Assembly: GCA_016342685.1 (NCBI GenBank)
Contig: JAEINU010000001.1
Span: 1,222,920 to 1,286,919 of the forward strand
Direction of reading: 5' to 3'
Source of the DNA: Bacteroidales bacterium
Lineage (GTDB): Bacteria > Bacteroidota > Bacteroidia > Bacteroidales > UBA12077
Length of the DNA stretch: 64,000 nucleotides
Every line of letters starts with the position of its first letter. Within the stretch, counting starts at the first letter, position 1. Made by a program: the position numbers and the translations under genes. Positions 1 through 64,000 of this stretch are shown here, piece after piece. The notes beneath the pieces were generated by a model. It was given only the letters and a program-made list of their open reading frames with translations. It had not been told where the DNA came from and did no database searches.

Positions 1-2145
1 GAACCAATGTGCTCTATTTGTTACCGCTCCTGTAGAATCTAATGCATAAGTATCAATCGTACCACCAAAATTCAAATTAACCTTATTTTCAAACAAGTTC
101 GTTCGACCACTAATCCTTATTGCGCTCCATTTTTGTTCTTCAGCAAAAATATTATATGAAGTATTAAGACTTAAACTCTCTAAAATTTTTATTTTCTTTG
201 TGGCGTCTGTGGTATCTTTATCTGATCTTACTTTCATTTCGAGGTTATTATTTAACCCAAAACTAACTGTACCACTTTCACCTGGTGTTGAAGGTAAGCT
301 ATAAACACCACCTGAATAATATGAAAGATCATTTCCTGAAATAGAATCTGTAAAATAATACTGATCGACCATATTACCCATATCTGGACGGTATGAGATA
401 CTAACAGATGGAGTTATTACATGCCGAACAGCAACAACCTTAGAGTCTGGATTCTTAAACTGATACATTCCATACAAATTCGGACCAACACTTAATGAGA
501 TGGAAGGGTTAACAACATGTGCATAATCAAGATCACTCACAACTTCTTGATGTAAATATTTTACGGTATTTCCTTCTGAATCAAGCGAATCTTCTCTGTA
601 TTCAAAATGATTTTTTTTAGGATATAAAACTCCCGTATATTCAATTTTTGGACTTAAATTAAAATACTGCAATATCTTAATATTTGTACTTAAAGGAATG
701 CTATGTTGAAATCCATTTTCGAAATCTGAAAATTTAGTTCCATTAAAAAGCATACTATCTGGAGTGGAGATTTTATTTTCTAATTTCGATGAATACTGTA
801 TTTCGATATCTTCGTACCATTTAGCCTCACCTGTTGCATTTTTTCTCTTAAAAGGATTCTGTCTATCAATATTAAATGTCATTATTGGTAATGTCATATT
901 AACAACTTCTGCATTTGTATTTTGACTATGATTTAATTTTGCAGTTAAATGAAACGGTTTACCAATCCAGTTTTTACCATAAGAAATACTAGAACTTTTC
1001 TGATTTGTTGTTCTTTGTTGTACAGATTTACTATTTAACTTATCATATTCGGATGTACTATAATTAACACTAGCAGAAAATTTTGAAGAAGGATTTGCCT
1101 TTGCGTCTTGAGTATGATTCCATACTATTCGCATATCCTTAGAGTTAATGTCATTTTCAACTCCAGGTTCATCTTTCGTGAACTGCGAATAACTAAAACT
1201 GAAATTACTTTGGAATTTATATCGTTTTACATACCTATATTGAACATCGCTTGCCCAAGAACCTTTCGAATAAATATCTCCCCTCACGGCCAAATCCATT
1301 TTATCACTAATACCAAAGTAGTATCCTCCATCTCGCAAGAAAAAACCACGATTACGTTCCTCTCCATATTTAGGAACCATTATTCCGGAAGAAAATTCTT
1401 GTTGGTTTGGAAAAAATGCAAATGGCACTCCAATAACTTTTATTGGAATATCTAACATTACAAGATAAGCAGGTCCGGAGATTATTTTATCATTAGGAAT
1501 TACTTTTGCCTGATTCATGTGTAAATAAAAATGTGGATGCTCGTGATCACAAGTTGTATACTTTCCATTTTTAAGTAGAAAAGAATTATCTTCTAATTTC
1601 TTTGTTTGCTGACTATGAAGAAAACCTTGTTCTTCTTCTGTAAACACATCTTCAATATAACCTTTCTTTGTCTTAAAATTATATTTAATGGTACGAGCTT
1701 CAAACTCATCTCCTTTATCAGTGAATTTAGGTTTTCCAGAGATATACCCTAAAGTATCACTTACACCCCGTGCATAAACAAAGTTATTTTCTTGATCGTA
1801 TTCAATATAATCTGCTTCTAGAATAATATCGCCATATTCTATTTTAGCATTTTTATATAAATACACCTTTTGAGTCTCTGCTTCTATAATAATAGAATCT
1901 ATTGCAGTATATAAAACTTTAGATTCTATAACGTTGTCATTTTTCTGTTCTGTACCATTAACTAATGAGTCGGAAACAGGAATTGAATCATTCGAAGATT
2001 CCATATTTTGTGGTAACTTTACTCCACTTTGCTCACTATTGCGATTTTGTGCAAAGTTTTGGCAAGGCATGATAATTGTAAACACAATTAAAAAAAGAAA
2101 ATATCTAAATTTTAAATACAATTTTATTATACTATTTTTGTCCAA
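1..2145 (-). CDS. lptD: LPS-assembly protein LptD, Bacteroidota type (3' end outside window)
   Basis: Outer-membrane protein that inserts lipopolysaccharide into the outer leaflet. The minus-strand frame is open from about 2145 to position 1, so about 715 residues are present and the C-terminal end of the barrel is missing. After a short Ser/Asp/Asn-rich linker comes an OstA/LptA-like segment (motifs such as VYLYKNAKIEYGDIILEADY and ARGVSDTLGYISGKPKF). A long beta-rich region of alternating aromatic and polar strands typical of a barrel follows. The first ATG is at 2070, but the 25 in-frame codons upstream encode a hydrophobic signal peptide (FLFLIVFTII then CQNFAQ), so a TTG start at 2145 is preferred. 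It is divergent from the amidase gene at 2200. Family assignment rests on domain resemblance and is fairly secure; the exact start is inferred. Confidence 0.8.
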   Translation of the reverse strand, partial: MDKNSIIKLYLKFRYFLFLIVFTIIMPCQNFAQNRNSEQSGVKLPQNMESSNDSIPVSDSLVNGTEQKNDNVIESKVLYTAIDSIIIEAETQKVYLYKNAKIEYGDIILEADYIEYDQENNFVYARGVSDTLGYISGKPKFTDKGDEFEARTIKYNFKTKKGYIEDVFTEEEQGFLHSQQTKKLEDNSFLLKNGKYTTCDHEHPHFYLHMNQAKVIPNDKIISGPAYLVMLDIPIKVIGVPFAFFPNQQEFSSGIMVPKYGEERNRGFFLRDGGYYFGISDKMDLAVRGDIYSKGSWASDVQYRYVKRYKFQSNFSFSYSQFTKDEPGVENDINSKDMRIVWNHTQDAKANPSSKFSASVNYSTSEYDKLNSKSVQQRTTNQKSSSISYGKNWIGKPFHLTAKLNHSQNTNAEVVNMTLPIMTFNIDRQNPFKRKNATGEAKWYEDIEIQYSSKLENKISTPDSMLFNGTKFSDFENGFQHSIPLSTNIKILQYFNLSPKIEYTGVLYPKKNHFEYREDSLDSEGNTVKYLHQEVVSDLDYAHVVNPSISLSVGPNLYGMYQFKNPDSKVVAVRHVITPSVSISYRPDMGNMVDQYYFTDSISGNDLSYYSGGVYSLPSTPGESGTVSFGLNNNLEMKVRSDKDTTDATKKIKILESLSLNTSYNIFAEEQKWSAIRISGRTNLFENKVNLNFGGTIDTYALDSTGAVTNRAHWF

Positions 2146-2199
2146 TTATAGTTTATTTTTAAAGTTCCAAAACTAATTAAAATATTGTATACATTAATA

Positions 2200-3333
2200 A
2201 TGAAGATTGACTTAATAACGTTTTTTTTTAAACAAATAAGATACCAAGTTTTACTTTTACTGTTAATTTTTGTTAACAGCTGCTTATTTTCAACTGCTTA
2301 TGCCCAAAAAGAAGAGCAATATATACTAAAAACAGTTGTAATTGATGCAGGACATGGAGGTAAAGACGGTGGTGCTCATGGTCGTAAAGTAAAAGAAAAG
2401 GATATTGCACTTGCAATTGCTCTTAAGCTGGGAACCTACATAGAAGAAAATATTCCTGATGTTAAAGTAATATATACTCGAACTACAGATGTTTTTGTTC
2501 CTTTAAGTGAACGAGCTAATATTGCAAATAGGAACAATGCCGATTTATTTATTTCTATCCATCTAAATGGGAATAAAGATAGTCGTGCATATGGTACAGA
2601 AACCTATGCGATGGGACTTCATAAAACTGAAGGTAATTTAGAGGTTGCACAAATTGAGAACTCTGCAATTCTTTTCGAGGAGGATTATTCGACAAATTAT
2701 GAAGGTTTTGATCCTCAATCTGCCGAATCTTATATCATATTCTCGTTTATTCAGAATACCTTTTTAGAACAAAGTTTAAACTATGCTTCTTTTGTTGAAA
2801 ATGAATTTAAAACAAAGGCTCTAAGAAAAAGTCGGGGTGTTAAGCAAGCCGGTTTCTTAGTGTTATGGAAAACCACCATGCCTAGTGTATTAATCGAAGC
2901 TGGTTTTCTAACAAATCAAAGAGAAGAAAGATATTTAACAAGCAAAGAAGGTCAGGAGTATCTGGCTTCGGCTATTTACCGTGCGTTTAAAAATTACAAG
3001 TTGAAAATCGAAGCAAAAAGTCATTTTGTTGCGAAAATCGATTCTAGTCAAATGCTTAAAGACACTACTAGTATTCTATTTAAAGTGCAAATCGCCTCTT
3101 CAAAAAACTCAGTTAATACGTTGTCTGAATCATTTAAAGGTTTGGATAACGTTGAAGAAATAAAAATTAACGATACCTATAAATACACTGTAGGATCTTA
3201 TTCTAATTATTCTGATATTTTAAATTTGAAAAAAACAATAGAGAAAGTTTATCCTGATGCTTTTATTATCGCTGTTGAAAAAAGCGGGAAACTTATTCCA
3301 GTAAATGAGGCTATAAAAATAATTAACAAATAA
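2200..3333 (+). CDS. N-acetylmuramoyl-L-alanine amidase with C-terminal SPOR-like region
   Basis: Periplasmic zinc amidase that cleaves the bond between N-acetylmuramic acid and the stem peptide. ATG 2200 is chosen over an in-frame TTG at 2185 because it opens a typical signal peptide (MKIDLITFFFKQIRY, hydrophobic core, ending AYAQ). An Amidase_3 domain spans roughly residues 40-270: the zinc motif VVIDAGHGGKDGGA, the second metal histidine in ISIHLNGN, and the catalytic glutamate in VLIEAGFLTN. The last ~75 residues (from about VQIASSKNS) resemble a peptidoglycan-binding SPOR-like fold. The mlaD-like gene follows after 4 nt, so the two are probably cotranscribed. Divergent to lptD, an envelope-biogenesis context. 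Confidence 0.9.
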   Translation: MKIDLITFFFKQIRYQVLLLLLIFVNSCLFSTAYAQKEEQYILKTVVIDAGHGGKDGGAHGRKVKEKDIALAIALKLGTYIEENIPDVKVIYTRTTDVFVPLSERANIANRNNADLFISIHLNGNKDSRAYGTETYAMGLHKTEGNLEVAQIENSAILFEEDYSTNYEGFDPQSAESYIIFSFIQNTFLEQSLNYASFVENEFKTKALRKSRGVKQAGFLVLWKTTMPSVLIEAGFLTNQREERYLTSKEGQEYLASAIYRAFKNYKLKIEAKSHFVAKIDSSQMLKDTTSILFKVQIASSKNSVNTLSESFKGLDNVEEIKINDTYKYTVGSYSNYSDILNLKKTIEKVYPDAFIIAVEKSGKLIPVNEAIKIINK

Positions 3334-3337
3334 ATTC

Positions 3338-4267
3338 ATGAAATTAAATAAAGAAGTTAAAGTTGGACTAATTGCCGTAGCTATAATTGCTGTATCTATT
3401 TGGGGATACAGTTTTTTAAAAGGTAAAAATCTGCTATCAACAAACGATACATATTATGCTATATATAATAATATTGATGGATTAGAAGAAGCCAGCCCTG
3501 TTTTAGTTAGTGGATTTAAAATTGGGCTAGTTGAATCAATTAAAATTCATGAACATTCTAGAGATAGAATAATTGTTAAATTTTCAATCGAAGAAAACAT
3601 TAAATTACCTAAAAACACAGAGGCTATAATTTACCCCGCCTCTTTAATTGCTGGAAAAGCTATTAAAATCCATTTTTCTGATTCACAAGAGTTCTATTCT
3701 AGTGGTGATACTATAATTGGAATCTTAGAAAAAGATATGATAAGTAGTCTTAGCGCAGAATTATTACCTGTGAAAAATAAAATTGAATCGCTAGTTGTTT
3801 CGATGGATTCAGTTCTATCAATATTTGACAACGAAAGAAGAAAAGATTTAAAATCCTCTTTAGACAATATTAATAAAATAACGAATGATCTTGAACAAAC
3901 CTTAGACACAAAAAACTCTAAACTTGCAACTATATTAAGTAATGTAGAGTCACTATCTACAAATCTTAAAAATAATAATGAGCAAATTACTAATATCCTT
4001 CAGAACTTCTCAAACATTAGTGACTCTCTTGACCAGTCAAATATAAAAGAAACAATTCTTAATGCTAATAAGACTTTGGCAGAGTTTAGTGAAATATCAC
4101 AAAAAATTAATAGTGGACAAGGTACCATAGGGATGCTTATTAATAATGATTCATTATATAATAACTTAAATAACCTTGCCGCCAATGTAGATAGTTTGGT
4201 AATTGATTTGAATGAAAATCCCAAAAGGTATGTTCACTTTTCACTATTTGGCAAAAAAGATAAATAA
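3338..4267 (+). CDS. MlaD/MCE-domain lipid-transport protein
   Basis: Substrate-binding component of an Mla-like phospholipid transporter between the inner and outer membranes. The 309-residue protein has one N-terminal transmembrane anchor (VGLIAVAIIAVSIWGYSFL). An MCE domain follows at about 35-115, with the family pattern ASPVLVSGFKIGLVESI. A long Asn/Ser-rich predicted coiled-coil tail runs from about 135 to 290, with repeats around SNVESLSTNLKNN and GQGTIGMLINNDSLY. No ATPase or permease partner lies downstream. It sits directly behind the amidase gene. Assignment to the MCE family is firm; the cargo is inferred from the family. Confidence 0.88.
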   Translation: MKLNKEVKVGLIAVAIIAVSIWGYSFLKGKNLLSTNDTYYAIYNNIDGLEEASPVLVSGFKIGLVESIKIHEHSRDRIIVKFSIEENIKLPKNTEAIIYPASLIAGKAIKIHFSDSQEFYSSGDTIIGILEKDMISSLSAELLPVKNKIESLVVSMDSVLSIFDNERRKDLKSSLDNINKITNDLEQTLDTKNSKLATILSNVESLSTNLKNNNEQITNILQNFSNISDSLDQSNIKETILNANKTLAEFSEISQKINSGQGTIGMLINNDSLYNNLNNLAANVDSLVIDLNENPKRYVHFSLFGKKDK

Positions 4268-4608
4268 TAAAAGACATTTCAGTATTCTATTTGCTTAGAC
4301 TAAATCTAAATATATACTTTTAGAAAGTACTTTTATACTAAAAAAGTACTTTCTCAATATTAAACTTTAAGTAATATTTATTAAACATTTAAGTAACAAA
4401 CGTTTAACATATGAATATTATTAGCTACTGATAATCAACAGATTACCTTTATTATGAAAAGAATTCAAAATTAAGAGACTGATATAAAAACCAATATCTT
4501 TTTTTTAAGAAAAACAATAGATTTAAAGTTTTTTTTTCCTTTTTTTTTTCACAATTTTGTTTAACCAGAAAAATAAGTGTAGAAAATTATTAAATATTTG
4601 TGAGTTAA
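4268..4608. other. 341-nt AT-rich spacer upstream of dnaA
   Basis: Very AT-rich, with poly-T and poly-A runs near 4500-4550 and a 13-bp inverted repeat at 4322-4354. No open frame of interest and no cluster of TTATCCACA-type DnaA boxes was seen, so it is not called an origin. It probably holds the mlaD-like gene terminator and the dnaA promoter. Confidence 0.6.
4322..4354. terminator. Hairpin downstream of the mlaD-like gene
   Basis: AGAAAGTACTTTT (4322-4334) pairs with AAAAGTACTTTCT (4342-4354) across a 7-nt loop. The stem is perfect but AT-rich and lacks a long U-tract, so terminator function is likely but not certain. Confidence 0.45.
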
Positions 4609-6045
4609 ATGAATAATAAAAACTATCATGAGATTTGGAGTAATTGTCTTAGAATAATTAAAGATAATGTGCCCTCCATAAGTTACAGAACCTGGTTTGA
4701 ACCAATTGTTCCTCTTAAAATTGAAGAAAACGTATTAACTATTCAAGTTCCAAGTCCTTTCTTTTATGAGTACCTTGAAGAGCAGTACATTGATATTTTA
4801 AGAAAGACACTACGAAAAGAACTAGGAGAAAATGCAAAGCTGGAATATAGTGTTGTAATGGAAAATAGTGTTTATTCAAATAATAAACCTTTTACTGTTA
4901 AGTTTCCGACAAATTATAAATCGGAATTAAAAAACAAACCAGTTTCGGTTCCTTTTAACTCTGACGATGAAAATTCAATCAAAAACCCGTTTATTATTCC
5001 GGGAATTAAAAAATTACATGTAGATCCAAGGTTAAATCCAGATAACAGCTTTGCTAATTTTGTTGAAGGTGAATGTAACCGTTTGGCAAGATCAGCTGGT
5101 GATGCCGTTGGTGATAATCCTGGAGGGACAGCTTTTAATCCTTTATTTCTATATGGTGATTCTGGTTTAGGTAAAACTCACTTATCTCAAGCTATTGGAA
5201 TAAAAGTAAAAGAAAAGTTCCCTGAAAAAACAGTTCTTTATGTTAACGCAAATAAATTCCAAACTCAATTTGTAGAATCGGTTCGTAATAACAATAAGAA
5301 TGATTTCTTGCACTTTTATCAAATGATTGATGTTTTAATCATTGATGATGTGCATGAATTTGCAGGAAAAGAAAAAACTCAAGATATATTTTTCCATATA
5401 TTTAATCATCTACACCAATCAGGAAAGCAATTAATTCTTACTTCAGATAAAGCTCCTGTTGAAATACAGGGTATGGAACAAAGATTATTATCTAGATTTA
5501 AATGGGGATTGTCAGCTGATTTACAAGCTCCCGATTTTGAAACTAGAATTGCGATCCTTCGTCAGAAAATTTATCATGATGGTATAGATATGCCTGAAGA
5601 CGTAATAGAATATATTGCATCTCATATAACAACAAACATTCGTGAATTAGAAGGAGCTTTAATTTCTTTATTAGCTCAATCTACTTTAAATAAAAAGGAA
5701 ATTACTTTAGAGTTGGCAAAACAAATGATCGACAGATTAGTTAAAAACTCTAAAAAAGAAATATCTGTAGACTATATTCAAAAAGTTGTATGTGATTATT
5801 TTAATTTATCACCAGACCTTTTGCAATCAAAAACTCGTAAACGTGAAATTGTACAAGCACGACAAATTGCTATGTATTTCTCGAAAGCACTAACAAAATC
5901 GTCATTGGCTTCTATTGGTGCATTGATTGGAGGAAAAGATCACGCCACTGTTCTTCATGCTTGTAAAACGGTTAACAACCTTATAGATACAGACAAACGT
6001 TTTAAAGGTCAAATTGAATCTATTGAAAAAAAGTTAAAAGTTTAA
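4609..6045 (+). CDS. dnaA: Chromosomal replication initiator protein DnaA
   Basis: Initiates chromosome replication by binding DnaA boxes and melting the origin. The 478-residue protein has all four domains. Domain I is at about 1-80 (WFEPIVPLKI). A linker to about 145 is followed by the AAA+ domain, with Walker A GDSGLGKTHL near residue 183 and a Walker-B-like VLIIDDVHEF near 241. Domain IV carries the DNA-binding signature KDHATVLHACKTVNN near residue 443. Length and start (ATG after a T-rich leader) fit the family. A strong hairpin terminator follows immediately, so it is probably monocistronic. Confidence 0.98.
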   Translation: MNNKNYHEIWSNCLRIIKDNVPSISYRTWFEPIVPLKIEENVLTIQVPSPFFYEYLEEQYIDILRKTLRKELGENAKLEYSVVMENSVYSNNKPFTVKFPTNYKSELKNKPVSVPFNSDDENSIKNPFIIPGIKKLHVDPRLNPDNSFANFVEGECNRLARSAGDAVGDNPGGTAFNPLFLYGDSGLGKTHLSQAIGIKVKEKFPEKTVLYVNANKFQTQFVESVRNNNKNDFLHFYQMIDVLIIDDVHEFAGKEKTQDIFFHIFNHLHQSGKQLILTSDKAPVEIQGMEQRLLSRFKWGLSADLQAPDFETRIAILRQKIYHDGIDMPEDVIEYIASHITTNIRELEGALISLLAQSTLNKKEITLELAKQMIDRLVKNSKKEISVDYIQKVVCDYFNLSPDLLQSKTRKREIVQARQIAMYFSKALTKSSLASIGALIGGKDHATVLHACKTVNNLIDTDKRFKGQIESIEKKLKV

Positions 6046-6051
6046 ATTAGT

Positions 6052-6077
6052 AAAAGGCTCCAAAAGGAGCCTTTTTT
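6052..6077 (+). terminator. Rho-independent terminator of dnaA
   Basis: AAAAGGCTCC (6052-6061) and GGAGCC (6066-6071) form a GC-rich stem with a 4-nt loop, followed by six T residues. Confidence 0.85.
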
Positions 6078-6266
6078 ATTTTATTGCATCCCTCTTACCA
6101 AATCATCCCTTAGAATATTTTTTTATTATTATTGTTGATTTCTATCTTAAAAGAAAATAGTGCAACATTTCTTTTTCAAGTCAGAACAAGCTTCTATTAT
6201 TAGATATTAACCCTATCCTACTTGTTTTTTTTGTATTTTTAGACTGAATATAAACTATTATCAGGA

Positions 6267-7034
6267 TTGAAATCTGTAAAACATAGAACATCAACAATAT
6301 TCCTATTTCTTCTTATCGGAATTCTATTTTCATGTAATAAACATCAAGACCAGAGCATTGATGTTTTTGCTGCAGCAGGAACAATGCTTCCTGTAAATGA
6401 TATATGCAATTCATTTGAGATAAATCAAAACAATAATACAAATAGAAATTTTGCTGCTTCAGGAGCCTTAGCTCGACAGATTAATGCCGGCGCCGAAGCC
6501 GATATTTATATTTCGGCAAATAAGCAATGGATCGATTTTTTAATTCAGAATAATCTAGTAAATAAAGAAAACGTTTCTGAATTTGCATACAACAAGTTGG
6601 TTTTAATCACATCAGTAGATAATGATGTTTATATTGACTTTACACAAGATTTTGATATTGAGACTGCCATAAAGGATAAAATTTCAATTGGCAATCCAAA
6701 ATACGTTCCCGTAGGGAAATACGCGAAACAAATGTTTGATTCATTAAATTGGTACAATCAAATTCGAGATAAAATCATTCTGGCTAAAGATGTAACTTCA
6801 GTTTTACATTACGTCGAATTAGGCGAATGTGACTGGGGAATTGTTTATTATTCAGAAGCAATTAAGTCTGATAAGGTCAAAATAGCATACGAAATCCCTC
6901 AAAATCTTTATTCTCCAATTACTTTTTATATAGGTTTGTTAAATGATTGTGACAAGAATAGAAATCTTTATAATTATTTTAAAGGCGATCAATCAAAGGG
7001 AATTTTAGAGAAATACGGATTTACAATTCAATAA
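6267..7034 (+). CDS. modA: Molybdate ABC transporter substrate-binding lipoprotein
   Basis: Captures molybdate (or tungstate) outside the inner membrane for ModBC. The TTG at 6267 is chosen because it opens a lipoprotein signal (IFLFLLIGILFSC, lipobox LFSC). Family motifs are FAAAGTMLPVNDIC, the oxyanion-binding segment ASGALARQINAGAEADIY, and GECDWGIVYYSEA near the C-terminus. The 255-residue length is normal. modB starts 10 nt downstream, so modABC form one operon that runs into the xanthine dehydrogenase genes. That context ties molybdate uptake to molybdenum hydroxylases. No molybdenum-responsive operator was recognised. Confidence 0.93.
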   Translation: MKSVKHRTSTIFLFLLIGILFSCNKHQDQSIDVFAAAGTMLPVNDICNSFEINQNNNTNRNFAASGALARQINAGAEADIYISANKQWIDFLIQNNLVNKENVSEFAYNKLVLITSVDNDVYIDFTQDFDIETAIKDKISIGNPKYVPVGKYAKQMFDSLNWYNQIRDKIILAKDVTSVLHYVELGECDWGIVYYSEAIKSDKVKIAYEIPQNLYSPITFYIGLLNDCDKNRNLYNYFKGDQSKGILEKYGFTIQ

Positions 7035-7044
7035 GAAAATATAA

Positions 7045-7728
7045 ATGTTTAGTCCAGAAGAAATAACGGTAATTGTTTTAACCTTGAAAGTAGCGTTCCT
7101 TAGCACTCTTTTAACTCTACCAATTGCAATATGGCTTGGGTGGATTCTTGCAAGAAAAAATTTTATTGGTAAATTTCTAGTTGAAGGATTAGTCAACATC
7201 CCATTAGTTGCTCCACCTGTAGTTACTGGATATCTACTTTTATTATTATTAGGGAAAAATGGAATAGTTGGAAGTTGGCTGTACGAATCACTAGGAATTA
7301 AATTAGCCTTTAATTTTGCAGCACTTATAATCGCATCGGTTGTGGTTTCTTTGCCATTAGCAGTTCGCAGCACAAAATCAGCATTTGAATTGGTTGATCC
7401 AAATTACGAAAAAGCATCTAATTCATTAGGAGCATCAAAAATCGAAACTTTTTTTAGAGTGTACTTGCCTTTAGCTTTTCCAGGCATATTGAGCGGAGCC
7501 GTTTTGGCCTTTGCTCGCAGTTTAGGCGAATTTGGAGCCACTATATCTTTTGCTGGTAATATTTATGGTAAAACTCAAACAATTGCCTTGAATGTATATT
7601 CTAATATGCAAATCCCAGGAAAAGAAATGCAAGTTACGAGACTTGTTATCGTATCGCTTGTAATTTCTCTTATAGCAATTATTGCATCTGAATATTTGAA
7701 TAAAAAGAAAAAATATTTTGTAAGATGA
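7045..7728 (+). CDS. modB: Molybdate ABC transporter permease
   Basis: Inner-membrane channel subunit of the molybdate importer. The 227-residue protein has about five transmembrane helices. The inner-membrane permease loop that contacts the ATPase is visible as AFARSLGEFGATISFAGN. The segment IPLVAPPVVTGYLLLLLLG is characteristic of ModB. Its stop overlaps the start of modC by 4 nt, indicating translational coupling. Confidence 0.94.
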   Translation: MFSPEEITVIVLTLKVAFLSTLLTLPIAIWLGWILARKNFIGKFLVEGLVNIPLVAPPVVTGYLLLLLLGKNGIVGSWLYESLGIKLAFNFAALIIASVVVSLPLAVRSTKSAFELVDPNYEKASNSLGASKIETFFRVYLPLAFPGILSGAVLAFARSLGEFGATISFAGNIYGKTQTIALNVYSNMQIPGKEMQVTRLVIVSLVISLIAIIASEYLNKKKKYFVR

Positions 7729-8897
7729 TAATTAAATTAGAATCGGTTGAACATAAACTTGGACACAATCATTTCAATTATGATTTCTGCACTGATAGTT
7801 CCATAACTGGAATATTTGGTCCATCTGGTGCAGGAAAAACAACTTTATTCAATTTGATATCAGGAGTTGACACCCCAATTAATGGCAAAATAGAGCTTAA
7901 TAACGAATCTTTATTAGATGTAAGTAAAAATATTAACATAAAGGGTAAAAATCGAAACATTGGCTATGTATTTCAAGAAAATCATTTATTCCCACATTTA
8001 TCTGTAAAAAAGAATTTGTTGTATAGCAAACCTTATATAAGGAATAAAGAAGAATATATTTCTTTTAATGATGTTATAAGTCTTTTGGAAATTTTGCCTT
8101 TATTGAATAAAAAGCCTAGACAACTTTCTGGTGGTGAGCGTCAAAGAGTTGCAATTGGAAGAGCGCTTCTCTCCCAGCCCAGATTACTTTTACTAGATGA
8201 ACCATTCTCTAATGTAGACTGTTCTAAAAGAAAGCAAATAATATCCTATTTGCTTCGAATCAATAATCATTTTAAAATTCCAATGTTAATTATTAGTCAC
8301 CATTTGGAAGATATATTAAAACTTACACGAAAGATTGTAGTTATTGAAAATGGTAAATCGACTGATGCAGAAGATATATTTACAATCATTAAAAACGACG
8401 AAAACCCTGAATTAATTCGACCTAAAAAATTCCAGAACACTTTTAAAGTCAGATTAAAGCAATATTCAGAAATTGATAAAACATACGATCTAATATCAGG
8501 CGATGGTGTTGAAATTAAAATCTCAAATCATTCTAAATTATTGAATACAGATTTACAAAAAGAAACCAAAATTCAATTAAGCCTTAGACCTATTGATGTT
8601 GCTCTTAGTCTCGAAAAACACCAAGGAATTAGTGTGCAAAATCAATTGAAAGGAACAGTAAAACAAATTATTAAAAATACAGAAGGAATATTTTGTGTGG
8701 TTGATTGTGGTTTTGAGCTTTTTGTTGAAATATCGCAAGGAATAATCAATACTTTATTCTTACACGAAGGACAATCAATTTATTGTCAGATAAAAGCCAA
8801 TGATTTTGATGTTGTTCATGTATTTGAAAATCTAAATTCAAATAAAACAAAGCACTCTAAAACTATTGAATTAGTTAACAACCTAAACGAATCTTAA
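7725..8897 (+). CDS. modC: Molybdate ABC transporter ATP-binding protein
   Basis: ATPase that powers molybdate import. The 390-residue protein shows Walker A GPSGAGKTTL, the Q-loop in IGYVFQENHLFPH, the signature LSGGERQRVAIGRALL, Walker B LLLLDEPFSNVD, and the switch histidine in LIISHHLEDI. A C-terminal TOBE/Mop-like oxyanion-binding domain starts near residue 280 (SLRPIDVALSL...QLKGTVKQI), as in ModC. The xanthine dehydrogenase genes start 18 nt downstream. Confidence 0.93.
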   Translation: MIIKLESVEHKLGHNHFNYDFCTDSSITGIFGPSGAGKTTLFNLISGVDTPINGKIELNNESLLDVSKNINIKGKNRNIGYVFQENHLFPHLSVKKNLLYSKPYIRNKEEYISFNDVISLLEILPLLNKKPRQLSGGERQRVAIGRALLSQPRLLLLDEPFSNVDCSKRKQIISYLLRINNHFKIPMLIISHHLEDILKLTRKIVVIENGKSTDAEDIFTIIKNDENPELIRPKKFQNTFKVRLKQYSEIDKTYDLISGDGVEIKISNHSKLLNTDLQKETKIQLSLRPIDVALSLEKHQGISVQNQLKGTVKQIIKNTEGIFCVVDCGFELFVEISQGIINTLFLHEGQSIYCQIKANDFDVVHVFENLNSNKTKHSKTIELVNNLNES

Positions 8898-8915
8898 TTT
8901 TTTAACAAACCGATT

Positions 8916-10316
8916 ATGATTACATTTATTCTAAATGATAAAACCATACTAACCGATAGCCATCCTGGAACAACGCTTCTTGATTTTATTCGTTATGGTG
9001 AAAATATGCCAGGCACAAAGATTGGATGTCGAGAAGGTGATTGTGGAGCTTGTACGGTTCTGGAAGGAACTCTTGAAAATAATAAAGTATTATATAAAAG
9101 CATCGTATCCTGTCTTACTCCATTAGGAAATGCACAAGGCAAACACATTGTTACCATTGAAGGTGTAAACATGAAAGAATTATCGCCTGTGCAAAATGCA
9201 ATGGTTGAAAATGCTGGAACTCAGTGTGGTTTTTGCACTCCTGGTTTTGTAATGTCTCTTACTGGTCATGGACTTTCTGAAGAACAATCAACACACGAAA
9301 AAGCAATTGCGGCAATTAGTGGCAATATTTGTAGATGTACAGGATATAAATCAATTGAAAAAGCGGCTGCAAGTATCTCTGAATTGTTAAAATTAAAAGA
9401 TATTTCAGATCCAATAAATTGGATGGTAGAAAACAAATTCTTACCTGAATATTTTCTAAAAATTGGTGATCAATTGAAGCAAATTCAGTCAAATACAAGT
9501 ACATCTGAAAATAATCAAATTATTGGTGGGGGAACTGATTTGATGGTTCAAAAACCAGAAGAAATAGAAGAAACTGATATTAACTTATTTTATAATAGAA
9601 ACGATTTAAAGGGAATTAGAAAAGAAAACGATTCTATAATTATAGGATCTGCCACAAGTGCGAGCGAGATTATGAATTCTGAAATAATTCAAGAATATTT
9701 TCAGAATATTAAAGAACATTTCAAGTTAATTTCATCGGAGCCAATTCGAAATATGGGAACTATAGCAGGTAATTTTGTAAATGCTTCTCCTATTGGAGAT
9801 TTAAGCATATTCTTTCTTGCATTAAATGCGAATATCATTATCAAAGAATCAAATAATTCTCGGGAAATTCCATTAAAGAATTTCTTTTTAGATTATAAAA
9901 AAATAGATTTAAATAAAGGTGAATACATCGAAACTGTTATAATTCCTATTTCAAAATCTGAGTTTAAGTTCAATTTCGAAAAAGTAAGTAAGCGCACTCA
10001 TTTAGATATTGCCAGCGTAAACTCTGCAATTTCCTTTAAATTAATTGATGACACTATAGAAGAATGTTCTGTTTCAGCTGGAGGAGTTAGTGCCATTCCA
10101 AAATATTTACTGAAGACATCTGAATATTTAATTGGCAAAAAGATTTCCAATGGAACTGTTATTAAAGCAAGCAAAATACTACAAGAAGAAATCTCTCCAA
10201 TTACTGATGTCCGTGGAAGTTCTGATTATAAAAGACTTTTATTGAGACAATTATTCTTTGCTCATTTCATAAAGCTTTGTTCCAAAAGCATATCATTAAA
10301 CGAATTATTAAGCTAA
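8916..10316 (+). CDS. xdhA: Xanthine dehydrogenase small subunit (2Fe-2S + FAD)
   Basis: Electron-transfer subunit of a bacterial two-subunit xanthine dehydrogenase, passing electrons from the molybdenum centre through two 2Fe-2S clusters to FAD. The 466-residue protein has a plant-type ferredoxin domain (Cys38, Cys43, Cys46, Cys66) and the second cluster domain (CGFC at 104-107 and CRC at 139-141). A FAD-binding domain from about residue 200 shows IIGGGTDLMVQ and IRNMGTIAGNFVNASPIGD, and the FAD C-terminal domain ends the chain. The partner subunit follows after 13 nt. The physiological substrate could be another purine or aldehyde; xanthine/hypoxanthine is favoured by the neighbours. Confidence 0.9.
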   Translation: MITFILNDKTILTDSHPGTTLLDFIRYGENMPGTKIGCREGDCGACTVLEGTLENNKVLYKSIVSCLTPLGNAQGKHIVTIEGVNMKELSPVQNAMVENAGTQCGFCTPGFVMSLTGHGLSEEQSTHEKAIAAISGNICRCTGYKSIEKAAASISELLKLKDISDPINWMVENKFLPEYFLKIGDQLKQIQSNTSTSENNQIIGGGTDLMVQKPEEIEETDINLFYNRNDLKGIRKENDSIIIGSATSASEIMNSEIIQEYFQNIKEHFKLISSEPIRNMGTIAGNFVNASPIGDLSIFFLALNANIIIKESNNSREIPLKNFFLDYKKIDLNKGEYIETVIIPISKSEFKFNFEKVSKRTHLDIASVNSAISFKLIDDTIEECSVSAGGVSAIPKYLLKTSEYLIGKKISNGTVIKASKILQEEISPITDVRGSSDYKRLLLRQLFFAHFIKLCSKSISLNELLS

Positions 10317-10329
10317 ACAGAAAGAAAAG

Positions 10330-12582
10330 ATGAAAAATATAGATTCTAAAAATCACGTTACCGGAAAATCTGTTTATGTTGATGATATCCCAGTACAAAC
10401 GGGCACTTTATTTGGTGCTGTATTTGGTTCTCCTATAGCACATGGAAAGATAAAAGATTTAGATTTATCAGAAGCTGAAGCTTTAGAAGGCGTTGAAAAA
10501 ATATTCACATACAATGATATTCCTGGAAGAAATCAAATTGGTGGTATAATTGAAGACGAGCCTCTCTTAGCTGAAAATGAAGTTCATTTTATTGGACACC
10601 CTGTTGCTATTATTGTTGCCAAAAGTGAGATTATTGCAAGAAAAGCAACTAAACTTATTAAAATAGATATCGAAGAACTAGAAATTATAACTGATCCGAG
10701 AGTAGCTCAACAGAAAGGACATTTATTAACTCCCCCACGTACATTTAAGATGGGAAACATCTCAAACGAATGGGAGAAATGCGAATCTATTTTTGAAGGT
10801 AAGGTAGAAATTGGTGGACAAGAACATTTATATATTGAAACTCAAGGTTCTTATGCCTATCCCATAGATAATGGAAGTATTAAAATTCATTCTTCAACAC
10901 AAGGAGCTACTCTAGTCCAGAAAATGGCTGCACAGATATTGGGTTTACCAATGCACCGGATTGAAGTAGATGTTGCTCGTTTGGGTGGTGCTTTTGGGGG
11001 CAAAGAAGATCAAGCTACACCTTACGCTTGTATGGCTGCCCTGGCTTCGTTCATCTTACAAAAACCTGTTAAAATAAGTTTACATCGATTAGATGATATG
11101 CAAATGACTGGAAAACGCCATCCATACAGTTGCGATTTTAAAATTGGATTTTCGAAAGATTATAAAATCCTTGCATATCAAACGAAAATGTACCAAAATG
11201 GCGGTGCTGCTAACGATCTGTCTCCTGCAATTACAGAACGAACATTATTTCATTCCACAAATTGCTATTTTATTCCAAATACGGAAGTTACAGTGTACAG
11301 TTGTAAAACAAACCTGCCACCTAATACCGCTTATAGAGGGTTTGGGGCTCCACAAGGAATGTTTGTGATAGAATCAGCAATTGCAAAAGCTGCTTGTGAA
11401 TTGAATGTTTCAAGAAGAATGATTCAGGAAAAAAACTCTCTAAAAGAAAATGATCTATTTCAATATAGCCAAATTGCTGAAAATGTAAATATTGGCAATT
11501 GTTTTAAAGAAGCCAATAAGACTTACAATATTGAACAAATAGAAAAGGAAATTGAAGAATTTAATTCCCAAAATACTAATTATAAAAAGGGAATGTCGAT
11601 TATGCCTATCTGTTTTGGGATTTCTTTTACTAAAACACCTATGAATCAGGCACGTGCTTTAGTTCATATTTATCAGGACGGTAGTATTGGAATAAGTACC
11701 GGTGCTGTTGAAATGGGGCAAGGTGTAAATACAAAAATGATTCAGGTTGCAGCCAAAGTATTTTCAATTAATACCAATAGAATTAAAATCGAATCGACGA
11801 ATACAACACGTGTTGCAAATACATCTCCTACGGCGGCGAGTTCTGGTGCAGATTTAAACGGAAATGCTTTACTTATAGCTTGCAATAAACTTTTGGAAAG
11901 ATTAATTGAGACAGCAGCTAAAATGCTTTCGTGCAATTATACTGAGATCAACATAGAAAATGAGACCGTTTTAAAAAACAGCAAGAAAACAGAAATTTCT
12001 TGGGAGCAATTAATTGAAACTGCATTTTTAGATCGAGTTTGCCTTACAGAAAATGGTCATTATGCAACGCCTATTATTAACTTCGATAAATCAAAAGAAA
12101 CGGGTCATCCATTTGCGTATCATGTTTATGGAACGGCTATCATAACAGTTACCTTGGATTGTATTCGTGGAACATACGAATTTGATGATGTAAATATTGT
12201 TCACGATTTTGGGAATAGCATGAATACAACAATTGACAATGGACAAGTTGAAGGTGCTGTTGTGCAAGGAATTGGTTGGACAACCATGGAAGAGCTTGCT
12301 TTTGCTAAAGATGGACGATTATTATCGAATAGTTTATCAACTTATAAAGTTCCAGATATTTATTCAGTGCCTAAAAACATTCGTATTACTGCTTTAAAAA
12401 CGGAAGGTCCTGAATTAGCATTATTACGTTCAAAAGCCATTGGCGAACCACCTTTTATGTATGGTATTGGTGCGTATTTTGCATTAACAAAAGCTATCCG
12501 AGCATTTAATTCAAACTATAAATTAGATTTCGATACACCAATGACTCCTGAAAAAGTTTTAATGAGATTATATCAAGAATAG
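10330..12582 (+). CDS. xdhB: Xanthine dehydrogenase molybdopterin-binding subunit
   Basis: Catalytic subunit carrying the molybdenum cofactor; hydroxylates purines using water. Of its 750 residues, the a/b-hammerhead domain lies at about 10-120. The molybdenum-binding domains show LGGAFGGKEDQATPYAC, YRGFGAPQG, GAVEMGQGVNTKM, and the catalytic glutamate in AIGEPPFMYGIGAYFA. Length and motif order match XdhB. It ends the modABC-xdhAB operon and faces the MocA-like gene convergently. Confidence 0.91.
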   Translation: MKNIDSKNHVTGKSVYVDDIPVQTGTLFGAVFGSPIAHGKIKDLDLSEAEALEGVEKIFTYNDIPGRNQIGGIIEDEPLLAENEVHFIGHPVAIIVAKSEIIARKATKLIKIDIEELEIITDPRVAQQKGHLLTPPRTFKMGNISNEWEKCESIFEGKVEIGGQEHLYIETQGSYAYPIDNGSIKIHSSTQGATLVQKMAAQILGLPMHRIEVDVARLGGAFGGKEDQATPYACMAALASFILQKPVKISLHRLDDMQMTGKRHPYSCDFKIGFSKDYKILAYQTKMYQNGGAANDLSPAITERTLFHSTNCYFIPNTEVTVYSCKTNLPPNTAYRGFGAPQGMFVIESAIAKAACELNVSRRMIQEKNSLKENDLFQYSQIAENVNIGNCFKEANKTYNIEQIEKEIEEFNSQNTNYKKGMSIMPICFGISFTKTPMNQARALVHIYQDGSIGISTGAVEMGQGVNTKMIQVAAKVFSINTNRIKIESTNTTRVANTSPTAASSGADLNGNALLIACNKLLERLIETAAKMLSCNYTEINIENETVLKNSKKTEISWEQLIETAFLDRVCLTENGHYATPIINFDKSKETGHPFAYHVYGTAIITVTLDCIRGTYEFDDVNIVHDFGNSMNTTIDNGQVEGAVVQGIGWTTMEELAFAKDGRLLSNSLSTYKVPDIYSVPKNIRITALKTEGPELALLRSKAIGEPPFMYGIGAYFALTKAIRAFNSNYKLDFDTPMTPEKVLMRLYQE

Positions 12583-12586
12583 TTTA

Positions 12587-12638
12587 AAGTTTCTAGTTCC
12601 AAGTTCTCGATTTTAAAAAGGACTTAGAATTAGAAACT
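12587..12638. terminator. Inverted repeat between convergent xdhB and mocA-like genes
   Basis: AGTTTCTAGTTC (12588-12599) mirrors GAATTAGAAACT (12627-12638) with one mismatch around a ~27-nt loop. It overlaps the last codons of the minus-strand gene. It could act as a bidirectional terminator, although the T-tract is poor. Confidence 0.4.
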
Positions 12639-13238
12639 AAAATACATCTCGTATTCTTCCTTAGTATTAATATTTACTAGAATTTTCTCATCATTAACCT
12701 GAACCTTTTCTCTAGAGTATTGATTCAAAAATTCTTTCAAATGAAGTTTATCTTCTTGAGATGATCTTATATCATTAATTATATTTTGCGAAAGCAAAAA
12801 AGGATGTCCCCCTTTTTCATTATAACTTGGATTTACATAATCTCCTTTTGCAGAATAGCTCACCAAACTTTCTAAAACCTTCACATTTACAAAAGGATTA
12901 TCAACATTGTGAATAAAAGTAGAACATTCTTTAGAAAGTGACTTCGCTCCTACTTTTAACGAATAAAACCGATGCCAGTTCGTATGTGTATTAACGACTA
13001 TTTTAATATTTTCTGGAAACTGAATATCATTTTCTATTAAATACTTTTTCCCTTGATTATTTACTACAATTATTATTTCTCTACAACCAAATTCCCCGAA
13101 CTCTTCAACAATATGCTCAATAAATATCTCATTTTCATTATATCTTAACGAAAGTTTTGGGAAGCCCATTCTTGATGATTCTCCAGCGGCCAATACAATA
13201 GCAGAAAATTCTTTTAGTTGAGTATTATTTTGCTTCAT
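12630..13238 (-). CDS. MocA/MobA-like nucleotidyltransferase for molybdenum cofactor
   Basis: Likely attaches a nucleotide (CMP in MocA) to molybdopterin, making the cofactor used by xanthine-dehydrogenase-type enzymes. The N-terminal signature IVLAAGESSRMGFPKLSL is diagnostic of the family, and the metal-binding region appears as FIHNVDNPFVN. ATG 13238 places this motif near residue 15 as usual; an earlier in-frame start at 13265 is less likely. It faces xdhB and neighbours ygfK, matching E. coli mocA in the same kind of cluster. Family is firm; the nucleotide used is inferred. Confidence 0.85.
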   Translation of the reverse strand: MKQNNTQLKEFSAIVLAAGESSRMGFPKLSLRYNENEIFIEHIVEEFGEFGCREIIIVVNNQGKKYLIENDIQFPENIKIVVNTHTNWHRFYSLKVGAKSLSKECSTFIHNVDNPFVNVKVLESLVSYSAKGDYVNPSYNEKGGHPFLLSQNIINDIRSSQEDKLHLKEFLNQYSREKVQVNDEKILVNINTKEEYEMYFSF

Positions 13239-13393
13239 CTTTTTCCTGAAATTAAGTATAAACATAGGAGATATTTAAGAATCTCAGCTGTTTTATGTAG
13301 ATTTGTTTTGTTAGTACTTTTTGTGAATTCAATTAGAATCATTGCTCAAAATTAATTCATAATTTGTAATTATTAATTCTAAATTCATTTAGT

Positions 13394-16300
13394 ATGTCAG
13401 ATAAATTTTTTCCTATATCAATAAAGCAATTATTGCAAATAATTTTGAAAGAATACAATAATAAACAAAGTATTTTTGGTATTCCTGAAGAATTATTTTT
13501 CGATTCCAGTAAAGAGATTCACTTAAAAGTCGATCAATTCAATCAAACCATTGATTCTCCTTTAGGTGTAGCAGCTGGACCTCATTCTCAAATGGCGCAA
13601 AATATAATTGGTGCATGGTTAATGGGTGCTCGTTACATTGAACTAAAAACAATACAAACGCTCGATGAACTTGATGTAAATAAGCCTTGTATCGACATGC
13701 AAGACGAAGGTTATAATTGTGAGTGGTCGCAAGAATTGAAAATCAAGGAAAGCTTTAATGAGTATTTAAATGCTTGGATCATTATTCATATTCTGAACCA
13801 TAGGTTCGGATGGAATAAAGAAATGGGGACAATTTTCAATATGAGTGTAGGATACAATTTGGAAGGTATTTTAAAAGATAATGTACAATGGTTTTTTACA
13901 AAAATGAATGATTGTTCTTCAGAAATGAAAGAACAAATCAAACAAATTAAAGAGATTTATCCTGAAGTTAATGCAATTGAAATTCCGAATCAGATTTCTA
14001 ATAACATTACGCTTTCAACTATGCATGGTTGTCCTGCAAATGAAATTGAAGATATTGCAAAATATTTATTAGAAGAAAAAAGTCTACACACTTTTGTTAA
14101 GTTAAATCCAACTTTACTCGGATCCGAATTTTTAAGAGAGATTTTAAACGATAAATTAAACTTTAAAACCAATGTTCCCGATATAGCATTTGAACATGAT
14201 TTAAAATACGATGATGCCTTAAAAATCATCAGATCATTGCAAGAAACTGCGAAGCAAAAAGAACTTCAATTCGGATTAAAGCTTACAAATACACTTGAAT
14301 CGGCAAACAATAAAACAGTATTTGGATCAGCAATAGATATGATGTACATGAGTGGTCGTGCTTTGCATCCAATTTCTATTAACGTAGCAAAAAAACTGCA
14401 AAACGAATTTAAAGGTGAATTACAATTATCCTTTTCTGGAGGGGCAGATGCATTCAATATTTCAGATATCCTTTCAAGCGGATTTAAAACTGTAACTGTT
14501 TCCTCAGATATATTGAAGCCTGGTGGATATATGCGTTTAAATCAATATTTTGAAGAAATAAATTCAAATAATACATTAATTAATTTAGATAAAAAAATTG
14601 TACTTGAAAATCTGAATAAATATGCCGAAAAAGTTTTAGATTCTAATCTTTATAAAAGAAAATCAATTAAAGATCCTGATATCAAAACTGAAAGAAACTT
14701 AGGTTATTTCGATTGCATATCAGCTCCTTGTAAGGATACTTGTGCTACAAATCAAGATATTCCAAATTATCTATATTATTCTTCGAAAGGTAAGTTCGAT
14801 AAAGCCTATGAAGTAATACTAAAAACAAACCCTTTCCCTTCGATTACAGGTATGGTTTGCGATCATTTATGCCAGAACAAATGTACACGGATTAATTATG
14901 ACAACTCGCTGTTAATTCGTGAAGTAAAACGATTTATATCTGAGCAAGAAGAAGTAAAACTTAGTTTCAACAATAAGAATAATCTAAAAGTAGCTGTAGT
15001 TGGCGCTGGTCCATCGGGATTATCTTGTGCTTACTATTTGGCTCTGGCAGGTTTTAAAGTTGAAGTTTTTGAAGCAAATTCTAAAGCTGGTGGAATGGTT
15101 CAATATGCAATTCCAGGATTTAGATTAACCGATGAAGCTATTAATAAAGATTTCAAAAGAGTTACCGATTTAGGTGTTCAAATTCATTATAATCAAGAAA
15201 TTAATAGGGAGAAATTTCAAACTCTAAGAACAAATTACAACTACTTATTTGTAGGTGTTGGAGCGCAACTTTCTGCTCCTTATAAATTGAATGGAATTGA
15301 TACGATTGGGGTATTAGATTCTCTTAAATTTTTATTCCAGGCTAAAAAACAAGAAGAATCGGGAATTGGTAAAAATGTTGTAATTATTGGTGGTGGAAAT
15401 ACAGCTATGGATGCAGCAAGAACAGCTTATCGTTTGGTTGGAAAAGATGGTAGTGTAACGATTGTTTATCGTCGTACAATGAATGAAATGCCTGCCGATC
15501 AGGGCGAGATTAAGGCAGTGATTGAAGAAGGAATGAAGATTATTGAATTAGCCGGACCTGAAAAAGTAATTCAGAGAAACGGTAAAGTTAAAGCCTTGCT
15601 TTGTAGTAAGATGGATTTACAGGAATCAGATTCTTCAGGTAGACCAAGACCTGTAAAAATTGAAGGTTCAGAATTTGAAATTTCATGTGATACCATAATA
15701 CCAGCTATTGGACAAAAACTCAATATCGATTTTATTCAAGAAGAACTATTAAAGGCCAATACAAATAATTATCAAACTCAAATTGAAAATATATTTATCG
15801 GCGGTGATGCTTTACGTGGTGCAGCAACAGCAATTAAAGCTATTAGCGATGGACGAAGAGCTGCCGAGCAAATTATTAAAAAGTCTGAGATTGATTTCAG
15901 CACTTACAAACACTTAATTGCTAAAGATTTAAGCAAAAAGGAACTTGTTCTTAAAAGAGCCAAAAGACAATTTGCTCCCGAGTTAGTTGAATTAGATATT
16001 AATGATCGCAAGAATTTTAAATTGGTTAGCGAAACTTTAGATCAAGAAACTATTGTAAATGAAGCTGAACGTTGTTTGCAGTGCGATGAAATTTGCAATA
16101 TATGCACAACAGTTTGTCCTAACTTTGCTAATTATTCCTATGAGATTGAACCTGTGACTTATTATCTGCAAAAAGCAATTCAACTAAATAACGGAGAAAT
16201 TGAAATTCGAAACGAAGGATTATTTGAAATAAACCAAAAACATCAAATATTGAATATTGCAAATTTCTGTAATGAATGCGGAAATTGTAACACCTTCTGC

Positions 16301-16618
16301 CCTACCAATAGTGCACCATATAAAGAGAAACCTAAATTCTGGTTAACAAAATCATCCTTTGATTTAGCCGAAAATGGATATTATAATTCAAAAGAAAACA
16401 CATTGCTTTTTAAGAACGAAAATCAAATTTGTAGTTTAATCGAGAATGCTGATAGCTATACATTTGAAACAAATGATGTAATTGCACAATTAAATAAGCT
16501 TGATTTATCAATACTAGAAGTTAGAATTAAATCGGACAAGAGAATTGAAGTCACTTTTGAACAAGCTGCAGAAATGAGTATTTTATTGAAAGCATGTAAT
16601 GAGCTCATTTTTGAATAA
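13394..16618 (+). CDS. ygfK: YgfK-like iron-sulfur flavoprotein (putative selenate/urate reductase subunit)
   Basis: Large NAD(P)H-linked reductase of the anaerobic purine-degradation gene set; annotated historically as a putative selenate reductase subunit. The 1074-residue protein has a TIM-barrel-like N-terminal half (LSTMHGCPANEIEDIAKYL). Cysteine motifs follow near 448 (CKDTCATNQDIPNYL) and at about 490-500 (CDHLCQNKCTR), as in GltD-type proteins. The first dinucleotide-binding motif is VAVVGAGPSGLSCAYYL near 533, and the second is VVIIGGGNTAMDAARTAYR near 661. C-terminal 4Fe-4S motifs are CDEICNICTTVCP near 896 and CNECGNCNTFCP near 958. Length is close to E. coli YgfK. The neighbours support a role in purine-ring reduction. 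Confidence 0.9.
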   Translation: MSDKFFPISIKQLLQIILKEYNNKQSIFGIPEELFFDSSKEIHLKVDQFNQTIDSPLGVAAGPHSQMAQNIIGAWLMGARYIELKTIQTLDELDVNKPCIDMQDEGYNCEWSQELKIKESFNEYLNAWIIIHILNHRFGWNKEMGTIFNMSVGYNLEGILKDNVQWFFTKMNDCSSEMKEQIKQIKEIYPEVNAIEIPNQISNNITLSTMHGCPANEIEDIAKYLLEEKSLHTFVKLNPTLLGSEFLREILNDKLNFKTNVPDIAFEHDLKYDDALKIIRSLQETAKQKELQFGLKLTNTLESANNKTVFGSAIDMMYMSGRALHPISINVAKKLQNEFKGELQLSFSGGADAFNISDILSSGFKTVTVSSDILKPGGYMRLNQYFEEINSNNTLINLDKKIVLENLNKYAEKVLDSNLYKRKSIKDPDIKTERNLGYFDCISAPCKDTCATNQDIPNYLYYSSKGKFDKAYEVILKTNPFPSITGMVCDHLCQNKCTRINYDNSLLIREVKRFISEQEEVKLSFNNKNNLKVAVVGAGPSGLSCAYYLALAGFKVEVFEANSKAGGMVQYAIPGFRLTDEAINKDFKRVTDLGVQIHYNQEINREKFQTLRTNYNYLFVGVGAQLSAPYKLNGIDTIGVLDSLKFLFQAKKQEESGIGKNVVIIGGGNTAMDAARTAYRLVGKDGSVTIVYRRTMNEMPADQGEIKAVIEEGMKIIELAGPEKVIQRNGKVKALLCSKMDLQESDSSGRPRPVKIEGSEFEISCDTIIPAIGQKLNIDFIQEELLKANTNNYQTQIENIFIGGDALRGAATAIKAISDGRRAAEQIIKKSEIDFSTYKHLIAKDLSKKELVLKRAKRQFAPELVELDINDRKNFKLVSETLDQETIVNEAERCLQCDEICNICTTVCPNFANYSYEIEPVTYYLQKAIQLNNGEIEIRNEGLFEINQKHQILNIANFCNECGNCNTFCPTNSAPYKEKPKFWLTKSSFDLAENGYYNSKENTLLFKNENQICSLIENADSYTFETNDVIAQLNKLDLSILEVRIKSDKRIEVTFEQAAEMSILLKACNELIFE

Positions 16619-16666
16619 TTACAATATATAAATCCTTTGATATCATTTTTTTTCATAAATTTACTT

Positions 16667-17047
16667 ATGAAATATACTATCGAAGTTGATCATAAGCTAA
16701 AAATTATAAAGTATAAACATTCAGGGATAATTCAATCTGAAGAAATTGGTTACGTTTGGGAAAATGAATTTTTAAAAATGAAAGAATTCACCGAATTGAA
16801 ATACAATTTATTCTCTGATTATACCGATGCAGTGCTTGACATTCCAGTAGATTTTCTGGATGAGTTAATGAGTTTCATGCAAAGTATTCAAGTCATTGTT
16901 GAAGGAAAAAAACAAAGTGTCGTTGTTAGTGACCCCTATTCAACAGCAGCATCCATCCTATTTGAAAACGAAGTTAACAAGAAAGTAGGCTTTCATGTTA
17001 AAGTATTCACTACAACAAAAGCTGCTCTTAAATGGCTAATAATTTAG
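16667..17047 (+). CDS. Conserved small protein, STAS/SpoIIAA-like fold suspected
   Basis: A 126-residue soluble protein with no signal or membrane segment. ATG 16667 is chosen because the upstream extension is short and hydrophobic without a proper leader. It begins MKYTIEVDHKLKIIKYKHSG, then alternates short strands and helices, ending VKVFTTTKAALKWLII. That pattern resembles small STAS-like proteins of Bacteroidota. It lies 48 nt behind ygfK and converges with the Lrp gene, so it may ride on the ygfK transcript. No function is recognised. Confidence 0.65.
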   Translation: MKYTIEVDHKLKIIKYKHSGIIQSEEIGYVWENEFLKMKEFTELKYNLFSDYTDAVLDIPVDFLDELMSFMQSIQVIVEGKKQSVVVSDPYSTAASILFENEVNKKVGFHVKVFTTTKAALKWLII

Positions 17048-17050
17048 ATC

Positions 17051-17512
17051 TTACAGAATAAAATTCTGCTTCACTTTATTTTCTGACATTACAAACGAAC
17101 TATAGAATTGAGTGATGTTACCAATTGTAGAAAATTTGTTGGTAATAAAATGATGGAAATCTTCCATATCATTACAAAAAACTTTTACAAGAAAATCTGA
17201 GCTTCCAGATATGTAATAGGATTCCATTACAGCATCTAACTTTTCCATTTGGTTTTCAAACTCTAAAATAGCTTCTTTAGTATGTTTATTTAATGATACC
17301 GAAATATAAACGATCAGTTTTTTTCCAATCATTTTTGGATCAACCAATGTAATATACTGCTTTATATAACCGTTCTTTTCAAGCTTTTTAATTCGTTCAT
17401 GAATAGGCGTTGTTGATAAATGTAATTTTTCAGACAACTCTCTAATCGTTATTCTACTGTTAGTCTGCAATATATTCAGCAATTTCTTATCAATTTCGTC
17501 TAATGCTTTCAT
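17051..17512 (-). CDS. Lrp/AsnC-family transcriptional regulator
   Basis: Feast/famine-type DNA-binding regulator that responds to amino acids or related small molecules. The 153-residue protein has the N-terminal helix-turn-helix (DEIDKKLLNILQTNSRITIR, then TPIHERIKKLEKNGYI). A RAM ligand-binding domain covers about 70-150 (AVMESYYISGSSDFLVKV). It is transcribed divergently from the PLP-enzyme gene at 17680 and sits in the middle of the purine cluster. It is the best local candidate for controlling that gene and perhaps the cluster; the effector is unknown. Confidence 0.9.
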   Translation of the reverse strand: MKALDEIDKKLLNILQTNSRITIRELSEKLHLSTTPIHERIKKLEKNGYIKQYITLVDPKMIGKKLIVYISVSLNKHTKEAILEFENQMEKLDAVMESYYISGSSDFLVKVFCNDMEDFHHFITNKFSTIGNITQFYSSFVMSENKVKQNFIL

Positions 17513-17679
17513 GTTAGTTTATTTTTCTGTTACTATAAATCTAATATTGTACAAATATAATATATTCCTTTGACATTTGCAATTACCAGGAAAATTTACC
17601 ATACTTTTATTTATATAAAGAATAGTACTATATTATTCGTAAATTGCAAAGCATAATAATCTACACAAAAATTCATAGA

Positions 17680-19164
17680 ATGATTCCAATAATTGATAAA
17701 ATAACCAACGAAAAAGCTTTACAAAATGCTGTAAACCGTTTTAAAGAAAGAAAAATAATTCTTCCGACTTTTGAACAACAAAGAAATCCAGATCTTATTC
17801 CTGATGGAATAAAGGATCAGCTTAAAAATATTGGTTTATGGGAAATTAATCCATTAAACCTATTTAGAATAACTTGGAAAAATGAGCCTAAGGAAAAAGG
17901 TGGTTTATACGGGGATGTGAATCATATTGTATTACCAAAAGAAATTACTGGTATTGATGCAAAAATTGTTTTACTTGTTGGTAAATGGTTCCCTACAGGG
18001 GCTCATAAAGTAGGTGCAGCATATGGGTGTTTAGCTCCGAGAATTACAACAGGTGAATTTGATCCAACGTATCATAAGGCTGTATGGCCTTCAACAGGAA
18101 ATTATTGTCGTGGTGGTGCGTTTGACTCTAAATTGATGGGAACAGAATCTGTTGCTATTTTACCCGAAGAAATGAGTAAAGAGCGTTTCACATGGTTAAG
18201 AGATGAAATAGGCTCAGAAGTAATTGCTACGCCTGGATGTGAATCAAATGTTAAAGAGATTTACGACAAATGTTGGGAAATCAAAAGAACACGCGAGGAT
18301 TGCATAGTATTTAACCAATTCGATGAATTTGGAAATGCTGCCTGGCATTACAATACAACAGGTAAGGCTATCGAAGAAGTTTACAATCTTGTAAAAAATG
18401 ATAAAAGTAATTTAGCTGCTTATGTTTCAGCAACTGGTTCAGCAGGGACTATTGCTGCAGGCGACTATTTAAGAACAACCACTCCACATATTAAAGTAGT
18501 AGCTTCTGAAGCTTTACAATGCCCAACAATACTTTTGAATGGATTTGGTGGTCATAGAATTGAAGGCATTGGCGACAAACATATACCTTGGATTCACAAT
18601 GTAAAAAACACCGATGCGGTTACAGCTATTGACGATGAAGATTGTATGAGAATACTGCGTTTATTCAATACTAAAGAAGGTCATGAGTATTTAAAATCTG
18701 TTGGTGTTGATCAGGAAACAATTGACGCGCTTCATTTAGTTGGAATATCCGGAATAGGCAACTTATTATCAGCAATAAAAACTGCTAAGTATTACGAAAT
18801 GACTGAAGATGATGTGATAATTACAATTGCTACCGATTCAGCGGACATGTATCAATCAAGAATTCAAGAATTAAATGAAGAACATGGAACTTACAATACG
18901 ATTCAGGCTGTAAAGGATTTCGAGAAATGTATTTTAGGTTCAACAACTGATCATATGAAAGAGCTTAATTATTATGATCAAAAAGCAATTCATAATCTAA
19001 AATATTTTACTTGGATTGAACAACAAGAAAAAGAAGTTGAAGATTTAAATCAGCTATGGAACGATCGCGAAATCTGGGACAGACAATTCCATCAAATCAA
19101 CAGATGGGACGAATTAATTAATGAATTTAATGAAAGAACCGGATTGTTGAAGGAATATCGTTAA
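17680..19164 (+). CDS. Fold-type-II PLP-dependent enzyme of the purine cluster
   Basis: A 494-residue relative of cysteine synthase, tryptophan synthase beta and threonine dehydratase. The putative PLP lysine is K110 in PTGAHKVGAAYG. The substrate/phosphate loop is PSTGNYCRGGAFDS and the PLP-phosphate glycine loop is SATGSAGTIAAGDYL. It is longer than YgeX (about 400 residues) and lacks its recognisable motifs. ATG 17680 is preferred to a TTG at 17644. The Lrp gene is divergent and the ThrC-like gene follows. It may carry out ammonia elimination from a diamino acid such as 2,3-diaminopropionate, which is inference only. Family is certain, reaction unknown. Confidence 0.8.
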   Translation: MIPIIDKITNEKALQNAVNRFKERKIILPTFEQQRNPDLIPDGIKDQLKNIGLWEINPLNLFRITWKNEPKEKGGLYGDVNHIVLPKEITGIDAKIVLLVGKWFPTGAHKVGAAYGCLAPRITTGEFDPTYHKAVWPSTGNYCRGGAFDSKLMGTESVAILPEEMSKERFTWLRDEIGSEVIATPGCESNVKEIYDKCWEIKRTREDCIVFNQFDEFGNAAWHYNTTGKAIEEVYNLVKNDKSNLAAYVSATGSAGTIAAGDYLRTTTPHIKVVASEALQCPTILLNGFGGHRIEGIGDKHIPWIHNVKNTDAVTAIDDEDCMRILRLFNTKEGHEYLKSVGVDQETIDALHLVGISGIGNLLSAIKTAKYYEMTEDDVIITIATDSADMYQSRIQELNEEHGTYNTIQAVKDFEKCILGSTTDHMKELNYYDQKAIHNLKYFTWIEQQEKEVEDLNQLWNDREIWDRQFHQINRWDELINEFNERTGLLKEYR

Positions 19165-19194
19165 ACACTCATAGATAGAATACTTTGCTAGTGT

Positions 19195-19299
19195 AAAAGG
19201 TGTCTCAATGTAATTAAACCTGAATTAACTCAATACAAAACCTTATTCAGTAAGTAAAACACAGGTATACCAAACCTTAATAATTACGAGACACCTTTT
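19195..19299. repeat. 105-nt imperfect inverted repeat (MITE-like or long-loop hairpin)
   Basis: AAAAGGTGTCTC (19195-19206) is the perfect reverse complement of GAGACACCTTTT (19288-19299). After a 3-nt bulge, GTAATTA (19210-19216) pairs with TAATTAC (19281-19287). The interior has CTGAAT/ATTCAG (19220-19225 with 19245-19250) and the palindrome GGTATACC (19264-19271). A T-rich tract follows. It lies between the two PLP-enzyme genes. No target duplication was seen, so it may be a miniature element or a structured terminator/leader. Confidence 0.6.
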
Positions 19300-19368
19300 G
19301 TATTTTTATTTTTATTATTTTCGAGTGTGTAAACAAAAATAATTAAATTCGCAGTATATCAAAATATT

Positions 19369-20619
19369 ATGTCATTAAATAGTAGTACCCCTAAGTTCAT
19401 TTATGAGTGTATTGATTGTGGAAAACAATTCGATAAAAATAAAACAATTTACCTTTGCCCCCATTGTAGTAAGGAAAATAACAATTCGAGTCCACCAAAA
19501 GGAGTGCTCAGAATTGTTTATAACTTTTCTGAAATTATTCAGAAAAATATTCTTTTTAGTGATTTAAAGAAGGGGTATTTTCTTCAACTGCTTCCAATTG
19601 ATAGAATAGAGAGTCTTCCTATATTAAATATTGGAAACACTCCATTATATAAATTTGATCATCTCGATAAGAAAGAATTACCATTCAAAATCTATTTGAA
19701 AGATGATTCTCAAAATCCTACCTTTTCTTTTAAGGATAGAGCTTCAGCAGTTGTTTCTGCTTATGCAAAAGAACAGGGATACGAAACCATAGTAACAGCT
19801 TCCACAGGAAATGCAGGATCATCACTCGCAGGAATATGCGCTGCCCAAAACCAGAAAGCAATAATAATGGTTCCAGAATCGGCTCCACTGGCCAAACTAA
19901 CTCAGATTATCATGTATGGAGCAACGATTGTTCCAGTAAAAGGCACATACGATGACGCTTTTGATCTAAGCGTAAAAGCAACTGAAGAATTTGGATGGTA
20001 CAATCGCAACACGGCATTTAATCCTTTCACAATAGAAGGTAAAAAAACAGTTTCGTTCGAGATTTTTGATCAACTTAAAGAAACGCTTCCTGACAGAATT
20101 TTTGTTCCCGTTGGTGATGGAGTTATTATTTCTGGTGTTTACAAAGGTTTCGAAGATCTTTTAAATCTAAAAATGATTGATAAGATACCTACAATTATTG
20201 CTGTTCAGGCCGAAGGGAGCGATAATCTAAGTCGAAACATAGATAATGACAATTTTGAAATCAGACCAAGCAATACCATTGCTGATTCTATTTCTGTTGA
20301 TATTCCACGGAATTTTAATTGGGCTAAGCAATTTATTCAAAAGTATAAAGGCGAATATTTAACTGTTTCCGATGATGAAATTTTGGAAGCATCTGCTATA
20401 TTGTCTAGAAATACTGGTATTTTTTCAGAACCTGCAGCAGCAACTTCTTTTGCTGGGTTGTTAAAATATCAACAAGAAAATAAACTTGACAAGGATTCTA
20501 AAAATGTTGTACTTTTGACTGGTAGCGGACTAAAAGATCTCAATTCAGTTCAAAAAATACTGAATATTCCAGAATCAATTCAACCTACAATTGACAATTT
20601 GAAAAATTTAATCTCATGA
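19369..20619 (+). CDS. Threonine-synthase-like PLP enzyme with zinc ribbon
   Basis: A 416-residue fold-type-II PLP enzyme of the threonine synthase/dehydratase group. The N-terminus carries a zinc-ribbon-like cysteine set (Cys14, Cys17, Cys30, Cys33). The PLP lysine is K122 in NPTFSFKDRASAVVS. The phosphate loop is TASTGNAGSSLAG, and a Ser/Gly-rich LLTGSGLKDL lies near the C-terminus. Its stop overlaps the start of the XdhD-like gene by 4 nt (20616-20619), so the two are translationally coupled. That coupling argues against a housekeeping threonine role and for a step in purine catabolism, possibly in place of YgeX. It could still be a true threonine synthase. Confidence 0.82.
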   Translation: MSLNSSTPKFIYECIDCGKQFDKNKTIYLCPHCSKENNNSSPPKGVLRIVYNFSEIIQKNILFSDLKKGYFLQLLPIDRIESLPILNIGNTPLYKFDHLDKKELPFKIYLKDDSQNPTFSFKDRASAVVSAYAKEQGYETIVTASTGNAGSSLAGICAAQNQKAIIMVPESAPLAKLTQIIMYGATIVPVKGTYDDAFDLSVKATEEFGWYNRNTAFNPFTIEGKKTVSFEIFDQLKETLPDRIFVPVGDGVIISGVYKGFEDLLNLKMIDKIPTIIAVQAEGSDNLSRNIDNDNFEIRPSNTIADSISVDIPRNFNWAKQFIQKYKGEYLTVSDDEILEASAILSRNTGIFSEPAAATSFAGLLKYQQENKLDKDSKNVVLLTGSGLKDLNSVQKILNIPESIQPTIDNLKNLIS

Positions 20620-23165
20620 TTAGTTTTACATTAAACGGCGTTAAAGAAACCTACACAGGTAATCCTGATGAGAATCTACTAAAATATTTACGTCTTGATA
20701 AGCATATTACATCGGTAAAAGATGGATGTTCAAATCAAGCAGCTTGTGGTGCTTGTACCGTTGAGATTGATGGAAAAGCAAAATTATCCTGTGTTATCAA
20801 AATGAAAACACTTGAAGGAGCAGAAATATTTACTCCAGAAGGCTTTCCCGAATATGTAAAAGACACTATCGCTAAAGCCTTTGTAAACAAAGGCGCTGTA
20901 CAATGCGGATTTTGCACACCAGGTTTTATAAGCCGAACAAAAGTTCTTTTACAGGATAAGCCAAATCCTACAATTGAAGAAATTCAAAAAGCGATTAAGC
21001 CGCACATTTGCCGTTGCACGGGATATAAAAAGATTGAAGAAGCTATTCAATATGCAGGTGAAGCTATACGAGAGAATAAGAAACTAGAAATCACGAAAAC
21101 ATCAGGGAAAATTGGAGTTCCACATCCAAAATATGATGCATACAAAACTGCTATTGGAGAGCGTAATTTTGTTGATGATATCCATATTGAAGGAATGCTT
21201 TTCGCGGCACTTAAATTTAGCGATCATCCAAAAGCAAAAATTTTAAAAATTGATACATCAGAAGCTGAAAAACTTTCTGGTGTTCACAGAATATTTACTG
21301 CTAAAGATATTCCAGGTGAAAAGAAAGTTGGTTTAATTCTTCAGGATTGGAGCGTAATGATCGACGAAGGTAAAACAACACATTTTATTGGTGATGTAAT
21401 TGCTGGAGTGGTTGCTGATTCGGACGAAATTGCTCGCGAAGCTATAAAACTTATTACTGTAGATTACGAGGTTTTAGAACCTGTAACTGACGTTTTTAAA
21501 GCTATTGATGGAGAGCGAGTTCATCCCGAAAAACCAAACAATTTTGACACTTGTCAATTTACAATTGGAGAAGCTGATAAAACTATAAATGAATCAAAAT
21601 ACAAATCAAAAGGAACATACGAAACACAAAGAATAGAACATGCTTTTCTTGAAAAGGAAGCTGCTGTTGCTTATCCTAATTGTTGTGATGGAATCGAATT
21701 ATTGAGTCAAAGCCAGGGAGTTTATGAAGATCGCAGACAAGTTTCTATGATTTTAGGAATCCCAGAAGATAAGGTTCGTGTTACGCTTATTCCTAATGGT
21801 GGTGGATTTGGTGGAAAAGAAGATTTAACTGTGCAAGGTCACACTTCACTTTTTGCTTATTTATTACAAAAGCCTGTTAAGCTTACTCTAACTCGTGAAG
21901 AATCAATTCGTTTGCACCCAAAACGTCATCCTGTTTTTATGGATATTGCTATTGGAGCTGATGAAAAAGGAAAACTCACAGCACTTAAACTAAGAGCTGT
22001 TGGAGATACAGGAGCTTATGCTTCTGTGGGGATGAAAGTATTGGAAAGAGTTGCAGGTCATGCTTCTGCGGGATATTTTATTCCTGAAATTGATATCGAA
22101 GCCAAGACTGTTTATACAAATAATATTCCTTGTGGAGCCATGCGTGGATTTGGCGCAAATCAAGTTTCTTTTGCAATTGAAAGTTGCATTGATGATATCT
22201 GCGAGCAAGCTGGATTTGACCGTTGGCAATTTAGATACGATAATGCTTTGGTGGATGGATTAAAAACATCAACTGGACAAACTGTTCAAGGAGTTGGAAT
22301 TCGCGCTTGTTTAGATGCTGTAAAAGAAGATTTCAACAATGCAAAGTATGCTGGTTTAGCTTGCGCTATTAAAAACTCGGGCGTTGGAAATGGAATGGTC
22401 GATGAATCAAAAGTAATTATTGATATCATTTCTGAAAATAGAATTTTATTGCAACACGGTTGGACTGAAATGGGACAAGGTGTGCATAATATGGCATTGC
22501 AAACATTGTGTGAAGAGACTTCTGTTTCTCCAGAAATTATTGAAGTTATTGTTGATACTGAAGCTCAAATTAAAACAGGAATGACAACATCTTCCCGTGC
22601 AACAGCATTAGTTGGTTTGGCAGTTATTAACGCTGCTAAAGCTTTAAAAGAAGATCTGAAAACAAAATCATTAAAAGAATTATCTGGAAAAACATATAAA
22701 GGTCAATATACCTGCGATTGGACAACCAAACCTGGAACGGATGTAAAAGAACAAATTACACATTACTCCTATGGTTATGCAGCTCAAGTTTGTATTTTGG
22801 ATGATGATGGAAAAATTGCTAAAATGATTGCTGCTCATGATGGTGGTAAAATCATGAACCCGATGTTATTCGAAGGTCAGGTTGAAGGTGGTGTACACAT
22901 GGGATTAGGTTATGCTTTAACTGAAGATTTACCAATGAAAGACGGTTTTTTGGTTAGTGATAAAATGAGAGATTTGAGAATCTTACGTGCACACGAAACA
23001 CCTGAAATAGACGTAAGAATGATTGAAGTAAAAGATCCTATTGGACCTTATGGGGCAAAAGGAATTGGCGAGATAGGAATGGTTCCTACTGCTGGAGCTG
23101 TTGCTTGTGCATTGGTTAAATTCGACGGTAAAAAACGATATAAATTACCTTTACAAAGAGATTAA
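20616..23165 (+). CDS. xdhD: XdhD-type molybdenum hydroxylase (2Fe-2S fused to Mo subunit)
   Basis: Single-chain purine hydroxylase/reductase related to E. coli XdhD and the selenium-dependent xanthine dehydrogenase family. In its 849 residues, an N-terminal 2Fe-2S domain (CSNQAACGACTVEIDG, then CGFCTPGF and CRCTGYKK) is joined at about residue 165 to the a/b hammerhead. The molybdenum domains show GGGFGGKEDLTVQGH, MRGFGANQVSFAIE, WTEMGQGVHNMALQTLC, and the glutamate loop AKGIGEIGMVPTAGAV. There is no FAD domain, so a partner, possibly YgfK, must accept electrons. Coupled to the ThrC-like gene upstream; ssnA follows. Confidence 0.9.
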   Translation: MISFTLNGVKETYTGNPDENLLKYLRLDKHITSVKDGCSNQAACGACTVEIDGKAKLSCVIKMKTLEGAEIFTPEGFPEYVKDTIAKAFVNKGAVQCGFCTPGFISRTKVLLQDKPNPTIEEIQKAIKPHICRCTGYKKIEEAIQYAGEAIRENKKLEITKTSGKIGVPHPKYDAYKTAIGERNFVDDIHIEGMLFAALKFSDHPKAKILKIDTSEAEKLSGVHRIFTAKDIPGEKKVGLILQDWSVMIDEGKTTHFIGDVIAGVVADSDEIAREAIKLITVDYEVLEPVTDVFKAIDGERVHPEKPNNFDTCQFTIGEADKTINESKYKSKGTYETQRIEHAFLEKEAAVAYPNCCDGIELLSQSQGVYEDRRQVSMILGIPEDKVRVTLIPNGGGFGGKEDLTVQGHTSLFAYLLQKPVKLTLTREESIRLHPKRHPVFMDIAIGADEKGKLTALKLRAVGDTGAYASVGMKVLERVAGHASAGYFIPEIDIEAKTVYTNNIPCGAMRGFGANQVSFAIESCIDDICEQAGFDRWQFRYDNALVDGLKTSTGQTVQGVGIRACLDAVKEDFNNAKYAGLACAIKNSGVGNGMVDESKVIIDIISENRILLQHGWTEMGQGVHNMALQTLCEETSVSPEIIEVIVDTEAQIKTGMTTSSRATALVGLAVINAAKALKEDLKTKSLKELSGKTYKGQYTCDWTTKPGTDVKEQITHYSYGYAAQVCILDDDGKIAKMIAAHDGGKIMNPMLFEGQVEGGVHMGLGYALTEDLPMKDGFLVSDKMRDLRILRAHETPEIDVRMIEVKDPIGPYGAKGIGEIGMVPTAGAVACALVKFDGKKRYKLPLQRD

Positions 23166-23175
23166 GTAAGTAATG

Positions 23176-23241
23176 AGATTCCGCATCAAGTGCGGAATGA
23201 CAACTAAACTATTTTTGTCATTCTCGCGAAAGCGGGAATCT
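23176..23241. repeat. REP-like intergenic repeat between xdhD and ssnA
   Basis: Two hairpins in mirror order: ATTCCGCA/TGCGGAAT (23178-23198) and ATTCTCGC/GCGGGAAT (23220-23239). They are joined by GAATGACA...TGTCATTC, so the whole unit is itself an inverted repeat. Related units occur at 24533 and 29441. Confidence 0.65.
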
Positions 23242-23260
23242 CTGTTTAATAAAGTGAATT

Positions 23261-24526
23261 ATGATTCTATTAAAAAATGCAACATATATAGATTGGAAAA
23301 CCTTAGAATTCAAGAATACAAATATTCTTGTTGAAGAAGGTATTTCAGGTAAAATAAAACTGATCGATAATTCGGATTCAGTTACAACTGATCAAATAAT
23401 TGACTGCAAAGGAAAAATAGTAACTAAATCGTTTGCTGTTGGACATCATCATGTATATTCTGCATTATCACGTGGAATGGGAGCTCCAAAAAAGAACCCA
23501 GAGAATTTTTACGAGATTCTTCAGTATGTTTGGTGGACTTTGGACAAAGCTTTGGATAAGGATATGATTGAAGCAAGCGCTCTTGCTACAGCTATGGCAT
23601 GTGCAAAAGCTGGATCTACTTTTGTGATTGATCATCATGCATCGCCAAACTTAATTTTAGGCTCGCAAGATATTATTGCAAAAGCATTCAATAAAGTTGG
23701 GGTAAGTCATTTACTATGTTATGAAATTACAGACAGAGACGGAATCGAAAAAGCTGAAGAGGGTTTATCTGAAACTGAGAATTATTTAAAATCGAATCAA
23801 GGATTAGTTGGCTTGCATGCATCATTCACCGTAAATGATGAAATCATGAGAAGATCGGCAGATCTTATGAATAAATACAATTCAGGATTTCATATTCATG
23901 TTGCAGAAGATTTGTATGACCAAAGACATTGTCATGATAATTATGATAAACGAGTTGTTGAACGTTTAAACGATTATGGCGTTTTAAACTCGTCTAAAAC
24001 CATTCTAGGACATTGTTTACATATTGATGAAAATGAACGAAAAATCATCAAAAATTCTAAAGCTTTTGTAGTTCAGAATATGGAAAGTAACTTGAATAAT
24101 AAAGTGGGTTATTTTAACGCTAAAGATTTAGGTAACAATACTATACTTGGAACCGATGGAATGCACAGCGATATGCTTCAAAGTGCAAAAGCTGCATTCT
24201 TTGTTGGTCAGGGTTTCGATACAATTGGATACGACTCAGCTTATGAGCGTTTCAGAAAAGTACACGACTACATTTCAATGAATCAGTTTGATGGAGATGG
24301 AGAAAATAACCTTGTAATTTTGGATTACGACTCTCCTACCGAAATAAATCAAAATAACTTCTTAGGTCATTTTATATTTGGAATCAATTCAAATCATGTA
24401 AATGATGTAATTTCAAATGGAGAAGTTATTGTTAGAGATCGTAAGATACAAAAAGTAAATGAATCCGAGATTTTAGAATTCTCGAAAGAACAATCTTTAC
24501 GTTTATGGAAAAAAATGCAAGAGTAA
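23261..24526 (+). CDS. ssnA: SsnA putative aminohydrolase
   Basis: Metal-dependent amidohydrolase/deaminase of the anaerobic purine-degradation gene set. The 421-residue protein shows the first metal motif as AVGHHHVYSALSRGMG, further ligands in FHIHVAEDL and LGHCLHIDENE, and the catalytic aspartate in LGTDGMHSDML. The block NFYEILQYVWWTLDKALD is typical of SsnA. It follows the XdhD-like gene after a repeat-containing 95-nt spacer. Cytoplasmic. Family confident; exact substrate inferred from the pathway. Confidence 0.92.
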   Translation: MILLKNATYIDWKTLEFKNTNILVEEGISGKIKLIDNSDSVTTDQIIDCKGKIVTKSFAVGHHHVYSALSRGMGAPKKNPENFYEILQYVWWTLDKALDKDMIEASALATAMACAKAGSTFVIDHHASPNLILGSQDIIAKAFNKVGVSHLLCYEITDRDGIEKAEEGLSETENYLKSNQGLVGLHASFTVNDEIMRRSADLMNKYNSGFHIHVAEDLYDQRHCHDNYDKRVVERLNDYGVLNSSKTILGHCLHIDENERKIIKNSKAFVVQNMESNLNNKVGYFNAKDLGNNTILGTDGMHSDMLQSAKAAFFVGQGFDTIGYDSAYERFRKVHDYISMNQFDGDGENNLVILDYDSPTEINQNNFLGHFIFGINSNHVNDVISNGEVIVRDRKIQKVNESEILEFSKEQSLRLWKKMQE

Positions 24527-24532
24527 TATAAA

Positions 24533-24633
24533 TGTCATTCCGGACGAAGTGTAACATAGATCCAGAATCTAATTACATAAAGAGATTCCCACCTACGCGG
24601 GAATTTTTCTCACGAGCAAAGTGAGTAATGACA
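24533..24633. repeat. REP-like intergenic repeat after ssnA
   Basis: Starts TGTCATTCCGG and ends TAATGACA in mirror orientation. Internal hairpins are ATTCCC...GGGAAT (24585-24604) and CTCAC/GTGAG near 24609-24625. It is a degenerate member of the family also seen at 23176 and 29441. Confidence 0.55.
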
Positions 24634-24694
24634 AATATTCTTTTATCACTTTTATTCTTTTATCTTTACACTTTAATCTTTTTACTTGAATATC

Positions 24695-25327
24695 ATGGAA
24701 ATTAATATATTAGAATGGATTGGTTATGCTGCCTCAGTAATTATAGCTATATCCTTATCAATGAGCTCAATCGTAAAATTTAGATGGATAAATTTAATTG
24801 GAGCTACAACTTTTTCAACATATGGTTTTTTAATAGGAGCCTTGCCAGTTGGAGCCTTGAATGGCTTTATCGCAATTATTGATGTCTATTTTTTATACAC
24901 AATCTATAATAAAAAAGAAATATTTGAAACACTGGAAATTCGTGCTGATAACAAATATATATATCGTTTTCTGGAATTTCATGATAAAGAAATACAAAAG
25001 TACTTTCCTGGATTTGCTTATAAAGCGGAAATGAATACCATCAGTTTTTTTATCCTTAGAAATGCTGCTGTTACAGGATTATTTTTAGCTCACCGAGAAG
25101 ATGACAACGTTCTTAAAGTCGGATTAGATTACGTGATTCCTGAATACAGAGATTTTAAAAATGGAAAATTTATCTATCTGCGTTTAAGAAGAAAATTCAT
25201 CGATGATGGTTTTGATAAAGTAATGACTCCAGGAGACAGTTCAAAATATGTTAAGTATCTTAGGAAGATTGGATTTACTGAAGATAAAGCAGGTATGTAT
25301 GTAAAAATATTGGATAAATCGATTTAG
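24695..25327 (+). CDS. YgjV-like membrane protein with C-terminal GNAT-like region
   Basis: A 210-residue protein. ATG 24695 is used because the in-frame TTG at 24686 adds only three residues. The N-terminal ~85 residues form about three transmembrane helices (WIGYAASVIIAISLSMSSI, then WINLIGATTFSTYGFLIGA, then LNGFIAIIDVYFLYTIY), like the YgjV/SWEET-like small membrane family. The soluble remainder (about 95-210) ends KYVKYLRKIGFTEDKAGMYV, which recalls the last strand and helix of GNAT acetyltransferases. No catalytic motif can be stated. It lies between ssnA and the disrupted DUF1566 gene. Function unknown. Confidence 0.65.
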   Translation: MEINILEWIGYAASVIIAISLSMSSIVKFRWINLIGATTFSTYGFLIGALPVGALNGFIAIIDVYFLYTIYNKKEIFETLEIRADNKYIYRFLEFHDKEIQKYFPGFAYKAEMNTISFFILRNAAVTGLFLAHREDDNVLKVGLDYVIPEYRDFKNGKFIYLRLRRKFIDDGFDKVMTPGDSSKYVKYLRKIGFTEDKAGMYVKILDKSI

Positions 25328-26690
25328 TATTGATCCTTTTACAAAAATGTTTTATTGATAAAATTTGTCTTTACAATGAGATAAACTCCTATCCCATTGA
25401 TTTCATTTTATATGACAACTAATTGAATCTATTTTTGTTTTAAACTAATAAATTCAAAATTTATGAAAACAAAAATTAATTTAACGCTCAAGTCATTTGT
25501 AATAAGCATATTTGTGTTATCATTTTTTAATTTAATGGGATGTGATAAGGATTCCGATTCAAATGATGATCCTACCGAAGATAATCTACCTGACATTTCA
25601 GGATATCCAATTGTAAGTACAAATCAAACGTCATTCTATGACGATGCATCCATTATCTCGGAGCCAAATTCTGGCGATGCATATTATGGTCAAGATGGAA
25701 CGTATATTGGAAATCAACCATCATATACCGATAATGGTGACGGAACCATTACCGACAATGTTACTGGACTAATGTGGGAACAAGATATGGACGATAAAAT
25801 TACTTATGATGAAGCATTTGATAAAGCTGAAGTATCAACGCTAGGTAATCATAACGATTGGAGAGTGCCAACAATTAAAGAAATCTATTCTTTAATATTA
25901 TTTACAGGTCAGGTTGCTGGAGAAGAAGCTATTTCAATGTTCATTGATACTGATTACTTCATTCAACCACTTGGAAATACGGACATTGGAGAACGCGAAA
26001 TTGATGCACAAACATGGTCGAGCACCCAATATATTGGTTTAACAATGGCTGGAGATATAACAGTTTTTGGAGTAAATTTCATTGATGGCAGAATTAAAGG
26101 ATATCCTAAATTCCATCCTGGATCAGGTACAGCGAACACAATGTATTTTAGAATGGTAAGAGGAAATACTTCATATGGAGAGAACGATTTTACCGATAAT
26201 GGAGACGGAACTGTTTCTGATAATGCAACGGGGTTAATGTGGCAACAAAGTGACGATGGAAATATACGTGATTGGGAAAATGCATTATCATATTCAGAGA
26301 ATTTAACTCTTGGCGAACATAGTGATTGGAGATTACCGAGTGCAAAAGAATTGCAAAGTATAGTTGATTATACCCGTTGCCCTGATGTTACAAGCTCAGC
26401 AGCAATAGATCCTATTTTTAGTACTACAAGTTTTAACGATCCAGAAGGAAATCCAGGTCAATACGGCTATTATTGGACAGGAACAAGTCATCTCGATGGA
26501 GCAAATCCATATGCATCTGCTGTATATATAGCCTTTGGAGAAGCTCAAGGAGAAATGAATGGGAATTTAATGGACGTACATGGTGCAGGAGCCCAACGTA
26601 GCCTTTAGGTTTGCATTATAGTCATTATTTAAAAAATATGATTGTAATGCTTTTTTTCTTTTATAGTAAAAATGTCTTAATATGCTTATA

Positions 26691-26844
26691 AATCAACACC
26701 AGTAGTGGCGCATTATCAGCGCAGCCAGGAATAAGACCTAAGCTTCGATACAATCCACTACTGGTTATATTGACCAAGATTCAAATAGTAATTTGGGTAA
26801 GACCCTTTATGTAAGGCTTTGAAAGTGCTCAATATGTGTTGATT
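26691..26844 (+). ncRNA. Predicted IS110 bridge RNA, two-loop core
   Basis: Outer stem AATCAACAC (26691-26699) pairs perfectly with GTGTTGATT (26836-26844). Inside are two stem-loops. CAGTAGTGG (26700-26708) with CCACTACTG (26755-26763) encloses a 46-nt loop. ATATTGA (26767-26773) with TCAATAT (26829-26835) encloses a 55-nt loop containing a GGGT-AAG-ACCC mini-hairpin. Two internal loops, for target and donor recognition, are the known layout of IS110 bridge RNAs. Loop 2 holds ATAGTAAT (26785-26792), identical to the element's right end (27881-27888). Loop 1 holds CAGCGCAGC (26717-26725), close to the left target flank CAACGTAGC (26594-26602). Ends and expression are not known. Confidence 0.72.
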
Positions 26845-26869
26845 CATTGTTTAATTTAAAAGAACGCAT

Positions 26870-27877
26870 ATGCAAATTACAAATTTTATCGGTATTGATG
26901 TATCAAAAGATACATTAGACTTTAGTATTGTTGTTGATGGTAAAAATTTGCAACACTACAAAATAAGGAATAACTCTAAGGAGATAAAAGCAGCGACAAC
27001 AAAGATTTTTAAAGCATTTTCAGCTACTATTGATGATACTATATTTTGCATGGAGCACACTGGTTTATATAATTTGCCTTTAGTAAAATGGCTTCAGAGT
27101 CAACAAGCAAAGATATGGTTAGAATCAGGTGTGCATATTCGTAAAACTTTAGGTTTAATACGTGGCAAAAATGATAAAGTTGATAGTGAAAGAATCGCTA
27201 TGTATGCTTTTACTAATCAGCATCAAATGAAGTTATGGAAAGCACCAAGAAAGGTAATTGAAAAAATTGCAGCACTATTATCTCAACGTGCAAGATTTAT
27301 TAAAGCAAAACAGCAACTATATACCGCCAATAAAGAACAAAAACAGTTTCTTGATAAAGAGATAATGAAAAGTCTTAACAAATATACTTCCAAAACATTA
27401 GTTGTTATCGATAAACAAATTGAAGCAATCGAAAAGCAGATCTTAGAACTAATGAAAGAAGATGAGAAGTTAAATAGATTGTTCCAAATAATCACCAGTG
27501 TTAACGGAATAGGCTTTGTCACAGCAGCATATATGTTGGTAACAACAAATGAATTTATAAGTATAAGCAATCCTAAAAAATATGCTTGTTATAGTGGTGT
27601 AGTTCCATTTGAACACAGTTCAGGGTCCAGTGTCAGAGGAAGAAATAGAGTCTCTCAAATGGCCAATAAAAACATGAAGAGATTACTTCATATGGCTGCA
27701 TTATCATCAATTAGAATACAGGGCGATTTAAAAGATTATTATACTCGAAAAGTAGCTGAAGGAAAAAATAAAATGAGTGTTATTAATGCTATTAGAAATA
27801 AATTAATACTAAGAATTTTTGCTTGTGTAAAAGAAAATAGAGAATATGAAAAAATATATGATTATAAATTTGTTTAA
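26870..27877 (+). CDS. IS110-family transposase/recombinase
   Basis: RNA-guided DEDD/serine recombinase of the IS110 family. In its 335 residues, the RuvC-like N-terminal domain shows D10 in FIGIDVSKDTLDF, E62 in FCMEHTGLY, and D102/D105 in IRGKNDKVDSERIAMYA. A coiled-coil linker spans about 130-200. The C-terminal Transposase_20 domain (VNGIGFVTAAYML...) contains the serine cluster HSSGSSVRGRNRVS at 249-262, which includes the expected catalytic serine. It is full length with all motifs intact, so the element may be active. Confidence 0.93.
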   Translation: MQITNFIGIDVSKDTLDFSIVVDGKNLQHYKIRNNSKEIKAATTKIFKAFSATIDDTIFCMEHTGLYNLPLVKWLQSQQAKIWLESGVHIRKTLGLIRGKNDKVDSERIAMYAFTNQHQMKLWKAPRKVIEKIAALLSQRARFIKAKQQLYTANKEQKQFLDKEIMKSLNKYTSKTLVVIDKQIEAIEKQILELMKEDEKLNRLFQIITSVNGIGFVTAAYMLVTTNEFISISNPKKYACYSGVVPFEHSSGSSVRGRNRVSQMANKNMKRLLHMAALSSIRIQGDLKDYYTRKVAEGKNKMSVINAIRNKLILRIFACVKENREYEKIYDYKFV

Positions 27878-28082
27878 ACCATAGTAATCGATCCTAAATC
27901 AGGTAATTCTGATAATTATCCAGAATACTGGGGACCTCAAGGCGATGTGAGATATGTTTATAATTATGTTAGATGTGTTCGAGATATAGATTAACTATAA
28001 ATAACTAATCATATAAAGCGCATGATACAGAAAGTGTTTTGCGTTTTTTTGTTTTATATTTACCAAACAAACAATTTTATCA

Positions 28083-29408
28083 ATGAATATTTTAATTCAA
28101 AATGGAACAATCGTAACATCTGAAAAATCAATTAATTCAGATATTTATATATCGGATGGTATAATACTTCAAATTGGTAATTCGCTGGATATTAACGATG
28201 AAATTGATAAAACAATTGATGCAGCTGGTAAACTCATTTTTCCGGGAGGAATAGATCCACACGTTCACATGCATCTTCCAACTCCTGCAGGTTTTTCTGC
28301 TGACGATTTTGAAACTGGAAGTAAAGCCGCTCTCAAAGGTGGTACTACAACTTTAATCGACTTTGTTACACCACATAAAGGTCAATCATTAATAGATGCT
28401 TTTATTGATCGAAAATCTGAAGCTGATAAATCGTTTTGCGATTATTCATTTCATATAAGTCCTGTTGAATGGACAAATACTACCGAACAAGAAATTAAAG
28501 ATTGTATTGAATCTGGAATCACTTCGTTTAAAGTCTATATGGCTTATAAGGATAGTATTGGTTTAGATAATGATGATATCTTGAAAGTAATGCAAATAGT
28601 TGGAGAAGCCGGTGGAATTGTAACCCTGCATTGCGAACTTGGAGATGAAATTGATGACTTGCGAAATGAATTAGCAAACAAAGGGAATTTAAGCTCTGAA
28701 TTTCATCCTTTTTCACGACCAGACTATACTGAAGCAGAAGCAGTAAGATCTGCCATAGAAATGGCATCAATTGCAAATTGTCATATATACATTGTTCATA
28801 CATCATGTGCAAAATCAATTGACTATATTAAAAAAGCACAAAAGGATGGTCAAGTAGTTTATTCTGAAACTTGTCCGCAATATTTGATTTTAGATGATTC
28901 AAAATATTTAGGTGATTTTAAGGATACCTCCAAATATGTAATGAGTCCACCCTTGCGCAAAAAGAAAGATCAACATGCTCTTTGGGATGCCATAAACACA
29001 GGAGTTATTAAGACTGTTGGAACAGATCATTGTCCTTTTAATCTTGAACAAAAAGAAAAGGGAATTCATGATTTTAGGATGATTCCTAATGGAGCGGGTG
29101 GTGTTGAGCACAGAATGACTTTGCTTTTTACTTATGGTGTATTACAAAATAGAATTACATACAATCAATTTGTTGATGTTACATCAACACAAGCTGCAAA
29201 GATTTTTGGTTTGTATCCTCAAAAAGGTGAAATATCTGTTGGATCCGATGCTGATTTGGTGATTTGGAATCCTAAAGCTGAAAATACGATATCCGTTGCG
29301 AATCATCATCAAAACTGCGATCTTGAAATATATGAAGGAATAAAAACCATCGGAGCTCCCGAATTCGTTATCTCAGACGGAGAAATTGTTGTTGAGAATG
29401 AGAATTGA
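28083..29408 (+). CDS. hyuA: Dihydropyrimidinase/hydantoinase-type amidohydrolase
   Basis: Zinc amidohydrolase that opens cyclic ureides. The 441-residue protein shows the metal motif GGIDPHVHMHLPTP, the carboxylated-lysine segment TSFKVYMAYKDS, histidine ligands in VTLHCEL and IVHTSCA, and the metal aspartate in VGTDHCPFNLEQKEKG. It begins 88 nt after the IS-split gene and is part of the purine-ring-opening set. E. coli hyuA occupies the equivalent place. Other family members act on dihydropyrimidines, which is possible but less favoured here. Confidence 0.9.
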   Translation: MNILIQNGTIVTSEKSINSDIYISDGIILQIGNSLDINDEIDKTIDAAGKLIFPGGIDPHVHMHLPTPAGFSADDFETGSKAALKGGTTTLIDFVTPHKGQSLIDAFIDRKSEADKSFCDYSFHISPVEWTNTTEQEIKDCIESGITSFKVYMAYKDSIGLDNDDILKVMQIVGEAGGIVTLHCELGDEIDDLRNELANKGNLSSEFHPFSRPDYTEAEAVRSAIEMASIANCHIYIVHTSCAKSIDYIKKAQKDGQVVYSETCPQYLILDDSKYLGDFKDTSKYVMSPPLRKKKDQHALWDAINTGVIKTVGTDHCPFNLEQKEKGIHDFRMIPNGAGGVEHRMTLLFTYGVLQNRITYNQFVDVTSTQAAKIFGLYPQKGEISVGSDADLVIWNPKAENTISVANHHQNCDLEIYEGIKTIGAPEFVISDGEIVVENEN

Positions 29409-29440
29409 TTTCAGAAAAGAAAAGACGGTTCTTAAAAAGA

Positions 29441-29506
29441 GATTCCCGCTTAAGCGGGAATAACATATTCACTAATATTTTTGTAATCCCCAATCAAGTT
29501 GGGGAT
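29441..29506. repeat. REP-like palindromes downstream of hyuA
   Basis: A perfect 20-nt palindrome ATTCCCGCTTAAGCGGGAAT (29442-29461), followed by ATCCCCA/TGGGGAT (29486-29506). Same sequence family as the units at 23176 and 24533; it may also serve as a terminator. Confidence 0.6.
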
Positions 29507-29511
29507 CTATT

Positions 29512-29670
29512 TTAAACTTCAAAAATATCCTTAACTTCCATCACCTTTTTATCATAGCCTTTTAACGCAATATTGATCATTGTAAAACCAAGTTGGCGTA
29601 ATAATAAAACGTATTTTGGGAATATGAATCTAAAAACTGCCAACAAATTCGCCTCACATAATTGAAGTTC
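29512..29670 (-). pseudogene. Possible gene remnant downstream of ygeW
   Basis: A 52-codon open stretch without a convincing start, bounded upstream by a stop at 29671-29673. It encodes a protein-like tail (LLAVFRFIFPKYVLLLRQLG, then ALKGYDKKVMEVKDIFEV). It looks like the C-terminus of a lost enzyme, but no family is recognised and it may be chance. Confidence 0.25.
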
Positions 29671-29680
29671 TTACTCAAGA

Positions 29681-29712
29681 AAAAAGAGTAGGCTTAAAAA
29701 CCTACTCTTTTT
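29681..29712 (-). terminator. Terminator of ygeW/ygeY transcript
   Basis: AAAAAGAGTAGG (29681-29692) pairs with CCTACTCTTTTT (29701-29712). On the minus strand the hairpin overlaps the ygeW stop codon and is followed by a U-rich run. Confidence 0.75.
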
Positions 29713-30881
29713 TTATCCCTTTTAAGGATATTATCTAATACTTCACTTGGCTTTTCAAATTTGTTTGTAAACATCATTGAAGCAATAATGTATGGTTTAA
29801 ATCCGGCTTCCAGATAAGTTTTAATTTTATATTTCTCAAATACATCACCATCAACTTCACCATCTTCGCATGAAACACCGCTAATGTCAGCAGGTAAACA
29901 GTGCATATACAATGCATCCTGATTTTTGGTTAGTTTCATTTTAGCTTCGTCGTATTCCCAATCCTTATGCTTCGCATTATTTGCTAGACAGGTTTGTTCT
30001 AATGCTTTTAAGCCTTCAACGTCTTTATTCTTTAATAATTCTGTACGTTGCTGCATTATATGGAATGGAGCCCAGCTTTTTGGATATACAATATCCGCAT
30101 CTTTCATTGCTTCTTCCATATTATGACTAATATTGAATGATCCACCGCTTTCTTCTGAGTTTTTCTTTGCGATATCTACTATTTCAGGAATTAACTCATA
30201 TCCTTCAGGATAAGCTAACTCAATATCCATTCCGTAACGAGACATTAAACCAATTATACCTTGTGGCACTGACAATGGTTTTCCGTAACTTGGCGAATAT
30301 GCCCAGCTCATTACAATTTTTTTACCTTTCAAGTTCTCTAAAGAACCAAACTCTTTTTCCAAATGCATTAAATCAGCCATTGCTTGTGTTGGGTGATCCT
30401 GATCACATTGTAAATTTACAATTCCAGGACGAGATGGTAATACACCTTCTTTAAATCCTTCATCTAATGCATCTCCTACTTCACGCATGTATTTATTTCC
30501 TTCGCCAAGATACATATCATCACGAATTCCAATAAAATCTGATAAGAAAGAAATCATGTTTGCAGTTTCACGAACAGTTTCTCCGTGAGCAATTTGCGAT
30601 TTTTGCTCATCTAAATCTTGAACAGCACAACCCAATAAATTACTTGCCGATGCAAACGAAAAACGTGTACGTGTTGAGTTATCTCGGAAGTTTGAAATTG
30701 CTAATCCTGAATCGAAAACTGATGGAGAAATATTGTTATCTCTCATTTCCTTTAAGATTTCAGCAACTTCTAATATAGCTTTTAAATCTTCTTTGCTTTT
30801 TTCCCAGGTCAGTAAAAAATCCTTTTTGTAAAGATCAGTCTTTAACTCACCTAGTTTGTTTATCTTATCTTGTAAACTCAT
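29694..30881 (-). CDS. ygeW: YgeW knotted carbamoyltransferase
   Basis: Member of the aspartate/ornithine carbamoyltransferase superfamily found with anaerobic purine catabolism; thought to act phosphorolytically on a ureido compound to give carbamoyl phosphate. Of its 395 residues, the carbamoyl-phosphate motif is FRDNSTRTRFSFASA, the second is NLQCDQDHPTQAMADLMHL, and the substrate-loop motif is MHCLPADISG. Length matches YgeW rather than OTC (about 310-335). It lies 17 nt downstream of ygeY on the same strand, forming a two-gene operon that converges with hyuA. No carbamate kinase gene is nearby. Confidence 0.92.
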   Translation of the reverse strand: MSLQDKINKLGELKTDLYKKDFLLTWEKSKEDLKAILEVAEILKEMRDNNISPSVFDSGLAISNFRDNSTRTRFSFASASNLLGCAVQDLDEQKSQIAHGETVRETANMISFLSDFIGIRDDMYLGEGNKYMREVGDALDEGFKEGVLPSRPGIVNLQCDQDHPTQAMADLMHLEKEFGSLENLKGKKIVMSWAYSPSYGKPLSVPQGIIGLMSRYGMDIELAYPEGYELIPEIVDIAKKNSEESGGSFNISHNMEEAMKDADIVYPKSWAPFHIMQQRTELLKNKDVEGLKALEQTCLANNAKHKDWEYDEAKMKLTKNQDALYMHCLPADISGVSCEDGEVDGDVFEKYKIKTYLEAGFKPYIIASMMFTNKFEKPSEVLDNILKRDKKRVGF

Positions 30882-30898
30882 AAATTTTCTTTTTTAAA

Positions 30899-32086
30899 TT
30901 AAATCTCGTAAGCAAAAGCTGCGTAAAATGCCGATGCCACAACTAAATCATCAATTGCAACTTTTTCGTTTGGAGCATGCGCTAAAACCTCATTCCCAGG
31001 ACCAAAACCAATTGTTGGAATTCCATAAACTCCATTGGTCATAATTCCATTGGTAGAAAATGTCCACTTATCGATATTCACATCTTTATTAAAAAGATTT
31101 TTGAATGAACGAACTCCAGTTTGAACTATTTCATGCTCTACCGGAATTTTCCATGTTGGATAATATTTTTCCATTCCATATTCTAAACCTGTATAAGCAG
31201 TTTCCAAATATTCTAGAACTTCCACTTTTGCATTCATCCCTTTTATTAACTCTTCGATTTCTGCAACCGCAGATTCCTTAGTTTCGCCCCAAGTTAAACG
31301 ACGATCCAAGTGAATTCGTGCATAATCAGAAACAGCGCATAACGAAGGACTTCCAGAAATAATTTCAGAAATAGTAACACTTCCTTTACCTAAAAACTCA
31401 TCAAATTTCAATCTTTCATGTAATTGTTCAATTTCCAAAGCTGTTTTTGATGCCATATAAATAGCATTCTTTCCTCGTTCTGGAGCTGAACCATGCGATG
31501 AAACGCCATAAAAATGAACATGCATTTCCATACGTCCACGGTGACCACGATATATATTTAAATTTGTAGGCTCTGTACTAATTACAAAATCGGGTTTAAT
31601 TTTATCTTCTTCAACAATGTATTTCCAACATAAACCATCACAATCTTCTTCAATAACACTTCCAACAAAATAAATTGTAAGATCTTTATCGAAACCTAAT
31701 TCTTTCAAAATTCTACCTGTAGTAACAAATGCTGCGGGTCCACCCTCTTGATCGACAGTACCACGCCCATGAACAAAACCATCTTTAATTTCTCCACCAA
31801 GTGGATTAAAGTCCCAATTATCCATGTTACCCATATCCACTGTATCCATGTGTCCATCAATTGCAAGAATCTTCTTTCCATTTCCTATTCTTCCAATTAC
31901 ATTCCCCAAACCATCAATGTTTACTTCATCAAAGCCAGCTTCTTCCATCTGTCTTTTAAGTTCTAGCTGAACTTCTTTTTCTCCTAAACTTAATGATTTG
32001 ATTTGCACTAATTTTGATAAATTTTCTGCGGTATAATCACGATACTTCTCAGATAAATCGTTGATCTTTTGAAAGATATTTTCCAT
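30899..32086 (-). CDS. ygeY: YgeY M20-family metallohydrolase
   Basis: Dinuclear zinc amidohydrolase of the M20 peptidase family, annotated elsewhere as putative selenium-metabolism hydrolase. The 395-residue protein shows AIDGHMDTVDMG, the bridging aspartate in GRGTVDQEGG, the catalytic glutamate pair in GSVIEEDCDGL, and ISTEPTNLNIYRGHRGRME. It probably hydrolyses a ureido amide intermediate in purine breakdown. First gene of the ygeY-ygeW operon, divergent from xdhC. Family firm; substrate inferred from the cluster. Confidence 0.92.
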   Translation of the reverse strand: MENIFQKINDLSEKYRDYTAENLSKLVQIKSLSLGEKEVQLELKRQMEEAGFDEVNIDGLGNVIGRIGNGKKILAIDGHMDTVDMGNMDNWDFNPLGGEIKDGFVHGRGTVDQEGGPAAFVTTGRILKELGFDKDLTIYFVGSVIEEDCDGLCWKYIVEEDKIKPDFVISTEPTNLNIYRGHRGRMEMHVHFYGVSSHGSAPERGKNAIYMASKTALEIEQLHERLKFDEFLGKGSVTISEIISGSPSLCAVSDYARIHLDRRLTWGETKESAVAEIEELIKGMNAKVEVLEYLETAYTGLEYGMEKYYPTWKIPVEHEIVQTGVRSFKNLFNKDVNIDKWTFSTNGIMTNGVYGIPTIGFGPGNEVLAHAPNEKVAIDDLVVASAFYAAFAYEI

Positions 32087-32318
32087 ATTATTTCTATTCT
32101 AAATTATTCAAGTGCTAAAGTTACATTTTTTATCTTATCCAATAAATAAACAGGATAGTTTTATACATTTCTCTTTTTAATATAGAATTATCGAATATAT
32201 ATTTAAATATTACAAGAATTTTATTCTATCATTAGATCATAAAGTCAAAAAAGAATCTTCAATTTATTGTTAAATCATAAAAACTGCATTTAAAGAAGCA
32301 AAATTACCTAATTCATTG

Positions 32319-32326
32319 TATTTTTG
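32319..32326 (+). promoter_or_regulatory. Candidate Bacteroidota -7 element upstream of xdhC
   Basis: TATTTTTG matches the Bacteroidota TAnnTTTG element and lies 28 nt before the chosen xdhC start. No clean TTTG -33 element was found at the usual spacing, so this is tentative. Confidence 0.3.
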
Positions 32327-32353
32327 ATATGCAAAAATCAAAATTGTTGTATT

Positions 32354-33304
32354 ATGGATATTTGGAATTTTATACAAAAAGAATTGTCAGAAAATAATAA
32401 TGTAATGCTAATTACAGTTGTTGAGAGAAATGGAAGTAGCCCCGGAATTGTGGGTTTTAAGATGGCAGTATCTGCAACTGGAGCAATGACAGGCTCAATT
32501 GGTGGTGGTGTTATGGAGTACAATATGGTTGAACTAGCAAAGAAAGAAGCAAAAAGTGCTACTCAAAAATCATTTATAAAAAAACAAATTCATAAAGCAG
32601 ATGCTGGAAAGGATAAATCGGGATTAATATGCTCAGGAGATCAAACACATTCTTTTACTCTCTTTGATTCTTCAAAAGAGGAACTCATTAATAGTATTAC
32701 ATCACTTTTGAATAAAGGAGAAAATGGAGCTCTTTACTTAAAGCAATCTGGTGTAGAATTTGATAAAAACAAAAAACTTGAAAATCAAATAGATTATGCG
32801 TGCGAAGATGAAAATAATTGGGTTTACAGAGAACAAATTGGAGTAAAACCAACAATGTACATTTTTGGAGCAGGACACGTTAGTTTACCTTTAAGCGAAA
32901 TTTTTAGAGTCCTAGATTTTAAAGTAGTGATACTAGACGACAGAGAAGGTCTCTCGACATTTGAAAACAACAAACACGCACATCAAAAACACATTATTGA
33001 TTATAAAAACCTTGGTGACATTGTTGAAGAAGGTGGTAATAGTTATGCTGTAATAATGACTGTTGCTCATAAAAGTGATGCCGCTGTTTTGAAACAATTG
33101 GTTCAAAAAGATTTAAAATATCTTGGAATGATAGGTAGTAAAAACAAAGTAAAGAGTATTTACGAATTACTTATGAATGAAGGCGTTTCGGTTGAAGAAT
33201 TGGCTAAAGTAGATTCACCGATAGGACTTCCTATAAAAAGTAAGACAACAGCTGAAATTGCAATTAGTATAGCAGCAAAAGTAATTGAAGTTAAGAATTG
33301 TTAA
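32354..33304 (+). CDS. xdhC: XdhC-family molybdenum-hydroxylase accessory factor
   Basis: Matures xanthine dehydrogenase by binding molybdenum cofactor and promoting its sulfuration and insertion. The 316-residue protein (ATG 32354 chosen; an upstream extension has no features) shows the XdhC/CoxI N-terminal domain (VVERNGSSPGIVGFKMAV, GSIGGGVMEYNMVELA). A C-terminal Rossmann domain follows (MYIFGAGHVSLPLSEIFR, VVILDDREGLSTF) with GMIGSKNKVKSIYELL. Divergent from ygeY, and the right edge of the molybdenum/purine island. A strong terminator follows. Confidence 0.9.
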   Translation: MDIWNFIQKELSENNNVMLITVVERNGSSPGIVGFKMAVSATGAMTGSIGGGVMEYNMVELAKKEAKSATQKSFIKKQIHKADAGKDKSGLICSGDQTHSFTLFDSSKEELINSITSLLNKGENGALYLKQSGVEFDKNKKLENQIDYACEDENNWVYREQIGVKPTMYIFGAGHVSLPLSEIFRVLDFKVVILDDREGLSTFENNKHAHQKHIIDYKNLGDIVEEGGNSYAVIMTVAHKSDAAVLKQLVQKDLKYLGMIGSKNKVKSIYELLMNEGVSVEELAKVDSPIGLPIKSKTTAEIAISIAAKVIEVKNC

Positions 33305-33466
33305 TAAAACTGTTAATATAATATTGGAATTTCTATTTTTTGTAATCAAGTTTTATTTATCTTTGCTCAGAATATGATTTTTTGATATTTTAAAAATGAC
33401 ATTGAAAATATTTAAAGACAAAATACAGTCAACAGAACAAAATATAAGGGTCGATTGACCCCGTTA

Positions 33467-33500
33467 AACAGGTTTCTTTTTTAAGAAACCTGTTTTTTTT
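33467..33500 (+). terminator. Terminator of xdhC
   Basis: AACAGGTTTC (33467-33476) pairs with GAAACCTGTT (33485-33494), followed by a run of T to 33500. Confidence 0.85.
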
Positions 33501-33518
33501 GTGCAATAACGAACGATT

Positions 33519-34400
33519 ATGATATTTTTAGTATTAAGTATTTTATCATCAGCAGGGATCTATGTGATCTTCAAATACCTTGACAGATTCAAGATAAATA
33601 CCTTTAATGTTATTATCATAAATTATATTACAGCTGCTGCTTTAGGCCTATTGCTTACAAAAACAAACCCAGATATTTTTCCATTGTTAAAGAATGCATG
33701 GTTGCCCTACTCCATAATTATAGGTGTTTTATTTATAATGATGTTTGTGGTTATAGCAAAATCATCGCAAATTGTAGGAATAGCAATAACAACGGTTTCC
33801 AATAAAATGTCTGTTATAATACCAATTGCTTTTTCAATAATTATTGATCCTTTGGATGTATTAACAAATTTTAAAGCAGTTGGAATTATTCTCGCAATTC
33901 TAGCGGTATTCTTATCGGTATACCGAAAGCGAAAAGTTGAATTTGATCCAAGAAATATTTATTTGCCAGTTATTCTGTTTTTAGGAATGGGATTGGTAGA
34001 TTCATTTGTCAAATATGCCCAACACAAATATGTCGCCGATGATATTCTGCCAATATTTACGGTTATATTATTTGCAATGGCTGCAATATCGGGATTGGTT
34101 ACGAAACTATTACGTAAAACTCCTTTTAGAGAGTTAATCGACAAAAAGATTCTTTTATGGGGAATTGCATTAGGAATTAGTAATTATGGTTCATTATATT
34201 TTCTAATTAAAGCCTTAAATTTTAAAAACAATTTAGGAAATACAATGGATGGATCTATTGTGTTTGGAATTAACAACTTAGGTGTAATTGCTCTATCTGT
34301 AATTATTGGATTAGTTGTTTTCAAGGAAAAATTTCTAAAAATTAATTGGGTCGGAATTATTATATCATTTTTTGCAATCTATATATTATCTAGAACATAA
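33519..34400 (+). CDS. EamA-family transporter
   Basis: Inner-membrane exporter of the drug/metabolite transporter superfamily; 293 residues with about ten hydrophobic helices in two EamA halves (first half ending near residue 130, second starting near 145). The tail FKINWVGIIISFFAIYILSR is typical. Substrate unknown. The stop shares one base with the start of the yigZ-like gene, so the two are cotranscribed. Confidence 0.85.
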   Translation: MIFLVLSILSSAGIYVIFKYLDRFKINTFNVIIINYITAAALGLLLTKTNPDIFPLLKNAWLPYSIIIGVLFIMMFVVIAKSSQIVGIAITTVSNKMSVIIPIAFSIIIDPLDVLTNFKAVGIILAILAVFLSVYRKRKVEFDPRNIYLPVILFLGMGLVDSFVKYAQHKYVADDILPIFTVILFAMAAISGLVTKLLRKTPFRELIDKKILLWGIALGISNYGSLYFLIKALNFKNNLGNTMDGSIVFGINNLGVIALSVIIGLVVFKEKFLKINWVGIIISFFAIYILSRT

Positions 34401-35017
34401 TGGCTGAATTTATAGATGAATATTTAACTATTAGTAAACCTTCTGAAGGTTTTTTTAAAGATCGCGGAAGCAAATTTCTTGCTTTTGCATATCCTGTTTC
34501 TACCGAAGAAGAAATTAAACAACATCAGGAACAATTACGAAGCGATTATCACGATGCACGTCATCATTGCTTTGCATATATGCTGGGAAAGGATAAAAAT
34601 GTCTTTCGTGCAAACGACGATGGTGAACCATCGAGTACTGCCGGCAAACCAATTCTGGGACAAATAAATTCATTCGAATTAACCAACATTTTAATTGTTG
34701 TAATAAGATACTTTGGCGGAACTAAGCTTGGTGTTAGCGGACTAATTAATGCATATAAAACAGCCGCAGAAGAATCACTAAAGAATGCTAAAATCATTAA
34801 AAGAACATTACACGATATTTATGAGCTAAAATTTGAATATCCAGTTATGAATGATGTAATGAAGATAATGAAAGAAGAACAAATTGAGCATATCGATCAA
34901 AATTTTGAATTATCGTGCTCCATAACTTTAAGTTTAAGAAAAGCCGATATAGACAAGGTATTAAGCAAATTTGATCGAATAAAAGATTTAAAAATAGATT
35001 ACATAGAAACGAGATAA
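34400..35017 (+). CDS. YigZ/IMPACT-family protein
   Basis: A 205-residue cytoplasmic protein. The UPF0029/IMPACT N-terminal domain shows DRGSKFLAFAYPVSTEEE, then HHCFAYMLG, DGEPSSTAGKPILGQI and IVVIRYFGGTKLGVSGLI, all hallmark motifs. A DUF1949-like C-terminal domain starts near 135. The biochemical role of bacterial YigZ is poorly defined (nucleic-acid or translation related). It overlaps the EamA gene by 1 nt. Confidence 0.92.
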   Translation: MAEFIDEYLTISKPSEGFFKDRGSKFLAFAYPVSTEEEIKQHQEQLRSDYHDARHHCFAYMLGKDKNVFRANDDGEPSSTAGKPILGQINSFELTNILIVVIRYFGGTKLGVSGLINAYKTAAEESLKNAKIIKRTLHDIYELKFEYPVMNDVMKIMKEEQIEHIDQNFELSCSITLSLRKADIDKVLSKFDRIKDLKIDYIETR

Positions 35018-35080
35018 AAGTTTCAAGTTAAAGATAAAGATAAATTATAAAAAATAAGTACCACTAATAAACTCGGATTA

Positions 35081-35992
35081 ATGGAAAACAAAAATTTAGT
35101 TTCAATCACGGATTATTCGAAAGAAGAGATCTTTGAAATACTAGATCTTGCTGCGGATTTCGAAAAGAATCCAAATCAAAACCTTTTAGACAATAAGGTA
35201 ATTGCAACCCTATTTTTTGAACCGTCGACTCGTACTCGACTAAGTTTCGAAAGTGCAATTAGCCGACTTGGTGGCAAATACATTGGTTTCACCGATGCAA
35301 GTTCTTCAAGTGTTTCAAAAGGAGAATCGCTAAAAGACACAATTATGACTGTTGCTAACTATAGCGATATGATCATTATGCGTCACCCAATTGAAGGTAG
35401 TGCAAGATGGGCAAGCGAAGTTAGCCGTGTACCTGTTGTAAATGCTGGAGATGGAGCCAATCAGCACCCTACACAAACCTTATTGGATTTATATTCAATT
35501 CGAAAAACTCAAGGAACACTCGACAACTTAGACATTTTCTTTGTTGGTGATTTAAAGTACGGTAGAACTGTTCATTCTCTTCTACAAGCAATGGCTATGT
35601 TTAATACTACCTATCATTTTATTTCACCTAAAGAACTTAGAATTCCAGATGAATATAAGTTGTTTTTAGATCGTAAAGGATTAAAATATCATGAACACCG
35701 AGAATTTGATGGAATTATTTCTGATGCTGATATTATTTACATGACTCGTATTCAGCGCGAAAGATTCTCTGATCCTATGGAATATGAAAAAACAAAAAAC
35801 TCATATGTCTTAAAGAATGGTATGCTTGATAATACCAAATCAAACATGAAAGTTTTACATCCACTACCAAGAGTAAATGAAATTGACACAGATGTTGATG
35901 AAAACGAGAAAGCATATTATTTTACTCAGGCTTTGAATGGTGTTTATACTCGCCAGGCAATTATTACTCACATTTTAGGACTTAAAAAATAG
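35081..35992 (+). CDS. pyrB: Aspartate carbamoyltransferase catalytic subunit
   Basis: Condenses carbamoyl phosphate with aspartate, the committed step of pyrimidine synthesis. The 303-residue protein shows the carbamoyl-phosphate motif [15 protein letters not shown], the 80s-loop lysine region [26 protein letters not shown] and HPLPRVNEI. The regulatory subunit gene follows after 5 nt. It is a paralogue of YgeW located only 4 kb away. Confidence 0.97.
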
Positions 35993-35997
35993 AAAAT

Positions 35998-36459
35998 ATG
36001 GTAATGGACGATAAAAAACTTCAGGTAAGTGCAATTAAAAATGGCACCGTTATAGATCATATTCCTGCAAACAGTCTTTTTAAAGTAATCCACATATTGG
36101 GTTTAGAAAAGATTGAATCTCAAATGACTTTCGGTTCAAACTTCGAAAGCAAACGCTTAGGACTTAAGGCAATTATTAAATTAGCTGATATTTTCTTTAT
36201 GGATGATGATATTAATAAAATTGCTTTAGTAGCTCCCGAAGCAAAATTGAATATTATTAAAGATTACAAAGTTGTTGAAAAGAAAATTGTTGAAGTTCCC
36301 GATACAGTTACTGGTATTGCAAAATGTGGTAATCCTAAATGTATAACAAATCATGAAGGAATTGTTACTAAATTTGCTGTTGTATCAAAAAAGAAAGTTG
36401 CAATAAAATGTCACTACTGTGAAAAAATCACGGACTCAGAGCATATGGAAATATTCTAA
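35998..36459 (+). CDS. pyrI: Aspartate carbamoyltransferase regulatory subunit
   Basis: Zinc-containing allosteric subunit that binds nucleotide effectors and assembles PyrB trimers. In its 153 residues, the nucleotide-binding domain is at about 1-100 (KNGTVIDHIPANSLFKVIHI). The zinc domain has CGNPKC near 116-121 and CHYC near 145. ATG 35998 is used; a second ATG two codons later is possible. A hairpin terminator follows. Confidence 0.96.
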   Translation: MVMDDKKLQVSAIKNGTVIDHIPANSLFKVIHILGLEKIESQMTFGSNFESKRLGLKAIIKLADIFFMDDDINKIALVAPEAKLNIIKDYKVVEKKIVEVPDTVTGIAKCGNPKCITNHEGIVTKFAVVSKKKVAIKCHYCEKITDSEHMEIF

Positions 36460-36482
36460 TTAATAGAATCTAAATAATACAC

Positions 36483-36524
36483 AAAGCTGTTTCATTCCGA
36501 TAACTCTCGGGAGAAACAGCTTTT
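36483..36524 (+). terminator. Terminator of pyrBI
   Basis: AAAGCTGTTTC (36483-36493) pairs with GAAACAGCTTT (36513-36523), ending in a short T-run. Confidence 0.75.
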
Positions 36525-36617
36525 CTATTATATAATTGAAGCATTGTTACCTGAATTATCCGAAAAAAATTATACGCTTTTCTTATCAATTCCCTAAAAT
36601 ATATTAAAAAACACAAA

Positions 36618-37571
36618 TCAGCTGTTTTTCACTAAGATCTTGGCATGCTTTATTTTAGGAGTACCTTTCTTATTCATCATAATGATGGCAAAAAACATAA
36701 CAACGGCACTAATCCATTGGATCGCAGAGATCATTTCACCATTGATGAAATAATCGAAAACAACGGCTGAAATCGGGAAGCATAATTCGCAAATAGTTGC
36801 TACAATAGCCTTGACACTTCTTAAGCCGTAATAATAGATAAAAATAGCACCACTACCTGTTGTTAGTGCGATTAAACTCATAATTAACCAGTTAGTATTT
36901 GTCACGCTTTCTATTAGAACCAATTTACCACCAATAAGAACAATTATGAGCATAATAGCAGAGGTAAATCCATAGCGATAAAAAGTAGCTGTTTTAAAGC
37001 TAAATTTAGTCAATAGCCTTTTACTGAAAACAGTAGAACTTCCAAAAGAAAAAGCTGCTAATAAAGCATAAAGAGCAGCATGAACAGTATTTGAACCAGT
37101 GTCAAAATTAGGAAGTTTAGTACCGAATGTCAGAAAGTATGCTCCGCAGATTGCTATAGTCCCCCATAATAAGAAGTTTGCATTAAGTTTTTCTTTCAGC
37201 ACAATTGAAGCAAGGGCAATAGCAAATATAGGTTGCAACTTTTGCAAAAGAACAACAATAGTAAGTTGTTGAAAGTTGACAAGAAACAGTGCTTTAACTA
37301 TGGCCATAGTTCCAAGAGCACCTCCAAACAAAGCAACCAAAAAGAAACCCAGAAAATCTAATTTGGTAAACTCCTTAAGATTCTTGTACTCTTTGGACAG
37401 GAATAAACTAAAAAGTAAGAAAGGTATAACATGCAGCATAAAAACAACTAATTCTACATCTAAATTGTGTAGTCTTGGTGTCAAAACTACTCCGTCGAGT
37501 CCCCAAAGTGTTGCAGCTACACAAATTAGAAATGCGCCTGCTGTTTTGCTGTTTATTACTTTCGTATCCAT
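36618..37571 (-). CDS. EamA-family transporter (second copy)
   Basis: A 317-residue membrane protein with ten predicted helices in two EamA units (FLICVAATLWGLDGVV at the start of unit 1; ALYALLAAFSFGSSTVFSKR at the start of unit 2). It is clearly diverged from the EamA protein at 33519, so this is not a recent duplication. Substrate unknown. It stands alone and faces pyrBI convergently. Confidence 0.85.
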   Translation of the reverse strand: MDTKVINSKTAGAFLICVAATLWGLDGVVLTPRLHNLDVELVVFMLHVIPFLLFSLFLSKEYKNLKEFTKLDFLGFFLVALFGGALGTMAIVKALFLVNFQQLTIVVLLQKLQPIFAIALASIVLKEKLNANFLLWGTIAICGAYFLTFGTKLPNFDTGSNTVHAALYALLAAFSFGSSTVFSKRLLTKFSFKTATFYRYGFTSAIMLIIVLIGGKLVLIESVTNTNWLIMSLIALTTGSGAIFIYYYGLRSVKAIVATICELCFPISAVVFDYFINGEMISAIQWISAVVMFFAIIMMNKKGTPKIKHAKILVKNS

Positions 37572-37668
37572 TGTTAATCTTTGTAATGATTTGTTTTCTC
37601 CGATAAAATTTTCTGTCAGGTGCTCGAGCTCAGATACGGAAGCGACAAAATTAACATTATTTCTCTTA

Positions 37669-37851
37669 TTAAGGCTTTAGTTTATATTTAACTGCGATTT
37701 CTTCTTTTTTACTCTCATCTAAAGATTTCATATAACTTTTCCATCCTGGACAAAAATTTATATGCCATCTCCAAAATCTTCCAATAAATGATTTTGGAGC
37801 TTTATCGTGTTTTGCACGCAACTTGCACTCTTCACATTGATGTGTTTTCAT
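37669..37851 (-). CDS. Small conserved Cys-containing protein (60 aa)
   Basis: A 60-residue basic protein beginning MKTHQCEECKLRAKHDKAPK, with a CxxC pair and a third cysteine in INFCPGWKSYMKSL. It looks like a real small gene: it keeps a protein-like pattern and lies 20 nt behind another Cys-rich gene on the same strand. It may bind a metal. No function is recognised. Confidence 0.55.
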   Translation of the reverse strand: MKTHQCEECKLRAKHDKAPKSFIGRFWRWHINFCPGWKSYMKSLDESKKEEIAVKYKLKP

Positions 37852-37871
37852 ACGAATATTTTTTCAATTTA

Positions 37872-38132
37872 TTAATCCAGTTCACTACCAATATTAATAA
37901 TCATATCCATTTTACTCATTATGTATTCATAAGCATTTCTTGAATGCGGAATTGTACAATCGCTACAATCTTTTACCCCACTTGTATATTTAAAATTACC
38001 CCCACATTCACTCTTTAGCATATAAAGCGGACAATAACAAAATAAGCAATTGAACTCTTCCTCTTTTTCTACTTTATGGCAAGGAAAATATTCACATTTT
38101 GAGTTTTGGAAAAACTTATAATTTTCTGACAT
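37872..38132 (-). CDS. Cysteine-rich small-domain protein
   Basis: An 86-residue protein with at least nine cysteines in the spacing of the cysteine-rich small domain family: CEYFPCHK, then CLFCYCPLYML, CGG, and CSDCTIPHSRNAYEYIM. Members often sit beside cobalamin or metal genes; here no such gene is close. Probably a metal-binding cytoplasmic protein. Cotranscribed with the 60-residue gene downstream. Confidence 0.78.
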   Translation of the reverse strand: MSENYKFFQNSKCEYFPCHKVEKEEEFNCLFCYCPLYMLKSECGGNFKYTSGVKDCSDCTIPHSRNAYEYIMSKMDMIINIGSELD

Positions 38133-38231
38133 AAGAGCTTTATATTAAACATTTAAAGTTAGCGCATTTACTTATTAATTTAACATCAGTTATCAATTCC
38201 TTAAAGGTTCTAGAACCTTTATTCACTAAAA

Positions 38232-38263
38232 AAAAGAGCTGTTTCAAACGAAACAGCTCTTTT
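38232..38263 (-). terminator. Terminator downstream of the DUF4293 gene
   Basis: AAAAGAGCTGTTTC (38232-38245) pairs perfectly with GAAACAGCTCTTTT (38250-38263) around a 4-nt loop, with T/A tracts on both sides. Confidence 0.85.
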
Positions 38264-38280
38264 CTATAATATAATTATTA

Positions 38281-38739
38281 TTATCTAATTCTATCCATGC
38301 TTCGAATTAAAGCTTCATCTTTCCCAATTGCCCTAATAGCTAAATATGTAAATATTGCTGCAATAAGTGGAAATATTGCTATTACATGATAACTTACAAT
38401 ACCATCTAACTGTTTTGAAAAATTATGAATGTAATAATAGTTTAAACCTACATACCCTAACAATAAGATGATGTTAAATGAATTTAATCGCATTTGCAAC
38501 ACTCTTTTTTTATAAAAAAATAATGTGACAAACGATATTAAAATATTAATAACTAATAATACAACTGGCGGAATTGTTAATAAATACATACCCGCTTCAT
38601 TCTCAATAGAAAGACCATTAAAATTGAAAATAAATAATTGTCCATCCGAACTTAATAATTCGGCTAAAGGAAACGCAAATAAGGATCCTAACAATAGGGT
38701 AACAATTAATAAATAAATCGATTGAATTCTTTGAATCAT
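38281..38739 (-). CDS. DUF4293 membrane protein
   Basis: A 152-residue protein with four transmembrane helices, starting MIQRIQSIYLLIVTLLLGSL and ending in a charged EALIRSMDRIR tail, the pattern of DUF4293. The family is widespread in Bacteroidota and of unknown function. It is flanked by its own terminator. Confidence 0.88.
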   Translation of the reverse strand: MIQRIQSIYLLIVTLLLGSLFAFPLAELLSSDGQLFIFNFNGLSIENEAGMYLLTIPPVVLLVINILISFVTLFFYKKRVLQMRLNSFNIILLLGYVGLNYYYIHNFSKQLDGIVSYHVIAIFPLIAAIFTYLAIRAIGKDEALIRSMDRIR

Positions 38740-38839
38740 AACACCTTAAACAATAAAAAATTTAAAACCCATTTTAATTTCCAACAAAATTAGAGCTTTT
38801 TAATAATATTACAACAGAAAACGATGATTTTATCAAGCC

Positions 38840-39385
38840 TTATATTAAAATTTCATCAATCGATTTTCTGAATCTTTTTTTTGATTCTCGTTCCTTTAAA
38901 TCATCCGGAAATAAATCCATTTCTCCTTTATAACCAACTGCCATTATAGACATTAGTTCAAACTCATCATTTACACCAAGCACTTCCCTAGCCTTATTAA
39001 CGTTATATCCTCCCATTTGATGAATAAATAAACCCAGAGATGTAGCTTGCGCTAAAAGATTTCCAACAGCCATTCCCGTATCATATTGTGAAAATTTATT
39101 AGATTTTAATGTTAGCGAAGAATTTTTCTTAGCCAAACTTAATATTAAAACCGGTGCATATTTAGCCCAATATTGATTTGCTTCAACTAAACAATCAAAT
39201 AGTTGTTTATAGTTATCTCCAACACCCTTAATTCCTACAACAAACCTCCATGGCTGTTCATTATAACTTGAAGGAGCCCAACGAGCTGCCTCAAGCAACA
39301 TTGTTAGCTTTTCTTCTTCAACAGCTTTCGTCGAAAATGTTACCGTACTATGTCTTTCCCTGATTATTTGATGTATATGATCCAT
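38840..39385 (-). CDS. Nitroreductase-family flavoprotein
   Basis: A 181-residue FMN-dependent NAD(P)H oxidoreductase. Family motifs are IIRERHSTVTFS (FMN phosphate contact), ARWAPSSYNEQPWRFVVG, and the C-terminal GYKGEMDLFPDDLKERES. Substrate unknown; acts in the cytoplasm, usually as a dimer. Single gene with no obvious partner. Confidence 0.92.
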   Translation of the reverse strand: MDHIHQIIRERHSTVTFSTKAVEEEKLTMLLEAARWAPSSYNEQPWRFVVGIKGVGDNYKQLFDCLVEANQYWAKYAPVLILSLAKKNSSLTLKSNKFSQYDTGMAVGNLLAQATSLGLFIHQMGGYNVNKAREVLGVNDEFELMSIMAVGYKGEMDLFPDDLKERESKKRFRKSIDEILI

Positions 39386-39604
39386 ATTGCTTATAGTTTT
39401 GATTAATTTTATTAAACAATAATTTGCTAAAAGTGTTCAACACAAAAAAAAGTATCTACCCTTAAAATACAAAATATGTTATATAATATTAAGTTTGTAG
39501 ATAAAATCTTCATTTAAGGTTTGAATATCAGGAAATGATTTCTTAGAATTGTATCTTGAAGAAAAGAAGACTAATTATTATATAACAATTTAAAAATCAA
39601 AGTT

Positions 39605-40825
39605 ATGACAAAAATTACAAGTCAGGATTACATCAACAAGGAAGATAAATTTGGAGCACATAATTATCATCCACTTCCAGTTGTGTTAGAAAGAGCTGAA
39701 GGAGTTTATGTTTGGGATGTAGAAGGAAAAAAATATTACGATTTTTTGTCTGCATATTCTGCAGTTAACCAAGGACATTGCCACCCAAAAATTGTAAATG
39801 CAATGATTGAGCAAGCTAAAAAGCTTACTTTAACTTCACGTGCTTTTTACAATAGTGTATTAGGTGATTACGAAGAATATGTATCTAAATATTTTGGTTT
39901 TGATAAAGTACTACCAATGAACACTGGTGCTGAAGCCGACGAAACAGCTTTAAAGCTAGCTCGTAAGTGGGGTTATATGAAAAAAGGTATTGCTAAAGAT
40001 CAAGCAAAAATTGTTTGTTGTAATGAAAACTTCCACGGAAGAACAATTACTATCGTTTCAATGTCAACTGATCCTGATGCATACAATGGATTCGGTCCTT
40101 TTACTCCAGGATTTGTTAAGATACCATATAATGATATTGAACAATTAGAAAACGAATTAAAAGATCCTAACGTAGCAGCATTTTTAGTTGAGCCTATTCA
40201 AGGTGAAGCTGGTGTATACGTACCTGAGGATGGTTATTTAAAGAAAGCATCTGAACTTTGTAAAAAATACAATGTTCTTTTTATTGCTGATGAAGTACAA
40301 ACAGGTATTGCACGTACAGGTAAAATGTTAGCTTGCGATCACGAAGGTGTTAAACCAGATATCTTAATTTTAGGAAAAGCTATTTCTGGTGGAGTATTCC
40401 CAGTATCTGCAGTATTAGCAAACGATGATATCATGCTTTGCATTAAGCCAGGTGAACACGGATCAACTTTCGGTGGAAACCCAATTGCTTGTAAAGTTGC
40501 AATGGCTGCTTTAGATGTAATTAAAGACGAAAAATTAGAAGAAAACGCTGAACGTTTAGGAAAAATCTTCCGTGAAGAATTTGAAAGTATCGATTCTGAT
40601 ATGATTGAATTAGTTCGTGGTAAAGGTTTATTAAACGCAGTTGTTATTAAAAACAAAGAAGGTAAAACTGCTTGGGATGTTTGTGTTGCAATGAAAGAAA
40701 ACGGTGTATTAGCAAAACCAACACATGGTAACATTATCCGTTTTGCTCCACCATTGGTAATTACTGAAGAGCAATTAAGAGATGCAATGAACAAGATTAA
40801 AGAAGTATTCAAAAAATTTGAATAG
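39605..40825 (+). CDS. rocD: Ornithine aminotransferase
   Basis: PLP enzyme converting ornithine and 2-oxoglutarate to glutamate semialdehyde and glutamate. The 406-residue protein shows [74 protein letters not shown] and the PLP lysine in [16 protein letters not shown], all typical of OAT. Followed by a terminator, so it is monocistronic. Confidence 0.95.
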
Positions 40826-40856
40826 TTTTTAATAATTGCATTAAACTTTATAGATT

Positions 40857-40896
40857 AAAAGCTGTCTGAAACAATAGTTTAGGGCAGCTTTTTTTA
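40857..40896 (+). terminator. Terminator of rocD
   Basis: AAAAGCTGTC (40857-40866) with GGCAGCTTTT (40883-40892), followed by further T residues. Confidence 0.75.
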
Positions 40897-40941
40897 GTTC
40901 TCATTACTTTTTAAGTATTTTATTAATTAAATCTTTATATA

Positions 40942-42984
40942 ATGAAATTCAAATTAACATTAAACCTCGCTATAATAGCGATTATTAGTATGATTTTAAC
41001 TACTTCATGTCAGCAACAAGTTGACAAAAAAATTACGCTAGATGTAAGTCTTATCGACACAACATTTGATCCTGCAGAAGACTTTTATCATTATGCAAAT
41101 AATGGTTGGATGCAAAATAACCCATTACCTGCTGACGAAAGTAGATATGGTTCTTTTGATCAATTAGGAAAAGAAACAAGTGTTAAAGTTCAAACTTTAT
41201 TAGAAGAACTTGCAAAAGGAACATACGAAGCTGGTTCTAATGAGCAAAAAATTGGCGATTTCTATTCAATGGGTATGGATATGGAAACAATCGAAGCACA
41301 AGGTTTAGAGCCATTAAAACCTGAATTCGAGAAAATAGCTTCTATCGCTACAATCGAAGATGTTCAAAAACAAATTGCACATTTCCACACTTATGGAATT
41401 GGTTCAGTTTTTGGATTTTACGGTTCAATCGATAGTAAAAATAGTAGTATGAATATTGCACACTTAAGTCAGAGTGGTTTAGGAATGTCTGATAGAGATT
41501 ACTATTTAAACGATGACGAACGTACTGTTGAAATTCGCAATGCTTACGAAACACATCTTGTAAAAATGATGGTTTTAAGTGGAATTACAGAAGAAGATGC
41601 AACAGTAAAAGCAAAAACAATTGTTAAAATTGAAACTCGTTTAGCTAAAGCTTCTTTTACAAGATTAGAAAATAGAAATCCACATGCAACATACAATAAG
41701 AAAACACAAGAAGAGGTAAACAAAATATATCCAAACTTCGATTGGAAAAATTACATGACATCAATAGGTGTTGAATATGATGGAGATATTATTGTTCGCC
41801 AACCAAAATTTTTCGAAGAAGTAAATAAAATGATGGTTGATGTTCCTGTTGAAGAATGGAAAGATTATTTTTATTGGAATTTCTTAAATACAACAGCCAA
41901 TTACTTAACACAAGCAATTCAGGAACAAAATTTTGATTTCTACGGAAAAACAATGTCCGGAAGTCAAGAAATGCGTCCACGCTGGAGAAGAGTTCTTGCA
42001 ACAACAAATGGAGCCATTGGAGATGCAATCGGTGAAAAATTCTGCGAAAAGTATTTCCCTGCTGAAGCAAAAACAAGAATGGTTACTCTTGTTGAAAATT
42101 TAAAAATAGCTTATGCTCAGCGCATCGAGGAGCTAGAATGGATGAGCGACGAAACAAAAGCGAAAGCTACAGATAAATTAGCTTCGATGAGAGTTAAGAT
42201 TGGATATCCAGACGAATGGAAAGATTATTCTGATCTTGAAGTTAAACGTGAAGCTTATGTTTTAAATGTTTTAGCATCAAATAAATTCGATAGAGAATTT
42301 AATAACAGTCAGATCGGACAACCAGTAAATAAAGAAGAATGGTTTTTCCCAGCTCACACTGTAAATGCATATTATGCTCCACAATTAAATGAAATTTGTT
42401 TCCCTGCAGGGATTTTACAAGCACCTTTCTTTTATTTAGATGGTGATGATGCTATTAACTACGCTGCAATTGGAGCTGTTATTGGTCACGAAATGTCTCA
42501 TGGTTTCGACGATCAAGGTAAAGAATATGACAAAGAAGGAAACCTTACAAACTGGTGGACTGATAAAGATTCTGAACGCTTTAAAGTAAGAACTCAAGTA
42601 TTGGTTGATCAGTTTAATAAAATCGTTATTCTTGATGATGTACATGCAAATGGAGAACTTTCTTTAGGTGAAAATATTGCCGATTTTGGAGGTTTAAGTA
42701 TTTCATATACAGCCTTCCAAAATGCTCAGAAAGAAAATCCTCAAGCTAATATGATTGATGGTTATACACCAGATCAGAGATTCTTCTTAAGTTGGGCAAG
42801 AGTTTGGGCTCAAAATGTTCGCGAAAAGGAAATGATTCGTAGAACAAAAGAAGATGTTCACTCATTAGGAATTAACCGTGTTCATGGCCCGTTAGCAAAT
42901 ATTGCTGAATTCCATGCTGCATTTGATGTTAAAGAAGGAAACGCTTTATATTTACCTGAAGAAGAAAGAGCTTCTATTTGGTAA
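40942..42984 (+). CDS. M13-family (neprilysin-like) metallopeptidase lipoprotein
   Basis: Exported zinc endopeptidase of the neprilysin/PepO family. Of its 680 residues, the lipoprotein signal ends at LTTSC (cysteine near residue 24). The N-terminal M13 domain starts FDPAEDFYHYANNGWM. The zinc motif HEMSH lies in GAVIGHEMSHGFDDQG near residue 516, the third ligand is in LGENIADFGGLSISY, and the conserved end RVHGPLANIAEFHAAF is intact. Full length and probably active on extracellular or periplasmic peptides. Confidence 0.95.
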   Translation: MKFKLTLNLAIIAIISMILTTSCQQQVDKKITLDVSLIDTTFDPAEDFYHYANNGWMQNNPLPADESRYGSFDQLGKETSVKVQTLLEELAKGTYEAGSNEQKIGDFYSMGMDMETIEAQGLEPLKPEFEKIASIATIEDVQKQIAHFHTYGIGSVFGFYGSIDSKNSSMNIAHLSQSGLGMSDRDYYLNDDERTVEIRNAYETHLVKMMVLSGITEEDATVKAKTIVKIETRLAKASFTRLENRNPHATYNKKTQEEVNKIYPNFDWKNYMTSIGVEYDGDIIVRQPKFFEEVNKMMVDVPVEEWKDYFYWNFLNTTANYLTQAIQEQNFDFYGKTMSGSQEMRPRWRRVLATTNGAIGDAIGEKFCEKYFPAEAKTRMVTLVENLKIAYAQRIEELEWMSDETKAKATDKLASMRVKIGYPDEWKDYSDLEVKREAYVLNVLASNKFDREFNNSQIGQPVNKEEWFFPAHTVNAYYAPQLNEICFPAGILQAPFFYLDGDDAINYAAIGAVIGHEMSHGFDDQGKEYDKEGNLTNWWTDKDSERFKVRTQVLVDQFNKIVILDDVHANGELSLGENIADFGGLSISYTAFQNAQKENPQANMIDGYTPDQRFFLSWARVWAQNVREKEMIRRTKEDVHSLGINRVHGPLANIAEFHAAFDVKEGNALYLPEEERASIW

Positions 42985-43005
42985 ATTATACTGAAAAGAT
43001 AATTT

Positions 43006-43038
43006 AAGAGCCATGCAATTAGCATGGCTCTTTTTTTT
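43006..43038. terminator. Bidirectional terminator between the M13 gene and histidine kinase gene
   Basis: GAGCCATGC (43008-43016) pairs with GCATGGCTC (43022-43030) and eight T residues follow. It serves the convergent genes on both sides. Confidence 0.85.
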
Positions 43039-44356
43039 ATAATTTAATGATAAATGAAGTTCCGACTCCAATCTTAGAACTGAGAACTATTGTCCCCTTA
43101 TGTAAACTTATAATTTGTTTTACAAAACTTAGTCCAATGCCAGTTCCTTTTTCTTTTGAAGTATAAAATGGAATAAAAACATCATCCAATTTATCTTGAT
43201 CAATACCTTCTCCATTATCCGATATTATAACTAAAGTCTCGTTATTTTCCTTTCTTAGAGTTAAACTAATTTTCGTACAATTAGCTTCTGCTGCATTTTT
43301 AATAAGGTTTATAATTGCTTGTTCCAGAAGCTTATCATCAACTTTACAATTTATTGATTCGTCTAAGTCCAATTCACATGCAATTTGTTTAGTCTTGAAA
43401 TCCTCTTTAAATATTTCTATGGCATTTTTAAGTATCTCTGAGATGTTAGCATCATGAATATTTATTTTTCCCAGACGCGTTAGTTTTCTATAATTCTCAA
43501 CAAACTGCAAAAGACTTTTGCTTCGTTTTTCGATAATTTCAACATCATCAATTGTATCGGCAATTGCAAGATTATTTTTAAGATCAAAATTACTTTCTTT
43601 TAACGAGCGCTGAATAGAATATGTCAAATTCGTAATTGGAGTTATAGAATTCATTATTTCGTGCGTTAAAACCCTTATTAGTTTTTGCCATGAGTCGAGT
43701 TCTTTCTTATCTAATTCGGCTGTAATATTTTGCAAAGAAACTAAGTGAATATTCTCCGAATTTATTTTTATTTGCTTCTTTTGAACATATAACTGAATAG
43801 GTTCATTATCAATAGTCAATCTAATCTGAAAGTTTAATTTTGCTTGACTAAGTTTTAAACTATTCACTAGTTCAATATTAAGCTCTTTTAAATCATCAAT
43901 ATTTTTTATTGAATCTACCTTTAGTATATTTTTTAAATAACTATTTGCAAATTGAATTTCTCCATTTGAATTAAAAGCCATTAATCCAATATTAATTTGC
44001 TCGATAACAAATTGCAGAAACTGGTATTGCTTCTCCTTTTCTATTCTACTATTTATAATTAAATCGGCTGTATTATTAAGTATTTTAGCCAACTTAGAAA
44101 AGTTTCCTTTTAAATCAGATGAAAATCTATAGGCAGAGTCATCTATATTTAGTATTTGAAGAAATCTCAAGATTTCGCTATTCATTTTATTTAAATATTG
44201 GATGAGTGATATAGATTGAATTAGAACTAATGAGATACAAAGAAACTTAGTGTAAGCTTTTTGATCATTTTGTAACTCAATACCAAACCAAATTGCAGTT
44301 AATACAATTAAGATTATTCTTAAGAAGATATTTAAATTGAATCGCTTATATCCCAT
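43037..44356 (-). CDS. Sensor histidine kinase (NtrB-type)
   Basis: A 439-residue membrane-bound kinase partnering the upstream sigma-54 regulator. Two N-terminal transmembrane helices (residues ~8-50) lead to a short linker and a PAS-like region (about 115-210; LMAFNSNGEIQFANSYLK). The HisKA box is VLTHEIMNSITPITNL. The ATPase shows LIKNAAEANC, IISDNGEGIDQDKL and GTGIGLSFVKQII. The gene overlaps the regulator gene by 11 nt and is translated after it. Signal unknown. Confidence 0.93.
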   Translation of the reverse strand: MGYKRFNLNIFLRIILIVLTAIWFGIELQNDQKAYTKFLCISLVLIQSISLIQYLNKMNSEILRFLQILNIDDSAYRFSSDLKGNFSKLAKILNNTADLIINSRIEKEKQYQFLQFVIEQINIGLMAFNSNGEIQFANSYLKNILKVDSIKNIDDLKELNIELVNSLKLSQAKLNFQIRLTIDNEPIQLYVQKKQIKINSENIHLVSLQNITAELDKKELDSWQKLIRVLTHEIMNSITPITNLTYSIQRSLKESNFDLKNNLAIADTIDDVEIIEKRSKSLLQFVENYRKLTRLGKINIHDANISEILKNAIEIFKEDFKTKQIACELDLDESINCKVDDKLLEQAIINLIKNAAEANCTKISLTLRKENNETLVIISDNGEGIDQDKLDDVFIPFYTSKEKGTGIGLSFVKQIISLHKGTIVLSSKIGVGTSFIIKL

Positions 44357-45716
44357 GTTTTGTCATTTTAGAATACAAAGATGTTCTTGAAATACCAAGT
44401 ATTTTTGATGCCTTTGAAATATTTCCTTTTGCATCCTCCACAGCCTTTTCAATTGCCGATTTTTCTAAGCTTTCAAGATTTAATGTAAATAAATCATTAT
44501 TTTCAGATAGTGTATTATTTCCTCCAAATAGATCATCAGATTTAATAATACCATCATCGTTAAGAATAACAGCCTTCTCTATTGTATGCTTTAATTCCCT
44601 GATATTTCCGGGCCATTTGTATTTAAGTAAACTATTATAAGCCGCTGCATTTATTCTTATATTGTTCTTATTATAACGTGCAGAATATTTCTTTAAAAAA
44701 TAATCTGCAATTAAAATGATATCTTCATTTCGATCTCTCAAGGCTGGATTTGTAATTTCAATAGTATTAATTCTAAAATACAAATCGTCGCGAAAAATCT
44801 GATTCTTTATCATTTCCTTAATGTTCTTATTTGTTGCACAAATAAGACGCACATCAAACTTTATGGATTTTGAGGAACCTACAGGTGTAAATTCTCGATT
44901 CTGAATTACGGTTAACAATTTAGATTGTAGGTTAATTGATAAGTTCCCAATCTCATCGAGAAATAAAGTTCCTCCTGATGCTGCTTCGACTCTACCTATC
45001 TTATTTTCTTTAGCATCTGTAAATGCTCCTTTCACATGTCCAAATAGTTCACTTTCAAAAATATTTTCGTTTAAAGTGTTCAGGTCAACACTCAGAAATA
45101 CTTTTTTACTTCTTTCTGATTTATTGTGAATTTCACGTGCAACTAGTTCTTTGCCTGTGCCATTTTCTCCCAGAATTAAAACATTAGCATCGGTTTTAGC
45201 AACCTTCTGTACTGTATTTAATATATGTTTTAATGCTTCTGAGTTTCCAATAATCGGATCTATTTTATTTTGTATTTCCTGGGTAACTGACTCATTACTT
45301 TTCTTTAATTCCTCAATTTTAAGTTTTGTTCTTCTTAGTTCAATTGCATTTTGCAAAGTAGCTATTAATTTTTGAGGCTCCCATGGTTTAGTAACAAAGT
45401 TAGTTGCTCCTTCTTGCATTGCTTTTACTGCTAATTCAACTTCTCCATATGCAGTTATTAATATTACAATAATTGATTCATTAATTTGTTTAATTCTCTT
45501 TAACCAATATAGTCCATCTCTCCCCGATTGATCCCCTTCGGTAAAATTCATATCTAATAGAACAACATCAATCTCTTTCGAACTTAGTATAGAAGGTATA
45601 TTTTTAGGGTCATTTGAACTATAGAATTCATCAAAATCAAATTTTAACATTCTTTGTAATGATTTTAAAAGATCTTGATTATCGTCTACAGCGAGTATTT
45701 TTCCGTATTTTTTCAT
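44346..45716 (-). CDS. Sigma-54-dependent response regulator (NtrC family)
   Basis: A 456-residue activator. ATG 45716 is chosen over a TTG 15 nt upstream because it places the receiver domain at the N-terminus (KILAVDDNQDLL). The phosphoacceptor aspartate is in VVLLDMNFTEGD and the receiver lysine in FVTKPWEP. The AAA+ domain shows GENGTGKELVAREIH. The sigma-54 contact loop reads GAFTDA, a variant of GAFTGA. A Fis-type helix-turn-helix ends the protein (GNISKASKILGISRTSLYSK). It is divergent from the FtsX-type permease, a likely target. Confidence 0.93.
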   Translation of the reverse strand: MKKYGKILAVDDNQDLLKSLQRMLKFDFDEFYSSNDPKNIPSILSSKEIDVVLLDMNFTEGDQSGRDGLYWLKRIKQINESIIVILITAYGEVELAVKAMQEGATNFVTKPWEPQKLIATLQNAIELRRTKLKIEELKKSNESVTQEIQNKIDPIIGNSEALKHILNTVQKVAKTDANVLILGENGTGKELVAREIHNKSERSKKVFLSVDLNTLNENIFESELFGHVKGAFTDAKENKIGRVEAASGGTLFLDEIGNLSINLQSKLLTVIQNREFTPVGSSKSIKFDVRLICATNKNIKEMIKNQIFRDDLYFRINTIEITNPALRDRNEDIILIADYFLKKYSARYNKNNIRINAAAYNSLLKYKWPGNIRELKHTIEKAVILNDDGIIKSDDLFGGNNTLSENNDLFTLNLESLEKSAIEKAVEDAKGNISKASKILGISRTSLYSKMTKHGI

Positions 45717-45771
45717 AAATTTCAATATCAATCATTCAAATTTACATAAATGTGTACAAATAACGTCATAC

Positions 45772-45793
45772 AAGTGTCGGATTCTTAACACTT
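45772..45793. promoter_or_regulatory. Candidate activator-binding palindrome
   Basis: AAGTGT (45772-45777) and ACACTT (45788-45793) form an inverted repeat with a 10-nt spacer in the divergent region between the NtrC-type regulator and the permease gene. About 60 nt downstream TTGGCAT (45854-45860) resembles half of a sigma-54 promoter, but the -12 GC is absent (GG instead). Plausible enhancer site; not proven. Confidence 0.35.
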
Positions 45794-45898
45794 ATCTATT
45801 TTATTTAGAACAACACAAACATTATTACACTGATAACATGAATATTAAGTAAATTGGCATAATATTCGGATTGATTTGATAAATCATAAAATAAAATT

Positions 45899-48247
45899 AT
45901 GCTAATAAATTATATAAAAACAGCTTATCGCAATATGATGCGAAATTTTAGTCAAACCCTTATTAATGTCTTGGGATTGGCCGTTGGAATGACTTGTGCT
46001 TTATTAATTTTCCTTTGGGTACAAAACCAATTAAGTTATGACCAAACGCAAGAAAATAAAGATAATATATACAGACTAGAATATAGCACATGGGTTGTAA
46101 TGCCACCATACTTAGGTGATCTGGTTACTCAACTGCCAGAAGTAGAACAAATGACACGTTTCTATTTTTGGTATCATCCGACTATTACCTACAATGAAAA
46201 TGCTTATGTAGTTGATGATTTTGCGTTAGCTGATAGTACTGTATTTGAAATATTTACATTCAATTTTATTCATGGAACTGCTGATAATGCTTTAGATAAT
46301 CCTTATTCCGTTGTACTTACAGAAAGTATGTCCACAAAACTTTTTGGAAAGGATAATCCTTTAGGAAAAGAAGTAATGTTCGATAATAAAACTCCTTATA
46401 CAGTTACTGGTGTTATTGAAGATGTGGAGAATTTCCATATAGAATTAAACGGAATTGCATCCTTACAGGATATAAAGAGAATGTATGGAAATAATGACTT
46501 TCTTGAAGCAAGAAATCATAATTTTCTTATTTACCTACTACTAAATAAAAATGCCGATTATATCGATGTTTCTAAAAAAATCAATAAACTATCTGCAGCG
46601 GAAATAGAAGATCGTGAAGGAAGTGCATGGGACAATTTATTACTACGAGCATTTAATGAAATTTATTTTGCAAAAGGACTACATCACGAAAGTGGAGTTA
46701 AGCATGGCAACATGAATTTAGTGTTGATTTTTAGTGCTATTTCAATCTTAATATTGCTCATTGCTTGCATAAACTTTATTAACATAACTACAGCAAAAGC
46801 CAATTTACGCGAAAAAGAAATAGCAGTAAGAAAAATAGTTGGAGCAACACGTAATAAAATTGCAAAACAGTTTATTGGTGAAACCTTTTTTATGGTCTTG
46901 GTAGCTCACGTTATAAGCATTGTAATTCTGGAATTTATATTGCCACAATTTAATTTAATAACAAATGAAAGTATTCATTTTAGTTATGTATCGCCTGTAT
47001 TTTTATCAACCATAATTAGCACAATTCTTTTAACTACATTTTTATCTGGCATCTATCCTTCTTTATATCTATCATCATTAAAACCAGTGCTAATGCTAAA
47101 AGGAAAGTCTGGGAAAAATTCCAAAGGAAACCTAAGGAAAATTTTAATGGTAATTCAGTTTACAATCTCTATTTTCTTAATAATATCGACCATTATAATA
47201 GTAAAACAGTTAAATTATGTGTTAAATAAGGATCTAGGTTGGAATACAGACAATATGATTACCTTGCAACTACGAGGAGATAATTTTTCTGGAGAACTTG
47301 AAGATGTTATGAATAATAAGGATGCCTTTACAAATGAGCTATTAAAAAACCATAACATAAAATCGACTACATATATAACACAATATCCAGGAGATTTAAC
47401 AAATACCTGGACATGGGATTATGAAGGTAATGATTATGAAACAAAAGTATTTAACGCCGACCCTGAATTTATTGCCTCTTTAGATCTTGAATTAATCGAT
47501 GGCAGAAATTTCTCTTATGATCGTTCTTCTGATTACACCGATTCAAAGATGATAATCAATGAAACTTCAGCTAAAAATATGGGTCTTGAGAATCCCGTTG
47601 GAACATTTGTAAACAATGATAAAACAGAAATAATTGGAGTAGTTAAAGATTTTAATTTTAACTCCTTACACAACAACATTGAATCAATGGCTATTCGTTG
47701 GATGCCCAGATCAAACAGAGCCTGTATAAGAATTTCAGGTAATAATATCCCTGAAACTATTAAGTATATTAGAGAATTATATAATGAATTCTGTCCGAAT
47801 TATCCTTTCCAATATAAATTTATGGACGATCAGTTTGCAGAACAATATGCAAATGAAATAAAACAATCTAAAATATTAATCTATTTCGCTTTTATAGCAA
47901 TATTTTTAGCAGGACTAGGATTATTTGGAATGTCTTCTTTTATTGCTGCAACCAGAATAAAAGAAATAGGAATTCGTAAAGCATTAGGTTCGTCAACATC
48001 AGAAATAATGATTCTTTTTTCGAGTAATTTTATTCGTTGGATTTTAATTGCCTTTATTATAGCTTCTCCAATAGCATTCTATTTAGTTAAAAAATGGCTA
48101 CAACAATACCCTTATAAAACAGAAATTAGTTGGTGGATATTTGCGATTGCTCTTATTATTACAATTTTAATTGCCCTAATAACAATTGGATATCAAACAA
48201 TTAAATCGGCTCGTACAAATCCGTCCGATTGCTTAAGATACGAATAA
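45899..48247 (+). CDS. MacB/FtsX-type ABC transporter permease
   Basis: A 782-residue inner-membrane protein with two FtsX units. An N-terminal helix (FSQTLINVLGLAVGMTCALL) is followed by a large MacB-type periplasmic domain (about 45-280) and three helices (FSAISILILLIACINFINIT...). A second periplasmic domain (about 450-660) and a final three-helix block (LFGMSSFIAATRIKEIGIRK) complete it. No ATPase gene is adjacent. Such stand-alone permeases are common in Bacteroidota next to NtrC-type regulators. Substrate unknown. Confidence 0.9.
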   Translation: MLINYIKTAYRNMMRNFSQTLINVLGLAVGMTCALLIFLWVQNQLSYDQTQENKDNIYRLEYSTWVVMPPYLGDLVTQLPEVEQMTRFYFWYHPTITYNENAYVVDDFALADSTVFEIFTFNFIHGTADNALDNPYSVVLTESMSTKLFGKDNPLGKEVMFDNKTPYTVTGVIEDVENFHIELNGIASLQDIKRMYGNNDFLEARNHNFLIYLLLNKNADYIDVSKKINKLSAAEIEDREGSAWDNLLLRAFNEIYFAKGLHHESGVKHGNMNLVLIFSAISILILLIACINFINITTAKANLREKEIAVRKIVGATRNKIAKQFIGETFFMVLVAHVISIVILEFILPQFNLITNESIHFSYVSPVFLSTIISTILLTTFLSGIYPSLYLSSLKPVLMLKGKSGKNSKGNLRKILMVIQFTISIFLIISTIIIVKQLNYVLNKDLGWNTDNMITLQLRGDNFSGELEDVMNNKDAFTNELLKNHNIKSTTYITQYPGDLTNTWTWDYEGNDYETKVFNADPEFIASLDLELIDGRNFSYDRSSDYTDSKMIINETSAKNMGLENPVGTFVNNDKTEIIGVVKDFNFNSLHNNIESMAIRWMPRSNRACIRISGNNIPETIKYIRELYNEFCPNYPFQYKFMDDQFAEQYANEIKQSKILIYFAFIAIFLAGLGLFGMSSFIAATRIKEIGIRKALGSSTSEIMILFSSNFIRWILIAFIIASPIAFYLVKKWLQQYPYKTEISWWIFAIALIITILIALITIGYQTIKSARTNPSDCLRYE

Positions 48248-48274
48248 AAAAAGGAGCCTTAGAGCTCCTTTTTT
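48248..48274. terminator. Bidirectional terminator after the permease gene
   Basis: AAAAAGGAGC (48248-48257) with GCTCCTTTTTT (48264-48274) form a hairpin with flanking A and T tracts; the genes on either side converge on it. Confidence 0.85.
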
Positions 48275-48279
48275 CTTAT

Positions 48280-48636
48280 TTACTTCTTCGAATAAAAATT
48301 CTCTTTAATAATTCTATCTCCTTCCCAATACTGCACAGCGACTTCTTCAATTTTCTTTTTATTACCATCTTTAAATTTCAAATTAATCCAAAATTCAACC
48401 ATGGTTATAGCTCTATTTTCATCTGAAGTAATTGTATCTACCCCTCCTCCTATAACCTCTTCTATTTCTCTTAAAAGATTTTCATCATATTTTCTTGCTT
48501 CATCGATTCCTTTACGAATAGTTCCATCGTCCGAAATAATTACAACATTTTGATGATAATATAAATCTAATGCATCAAGAAGCTTACCTTCTTCAATCAT
48601 TTTAAAAAGATCTTTTGATTTTTGATAATAGGTCAT
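48280..48636 (-). CDS. NTF2/SnoaL-like small protein
   Basis: A 118-residue cytoplasmic protein with the SnoaL-like cone fold pattern: helix KDLFKMIEEGKLLDALDLYY, then HQNVVIISDDGTIRKGIDE, and strands ending VAVQYWEGDRIIKENFYSKK. It may bind a small molecule or have an unknown enzymatic role. Stand-alone gene. Confidence 0.78.
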   Translation of the reverse strand: MTYYQKSKDLFKMIEEGKLLDALDLYYHQNVVIISDDGTIRKGIDEARKYDENLLREIEEVIGGGVDTITSDENRAITMVEFWINLKFKDGNKKKIEEVAVQYWEGDRIIKENFYSKK

Positions 48637-48697
48637 AAGTATATGTTTACGATTGATTTATCTAAATATACGAATTATATTATCATTATAAAACAAA

Positions 48698-48722
48698 AAA
48701 GACCACCTATAAGGCAGTCTTT
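48698..48722 (-). terminator. Weak hairpin downstream of the HD-like gene
   Basis: AAAGAC (48698-48703) pairs with GTCTTT (48717-48722), with CC/GG extending the stem after two mismatches. On the minus strand a U-run follows. Confidence 0.4.
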
Positions 48723-48747
48723 ATTATAAATGAGCATACAGTATATT

Positions 48748-49290
48748 TTATATCTGTAATCTACTTTTAAAAGGTAGAAATGTCATAAAATCAGCATGAT
48801 GTACTAAATAAGCTTCAGTTGTACGTTTTACCATATCGCCTTCGCCAGCATGAGTAGCAATTATGTGACAAACCTCTGCGGGAACTTTGCATTCTTCTGC
48901 AATTGAAACTCCGGAGAATGGGTGACGTAAGTATTTACCATAACTGCCTTGAACCGATTTTCCATCAACCATTTCATATTCTAATAATTTACCTACATCG
49001 GCCAAAATAGCACCAGCTATTACAACATCCATATTTACTGGTAAATCATCTTTAAAGAATTCGTTACACTTAATACCTGCATCTCGTGCAATATGAACTA
49101 CAGCTCTTTTATGTGCCATAAAAGTAACTTTTGTTGGTACCAATAATGTAAACGGAATAGTCTGAAGATCTTCTACTGTTAAAACACTTCGCTCTAGTGC
49201 TAGTTCCCATGTTTTTGCAGTTTGCTCTCTTAATGCTTCGTCCTGAATCCAGTCTAACTCAGGCCATAATTCTAATACCTTTGCATTCAT
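48748..49290 (-). CDS. HD-domain-like protein lacking the HD dyad
   Basis: A 180-residue protein resembling HD phosphohydrolases. A first metal-type histidine is at 60 (FMAHKRAVVH), and later histidines are at 123 (LRHPFSG), 142 (EVCHII), 147 (ATHAGEG) and 164-165. At the position of the usual HD pair the sequence reads ILADVGKLLEYE, with Ala97-Asp98 instead of His-Asp. Catalysis may therefore be altered or lost. The gene follows the isocitrate/isopropylmalate dehydrogenase gene but is separated from it by a terminator. Role unknown. Confidence 0.75.
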   Translation of the reverse strand: MNAKVLELWPELDWIQDEALREQTAKTWELALERSVLTVEDLQTIPFTLLVPTKVTFMAHKRAVVHIARDAGIKCNEFFKDDLPVNMDVVIAGAILADVGKLLEYEMVDGKSVQGSYGKYLRHPFSGVSIAEECKVPAEVCHIIATHAGEGDMVKRTTEAYLVHHADFMTFLPFKSRLQI

Positions 49291-49322
49291 ATATCTTGTT
49301 ATTTTTATTTAAAGATAAAAAA

Positions 49323-49352
49323 AAGAGGATGCATAACAAAATGCATCCTCTT
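49323..49352 (-). terminator. Terminator of the dehydrogenase gene
   Basis: AAGAGGATGCAT (49323-49334) and ATGCATCCTCTT (49341-49352) form a perfect 12-bp stem; on the minus strand a T-rich run follows. Confidence 0.85.
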
Positions 49353-49365
49353 GATAATTATTTAA

Positions 49366-50565
49366 TTATGCTAATTTAGCAATAATAGCATCGGCCATTT
49401 GTTGTGTAGATGCGGCTCCTTTTGTAATAACATCTGGACGCCCAGCCATCTTCATCATATCGTAAGAACGAGTTTTTCCTTCTGAAATTACTGCGGCAAC
49501 AGCCTTGCGTATTTTTGCAGCCATCTCTTTTTCTTCAATAAAATCCAACATTGCACATGCAGATTCAACCATTGCAATCGGATTCACGATTGACACATCA
49601 TAATCTGCGTATTTTGGTGCAGATCCATGAGTAGGTTCAAATACAGCAATTCCTGAATCTGGATTCATTTGTGCACTTGATGCAAATCCTAATCCACCAA
49701 TTAATCCTGCAAAACCATCAGAAACAATATCACCAAACATGTTACCGGCAACAATAACTCCATAATTTTCAGGATTTTTTGTTAACCACATCATTTGAGC
49801 ATCAATATTTGTGTTCCAAAGTTCGATGTTAGGATAATCTGTTTTCTGAATTTGCTGAGCCATTTTGTACATCATTCCTGATGTCTCTCTAATTACATTT
49901 GGTTTCTCACAAAGTGTAACTGATTTATATCCATTATCCTTTGCGTAAGCAAAAGCAGCTCGTAAAATTCTTTCAGTAGCTTTCTTTGTAAAGATACGTG
50001 TTGAAACAGAAATCTCTTCTTTAGGAGTTTGTCCAAAATTCTTTACAAATTTAGGATGTGTCATTAAAGCGTCATAAACTTTTTCTGTTGGATTACTCCA
50101 CTCAACTCCACCATATAAACCTTCAGTATTTTGACGGAAAATTACAGCATCAACTTCTGGTTCTTCAATTGTATCATTAATACCACGACGTATAAAATTC
50201 AATGGATTTCCAATATAAGATTTACAAGGACGCATACAAATATCCAAATTAAAGTGCTGACGCATATTAACAATTGGACTTGAATATACTAAACCTTTAT
50301 CCTGTAATTCAGGAACTAATTGAGTTGCAGCTTCATCTTTTGGTTTTGAAGTAATTGCTCCGAACAAACCAATTTTATGTTTTTCCAATAAATCAATAGT
50401 ACGTTGTGGAAGTGGATTTCCTTCTTTGCACCAGAATTCCCATCCTATATCACCTTCAACGTAGTCAGCTTCAAAGCCGGCAGCTTCCAGAACTCGGATT
50501 GTTTCTTCTAAAACTACTTTACCGATACCATCTCCGGGCATCGCTACTATTGTCCTTTTTGCCAT
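49366..50565 (-). CDS. Isocitrate/isopropylmalate dehydrogenase family protein
   Basis: A 399-residue beta-decarboxylating dehydrogenase. Motifs are VAMPGDGIGKVVLEE, the substrate region FRQNTEGLYGGVEW, metal-binding IDAQMMWL and NMFGDIVSDGFAGLIGG, and the cofactor loop EPTHGSAPKYADYD. The overall pattern fits NAD-dependent isocitrate dehydrogenase or a related enzyme better than LeuB, but this cannot be settled by eye. Single gene with its own terminator. Confidence 0.9.
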   Translation of the reverse strand: MAKRTIVAMPGDGIGKVVLEETIRVLEAAGFEADYVEGDIGWEFWCKEGNPLPQRTIDLLEKHKIGLFGAITSKPKDEAATQLVPELQDKGLVYSSPIVNMRQHFNLDICMRPCKSYIGNPLNFIRRGINDTIEEPEVDAVIFRQNTEGLYGGVEWSNPTEKVYDALMTHPKFVKNFGQTPKEEISVSTRIFTKKATERILRAAFAYAKDNGYKSVTLCEKPNVIRETSGMMYKMAQQIQKTDYPNIELWNTNIDAQMMWLTKNPENYGVIVAGNMFGDIVSDGFAGLIGGLGFASSAQMNPDSGIAVFEPTHGSAPKYADYDVSIVNPIAMVESACAMLDFIEEKEMAAKIRKAVAAVISEGKTRSYDMMKMAGRPDVITKGAASTQQMADAIIAKLA

Positions 50566-50824
50566 GTTTACTTTTTTTTGAATTTGTTTTAAATTTTAAT
50601 TAAGACAACGTAAAAATAGGATAAAATTTATTCAAACAAAATGATCTATAACTTTTAGTATATAGTTTTTAAATATTTTTACAAGATATTAATAACCAAT
50701 AAAATTCAATGCGTAAAAAAAATAAAAAAGATTATTTTCAGTTCATTTTTTGCGTGTTTTATATTGTTTTGTATGTTTACACAAAATAAAAACGTTTTAC
50801 TAATTACATTAATACATCATAATA
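50566..50824. other. AT-rich spacer between divergent genes
   Basis: 259 nt containing both promoters of the divergent dehydrogenase and pepD genes. No repeat, RNA gene or further open frame was recognised. Confidence 0.5.
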
Positions 50825-52285
50825 ATGAAAATATTAAGTGAATTAAATCCAAAAGTTGTTTGGGAATATTTCGAAGATATCTGCCAAATTCCACGCCAAT
50901 CTAAAAAAGAAGAAAAAATCATTCAATTTCTGTTAGATTTTGGCAAAAAAAATAATCTTGAAACAAAACGTGATGAGATTGGAAATGTTCTTATTTCTAA
51001 ACCAGCTACAATTGGTAAGGAAAATATAAAAACCGTAGTTCTTCAAAGTCATATTGATATGGTTTGTGAAGCAAATGAAGGTACAAATCACAACTTCGAT
51101 ACAGATCCCATTAAACCAGTTATTGATGGCGAATGGGTTAAAGCAACTGGCACTACACTTGGAGCTGATGATGGCATAGGCGTTGCTGCTCAAATGGCAG
51201 TTTTAACTGCTACGAATATAGAACATGGACCAATTGAATGTTTATTTACGGTTGATGAAGAAACAGGTTTAACTGGTGCTTTTGAATTACAACCAGGTTT
51301 CTTCGAAAGTAAAATTCTTATTAATCTTGACTCAGAAGATGAAGGTGAATTATTTATTGGTTGTGCTGGTGGTATTGATACCCTTGCTACATTTGAATAT
51401 GAGCAAGAACAAATACCGCAAGATCATATTGGATTTAAAATAAGTGTTACCGGATTAAATGGTGGTCACTCTGGTGATGAGATTGATAAAGGATTAGGAA
51501 ACTCATTAAAAATAATGAATCGTTTCCTTTGGAATGCATACAACGAGTTTGATTTAAAGATTGGTGATTTTGAAGGTGGAAGAGCACGTAATGCAATTCC
51601 TAGAGAAGCATTTGCTCATGTTACTGTTCATAAAGAAGAGAAAACAGATTTTGTTAATCTTTTTAATGATTTTGTTCCCGCAATTAAAGCAGAATTAGCG
51701 AATACAGAACCAAAATTGGAACTTTCGATACAAGAAGCTGATTTACCGAAATTTGCAATTGACGAAGACACGCAGTTTGCCTTATTAAATGGTCTATACG
51801 CATGCCCACATGGGGTTTATGCAATGAGCATTGAATTGAAAGGATTAGTTGAAACTTCAACAAATTTAGCTTCGATTAAATTTATTGAAAATAACCAAAT
51901 TTATATTACTACTAGTCAACGTAGTTCTGTTGAAACTGCAAAATATGATATTGCTAGTAAAATAGAAAGTGTTTTTCGATTAGCTGGTGCATCTGTGAAA
52001 CAAGGTGATGGTTATCCTGGTTGGAAACCAAACACTAATTCAGAAATAATGAAGATTACTGAAGATTCTTACGAAAGATTATTCGGTAAAAAACCAATCG
52101 TTAGAGCAATTCACGCTGGATTAGAATGTGGATTATTCTTAGAAAAATACCCATACTTAGATATGATTTCTTTCGGACCAACAATTAAAGGAGCGCACAC
52201 TCCTGAAGAAAGAATTAATATTGAAACTAATGTGAAATTCTGGGATTTATTAATTGATGTATTAAAGAATATCCCTTCGAATTAA
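50825..52285 (+). CDS. pepD: Aminoacyl-histidine dipeptidase (PepD, M20 family)
   Basis: Cytoplasmic zinc dipeptidase that hydrolyses Xaa-His dipeptides. The 486-residue protein shows LQSHIDMVCEANEG, the bridging aspartate in TTLGADDGIGVAAQMAVL, the catalytic glutamate pair in FTVDEETGLTGAF, NLDSEDEGELFIGCAGG, and IHAGLECGLFLEKYP near the C-terminus, all standard for PepD. Monocistronic with a terminator. Confidence 0.94.
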   Translation: MKILSELNPKVVWEYFEDICQIPRQSKKEEKIIQFLLDFGKKNNLETKRDEIGNVLISKPATIGKENIKTVVLQSHIDMVCEANEGTNHNFDTDPIKPVIDGEWVKATGTTLGADDGIGVAAQMAVLTATNIEHGPIECLFTVDEETGLTGAFELQPGFFESKILINLDSEDEGELFIGCAGGIDTLATFEYEQEQIPQDHIGFKISVTGLNGGHSGDEIDKGLGNSLKIMNRFLWNAYNEFDLKIGDFEGGRARNAIPREAFAHVTVHKEEKTDFVNLFNDFVPAIKAELANTEPKLELSIQEADLPKFAIDEDTQFALLNGLYACPHGVYAMSIELKGLVETSTNLASIKFIENNQIYITTSQRSSVETAKYDIASKIESVFRLAGASVKQGDGYPGWKPNTNSEIMKITEDSYERLFGKKPIVRAIHAGLECGLFLEKYPYLDMISFGPTIKGAHTPEERINIETNVKFWDLLIDVLKNIPSN

Positions 52286-52305
52286 AAGTAATAATTTTGA
52301 TATAG

Positions 52306-52336
52306 AAAAAGCCTGTTTAAATTAAGCAGGCTTTTT
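52306..52336 (+). terminator. Terminator of pepD
   Basis: AAAAAGCCTG (52306-52315) pairs with CAGGCTTTTTT (52327-52336) around an 11-nt loop. Confidence 0.85.
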
Positions 52337-52342
52337 TGTATA

Positions 52343-52421
52343 AACACTTCGACAAGTTCAGTGTTACAATAAAATCAGATAAAAGTTGTCATACTGAGTT
52401 TATCAAAGTATAAACAACTTT
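52343..52421. repeat. REP-like repeat of the CTTCGACAAG type
   Basis: AACACTTCGACAAGTTCAGT and the next bases GTT close on themselves (AACACT/AGTGTT, 52343-52365). A second stem AAAGTTGT/ACAACTTT (52382-52421) encloses a degenerate inverted copy. A related copy is at 53409. Confidence 0.5.
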
Positions 52422-52443
52422 CTATTCCTCAATCCAAATAGTA

Positions 52444-53250
52444 TTATTTTTCGTAATAATCAGTACTTTCAAATATTTTATCAGCAGATTTAGCAATAAA
52501 ACCGCTAAACAAATTACCTTTCGAATCTATATAACGTTGTGCAAATTCGTAATAGCATCCAGGAATAGTCTTCACTCCTTCTGTAAACTCAACTTCAATA
52601 TGACCCGCCATAATACTAGACTGTTGTAACAATTCTGCTTTTGTTCCTTTAATTTCCCCTCCCGATGAATTCAATAAAAATCCATTATCTTTTAAAAATT
52701 GATTCACCTTTTCAATGGAATCTAGTTTTTTCAAAGCATTAATGCTCACCGTAAAATGGTTTGCTCGAAATCCATTAACATAAACCCAAGCGGCATATTC
52801 TGATTCTTCTTTTAACCTATTATAGATTTCAAAAGATGGTTTTTCCCATACATTCCCCGAGAAAATTAATTCGTCTGATTCTAAATCATTTAACGAAATT
52901 TCACCAACAATATTTTTAACTGTATTTTGCAAATATTCACTAAAATCTTTCGTAATTAACTGACTAATAAAAACACGTGGCGCATTTTTATCTGTTGTGT
53001 GTTCGTAATGCTTTGCGAAAAGATGCTTTTCTTCAAATACATAAGAACCCTTTTCTTTGTAACCATTTTGAATAAAAACTTTTGAAAGTACTTCAATATT
53101 TATTCTTGAATCATCAAAAGTTCTAAAAGCAATATGATCATTAAGTACTTTTTCTCCTTCATTTAAGAATAAGTCATAAACTTTTTGGACCGAAGGATTT
53201 TGGGTTGTATAATCGCCCCATAAGCGATCAAAAACGGCATTGAGTGTCAT
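52444..53250 (-). CDS. DUF1338-domain protein (2-oxoadipate dioxygenase/decarboxylase-like)
   Basis: A 268-residue protein of the DUF1338/HglS-like family, whose characterised members are Fe(II) enzymes acting on 2-oxo acids in lysine breakdown. Visible motifs: DHIAFRTFDDSRINIEV (metal histidine), AWVYVNGFRANHFTVSINAL (second histidine), and VEFTEGVKTIPGCYYEFAQR (glutamate and terminal block). Single gene; the substrate here is inferred from the family only. Confidence 0.9.
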   Translation of the reverse strand: MTLNAVFDRLWGDYTTQNPSVQKVYDLFLNEGEKVLNDHIAFRTFDDSRINIEVLSKVFIQNGYKEKGSYVFEEKHLFAKHYEHTTDKNAPRVFISQLITKDFSEYLQNTVKNIVGEISLNDLESDELIFSGNVWEKPSFEIYNRLKEESEYAAWVYVNGFRANHFTVSINALKKLDSIEKVNQFLKDNGFLLNSSGGEIKGTKAELLQQSSIMAGHIEVEFTEGVKTIPGCYYEFAQRYIDSKGNLFSGFIAKSADKIFESTDYYEK

Positions 53251-53408
53251 AGTTGATAATTTTTCAATTAATATTTTTTAGTAAGAACAATCAAGCATTT
53301 AATATGTTCAGAAAAGTTACTAATTCATTAGTAATAAATTGAAATGTTTAAGTGAGATTATATTATTTTATTTAATATTGCTCTTTAAATTTATTGATCT
53401 AATCAATC

Positions 53409-53431
53409 ACACTTCGACAAGCTCAGGATGA
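53409..53431. repeat. Partial REP-like repeat
   Basis: ACACTTCGACAAGCTCAGGA (continuing TGA) matches the core of the unit at 52343 and lies in a 250-nt spacer upstream of the tauE-like gene. Confidence 0.45.
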
Positions 53432-53500
53432 TATTATTTTTATAATTTGATATTAATTATCATCCCAAAATAGTTGAAGGATTATTAAAAATAGAAACAA

Positions 53501-54322
53501 ATGCTGCTAACAATATCTATAGATTTTTTTAAAAATGCAGATATCTATTCTCCTGAAATAATAGCAATATTAATACTTGCAGGTTTTTTAGTTGGTATTA
53601 TTAATACCATTGCCGGTAGCGGAACGGTTATTACGTATTCATTATTTATGATGTTAGGATTACCCGTAAATATGGCTAATGGAACAATACGTTTAGGCGT
53701 AATAATGCAGACTCTTGCTTCAACTTTAAATTTTAAAAAACATAATGCTTTAGACTGGAAAAAAGGATTCAAGCTCGCTCTTCCTGTTGTTATAGGATCA
53801 ATTATAGGTGCTCAAATTGCTACAGAAATAAATGAAGCAGTTTTTGAAAAAATATTAGCAGGAATATTATTAATCATGCTATTTTTCATCTTCTATAAAC
53901 CTGAAAGGTGGCTCAAAAGTCAGGTGCAAAAAATTCAAAGTAAACCAACAATAGTTCAACTTCTACTGTTCTTTGTTATTGGTTTATATGGAGGTTTTAT
54001 TCATATTGGAGTAGGAATATTTATGCTTTCTGTACTTGTACTAAATGCCGGATACGATTTGGTTAAAGCCAACGCAATTAAGGTAATGACCGTTTTTCTT
54101 TATAGTCCATTTGCTTTAGCCATATTTATTATGAATGATCAGGTGCATTATGGCATGGGATTAATTGCAGCCATTGGAAATGTATTTGGTGGAATTGTAG
54201 GTTCAAGGATGGCAATAAGTTGGGGAAGTAATTTTGTGCGTTGGGTATTGATGGTTGTTATAATTACTTTTTCTGCTTATTTATTAGATATTCCTGAATT
54301 AATAATCATACTTGGAACCTAG
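53501..54322 (+). CDS. TauE/SafE-family membrane permease
   Basis: A 273-residue inner-membrane protein with about eight hydrophobic helices in two inverted halves. The conserved start of half 1 is GIINTIAGSGTVITYSLFM, and of half 2 GLYGGFIHIGVGIFMLSVL. Family members export or import sulfonates, sulfite or other small anions; the substrate here is unknown. No operon partner. Confidence 0.9.
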   Translation: MLLTISIDFFKNADIYSPEIIAILILAGFLVGIINTIAGSGTVITYSLFMMLGLPVNMANGTIRLGVIMQTLASTLNFKKHNALDWKKGFKLALPVVIGSIIGAQIATEINEAVFEKILAGILLIMLFFIFYKPERWLKSQVQKIQSKPTIVQLLLFFVIGLYGGFIHIGVGIFMLSVLVLNAGYDLVKANAIKVMTVFLYSPFALAIFIMNDQVHYGMGLIAAIGNVFGGIVGSRMAISWGSNFVRWVLMVVIITFSAYLLDIPELIIILGT

Positions 54323-54340
54323 AGTTAAGAACCTCCCTTC

Positions 54341-54499
54341 TCAAGCATTTTCATAAACTCCTGTAGTTCCAGTTTTCAATCTTATAAAGGCATTTTCTGT
54401 TCCTAGTGCAATTAACTCTTTTGCAGTTGTAATTCCTGCAAGCTCCAATCGCTGTTCAACTTCCTTTCCAACATTTGGCAATTTTGTTAATTCACCCAT
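54341..54499 (-). pseudogene. Truncated TfoX C-terminal domain remnant
   Basis: A 52-codon frame starting MGELTKLPNVGKEVEQRLEL, continuing AGITTAKELIALGTENAFIR, matches the beginning of the TfoX C-terminal helix-hairpin domain. It ends early at GVYENA, where the family normally runs on for another ~30 residues. Probably a decayed gene; the short peptide may still be expressed. Confidence 0.6.
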
Positions 54500-54560
54500 A
54501 ATTCATACTTTAATTTATTGTATCAAAATTAACTAAAATCTGGCTAATTAGAATAAAAAT

Positions 54561-54586
54561 AGTCCAACCGTAAAAACAGTTGGACT
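54561..54586. terminator. Hairpin downstream of the ankyrin/MBL gene
   Basis: AGTCCAAC (54561-54568) pairs with GTTGGACT (54579-54586) around a 10-nt loop; it lies 27 nt past the stop of the minus-strand gene, with a weak T-run. Confidence 0.55.
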
Positions 54587-54612
54587 AATACTTAGCTAAT
54601 TATAAATTTAAG

Positions 54613-56847
54613 CTATTTAGAAACACTTAAATTCGAACTTTTATAATAAAATCGATCACCTCTATTTAAAGGATATTTAAAACTATTTATATTTAGTTTC
54701 TCATTAAACTCTTCTGCTATTCGTTTATATTCATATTCATTATTAGAACCATGCATTGGCAATGCCAATATAGGTTTCATAGTTTTTAAGGCAAATTCAG
54801 TTCCCATGGTAAGCGCAACTTTATCGCGAAAACGACATCCTGTTACAGGATAAAATGCAATATCTGTATGTTTATAAAGGTCAGCCAAAAACTTTACATC
54901 ACCTGTATAGTTAGGATCCATATCACGACTTATGTTTGTATGATCTCCCGGGTGAAAAATTGTCACACCATCAACTTCAACATAAAAACCTTGACCAGAA
55001 TCATTTGAAACAACAGGAGTAATCTTTACTCCACCTACTTTCTTAGTTTCTCTTGCAGGAATAAATGTATATTTTATATCTGTATTATGTTCAAAACCCA
55101 ATACATAATTTATATTTTTAATTTTATCATTCCAATCAAAAATCACTTGAGAAAAATGATCTCCATGAGTATGCGAAACAAATACAGTAACATTTAAATC
55201 TTTTAATTCTTCAGGGTTTATATAACCATTATTAATACTTCCATTTTCTGTTAGCGGCTGTCTTTCCCAGTAGTCAAAAATTAATAAATTATTTTTAGTT
55301 TTTATAGCATAGCCGCTATGATCCAAATACCAAATAGCTGATTCACCTAAAGTTAAGTCTTTTTCAAATAAGCTTTTAGATTTATTAAAACTCTTCGCTC
55401 CATTTGCAGCTAACTCCTTTGCAGATTTAGCATTTCCATAATACTTAGCTAAATCCAAGGATGAATTTCCTTCAATATCTTTTATATTAATATCTGCTTT
55501 ATTCTTTAGTAATAAAGCAATAATTTCATTATTCCCTTTAATTGCAGCATAATGCAAAGGAGATTTTCCCGAAACATCTGTAATATTAACCTCAGGGTTA
55601 TATTTCATTAATAATTTTATTCCATCAACCTTTCCTCTTTTTACACCAACATGCAAAGCAGTCATTCCATTTTTATCTTGTTGATTAAGGTTTATCCCGG
55701 CATCACAAAGTAGTTTTATGCTTCTTATACTATCACCTTGAAAAGCATAATGTAAAGCTGTTTTATTATTATCTTCTAGTATATTGATATCAACTTCACG
55801 TTTAATAAAATACTCAACTACATTAGGAGCACGCCAAGTAGCTTGATGTAATGGTGTTGGAGAACTTGCACATGCAGATTCTTTACATATACTAGGCGCT
55901 AAAACTGCACCATTATCCATTAATACAGCCAGTGCATCGATATTACCTGAAAATACTGCATTATTTAATGCTGTACTTCCTCTATTATTTGTAGCATTGA
56001 CATCAGCTCCCTTTTCAAGTACATATTTTAAAAAATCAACATCTCCAATACTACCAGCTAAATGAATTAAAGATTCCCCATTTTCAAATTTTTCATTAAT
56101 TTCAAATCCTTTTGATAAGAAATACTTTACACCTTCAAGGTTTCTTCTAGACGCTGCAGCTTGTAACACATTACTTGCAGTATGATCATCCATTCTTACA
56201 TCCATTCCCTTTTCTTCAACCAAGAACTTAAGCATTTCTATACTATTTCCCATAGATGCCCAGTGTAAAACTGAATTCCCATCCTTATCGACATTATCAA
56301 GAGTAAAATTTCGATTTAACAAAAATTTTACCATTTCTATACTGCCACCATAACAAGCCCAATGTAACATTGTTCCTCCATCAGCAGTGGCAGGGGTCAT
56401 ATCCAAACCCTTATTTTCTAAATATTTAAACAACTCAACATTTCCACTAAACGTAGCATAATGTAATGGATTACGACCAAGATTATTCCGAACATCTACT
56501 TTTGCACCTTTTCCAATTAGTTTTTTAACCAAATCCAATTGTCCTTTTAAAGCAGCAAATTGTATTGCAGTGCTTCTATTCCTACTAGCAATATTTACAT
56601 CTGCATTGTTATCAATTAAAAAATTACAAATTTCTACATGATTTAATGACGCTGCAACTATTAATGGTGTGGCACCTGATCGATTTGTAGCATTTATTAC
56701 AGAATTGTCTTTTTCAATTATCTTTTTAACCATTTCTATTTCACCATTTCTTACAGAAGAGTGAAGTTCATCTTCCAACTTGTTTTGCGAAAAGGCAAGT
56801 GTTGGAATTATAATACTAATTAATAATAAGTTGAGTAATTTTTTCAT
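54613..56847 (-). CDS. Exported ankyrin-repeat/metallo-beta-lactamase-fold fusion protein
   Basis: A 744-residue protein. ATG 56847 opens a clean signal peptide (MKKLLNLLLISIIIPTLAFS). About 13-14 ankyrin repeats run from roughly residue 25 to 480, with units such as NRSGATPLIVAASLNHVEIC and GKSPLHYAAIKGNNEIIALL. The remainder, about 500-735, is a metallo-beta-lactamase-like hydrolase with the HxHxDH-type motif in VFVSHTHGDHFSQV near residue 556, further ligands in IFHPGDHTNISRD, and LPMHGSNNEYEY. It lacks close operon partners; a LytS/LytTR pair is divergent. Probably periplasmic. Domains are clear, role unknown. Confidence 0.85.
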   Translation of the reverse strand: MKKLLNLLLISIIIPTLAFSQNKLEDELHSSVRNGEIEMVKKIIEKDNSVINATNRSGATPLIVAASLNHVEICNFLIDNNADVNIASRNRSTAIQFAALKGQLDLVKKLIGKGAKVDVRNNLGRNPLHYATFSGNVELFKYLENKGLDMTPATADGGTMLHWACYGGSIEMVKFLLNRNFTLDNVDKDGNSVLHWASMGNSIEMLKFLVEEKGMDVRMDDHTASNVLQAAASRRNLEGVKYFLSKGFEINEKFENGESLIHLAGSIGDVDFLKYVLEKGADVNATNNRGSTALNNAVFSGNIDALAVLMDNGAVLAPSICKESACASSPTPLHQATWRAPNVVEYFIKREVDINILEDNNKTALHYAFQGDSIRSIKLLCDAGINLNQQDKNGMTALHVGVKRGKVDGIKLLMKYNPEVNITDVSGKSPLHYAAIKGNNEIIALLLKNKADINIKDIEGNSSLDLAKYYGNAKSAKELAANGAKSFNKSKSLFEKDLTLGESAIWYLDHSGYAIKTKNNLLIFDYWERQPLTENGSINNGYINPEELKDLNVTVFVSHTHGDHFSQVIFDWNDKIKNINYVLGFEHNTDIKYTFIPARETKKVGGVKITPVVSNDSGQGFYVEVDGVTIFHPGDHTNISRDMDPNYTGDVKFLADLYKHTDIAFYPVTGCRFRDKVALTMGTEFALKTMKPILALPMHGSNNEYEYKRIAEEFNEKLNINSFKYPLNRGDRFYYKSSNLSVSK

Positions 56848-57040
56848 GATTTTATTAAATTGATTCAAGCACGAAATTCAGAATGTTTACTATTAAAATA
56901 AACGACTTTTCGATAAACGGATATTTACTTCGCCAAAAGGTTAAACAAATACAAACCTTTTATCGCTATTTATAACCGTTAATCAATTATTGTTTTTAAT
57001 ACTTCAGAAATTATTAAGATATTAGCATAAAATTCAATAA

Positions 57041-58117
57041 ATGAAACTCAATACTAAAAATATCAATCGCGTCTTCTGGATTGCCAATGGAATTGGTTGG
57101 TTACTATACGGAATAGCAATGTTATTTTTTTTTGGGAAAGGAAAAATTCCAAATTTTGAATCCTTTTATTTGAATTTCATCACTTATTTAACTGGATTCG
57201 TTGTTACTTCTTTATTACGTTATTATTTGAGATTTATACAAAAAAAGATAAAATCAATAATAATAATTTCAGTTGTATTAATTTTAACTATATACGCAAT
57301 AACCATAGCTTGGTATTTTTTAGACGTTTCTTTAAGTTATCCTTTTTGGGAAGAAGATCAAATTATACGATTCTTACAAAAAAATATGACGTTTAAATAT
57401 TTAACCAAAAGAAATTACGCTCAATTCTTTTTACTTTTCGGATGGATAGCTCTCTATTACGGAATAAGATTTTGGATTGATTTTCAGGTTGAAAAAGAGC
57501 GTAAAGAAGAAGCATTAATTCTAGCTCAGACAGCAGAGCTTGAAATGCTTCGATATCAGCTTAATCCTCATTTTTTATTTAATTCATTGAATTCAATTCG
57601 TGCTTTAGTTGATGAAAATCAAAAAGCAGCAAAATCAATGATAACAGAGTTATCTGAATTCCTGAGATACTCATTATTGCAAAAAGATGTAAAGCTTGTT
57701 CCTCTAAGCAGAGAGTTAGAAGCTGTCAAACATTACCTTTCTATAGAAAAGAAAAGATTTGAAGAAAAACTACAAATAGATTATAGCATCTCTGAGAGTG
57801 CAGAAAAAGTTAATGTACTAAGTTTTATATTACATCCATTAATTGAAAATGCTGTAAAGCACGGGATGAAGACCAGCAAAATGCCTCTGAAATTACTTCT
57901 TCAATCATATGTTAAAAATGAGACCTTACACATAAGTATTTGTAATTCTGGAAAATGGGTTAATAAATCAAAGGATGATGGAACAAATACAGGTTTACAA
58001 AATGTGATAAAAAGGTTAAAAAATGCATACAATGAAAATTATAGTTTTGAAGTAGTTAAAAAGGAAGATGTTGTATGTATTAACATAACGATTAAAACAA
58101 ACAAATTAAATGAATAA
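57041..58117 (+). CDS. LytS-type sensor histidine kinase
   Basis: A 358-residue membrane kinase of the His_kinase (LytS/YehU) group. Four N-terminal hydrophobic helices (within residues 10-150) precede a short coiled coil (VEKERKEEALILAQTAELEM). The phosphoacceptor region is LNPHFLFNSLNSIRALV and the ATPase starts LSFILHPLIENAVKHGMK, ending NTGLQNVIKRL. The gene overlaps the LytTR regulator gene by 8 nt. Signal unknown. Confidence 0.93.
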   Translation: MKLNTKNINRVFWIANGIGWLLYGIAMLFFFGKGKIPNFESFYLNFITYLTGFVVTSLLRYYLRFIQKKIKSIIIISVVLILTIYAITIAWYFLDVSLSYPFWEEDQIIRFLQKNMTFKYLTKRNYAQFFLLFGWIALYYGIRFWIDFQVEKERKEEALILAQTAELEMLRYQLNPHFLFNSLNSIRALVDENQKAAKSMITELSEFLRYSLLQKDVKLVPLSRELEAVKHYLSIEKKRFEEKLQIDYSISESAEKVNVLSFILHPLIENAVKHGMKTSKMPLKLLLQSYVKNETLHISICNSGKWVNKSKDDGTNTGLQNVIKRLKNAYNENYSFEVVKKEDVVCINITIKTNKLNE

Positions 58118-58838
58118 AACAGAATATATAGCTCTTGTAGTTGACGATGAACGTTTGGCTCGTAAAGAATTGATTGGAATGTTATCTGAATATTCATGTA
58201 TAAAGTCAATTCACGAAGCAGATGATGTTTCGTCGGCAAAAAAGATGCTTGAGCAAATAAAACCTAATCTTATTTTCTTAGATATTCAAATGCCAGGAGA
58301 AACTGGATTTGACTTAATAAATCAAATTGATTATTCTGGTAAAATAATTTTTGTCACTGCGTTTGACGAATACGCAATTCGAGCTTTTGAAGTAAACGCC
58401 ATTGACTATTTATTAAAACCAGTAACTCCAGAGAGATTGCTAAAATCTATCGACAAATTAGAAAAAGAAACAATTCGACCGGTAGATACAGATTATAATT
58501 TAAAGTATGATGATAGATTATTTTTAACATTAGGTACACAACTTTTATTTGTAAAAATAGGCTCTATTATTTCTATTGAATCGGAAGGTGATTATACTAA
58601 ATTAATTCTTAATAATGGTAAAAGAGGTTTAGTTTCCAAGTCAATGAAAGAATGGGAACAACGTTTGCCTGAGAATTACTTCTGTAGAATTCATCGAGCT
58701 ACTATTGTAAATCTCGAATTTATTAAAAACATTGAGAAGTGGTTTAACTATTCGTATCGGTTACATTTGAAAGATATTGAAGAACCTTATATTATTAGTA
58801 GAAGATATGCGAAGCTCTTAAAAGAAAAATTTGGATAA
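58110..58838 (+). CDS. LytTR-family response regulator
   Basis: A 242-residue regulator. The receiver domain has the acidic pair in LVVDDERLARKEL, the phosphoacceptor in LIFLDIQMPGETGFDL, and the lysine in IDYLLKPVTPERL. The C-terminal LytTR DNA-binding domain covers about 140-240 (SIESEGDYTKLIL, ...NYFCRIHRATIVNLEFI). Coupled to the LytS-type kinase upstream; a bidirectional terminator follows. Confidence 0.94.
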   Translation: MNKTEYIALVVDDERLARKELIGMLSEYSCIKSIHEADDVSSAKKMLEQIKPNLIFLDIQMPGETGFDLINQIDYSGKIIFVTAFDEYAIRAFEVNAIDYLLKPVTPERLLKSIDKLEKETIRPVDTDYNLKYDDRLFLTLGTQLLFVKIGSIISIESEGDYTKLILNNGKRGLVSKSMKEWEQRLPENYFCRIHRATIVNLEFIKNIEKWFNYSYRLHLKDIEEPYIISRRYAKLLKEKFG

Positions 58839-58845
58839 AAAAAAG

Positions 58846-58865
58846 GAGCCCTTTTTCAAGGGCTC
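58846..58865. terminator. Bidirectional terminator between the LytTR and SPFH genes
   Basis: GAGCCCTT (58846-58853) with AAGGGCTC (58858-58865); an A-tract precedes it, giving a strong U-tract on the minus strand. Confidence 0.85.
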
Positions 58866-58885
58866 TATAAATGAATAATTTATTG

Positions 58886-60235
58886 TTATTTTTTACCAGA
58901 GGTTAATTGTTTAGCCATTGCTGCTCCAATTAATGCTTCAAGTGGAGTTCCTCCCTTATCATCACCACCCATTATCATAGTAGATGGGAATTTAATTTTA
59001 GCTATTTCAGCAGCTACACCAATAGATGTTTTATAATCCCATTCCGCTCTTTCCTGAGGAGTTAAACCTGCTTGTACAAGTTTTGCATTCTCATAAAACT
59101 GAGCATCTGCAGCAACTTTTTTAGTTTGAGCTTTAAGTCTTGCAGTTTCAAGAGCAATCGCAGCTAAATCTTTATTAGTAGCTTCTTCTTTAAGCTTAGT
59201 TTCAATTGCGATTAGTTTCTTAACCTGCTCTTTCTCCTGAGTTACGCGCTCTTGCGCTTTATCTCTTTCACCCTGCGCTACAACCCTTTGTTGTTCTGCT
59301 TTTGCTGTTTCGATCATTTGTTGTTGTAACTGTCGTTTAGCTGATTCATCGCGTTGAGCTTCTAATCTTTGCTTAAATGTAGCCTCAAGATCAATTTTAT
59401 CTACAATAACCTGAGATACAATAATATTATTCTCAGATAACTCATGAGGAATTCTTTCGGGTATACCATTTACTAATATTTTATTAACAGTATATTTAGT
59501 TTGAATTTCCTTAATTCTACGACTTTTTGTTTTTAAGTCAATATCTGCGTAAATAGTATCTTTTGTTTCCAACTTTTCAACAGCATATGTTCCTCCTTTT
59601 AATTGCTCTTCAAAAGTTTGTCTGAAACTTTGAGATTCTCCAGATATATAATTCTGAGCAGCAAACATATACCCTGTATTTATTAATTGCTCCCGAACAG
59701 TTGGAATAATAGTATTATTAACCAAATTACTCATAGTTCTATATTTAACTGCCAGTTTTATAAATGATTCTTCATCATTAGGCAATTGAAATCTTAGAGA
59801 TACATGACCATTTGCAGTAACCTGATCAATAAAACGAATTGGAATTGGAGACATAACACCTTCTAACTCTTTTATGTCTGATTCAGTTTCTTTACTTACC
59901 ACTTTTACATCAATGTATTTTTGCCAATCATCAATTTTAGCTAATCCACGCCATTTTATACCTTGCTCAATTACAGCACTCATTTTTCCTGTTGGGAAAA
60001 CTAAAAGATATGAATATCCTCTTTCTGCAAAAAAGAACAAATAAGGGATAAACATTAGAATTAAGGCAATAATTATCATTGCACTAGAGATTTTTCGAGA
60101 AAACATTAATAAAAAAGAAGGAGCTTGAGATTTAACTTTTTTTTCTCCTTCATAAACGTTCTTGTCACTTAGAAGCGGTCTTAAAATAAGCATAATAAGT
60201 CCCGCAATCAATAATAAAATACCAATTGTAGTCAT
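58886..60235 (-). CDS. SPFH/Band-7 domain membrane protein
   Basis: A 449-residue prohibitin/stomatin-like scaffold. Two N-terminal transmembrane helices (MTTIGILLLIAGLIMLILR and MIIIALILMFIPYLFFF) precede an SPFH domain at about 80-310. A long charged coiled coil (about 300-385; LEAQRDESAKRQLQQQM) ends in a short Gly-rich tail (TMIMGGDDKGGTPLEALIG). Such proteins organise membrane microdomains and bind proteases. No partner gene is adjacent, so the local role is unknown. Confidence 0.88.
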   Translation of the reverse strand: MTTIGILLLIAGLIMLILRPLLSDKNVYEGEKKVKSQAPSFLLMFSRKISSAMIIIALILMFIPYLFFFAERGYSYLLVFPTGKMSAVIEQGIKWRGLAKIDDWQKYIDVKVVSKETESDIKELEGVMSPIPIRFIDQVTANGHVSLRFQLPNDEESFIKLAVKYRTMSNLVNNTIIPTVREQLINTGYMFAAQNYISGESQSFRQTFEEQLKGGTYAVEKLETKDTIYADIDLKTKSRRIKEIQTKYTVNKILVNGIPERIPHELSENNIIVSQVIVDKIDLEATFKQRLEAQRDESAKRQLQQQMIETAKAEQQRVVAQGERDKAQERVTQEKEQVKKLIAIETKLKEEATNKDLAAIALETARLKAQTKKVAADAQFYENAKLVQAGLTPQERAEWDYKTSIGVAAEIAKIKFPSTMIMGGDDKGGTPLEALIGAAMAKQLTSGKK

Positions 60236-60400
60236 TCTTTAAATTGTTTGAGTTAATAAATATAATTTGATTTTTGAATATAATTTGAATTTACAAAAAG
60301 CTAGGTATACAATCAAATACAGTCGCATTATTTAACCAACATTAATTTTTATAAATAAATATTAAGAAATTTAGGGTAAAAGCTTTCCTTACTCATAAAC

Positions 60401-61192
60401 CTAACGTTTTATAATAAACCAAGGGTTTAATAAGTCTTCTTTATTATAAACAACGGGAGTTTTCTCATTAGTTTGAGTTACAGTGCAACCTGATCCAAGA
60501 GCAATTGCATGTCCTGCCGCCGTATCCCACTCCATAGTTGGTGCAAAACGCGGATATATATTTGCAATTCCTTCTGCAACCATACATATTTTTAATGAGC
60601 TTCCTTTTGAGATAAAATTCAATTCACCATGTTCCATTTTTAATTTTTCAATAACCTCTTCCGTTTCCTTATTCATATGGGAACGACTTCCTACAACTGT
60701 AAAAATCTCAGTATCTGTAAAAAAAGGAAGTTTGAAACTAAATTGAAGTAACGAATTAATTTCTGAATCGGGATTAATATTAATTGCTTTAAAAGCGCCA
60801 ATCTCTTCTTCACTAAAGTATAAATCTTTTGTGACTGGCACGTAAATTACACCTAATATAGGAGTATCTTTTTTAACTAAGGCTATGTTTACAGTAAACT
60901 CACCATTTCGCTTAATAAATTCCTTGGTTCCGTCCAACGGATCAATTAACCAATAAGAATCCCATTTTTCTCTTTCTTCGTACGGAATATTGTTTCCCTC
61001 TTCGCTTAGAATAGGAAGATTAGAATCTTTAAGAATATCAACTATAACATCGTGTGCTTTCTTATCAGCTTTAGTTAATGGAGAATCATCTGCTTTTAAT
61101 TCCACCTCAAAATCAGATGATTTATATATTTTTACAATCTCTTTACCTGCCAATAAAGCGGCTTGAATCGCGAGCGCTAAATTATCATTCAT
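60401..61192 (-). CDS. cysQ: 3'(2'),5'-bisphosphate nucleotidase CysQ
   Basis: Magnesium-dependent phosphatase of the inositol-monophosphatase family that removes the 3'-phosphate of PAP formed in sulfate assimilation. The 263-residue protein shows LSEEGN, the metal motif WLIDPLDGTKEFIKRNGEFT and the second motif EWDTAAGHAI. It starts 5 nt after the SLC13 permease stop, forming a two-gene operon that suggests sulfate uptake and use. Confidence 0.93.
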   Translation of the reverse strand: MNDNLALAIQAALLAGKEIVKIYKSSDFEVELKADDSPLTKADKKAHDVIVDILKDSNLPILSEEGNNIPYEEREKWDSYWLIDPLDGTKEFIKRNGEFTVNIALVKKDTPILGVIYVPVTKDLYFSEEEIGAFKAININPDSEINSLLQFSFKLPFFTDTEIFTVVGSRSHMNKETEEVIEKLKMEHGELNFISKGSSLKICMVAEGIANIYPRFAPTMEWDTAAGHAIALGSGCTVTQTNEKTPVVYNKEDLLNPWFIIKR

Positions 61193-61197
61193 AAAAT

Positions 61198-62979
61198 TTA
61201 CATAAAATACATTAAACTAAGTACAGTAATTGTAACTATCATATACAGAATAGTTAATGGGAACCCAACTTTAAAGAAGTCTTTAAAGGAATAACCTCCA
61301 GGACCGTAAACCATAAGGTTTGTTTGATAACCGATAGGGGTCATAAAATTTGCAGCAGCAGCAAATGATACAACCAAAATAAAAGGGGTTGGCGGTAAAT
61401 TTAAATTAGACGCCATGGTTAAAGATATTGGGAAAATAATTGCTACCGATGCAACATTTGTTATATATGCCGCTAAAAAAGAGGTAATTAAATATATACC
61501 AAACAATAAACCTACTTTCCCAAGCGGAAGAAATACTGTAATTAACACATCCGCAATTAAATCTGCAGCATTTGATTTTATCATTGCTGTTCCCAAAGCT
61601 AATGCCATTACAATTATTAATGCTAACTTATAATCAACAGCCTTGTGAAGCTCCTTTGGGTTTGCAATTTTCATTGCTATTAAAACCATAATTAATACGA
61701 TTAATCCCATAAAAAGAGAAATAATATTTAAGGCTGCTAGTAAAATTGTAGCAATTGTTCCTCCCAATAAAGTCCAGATCTTATACGCTTCAAGTTTCTG
61801 AAAATCTTTTATTTTTGAAATAAAATAGAAATCCTGAGTATGATTTGATCTGCTCACAAAATCGGCTCCCGTAAATAAAAGTAAAACATCACCAGGTTTT
61901 AGAACCATCTCCCCTATTTTTCCTGAAATTACCTCACCATTTCTATGAATAGCAATAACTGCAGCATCAAATTTTGCTCTAAATCTTACTTCTTTTATAG
62001 ATTTGTTAATCATTGCTGAATTATGTGAAACAACAATCTCTACAATTTCAGTTTGTTTCTTTTTATGAAGCATTCCAACCGAAGGAAGTCTTAATCCCAT
62101 ATCAGAATCAATCATATCGGCAATATTTTCAGTGTCTCCTGCGAAAATTAATACATCATCTTGCTGTAAAATTACATTTGGTTTTACCGCAGAAATTTTA
62201 AATGATTTACGAATTATTTCGACTAAAAAAAGCCCCTTGAGCTTTCGTAGTCCAGCTTCTTCGATATTTTTTCCTATTAACTGAGAATTTTTACGAATCT
62301 CAGCTTCAACTAAATACTCCCGATTGTTTTTAATATAATTATTTAACAAATCCGTTTTAGCTGGTAATAACTTTTCTCCAAAGAATAATAAATAGATAAA
62401 TCCAATAAATATCATTGGCAATCCCACATAAACAAAGTCAAAAATATTAAGTGATTCTAAACCCGGAATAATTTGTTGATCAACAACCATACCGTTCACT
62501 ATAAGGTTTGTAGATGTACCAATTAATGTTGCACAACCTCCCAGAATAGCTGCATAAGATAAGGGCATTAAAAACTTGGAAGGAGAAATATCGTTTCGCT
62601 TACACCAACTGTTAACATAAGGCATCATAACGGCAACTAAAGGGGTATTATTTAGAAAAGCCGAAAACGCTGAAATTATTAATGTCATTCTACTTAAGAA
62701 TCCTCTGTAACTTTTTGCTGATCGAAAAATTCGATCAAATAAAAGCTCAACAACAGCAGTTTGTCTTATAATATCACCCAATAGTAGTAATAAAAGTATA
62801 ACGGCAATTTGTTCGTTGGCAAAACCGTTTAGAATTTCGCGAGGTGTAAGTATTCCAAAAAAACCTAAAGTAACAACTGCAATAACAAAAGTAAATGTAG
62901 CACCAAGTATCTCCTTATATAAGGAAATTAATATAAAGATTATAACTATAAATACAACTACAAGATCAAATGTTATCAT
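61198..62979 (-). CDS. SLC13/ArsB-type permease with TrkA-C domains
   Basis: A 593-residue anion transporter with about 11-12 hydrophobic helices split by two central RCK-C/TrkA-C regulatory domains (about 220-300, LRLPSVGMLHKKKQTEIVEI, and 315-385). Conserved helix motifs are MTLIISAFSAFLNNTPLVAV and GYQTNLMVYGPGGY. This architecture is common in sulfate/sulfur-responsive permeases. Pairing with cysQ supports sulfate transport, which is inference. Confidence 0.88.
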   Translation of the reverse strand: MITFDLVVVFIVIIFILISLYKEILGATFTFVIAVVTLGFFGILTPREILNGFANEQIAVILLLLLLGDIIRQTAVVELLFDRIFRSAKSYRGFLSRMTLIISAFSAFLNNTPLVAVMMPYVNSWCKRNDISPSKFLMPLSYAAILGGCATLIGTSTNLIVNGMVVDQQIIPGLESLNIFDFVYVGLPMIFIGFIYLLFFGEKLLPAKTDLLNNYIKNNREYLVEAEIRKNSQLIGKNIEEAGLRKLKGLFLVEIIRKSFKISAVKPNVILQQDDVLIFAGDTENIADMIDSDMGLRLPSVGMLHKKKQTEIVEIVVSHNSAMINKSIKEVRFRAKFDAAVIAIHRNGEVISGKIGEMVLKPGDVLLLFTGADFVSRSNHTQDFYFISKIKDFQKLEAYKIWTLLGGTIATILLAALNIISLFMGLIVLIMVLIAMKIANPKELHKAVDYKLALIIVMALALGTAMIKSNAADLIADVLITVFLPLGKVGLLFGIYLITSFLAAYITNVASVAIIFPISLTMASNLNLPPTPFILVVSFAAAANFMTPIGYQTNLMVYGPGGYSFKDFFKVGFPLTILYMIVTITVLSLMYFM

Positions 62980-62993
62980 TACACATTAATAAA

Positions 62994-63027
62994 AAAACTT
63001 TATCAAGAAAATTCTTAATAAAGTTTT
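62994..63027. terminator. Hairpin downstream of the T9SS-cargo gene
   Basis: AAAACTTTAT (62994-63003) pairs with ATAAAGTTTT (63018-63027) around a 14-nt loop, with A and T tracts on either side. AT-rich, moderate support. Confidence 0.5.
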
Positions 63028-63136
63028 AATTAAATATTTTAGTTTCCTTTCAAGTTACTTTTTCAAGTTAATTATTTACTATACAAGCAAAAATAACAAT
63101 TAAGGGCTATTCAGCAAAAAATATATGTTTTATTTA

Positions 63137-63634
63137 TTAACGTTTAATCAACTTAAACGTTTGCAAAATCTTACCACTTGAATCAGATACTCTTAAAATA
63201 TATTGCGAGGAATTAAAATCATCCAAAGCAATTTTATTTGGTCCATTAGCAAACTCCCAGTTTTTATTGTAAACCAATTTTCCCTCCATATTATATATCT
63301 CAACAATAGCATCAATTTTATTGTCAGATTTAAAATCAACCCAAATAAAATCTGAGGCTGGATTTGGATAAACATTAATGTTGAATTCACTATCTAGGGG
63401 ATCTCCGATAGAAGTAATTTCGAAATACCCCTGCTGAAAACCTTGAGTTAAAACTACTGTTTGCCCCTCTGTTCCAAGCGTTTCCACTGCTACTTCGCCA
63501 ACAGTCCAACTAACATTTACATCTGTTGTTTTAACAGAATTCCCTGCAGTTGCAACTACTGAAGATGAAACACTCTGCCCGTTTACATAACTACCGATTA
63601 AACAAGCTATTAATACAAATAATATTTTTCTCAT
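63137..63634 (-). CDS. Small T9SS type A sorting-domain protein
   Basis: A 165-residue secreted protein. ATG 63634 opens a signal peptide (MRKILFVLIACLIGSYVNGQ); an earlier ATG at 63694 would place 20 extra residues before it and is rejected. The mature N-terminus has the repeat-like SVVATAGNSVKTTDVNVSWTV and TQGFQQGYFE. The C-terminal type A sorting domain starts INVYPNPASDFIWVDF and ends ILQTFKLIKR. It is exported by the type IX system and anchored or released at the surface. Role unknown, probably adhesive or structural. Confidence 0.88.
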   Translation of the reverse strand: MRKILFVLIACLIGSYVNGQSVSSSVVATAGNSVKTTDVNVSWTVGEVAVETLGTEGQTVVLTQGFQQGYFEITSIGDPLDSEFNINVYPNPASDFIWVDFKSDNKIDAIVEIYNMEGKLVYNKNWEFANGPNKIALDDFNSSQYILRVSDSSGKILQTFKLIKR

Positions 63635-63701
63635 CTTTTCAATTTTAAGATCCAAATAATTTATAAATATACGAAATTTACAAGTGATTTTCAATTTTTA
63701 T

Positions 63702-64000
63702 TTAAATTTCTAATCTTCTTAAAACTTTCTGTTCTAAAAGTTCAAACAGCTTTAGCGGGCTATAAATTCGCCAATTGAAATTATTAAACTCTTCGAAAAA
63801 CACAATGTAATAGTCTATGTTCTGATCAATAAACTCCTGAATTACATGCTCTTGAAAGTTTATTGCAAGAATCCAACCATCTTCAATATCATCAAACCAT
63901 TCCTCATAATATGAGTCGTCGGAAGAATGAAAATTTAATACATTCTCACCAATTAATATGAATTTACTAATACCTTGTTTTGTTAATAAATCTATGAGTT
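63702..64000 (-). CDS. Unrecognised soluble protein, 5' end outside window
   Basis: An open minus-strand frame enters from the right edge and stops at 63702, giving 99 residues. It is acidic and aromatic-rich (KFILIGENVLNFHSSDDSYY, then WFDDIEDGWILAINF, and FNNFNWRIYSPLKLFELLEQ) and looks like a real protein tail. No domain is recognised. Confidence 0.6.
   Translation of the reverse strand, partial: LIDLLTKQGISKFILIGENVLNFHSSDDSYYEEWFDDIEDGWILAINFQEHVIQEFIDQNIDYYIVFFEEFNNFNWRIYSPLKLFELLEQKVLRRLEI

Follow-up and report, generated by a model that had tools for sequence, protein, structure and literature searches.

A probable Bacteroidota variant of the reductive urate pathway with a pair of PLP enzymes in the place of YgeX

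The 64,000 nucleotide stretch of a Bacteroidales genome analysed here (the window) carries an island of purine genes, the best reading of which is a Bacteroidota variant of the known urate pathway where a pair of PLP enzymes replaces the diaminopropionate ammonia-lyase. We consider it reasonably probable that the island specifies anaerobic urate degradation by the reductive (yanthine) route, with this pair, PLP-A and PLP-B, in the place of YgeX. As first published, in 2025, the reductive urate pathway comprises XdhD-YgfM, YgfK, SsnA, HyuA, YgeW, YgeY and YgeX, with E. coli relatives of these enzymes acting in urate degradation in vitro (PMC12507026). Anaerobic purine (urate/xanthine) catabolism had been proposed in an earlier note on this DNA and can be retained, for a variant of the pathway without YgeX and YgfM; by the published standard the island is not "complete-looking" as was then stated, no YgeX being over its cut-off and YgfM missing in a genome that is 100% complete.

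The genes named previously are all intact open reading frames at the coordinates given here, and profile searches match them to their families. On the forward strand modA-modB-modC (6267..8897), encoding a molybdate ABC importer, are over the cut-offs of NCBIfam TIGR01256, NF006939/TIGR02141 and TIGR02142, and are followed by xdhA (FeS+FAD) and xdhB (Mo) of a xanthine dehydrogenase (8916..12582), with best families TIGR02963 (365 bits, below the cut-off of 467) and TIGR02965 (791 bits, below 849.5). A gene for a MocA-like molybdenum cofactor nucleotidyltransferase lies on the reverse strand (12630..13265; TIGR03310 111.6 bits, below the cut-off of 186), then ygfK on the forward strand (13394..16618; TIGR03315 954 against a cut-off of 835), whose product, a yanthine reductase if the role in E. 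coli holds, is 36% identical to E. coli YgfK over 1071 aligned columns. An Lrp/AsnC-type regulator (17051..17512, reverse; Pfam HTH_24 and AsnC_trans_reg) precedes four forward genes, those for PLP-A (17644..19164), a cysteine-synthase-like fold-type II PLP enzyme, PLP-B (19369..20619), a threonine-synthase-like PLP enzyme, a Mo/FeS hydroxylase for the XdhD role (20616..23165), recognised by TIGR03311 (883, cut-off 830) and its Pfam domains and lacking an FAD domain, and a probable SsnA (23261..24526), a ring-opening aminohydrolase by its role in E. coli. HyuA, a hydantoinase, is encoded further along the same strand (28083..29408; TIGR02033 538, cut-off 393; 39% identical to its E. coli counterpart), followed on the reverse strand by the knotted carbamoyltransferase YgeW (29694..30881; NF005538 690, cut-off 453; 67% identity) and the M20 hydrolase YgeY (30899..32086; NF009555 521, cut-off 321; 51% identity). 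Finally there is a forward gene for an XdhC-family Mo-hydroxylase maturation factor (32324..33304), below the cut-offs of both NF045664 (216 bits, cut-off 350) and TIGR02964 (129.5 bits, cut-off 161.6).

Five genes of the region had gone unmentioned: those for PLP-A and PLP-B, which are the most telling of them, orf213 (24686..25327, forward), with no Pfam family over cut-off, and, both upstream of hyuA, an Lcl_C-domain gene (25463-26608) and an IS110 transposase (26870-27877).

Synteny was compared across 13 related loci, seven of which share the order mocA (reverse), ygfK, lrp (reverse), PLP-A, PLP-B, xdhD, ssnA; L007 and L011 break off before the remainder of the order could be seen, and L008 has ygfK alone. 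The regulator gene follows ygfK in 12 of the 13, at a gap of no more than 2.9 kb (the largest in L010), and this together with the shared order of the seven argues that the clustering of the island genes is not due to chance. In 11 loci lrp is followed by PLP-A, in nine mocA is divergent to ygfK, and in six orf213 lies between ssnA and hyuA; in L001, too, it follows ssnA. Of the two additions to the island suggested by the earlier note, an Lrp regulator and a molybdate importer, the former is thus upheld (12/13 loci) and the latter in part, as modABC is found 5' of xdhAB in L001 and L010 and modBC in L009 (at a contig edge), three of the five loci with enough flank, and is not upstream in the other two, L006 and L012.

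The hydroxylase in the XdhD role is over TIGR03311 and falls far below TIGR03313 (224 against a cut-off of 1102), which we take to be the model to which E. coli XdhD belongs. Its identity to E. coli XdhD is 25.6%, about as low as the 25.63% reported between the C. difficile and E. coli proteins (PMC12507026). The YgfM FAD subunit for XdhD was not found, the sole PF00941 domain in the genome being that of xdhA itself; the electron partner of XdhD, like the role and chemistry of the PLP pair, is something we infer. SsnA is below both SsnA cut-offs (386 against 444 for NF005540, and 338 against 455), with the next family at 115 bits, and has in common with E. coli SsnA the HxH, HIHxAED and GTDG motifs of the metal site.

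In E. coli (NC_000913) the genes are arranged as ygeW-ygeX-ygeY-hyuA-yqeA and mocA-ygfK-ssnA-ygfM-xdhD. A comparison of gene content and order, which had been proposed as a check, bears out the XdhD role, YgfK, HyuA, YgeW, YgeY, MocA and the xanthine dehydrogenase genes, and probably SsnA, as common to both, whereas the island has no ygfM and, instead of ygeX, the two PLP enzyme genes. It also differs in having a TIGR03311-type hydroxylase, in the attachment of modABC and lrp, and in that its carbamate kinase (TIGR00746 371, cut-off 358) is unlinked, adjoining an ornithine carbamoyltransferase. A candidate urate permease, the one Xan_ur_permease (PF00860) profile match, is likewise unlinked to the island. 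The replacement of single pathway steps by unrelated enzymes is a feature of the C. difficile urate cluster, which has UacX and UacY (PMC12507026). PreA-like proteins occur in other Bacteroidota clusters too: L059, L061, L063 and L068 each encode a PreA/UacX-like protein, give no match to YgfK at E 1e-100 and still keep PLP-A. C. difficile, however, keeps YgeX (PMC12507026), and in the Bacteroidota island it is the last step that appears to be exchanged.

That the PLP pair belongs to the urate pathway is well supported by its distribution. Among 395 Bacteroidota genomes taken as one sample, 35 have YgeY over cut-off, 35 have PLP-A and 34 have PLP-B, with all three in 33; PLP-A occurs in 34 of the 35 YgeY-positive genomes and PLP-B in 33, although p-values for this co-occurrence take no account of shared ancestry and the number of PLP-B genomes is set by the chosen threshold of E 1e-70 (the weakest match listed is 3e-79). 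The sole YgeY genome without PLP-A, G146, has no other urate-set gene within the 20 kb fetched, and G156 has YgeY and PLP-A with no PLP-B at E 1e-70. No more than 20 kb separates PLP-A from ygeY in 27 of 34 genomes, and the same holds for PLP-B in 24 of 33. Furthermore, two of 20 neighbourhoods (L067 and L068) have the order ygeW-PLP-A-ygeY, matching ygeW-ygeX-ygeY of E. coli, so that PLP-A stands at the ygeX position. A weak hint of a pathway link comes from distant kin of PLP-A (42-43%) on plasmids of Rhizobium and Bosea. Their genes lie some 6 kb away from genes of the M20 family, and the one in Bosea is additionally 1.2 kb from a gene of the RidA family; the plasmid M20 proteins do not resemble YgeY at E 1e-3.

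From sequence, PLP-A and PLP-B most likely do the job of the missing YgeX. All three belong to the same PLP fold family (PF00291), with neither PLP-A nor PLP-B over the YgeX cut-off (TIGR01747, 274). PLP-B aligns with the YgeX profile over its full length (probability 99.2), whilst PLP-A aligns only weakly (probability 85.7), with the catalytic lysine outside the aligned part. PLP-A, for which a Met conserved in relatives suggests that the real start is at 17680, giving 494 aa, is CysK/CBS-like when compared with solved structures and reads STGN where YgeX has the aspartate of TDGN; two structure predictions were of too poor a quality for use. These features could also mean that the pair acts in the pathway by chemistry unlike that of YgeX, such as a beta-replacement of diaminopropionate or albizziin, or the elimination of urea from a mono-ureido intermediate, leading to another end product. 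The nearest solved relatives of PLP-A, cysteine and cystathionine synthases, are indeed beta-replacement enzymes, the aspartate loop is not retained, and a pair is present although a single lyase would suffice; yet such chemistry is made unlikely by the almost complete co-occurrence with YgeY, for which the published product is diaminopropionate, and by the position of PLP-A between ygeW and ygeY in 2 of 20 neighbourhoods.

It could further be argued that PLP-B is the threonine synthase of the cell and PLP-A a cysteine-synthase-like enzyme, both in the island by chance. PLP-B is over the TIGR00260 cut-off (203.9 against 167.1), and no PF14821-type threonine synthase was found in the genome, so redundancy does not argue against a threonine role. 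However, the Arg two residues before EGQKT in all five aligned solved threonine synthases, presumably phosphate-binding, gives way to Thr or Leu in every one of 10 PLP-B sequences, and GDG stands in place of the GN(A/L)GN loop. Moreover, PLP-B at E 1e-70 is found in only 34 of 395 genomes, each of which also carries PLP-A, and its gene overlaps xdhD by 4 bases. This reading is accordingly very improbable. PLP-B also has four invariant N-terminal cysteines.

The older "selenate reductase" names raise the question of whether the island acts on a substrate other than urate, either selenate or another N-heterocycle. The NCBIfam names for YgfK and SsnA are selenium-linked, and two genes for SelD, a component expected of a selenium-dependent molybdenum hydroxylase system, are over cut-off in the genome, one fused to a cysteine desulfurase; the XdhC gene of the window has no match to TIGR03309 (YqeB) at E 1e-3. 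Against this, the linked xanthine dehydrogenase genes and the in vitro urate degradation by the E. coli relatives leave another substrate highly unlikely.

For YgeX itself the genome yields nothing over cut-off; its top TIGR01747 score, 37 bits, is that of PLP-B. Control searches gave one of 14 genomes over the cut-off and, at E 1e-30, matches in E. coli and Deinobacterium only. Among the 395 Bacteroidota YgeX is over cut-off in 10, of which seven have YgeY; these seven of the 35 YgeY-positive genomes could use YgeX, which is encoded elsewhere, within 20 kb of ygeY in none of them, and with no urate-set genes around it in wider (4/7) or short (7/7) neighbourhoods. That a YgeX was missed here, unassembled or highly diverged, and that the pathway is of the E. 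coli type is conceivable in a genome split over 54 contigs, but the chance of this is slight, given a completeness of 100%, the lack of a YgeX over cut-off from 28 of the 35 YgeY-positive genomes, and its distance from ygeY in all the others.

Under the variant urate pathway, the individual reactions would be those of published E. coli work, carried over by analogy. Imported molybdate would supply the two Mo-hydroxylases, XdhAB oxidising hypoxanthine and xanthine to urate and the enzyme in the putative XdhD role reducing urate to 2,8-dioxopurine (yanthine). YgfK would then reduce the purine ring, which SsnA and HyuA would open to 2,3-diureidopropionate; YgeW would remove one ureido group as carbamoyl phosphate, from which the unlinked carbamate kinase could yield ATP, and YgeY the second, giving 2,3-diaminopropionate. 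The E. coli enzyme that cleaves the latter to pyruvate and ammonia is YgeX; here and in nearly all sampled YgeY-bearing Bacteroidota PLP-A and PLP-B would take its place, with beta-elimination by at least one of them. For the other member of the pair, conceivable roles are turnover of the opposite stereoisomer, racemisation of the substrate, or activity on the mono-ureido intermediate. Whether Bacteroidota end the pathway with such a two-enzyme, non-YgeX PLP system, whose members might share out the stereoisomers between them or yield a different product, seems to us evenly balanced.

The reductive urate pathway is of interest for gout, and the reading proposed here, if true, would add two new enzymes to a step that seemed settled. 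The Bacteroidota variant bears on a question posed in PMC12990295, whether the pathway arose in ancient times or only lately as an adaptation to the gut, and would suggest that it is older and wider than gut adaptation. It would also call for caution with ygeX as a marker, since surveys based on it would miss the Bacteroidota version; ygeX is used in a detection rule in a passage of PMC12542679. Similarly, it would warn against taking any PF00291 neighbour for YgeX, as is done in the Figure 3g legend of PMC12507026. The phyla named for the gene set in a passage of PMC12542679 are four, Actinobacteria, Bacillota, Fusobacteria and Proteobacteria, and those for SsnA are Pseudomonadota, Bacillota, Chloroflexota, Actinomycetota, Spirochaetota and Elusimicrobiota (PMC12507026); Bacteroidota are in neither that passage nor the SsnA list. 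Some of the carrier Bacteroidota, judged by their assembly names, probably come from sediments or groundwater and not from guts.

The enzymes encoded in the island are of the same kind as those of the anaerobic urate pathway published in 2025, and the island is therefore a form of this known pathway. In that work, which is biochemistry on E. coli and C. difficile enzymes (PMC12507026; commentary PMC12990295), XdhD-YgfM reduces urate to 2,8-dioxopurine, which YgfK then dearomatises, SsnA and HyuA open the ring, and YgeW and YgeY strip the ureido groups to leave 2,3-diaminopropionate, the substrate that YgeX splits. The SsnA survey of PMC12507026 names six phyla, Bacteroidota not being among them, and the string "Bacteroid" does not occur in its main text; four phyla are named for the gene set in a passage of PMC12542679, again not Bacteroidota. 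Among the papers listed in literature searches, no title or abstract opening mentions Bacteroidota carriers of the gene set or the two PLP-enzyme genes described below, an earlier mention being possible in PMC10421625, PMC12666987 and PMC10311284.

All of the genes listed in an earlier note, which had claimed a complete-looking anaerobic purine island, lie between 6.3 and 33.3 kb of the window as intact open frames: modABC-xdhAB, mocA (minus strand), ygfK, lrp (minus strand), a hydroxylase in the role of XdhD (20616-23165), ssnA, hyuA, ygeW and ygeY (both minus strand) and xdhC. ModA, ModB, ModC, YgfK, HyuA, YgeW, YgeY and the hydroxylase (TIGR03311) score over their curated family cut-offs; SsnA, XdhA, XdhB, MocA and XdhC score under theirs, each with its own kind of family as best match. 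SsnA keeps its metal-site motifs and the hydroxylase keeps near its C-terminus a GE motif, the Glu of which we take to be catalytic. The pathway enzymes are 26-67% identical to their E. coli counterparts (YgeW 67%, YgeY 51%, HyuA 39%, YgfK 36%, SsnA 32%, XdhD 26%). For YgfK, SsnA, YgeW and YgeY, family scores and these identities served in place of the phylogenies that the note had proposed. The note's reading is borne out in part: it names the right pathway, but measured against the published enzyme set the island is incomplete, there being no YgeX over the cut-off and no YgfM. Two PLP-enzyme genes in the island had been passed over.

The profile search for YgeX covered the organism's own genome (4.77 Mb in 54 contigs, 100% complete, 1.84% contamination) and gave none over the family cut-off, which was passed by 1 of 14 control genomes; the strongest YgeX-family hit there falls on one of the island's two PLP-enzyme genes. 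The sole PF00941 domain of the genome is that of the island's xdhA, YgfM being missing. A carbamate kinase is encoded away from the island, next to an ornithine carbamoyltransferase, and the one purine-permease-family gene is likewise unlinked.

The two genes that had been overlooked, which we call PLP-A and PLP-B, are the most informative of the island. PLP-A (17644-19164, plus strand) encodes a cysteine/cystathionine-synthase-like protein of fold-type II with a C-terminal extension, and a Met conserved among relatives suggests 17680 as its start. PLP-B (19369-20619, plus strand) is threonine-synthase-like, has four invariant cysteines at its N-terminus (10 sequences) and shares its last 4 bases with the beginning of xdhD. 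On sequence comparisons it is well supported that the pair belongs to the urate pathway, and the Bacteroidota form with the pair is a variant of the known pathway.

One sample of 395 Bacteroidota genomes was searched for PLP-A (E <=1e-30), for YgeY and YgeX (over family cut-off) and for PLP-B (counted at E <=1e-70), which were found in 35, 35, 10 and 34 genomes respectively. YgeY and PLP-A occur together in 34 genomes and with PLP-B as well in 33; of the 35 genomes with YgeY, 7 also have YgeX. Fisher tests against YgeY, which ignore shared ancestry, gave p values of 8e-47 for PLP-A, 1e-44 for PLP-B and 2e-6 for YgeX, and the PLP-A carriers are spread over nine family-level groups. YgfK passes its cut-off in 19 of the 395 genomes, all 19 being YgeY genomes, and with 34 such genomes PLP-A therefore tracks YgeY more closely than YgfK does. 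There are three exceptions: G146 has YgeY only, 39% identical to that of the window and with nothing else of the urate set in the 20 kb surrounding it; G326 has both PLP genes without YgeY, its PLP-A being cut short by the end of a contig; and in G156, with no PLP-B at E <=1e-70, the contig on which PLP-A is next to ssnA and a three-gene XDH is a different one from that of ygeY-ygeW. A YgeY match under the cut-off in G254 was left out of the YgeY count.

As to physical linkage, 27 of 34 genomes have PLP-A at most 20 kb from ygeY, 25 of them with both genes on one strand, and 24 of 33 have PLP-B within that distance; the remaining 7 PLP-A genes are on other contigs, as are 8 of the remaining 9 PLP-B genes. 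In none of the 7 genomes with both does YgeX come within 20 kb of ygeY. Short stretches round one YgeX gene in each of these seven contained no further urate-set gene, nor did the wider stretches compared for four of them, of which two span only 10-12 kb. In two genomes (L094, L095) YgeX genes that lie away from the urate clusters have a 560-aa neighbour.

Besides that of the window, 20 of 35 PLP-A places were compared, and every one of the 20 neighbourhoods contains, by similarity, one or more further genes of the urate set; L071, among the shortest, has ygeY and an xdhC relative. PLP-B falls inside 5 of these 20 stretches. The order ygeW-PLP-A-ygeY is seen in L067 and L068, where PLP-A takes the place that ygeX has in E. 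coli, between ygeW and ygeY; the other 18 are ordered otherwise. As in the C. difficile variant, the urate clusters of L059, L061, L063 and L068 contain a PreA/UacX-like protein instead of full-length YgfK; PLP-A is retained, and YgfK had no match at E 1e-100 in the genomes of these four.

Gene order is conserved among Bacteroidota metagenome assemblies. The Lrp regulator does belong with the island as had been proposed, since lrp comes after ygfK in 12 of 13 related loci, with a gap of up to 2.9 kb, and is followed by PLP-A in 11 and PLP-B in 10; the stretches of L007 and L011 end too early for the remaining genes to show. The 14 kb of L008 contain a ygfK of 63% identity and none of the other genes of the window. 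The proposal of a dedicated molybdate importer fares less evenly, as it is attached in three of the five loci with enough flank (L001, L009, L010) but absent from L006 and L012. Between lrp and PLP-A (17513-17676) the short blocks CAAATATA and TTGC are kept in 11/11 aligned sequences, the window and 10 relatives, and are a candidate promoter or Lrp site.

At least one of PLP-A and PLP-B would most likely carry out the beta-elimination of diaminopropionate. PLP-B aligns with YgeX over its full length (probability 99.2) and PLP-A partially (85.7), and the PLP-A loop STGNYCRGGA resembles the loop TDGNHGRGVA of E. coli YgeX. It is conceivable that PLP-B, which scores over the threonine-synthase cut-off, has a second, biosynthetic use as a threonine synthase, since no enzyme of the PF14821 type was found in the organism's own genome; however, the Arg of motifs such as NPYRIEGQKT, presumably the binder of the substrate phosphate and present in 5/5 solved threonine synthases aligned, is Thr or Leu in 10/10 PLP-B sequences, and where threonine synthases have the loop GNAGN, or GNLGN in plants, PLP-B has GDG. 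AlphaFold2 models made with 11 close relatives each had a mean pLDDT of 34 for PLP-A and 57 for PLP-B and were discarded for that reason. A PLP-superfamily tree of 49 rows places PLP-A, PLP-B and YgeX in three groups, and its deep branches were set aside as evidence of descent because they join long branches.

A search of a plasmid collection with PLP-A returned 59 records, only two of which, from Rhizobium and Bosea, reach at least 80% query coverage. An M20-family gene is located some 6 kb from each of these distant relatives, and on the Bosea plasmid a RidA-family gene is 1.2 kb away. RidA proteins clear 2-aminoacrylate, the product expected of a diaminopropionate-type lyase. The plasmid context is a faint hint only, because the M20 proteins are unlike YgeY, with no match in the compared loci, the window or 45 reference proteins including YgeY (E 1e-3), and the Bosea RidA matches only itself among the compared loci and the window (E 1e-4).

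Some further features of the window and genome were observed. An IS110-family transposase (26870-27877) lies after an Lcl_C gene and ahead of hyuA; 6 of the 13 related loci have neither transposase nor Lcl_C gene between orf213 (24686-25327) and the hyuA that follows it. The orf213 frame, which has no Pfam family over cut-off, is behind ssnA in 7 of the 13. No non-coding RNA at gathering scores and no tRNA were found in the window. Elsewhere in the genome, which is without a threonine synthase of the PF14821 type, a cysteate-synthase family protein is encoded on contig C23 (L023:1183-2472; TIGR03844, 488 vs 325), and on contig C5 (L087:656-2872) a second SelD is fused with a NifS/IscS-like cysteine desulfurase in a single 739-aa frame. 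Finally, a 751-aa frame at 54613-56868 of the window combines ankyrin repeats with a Lactamase_B_3 domain.
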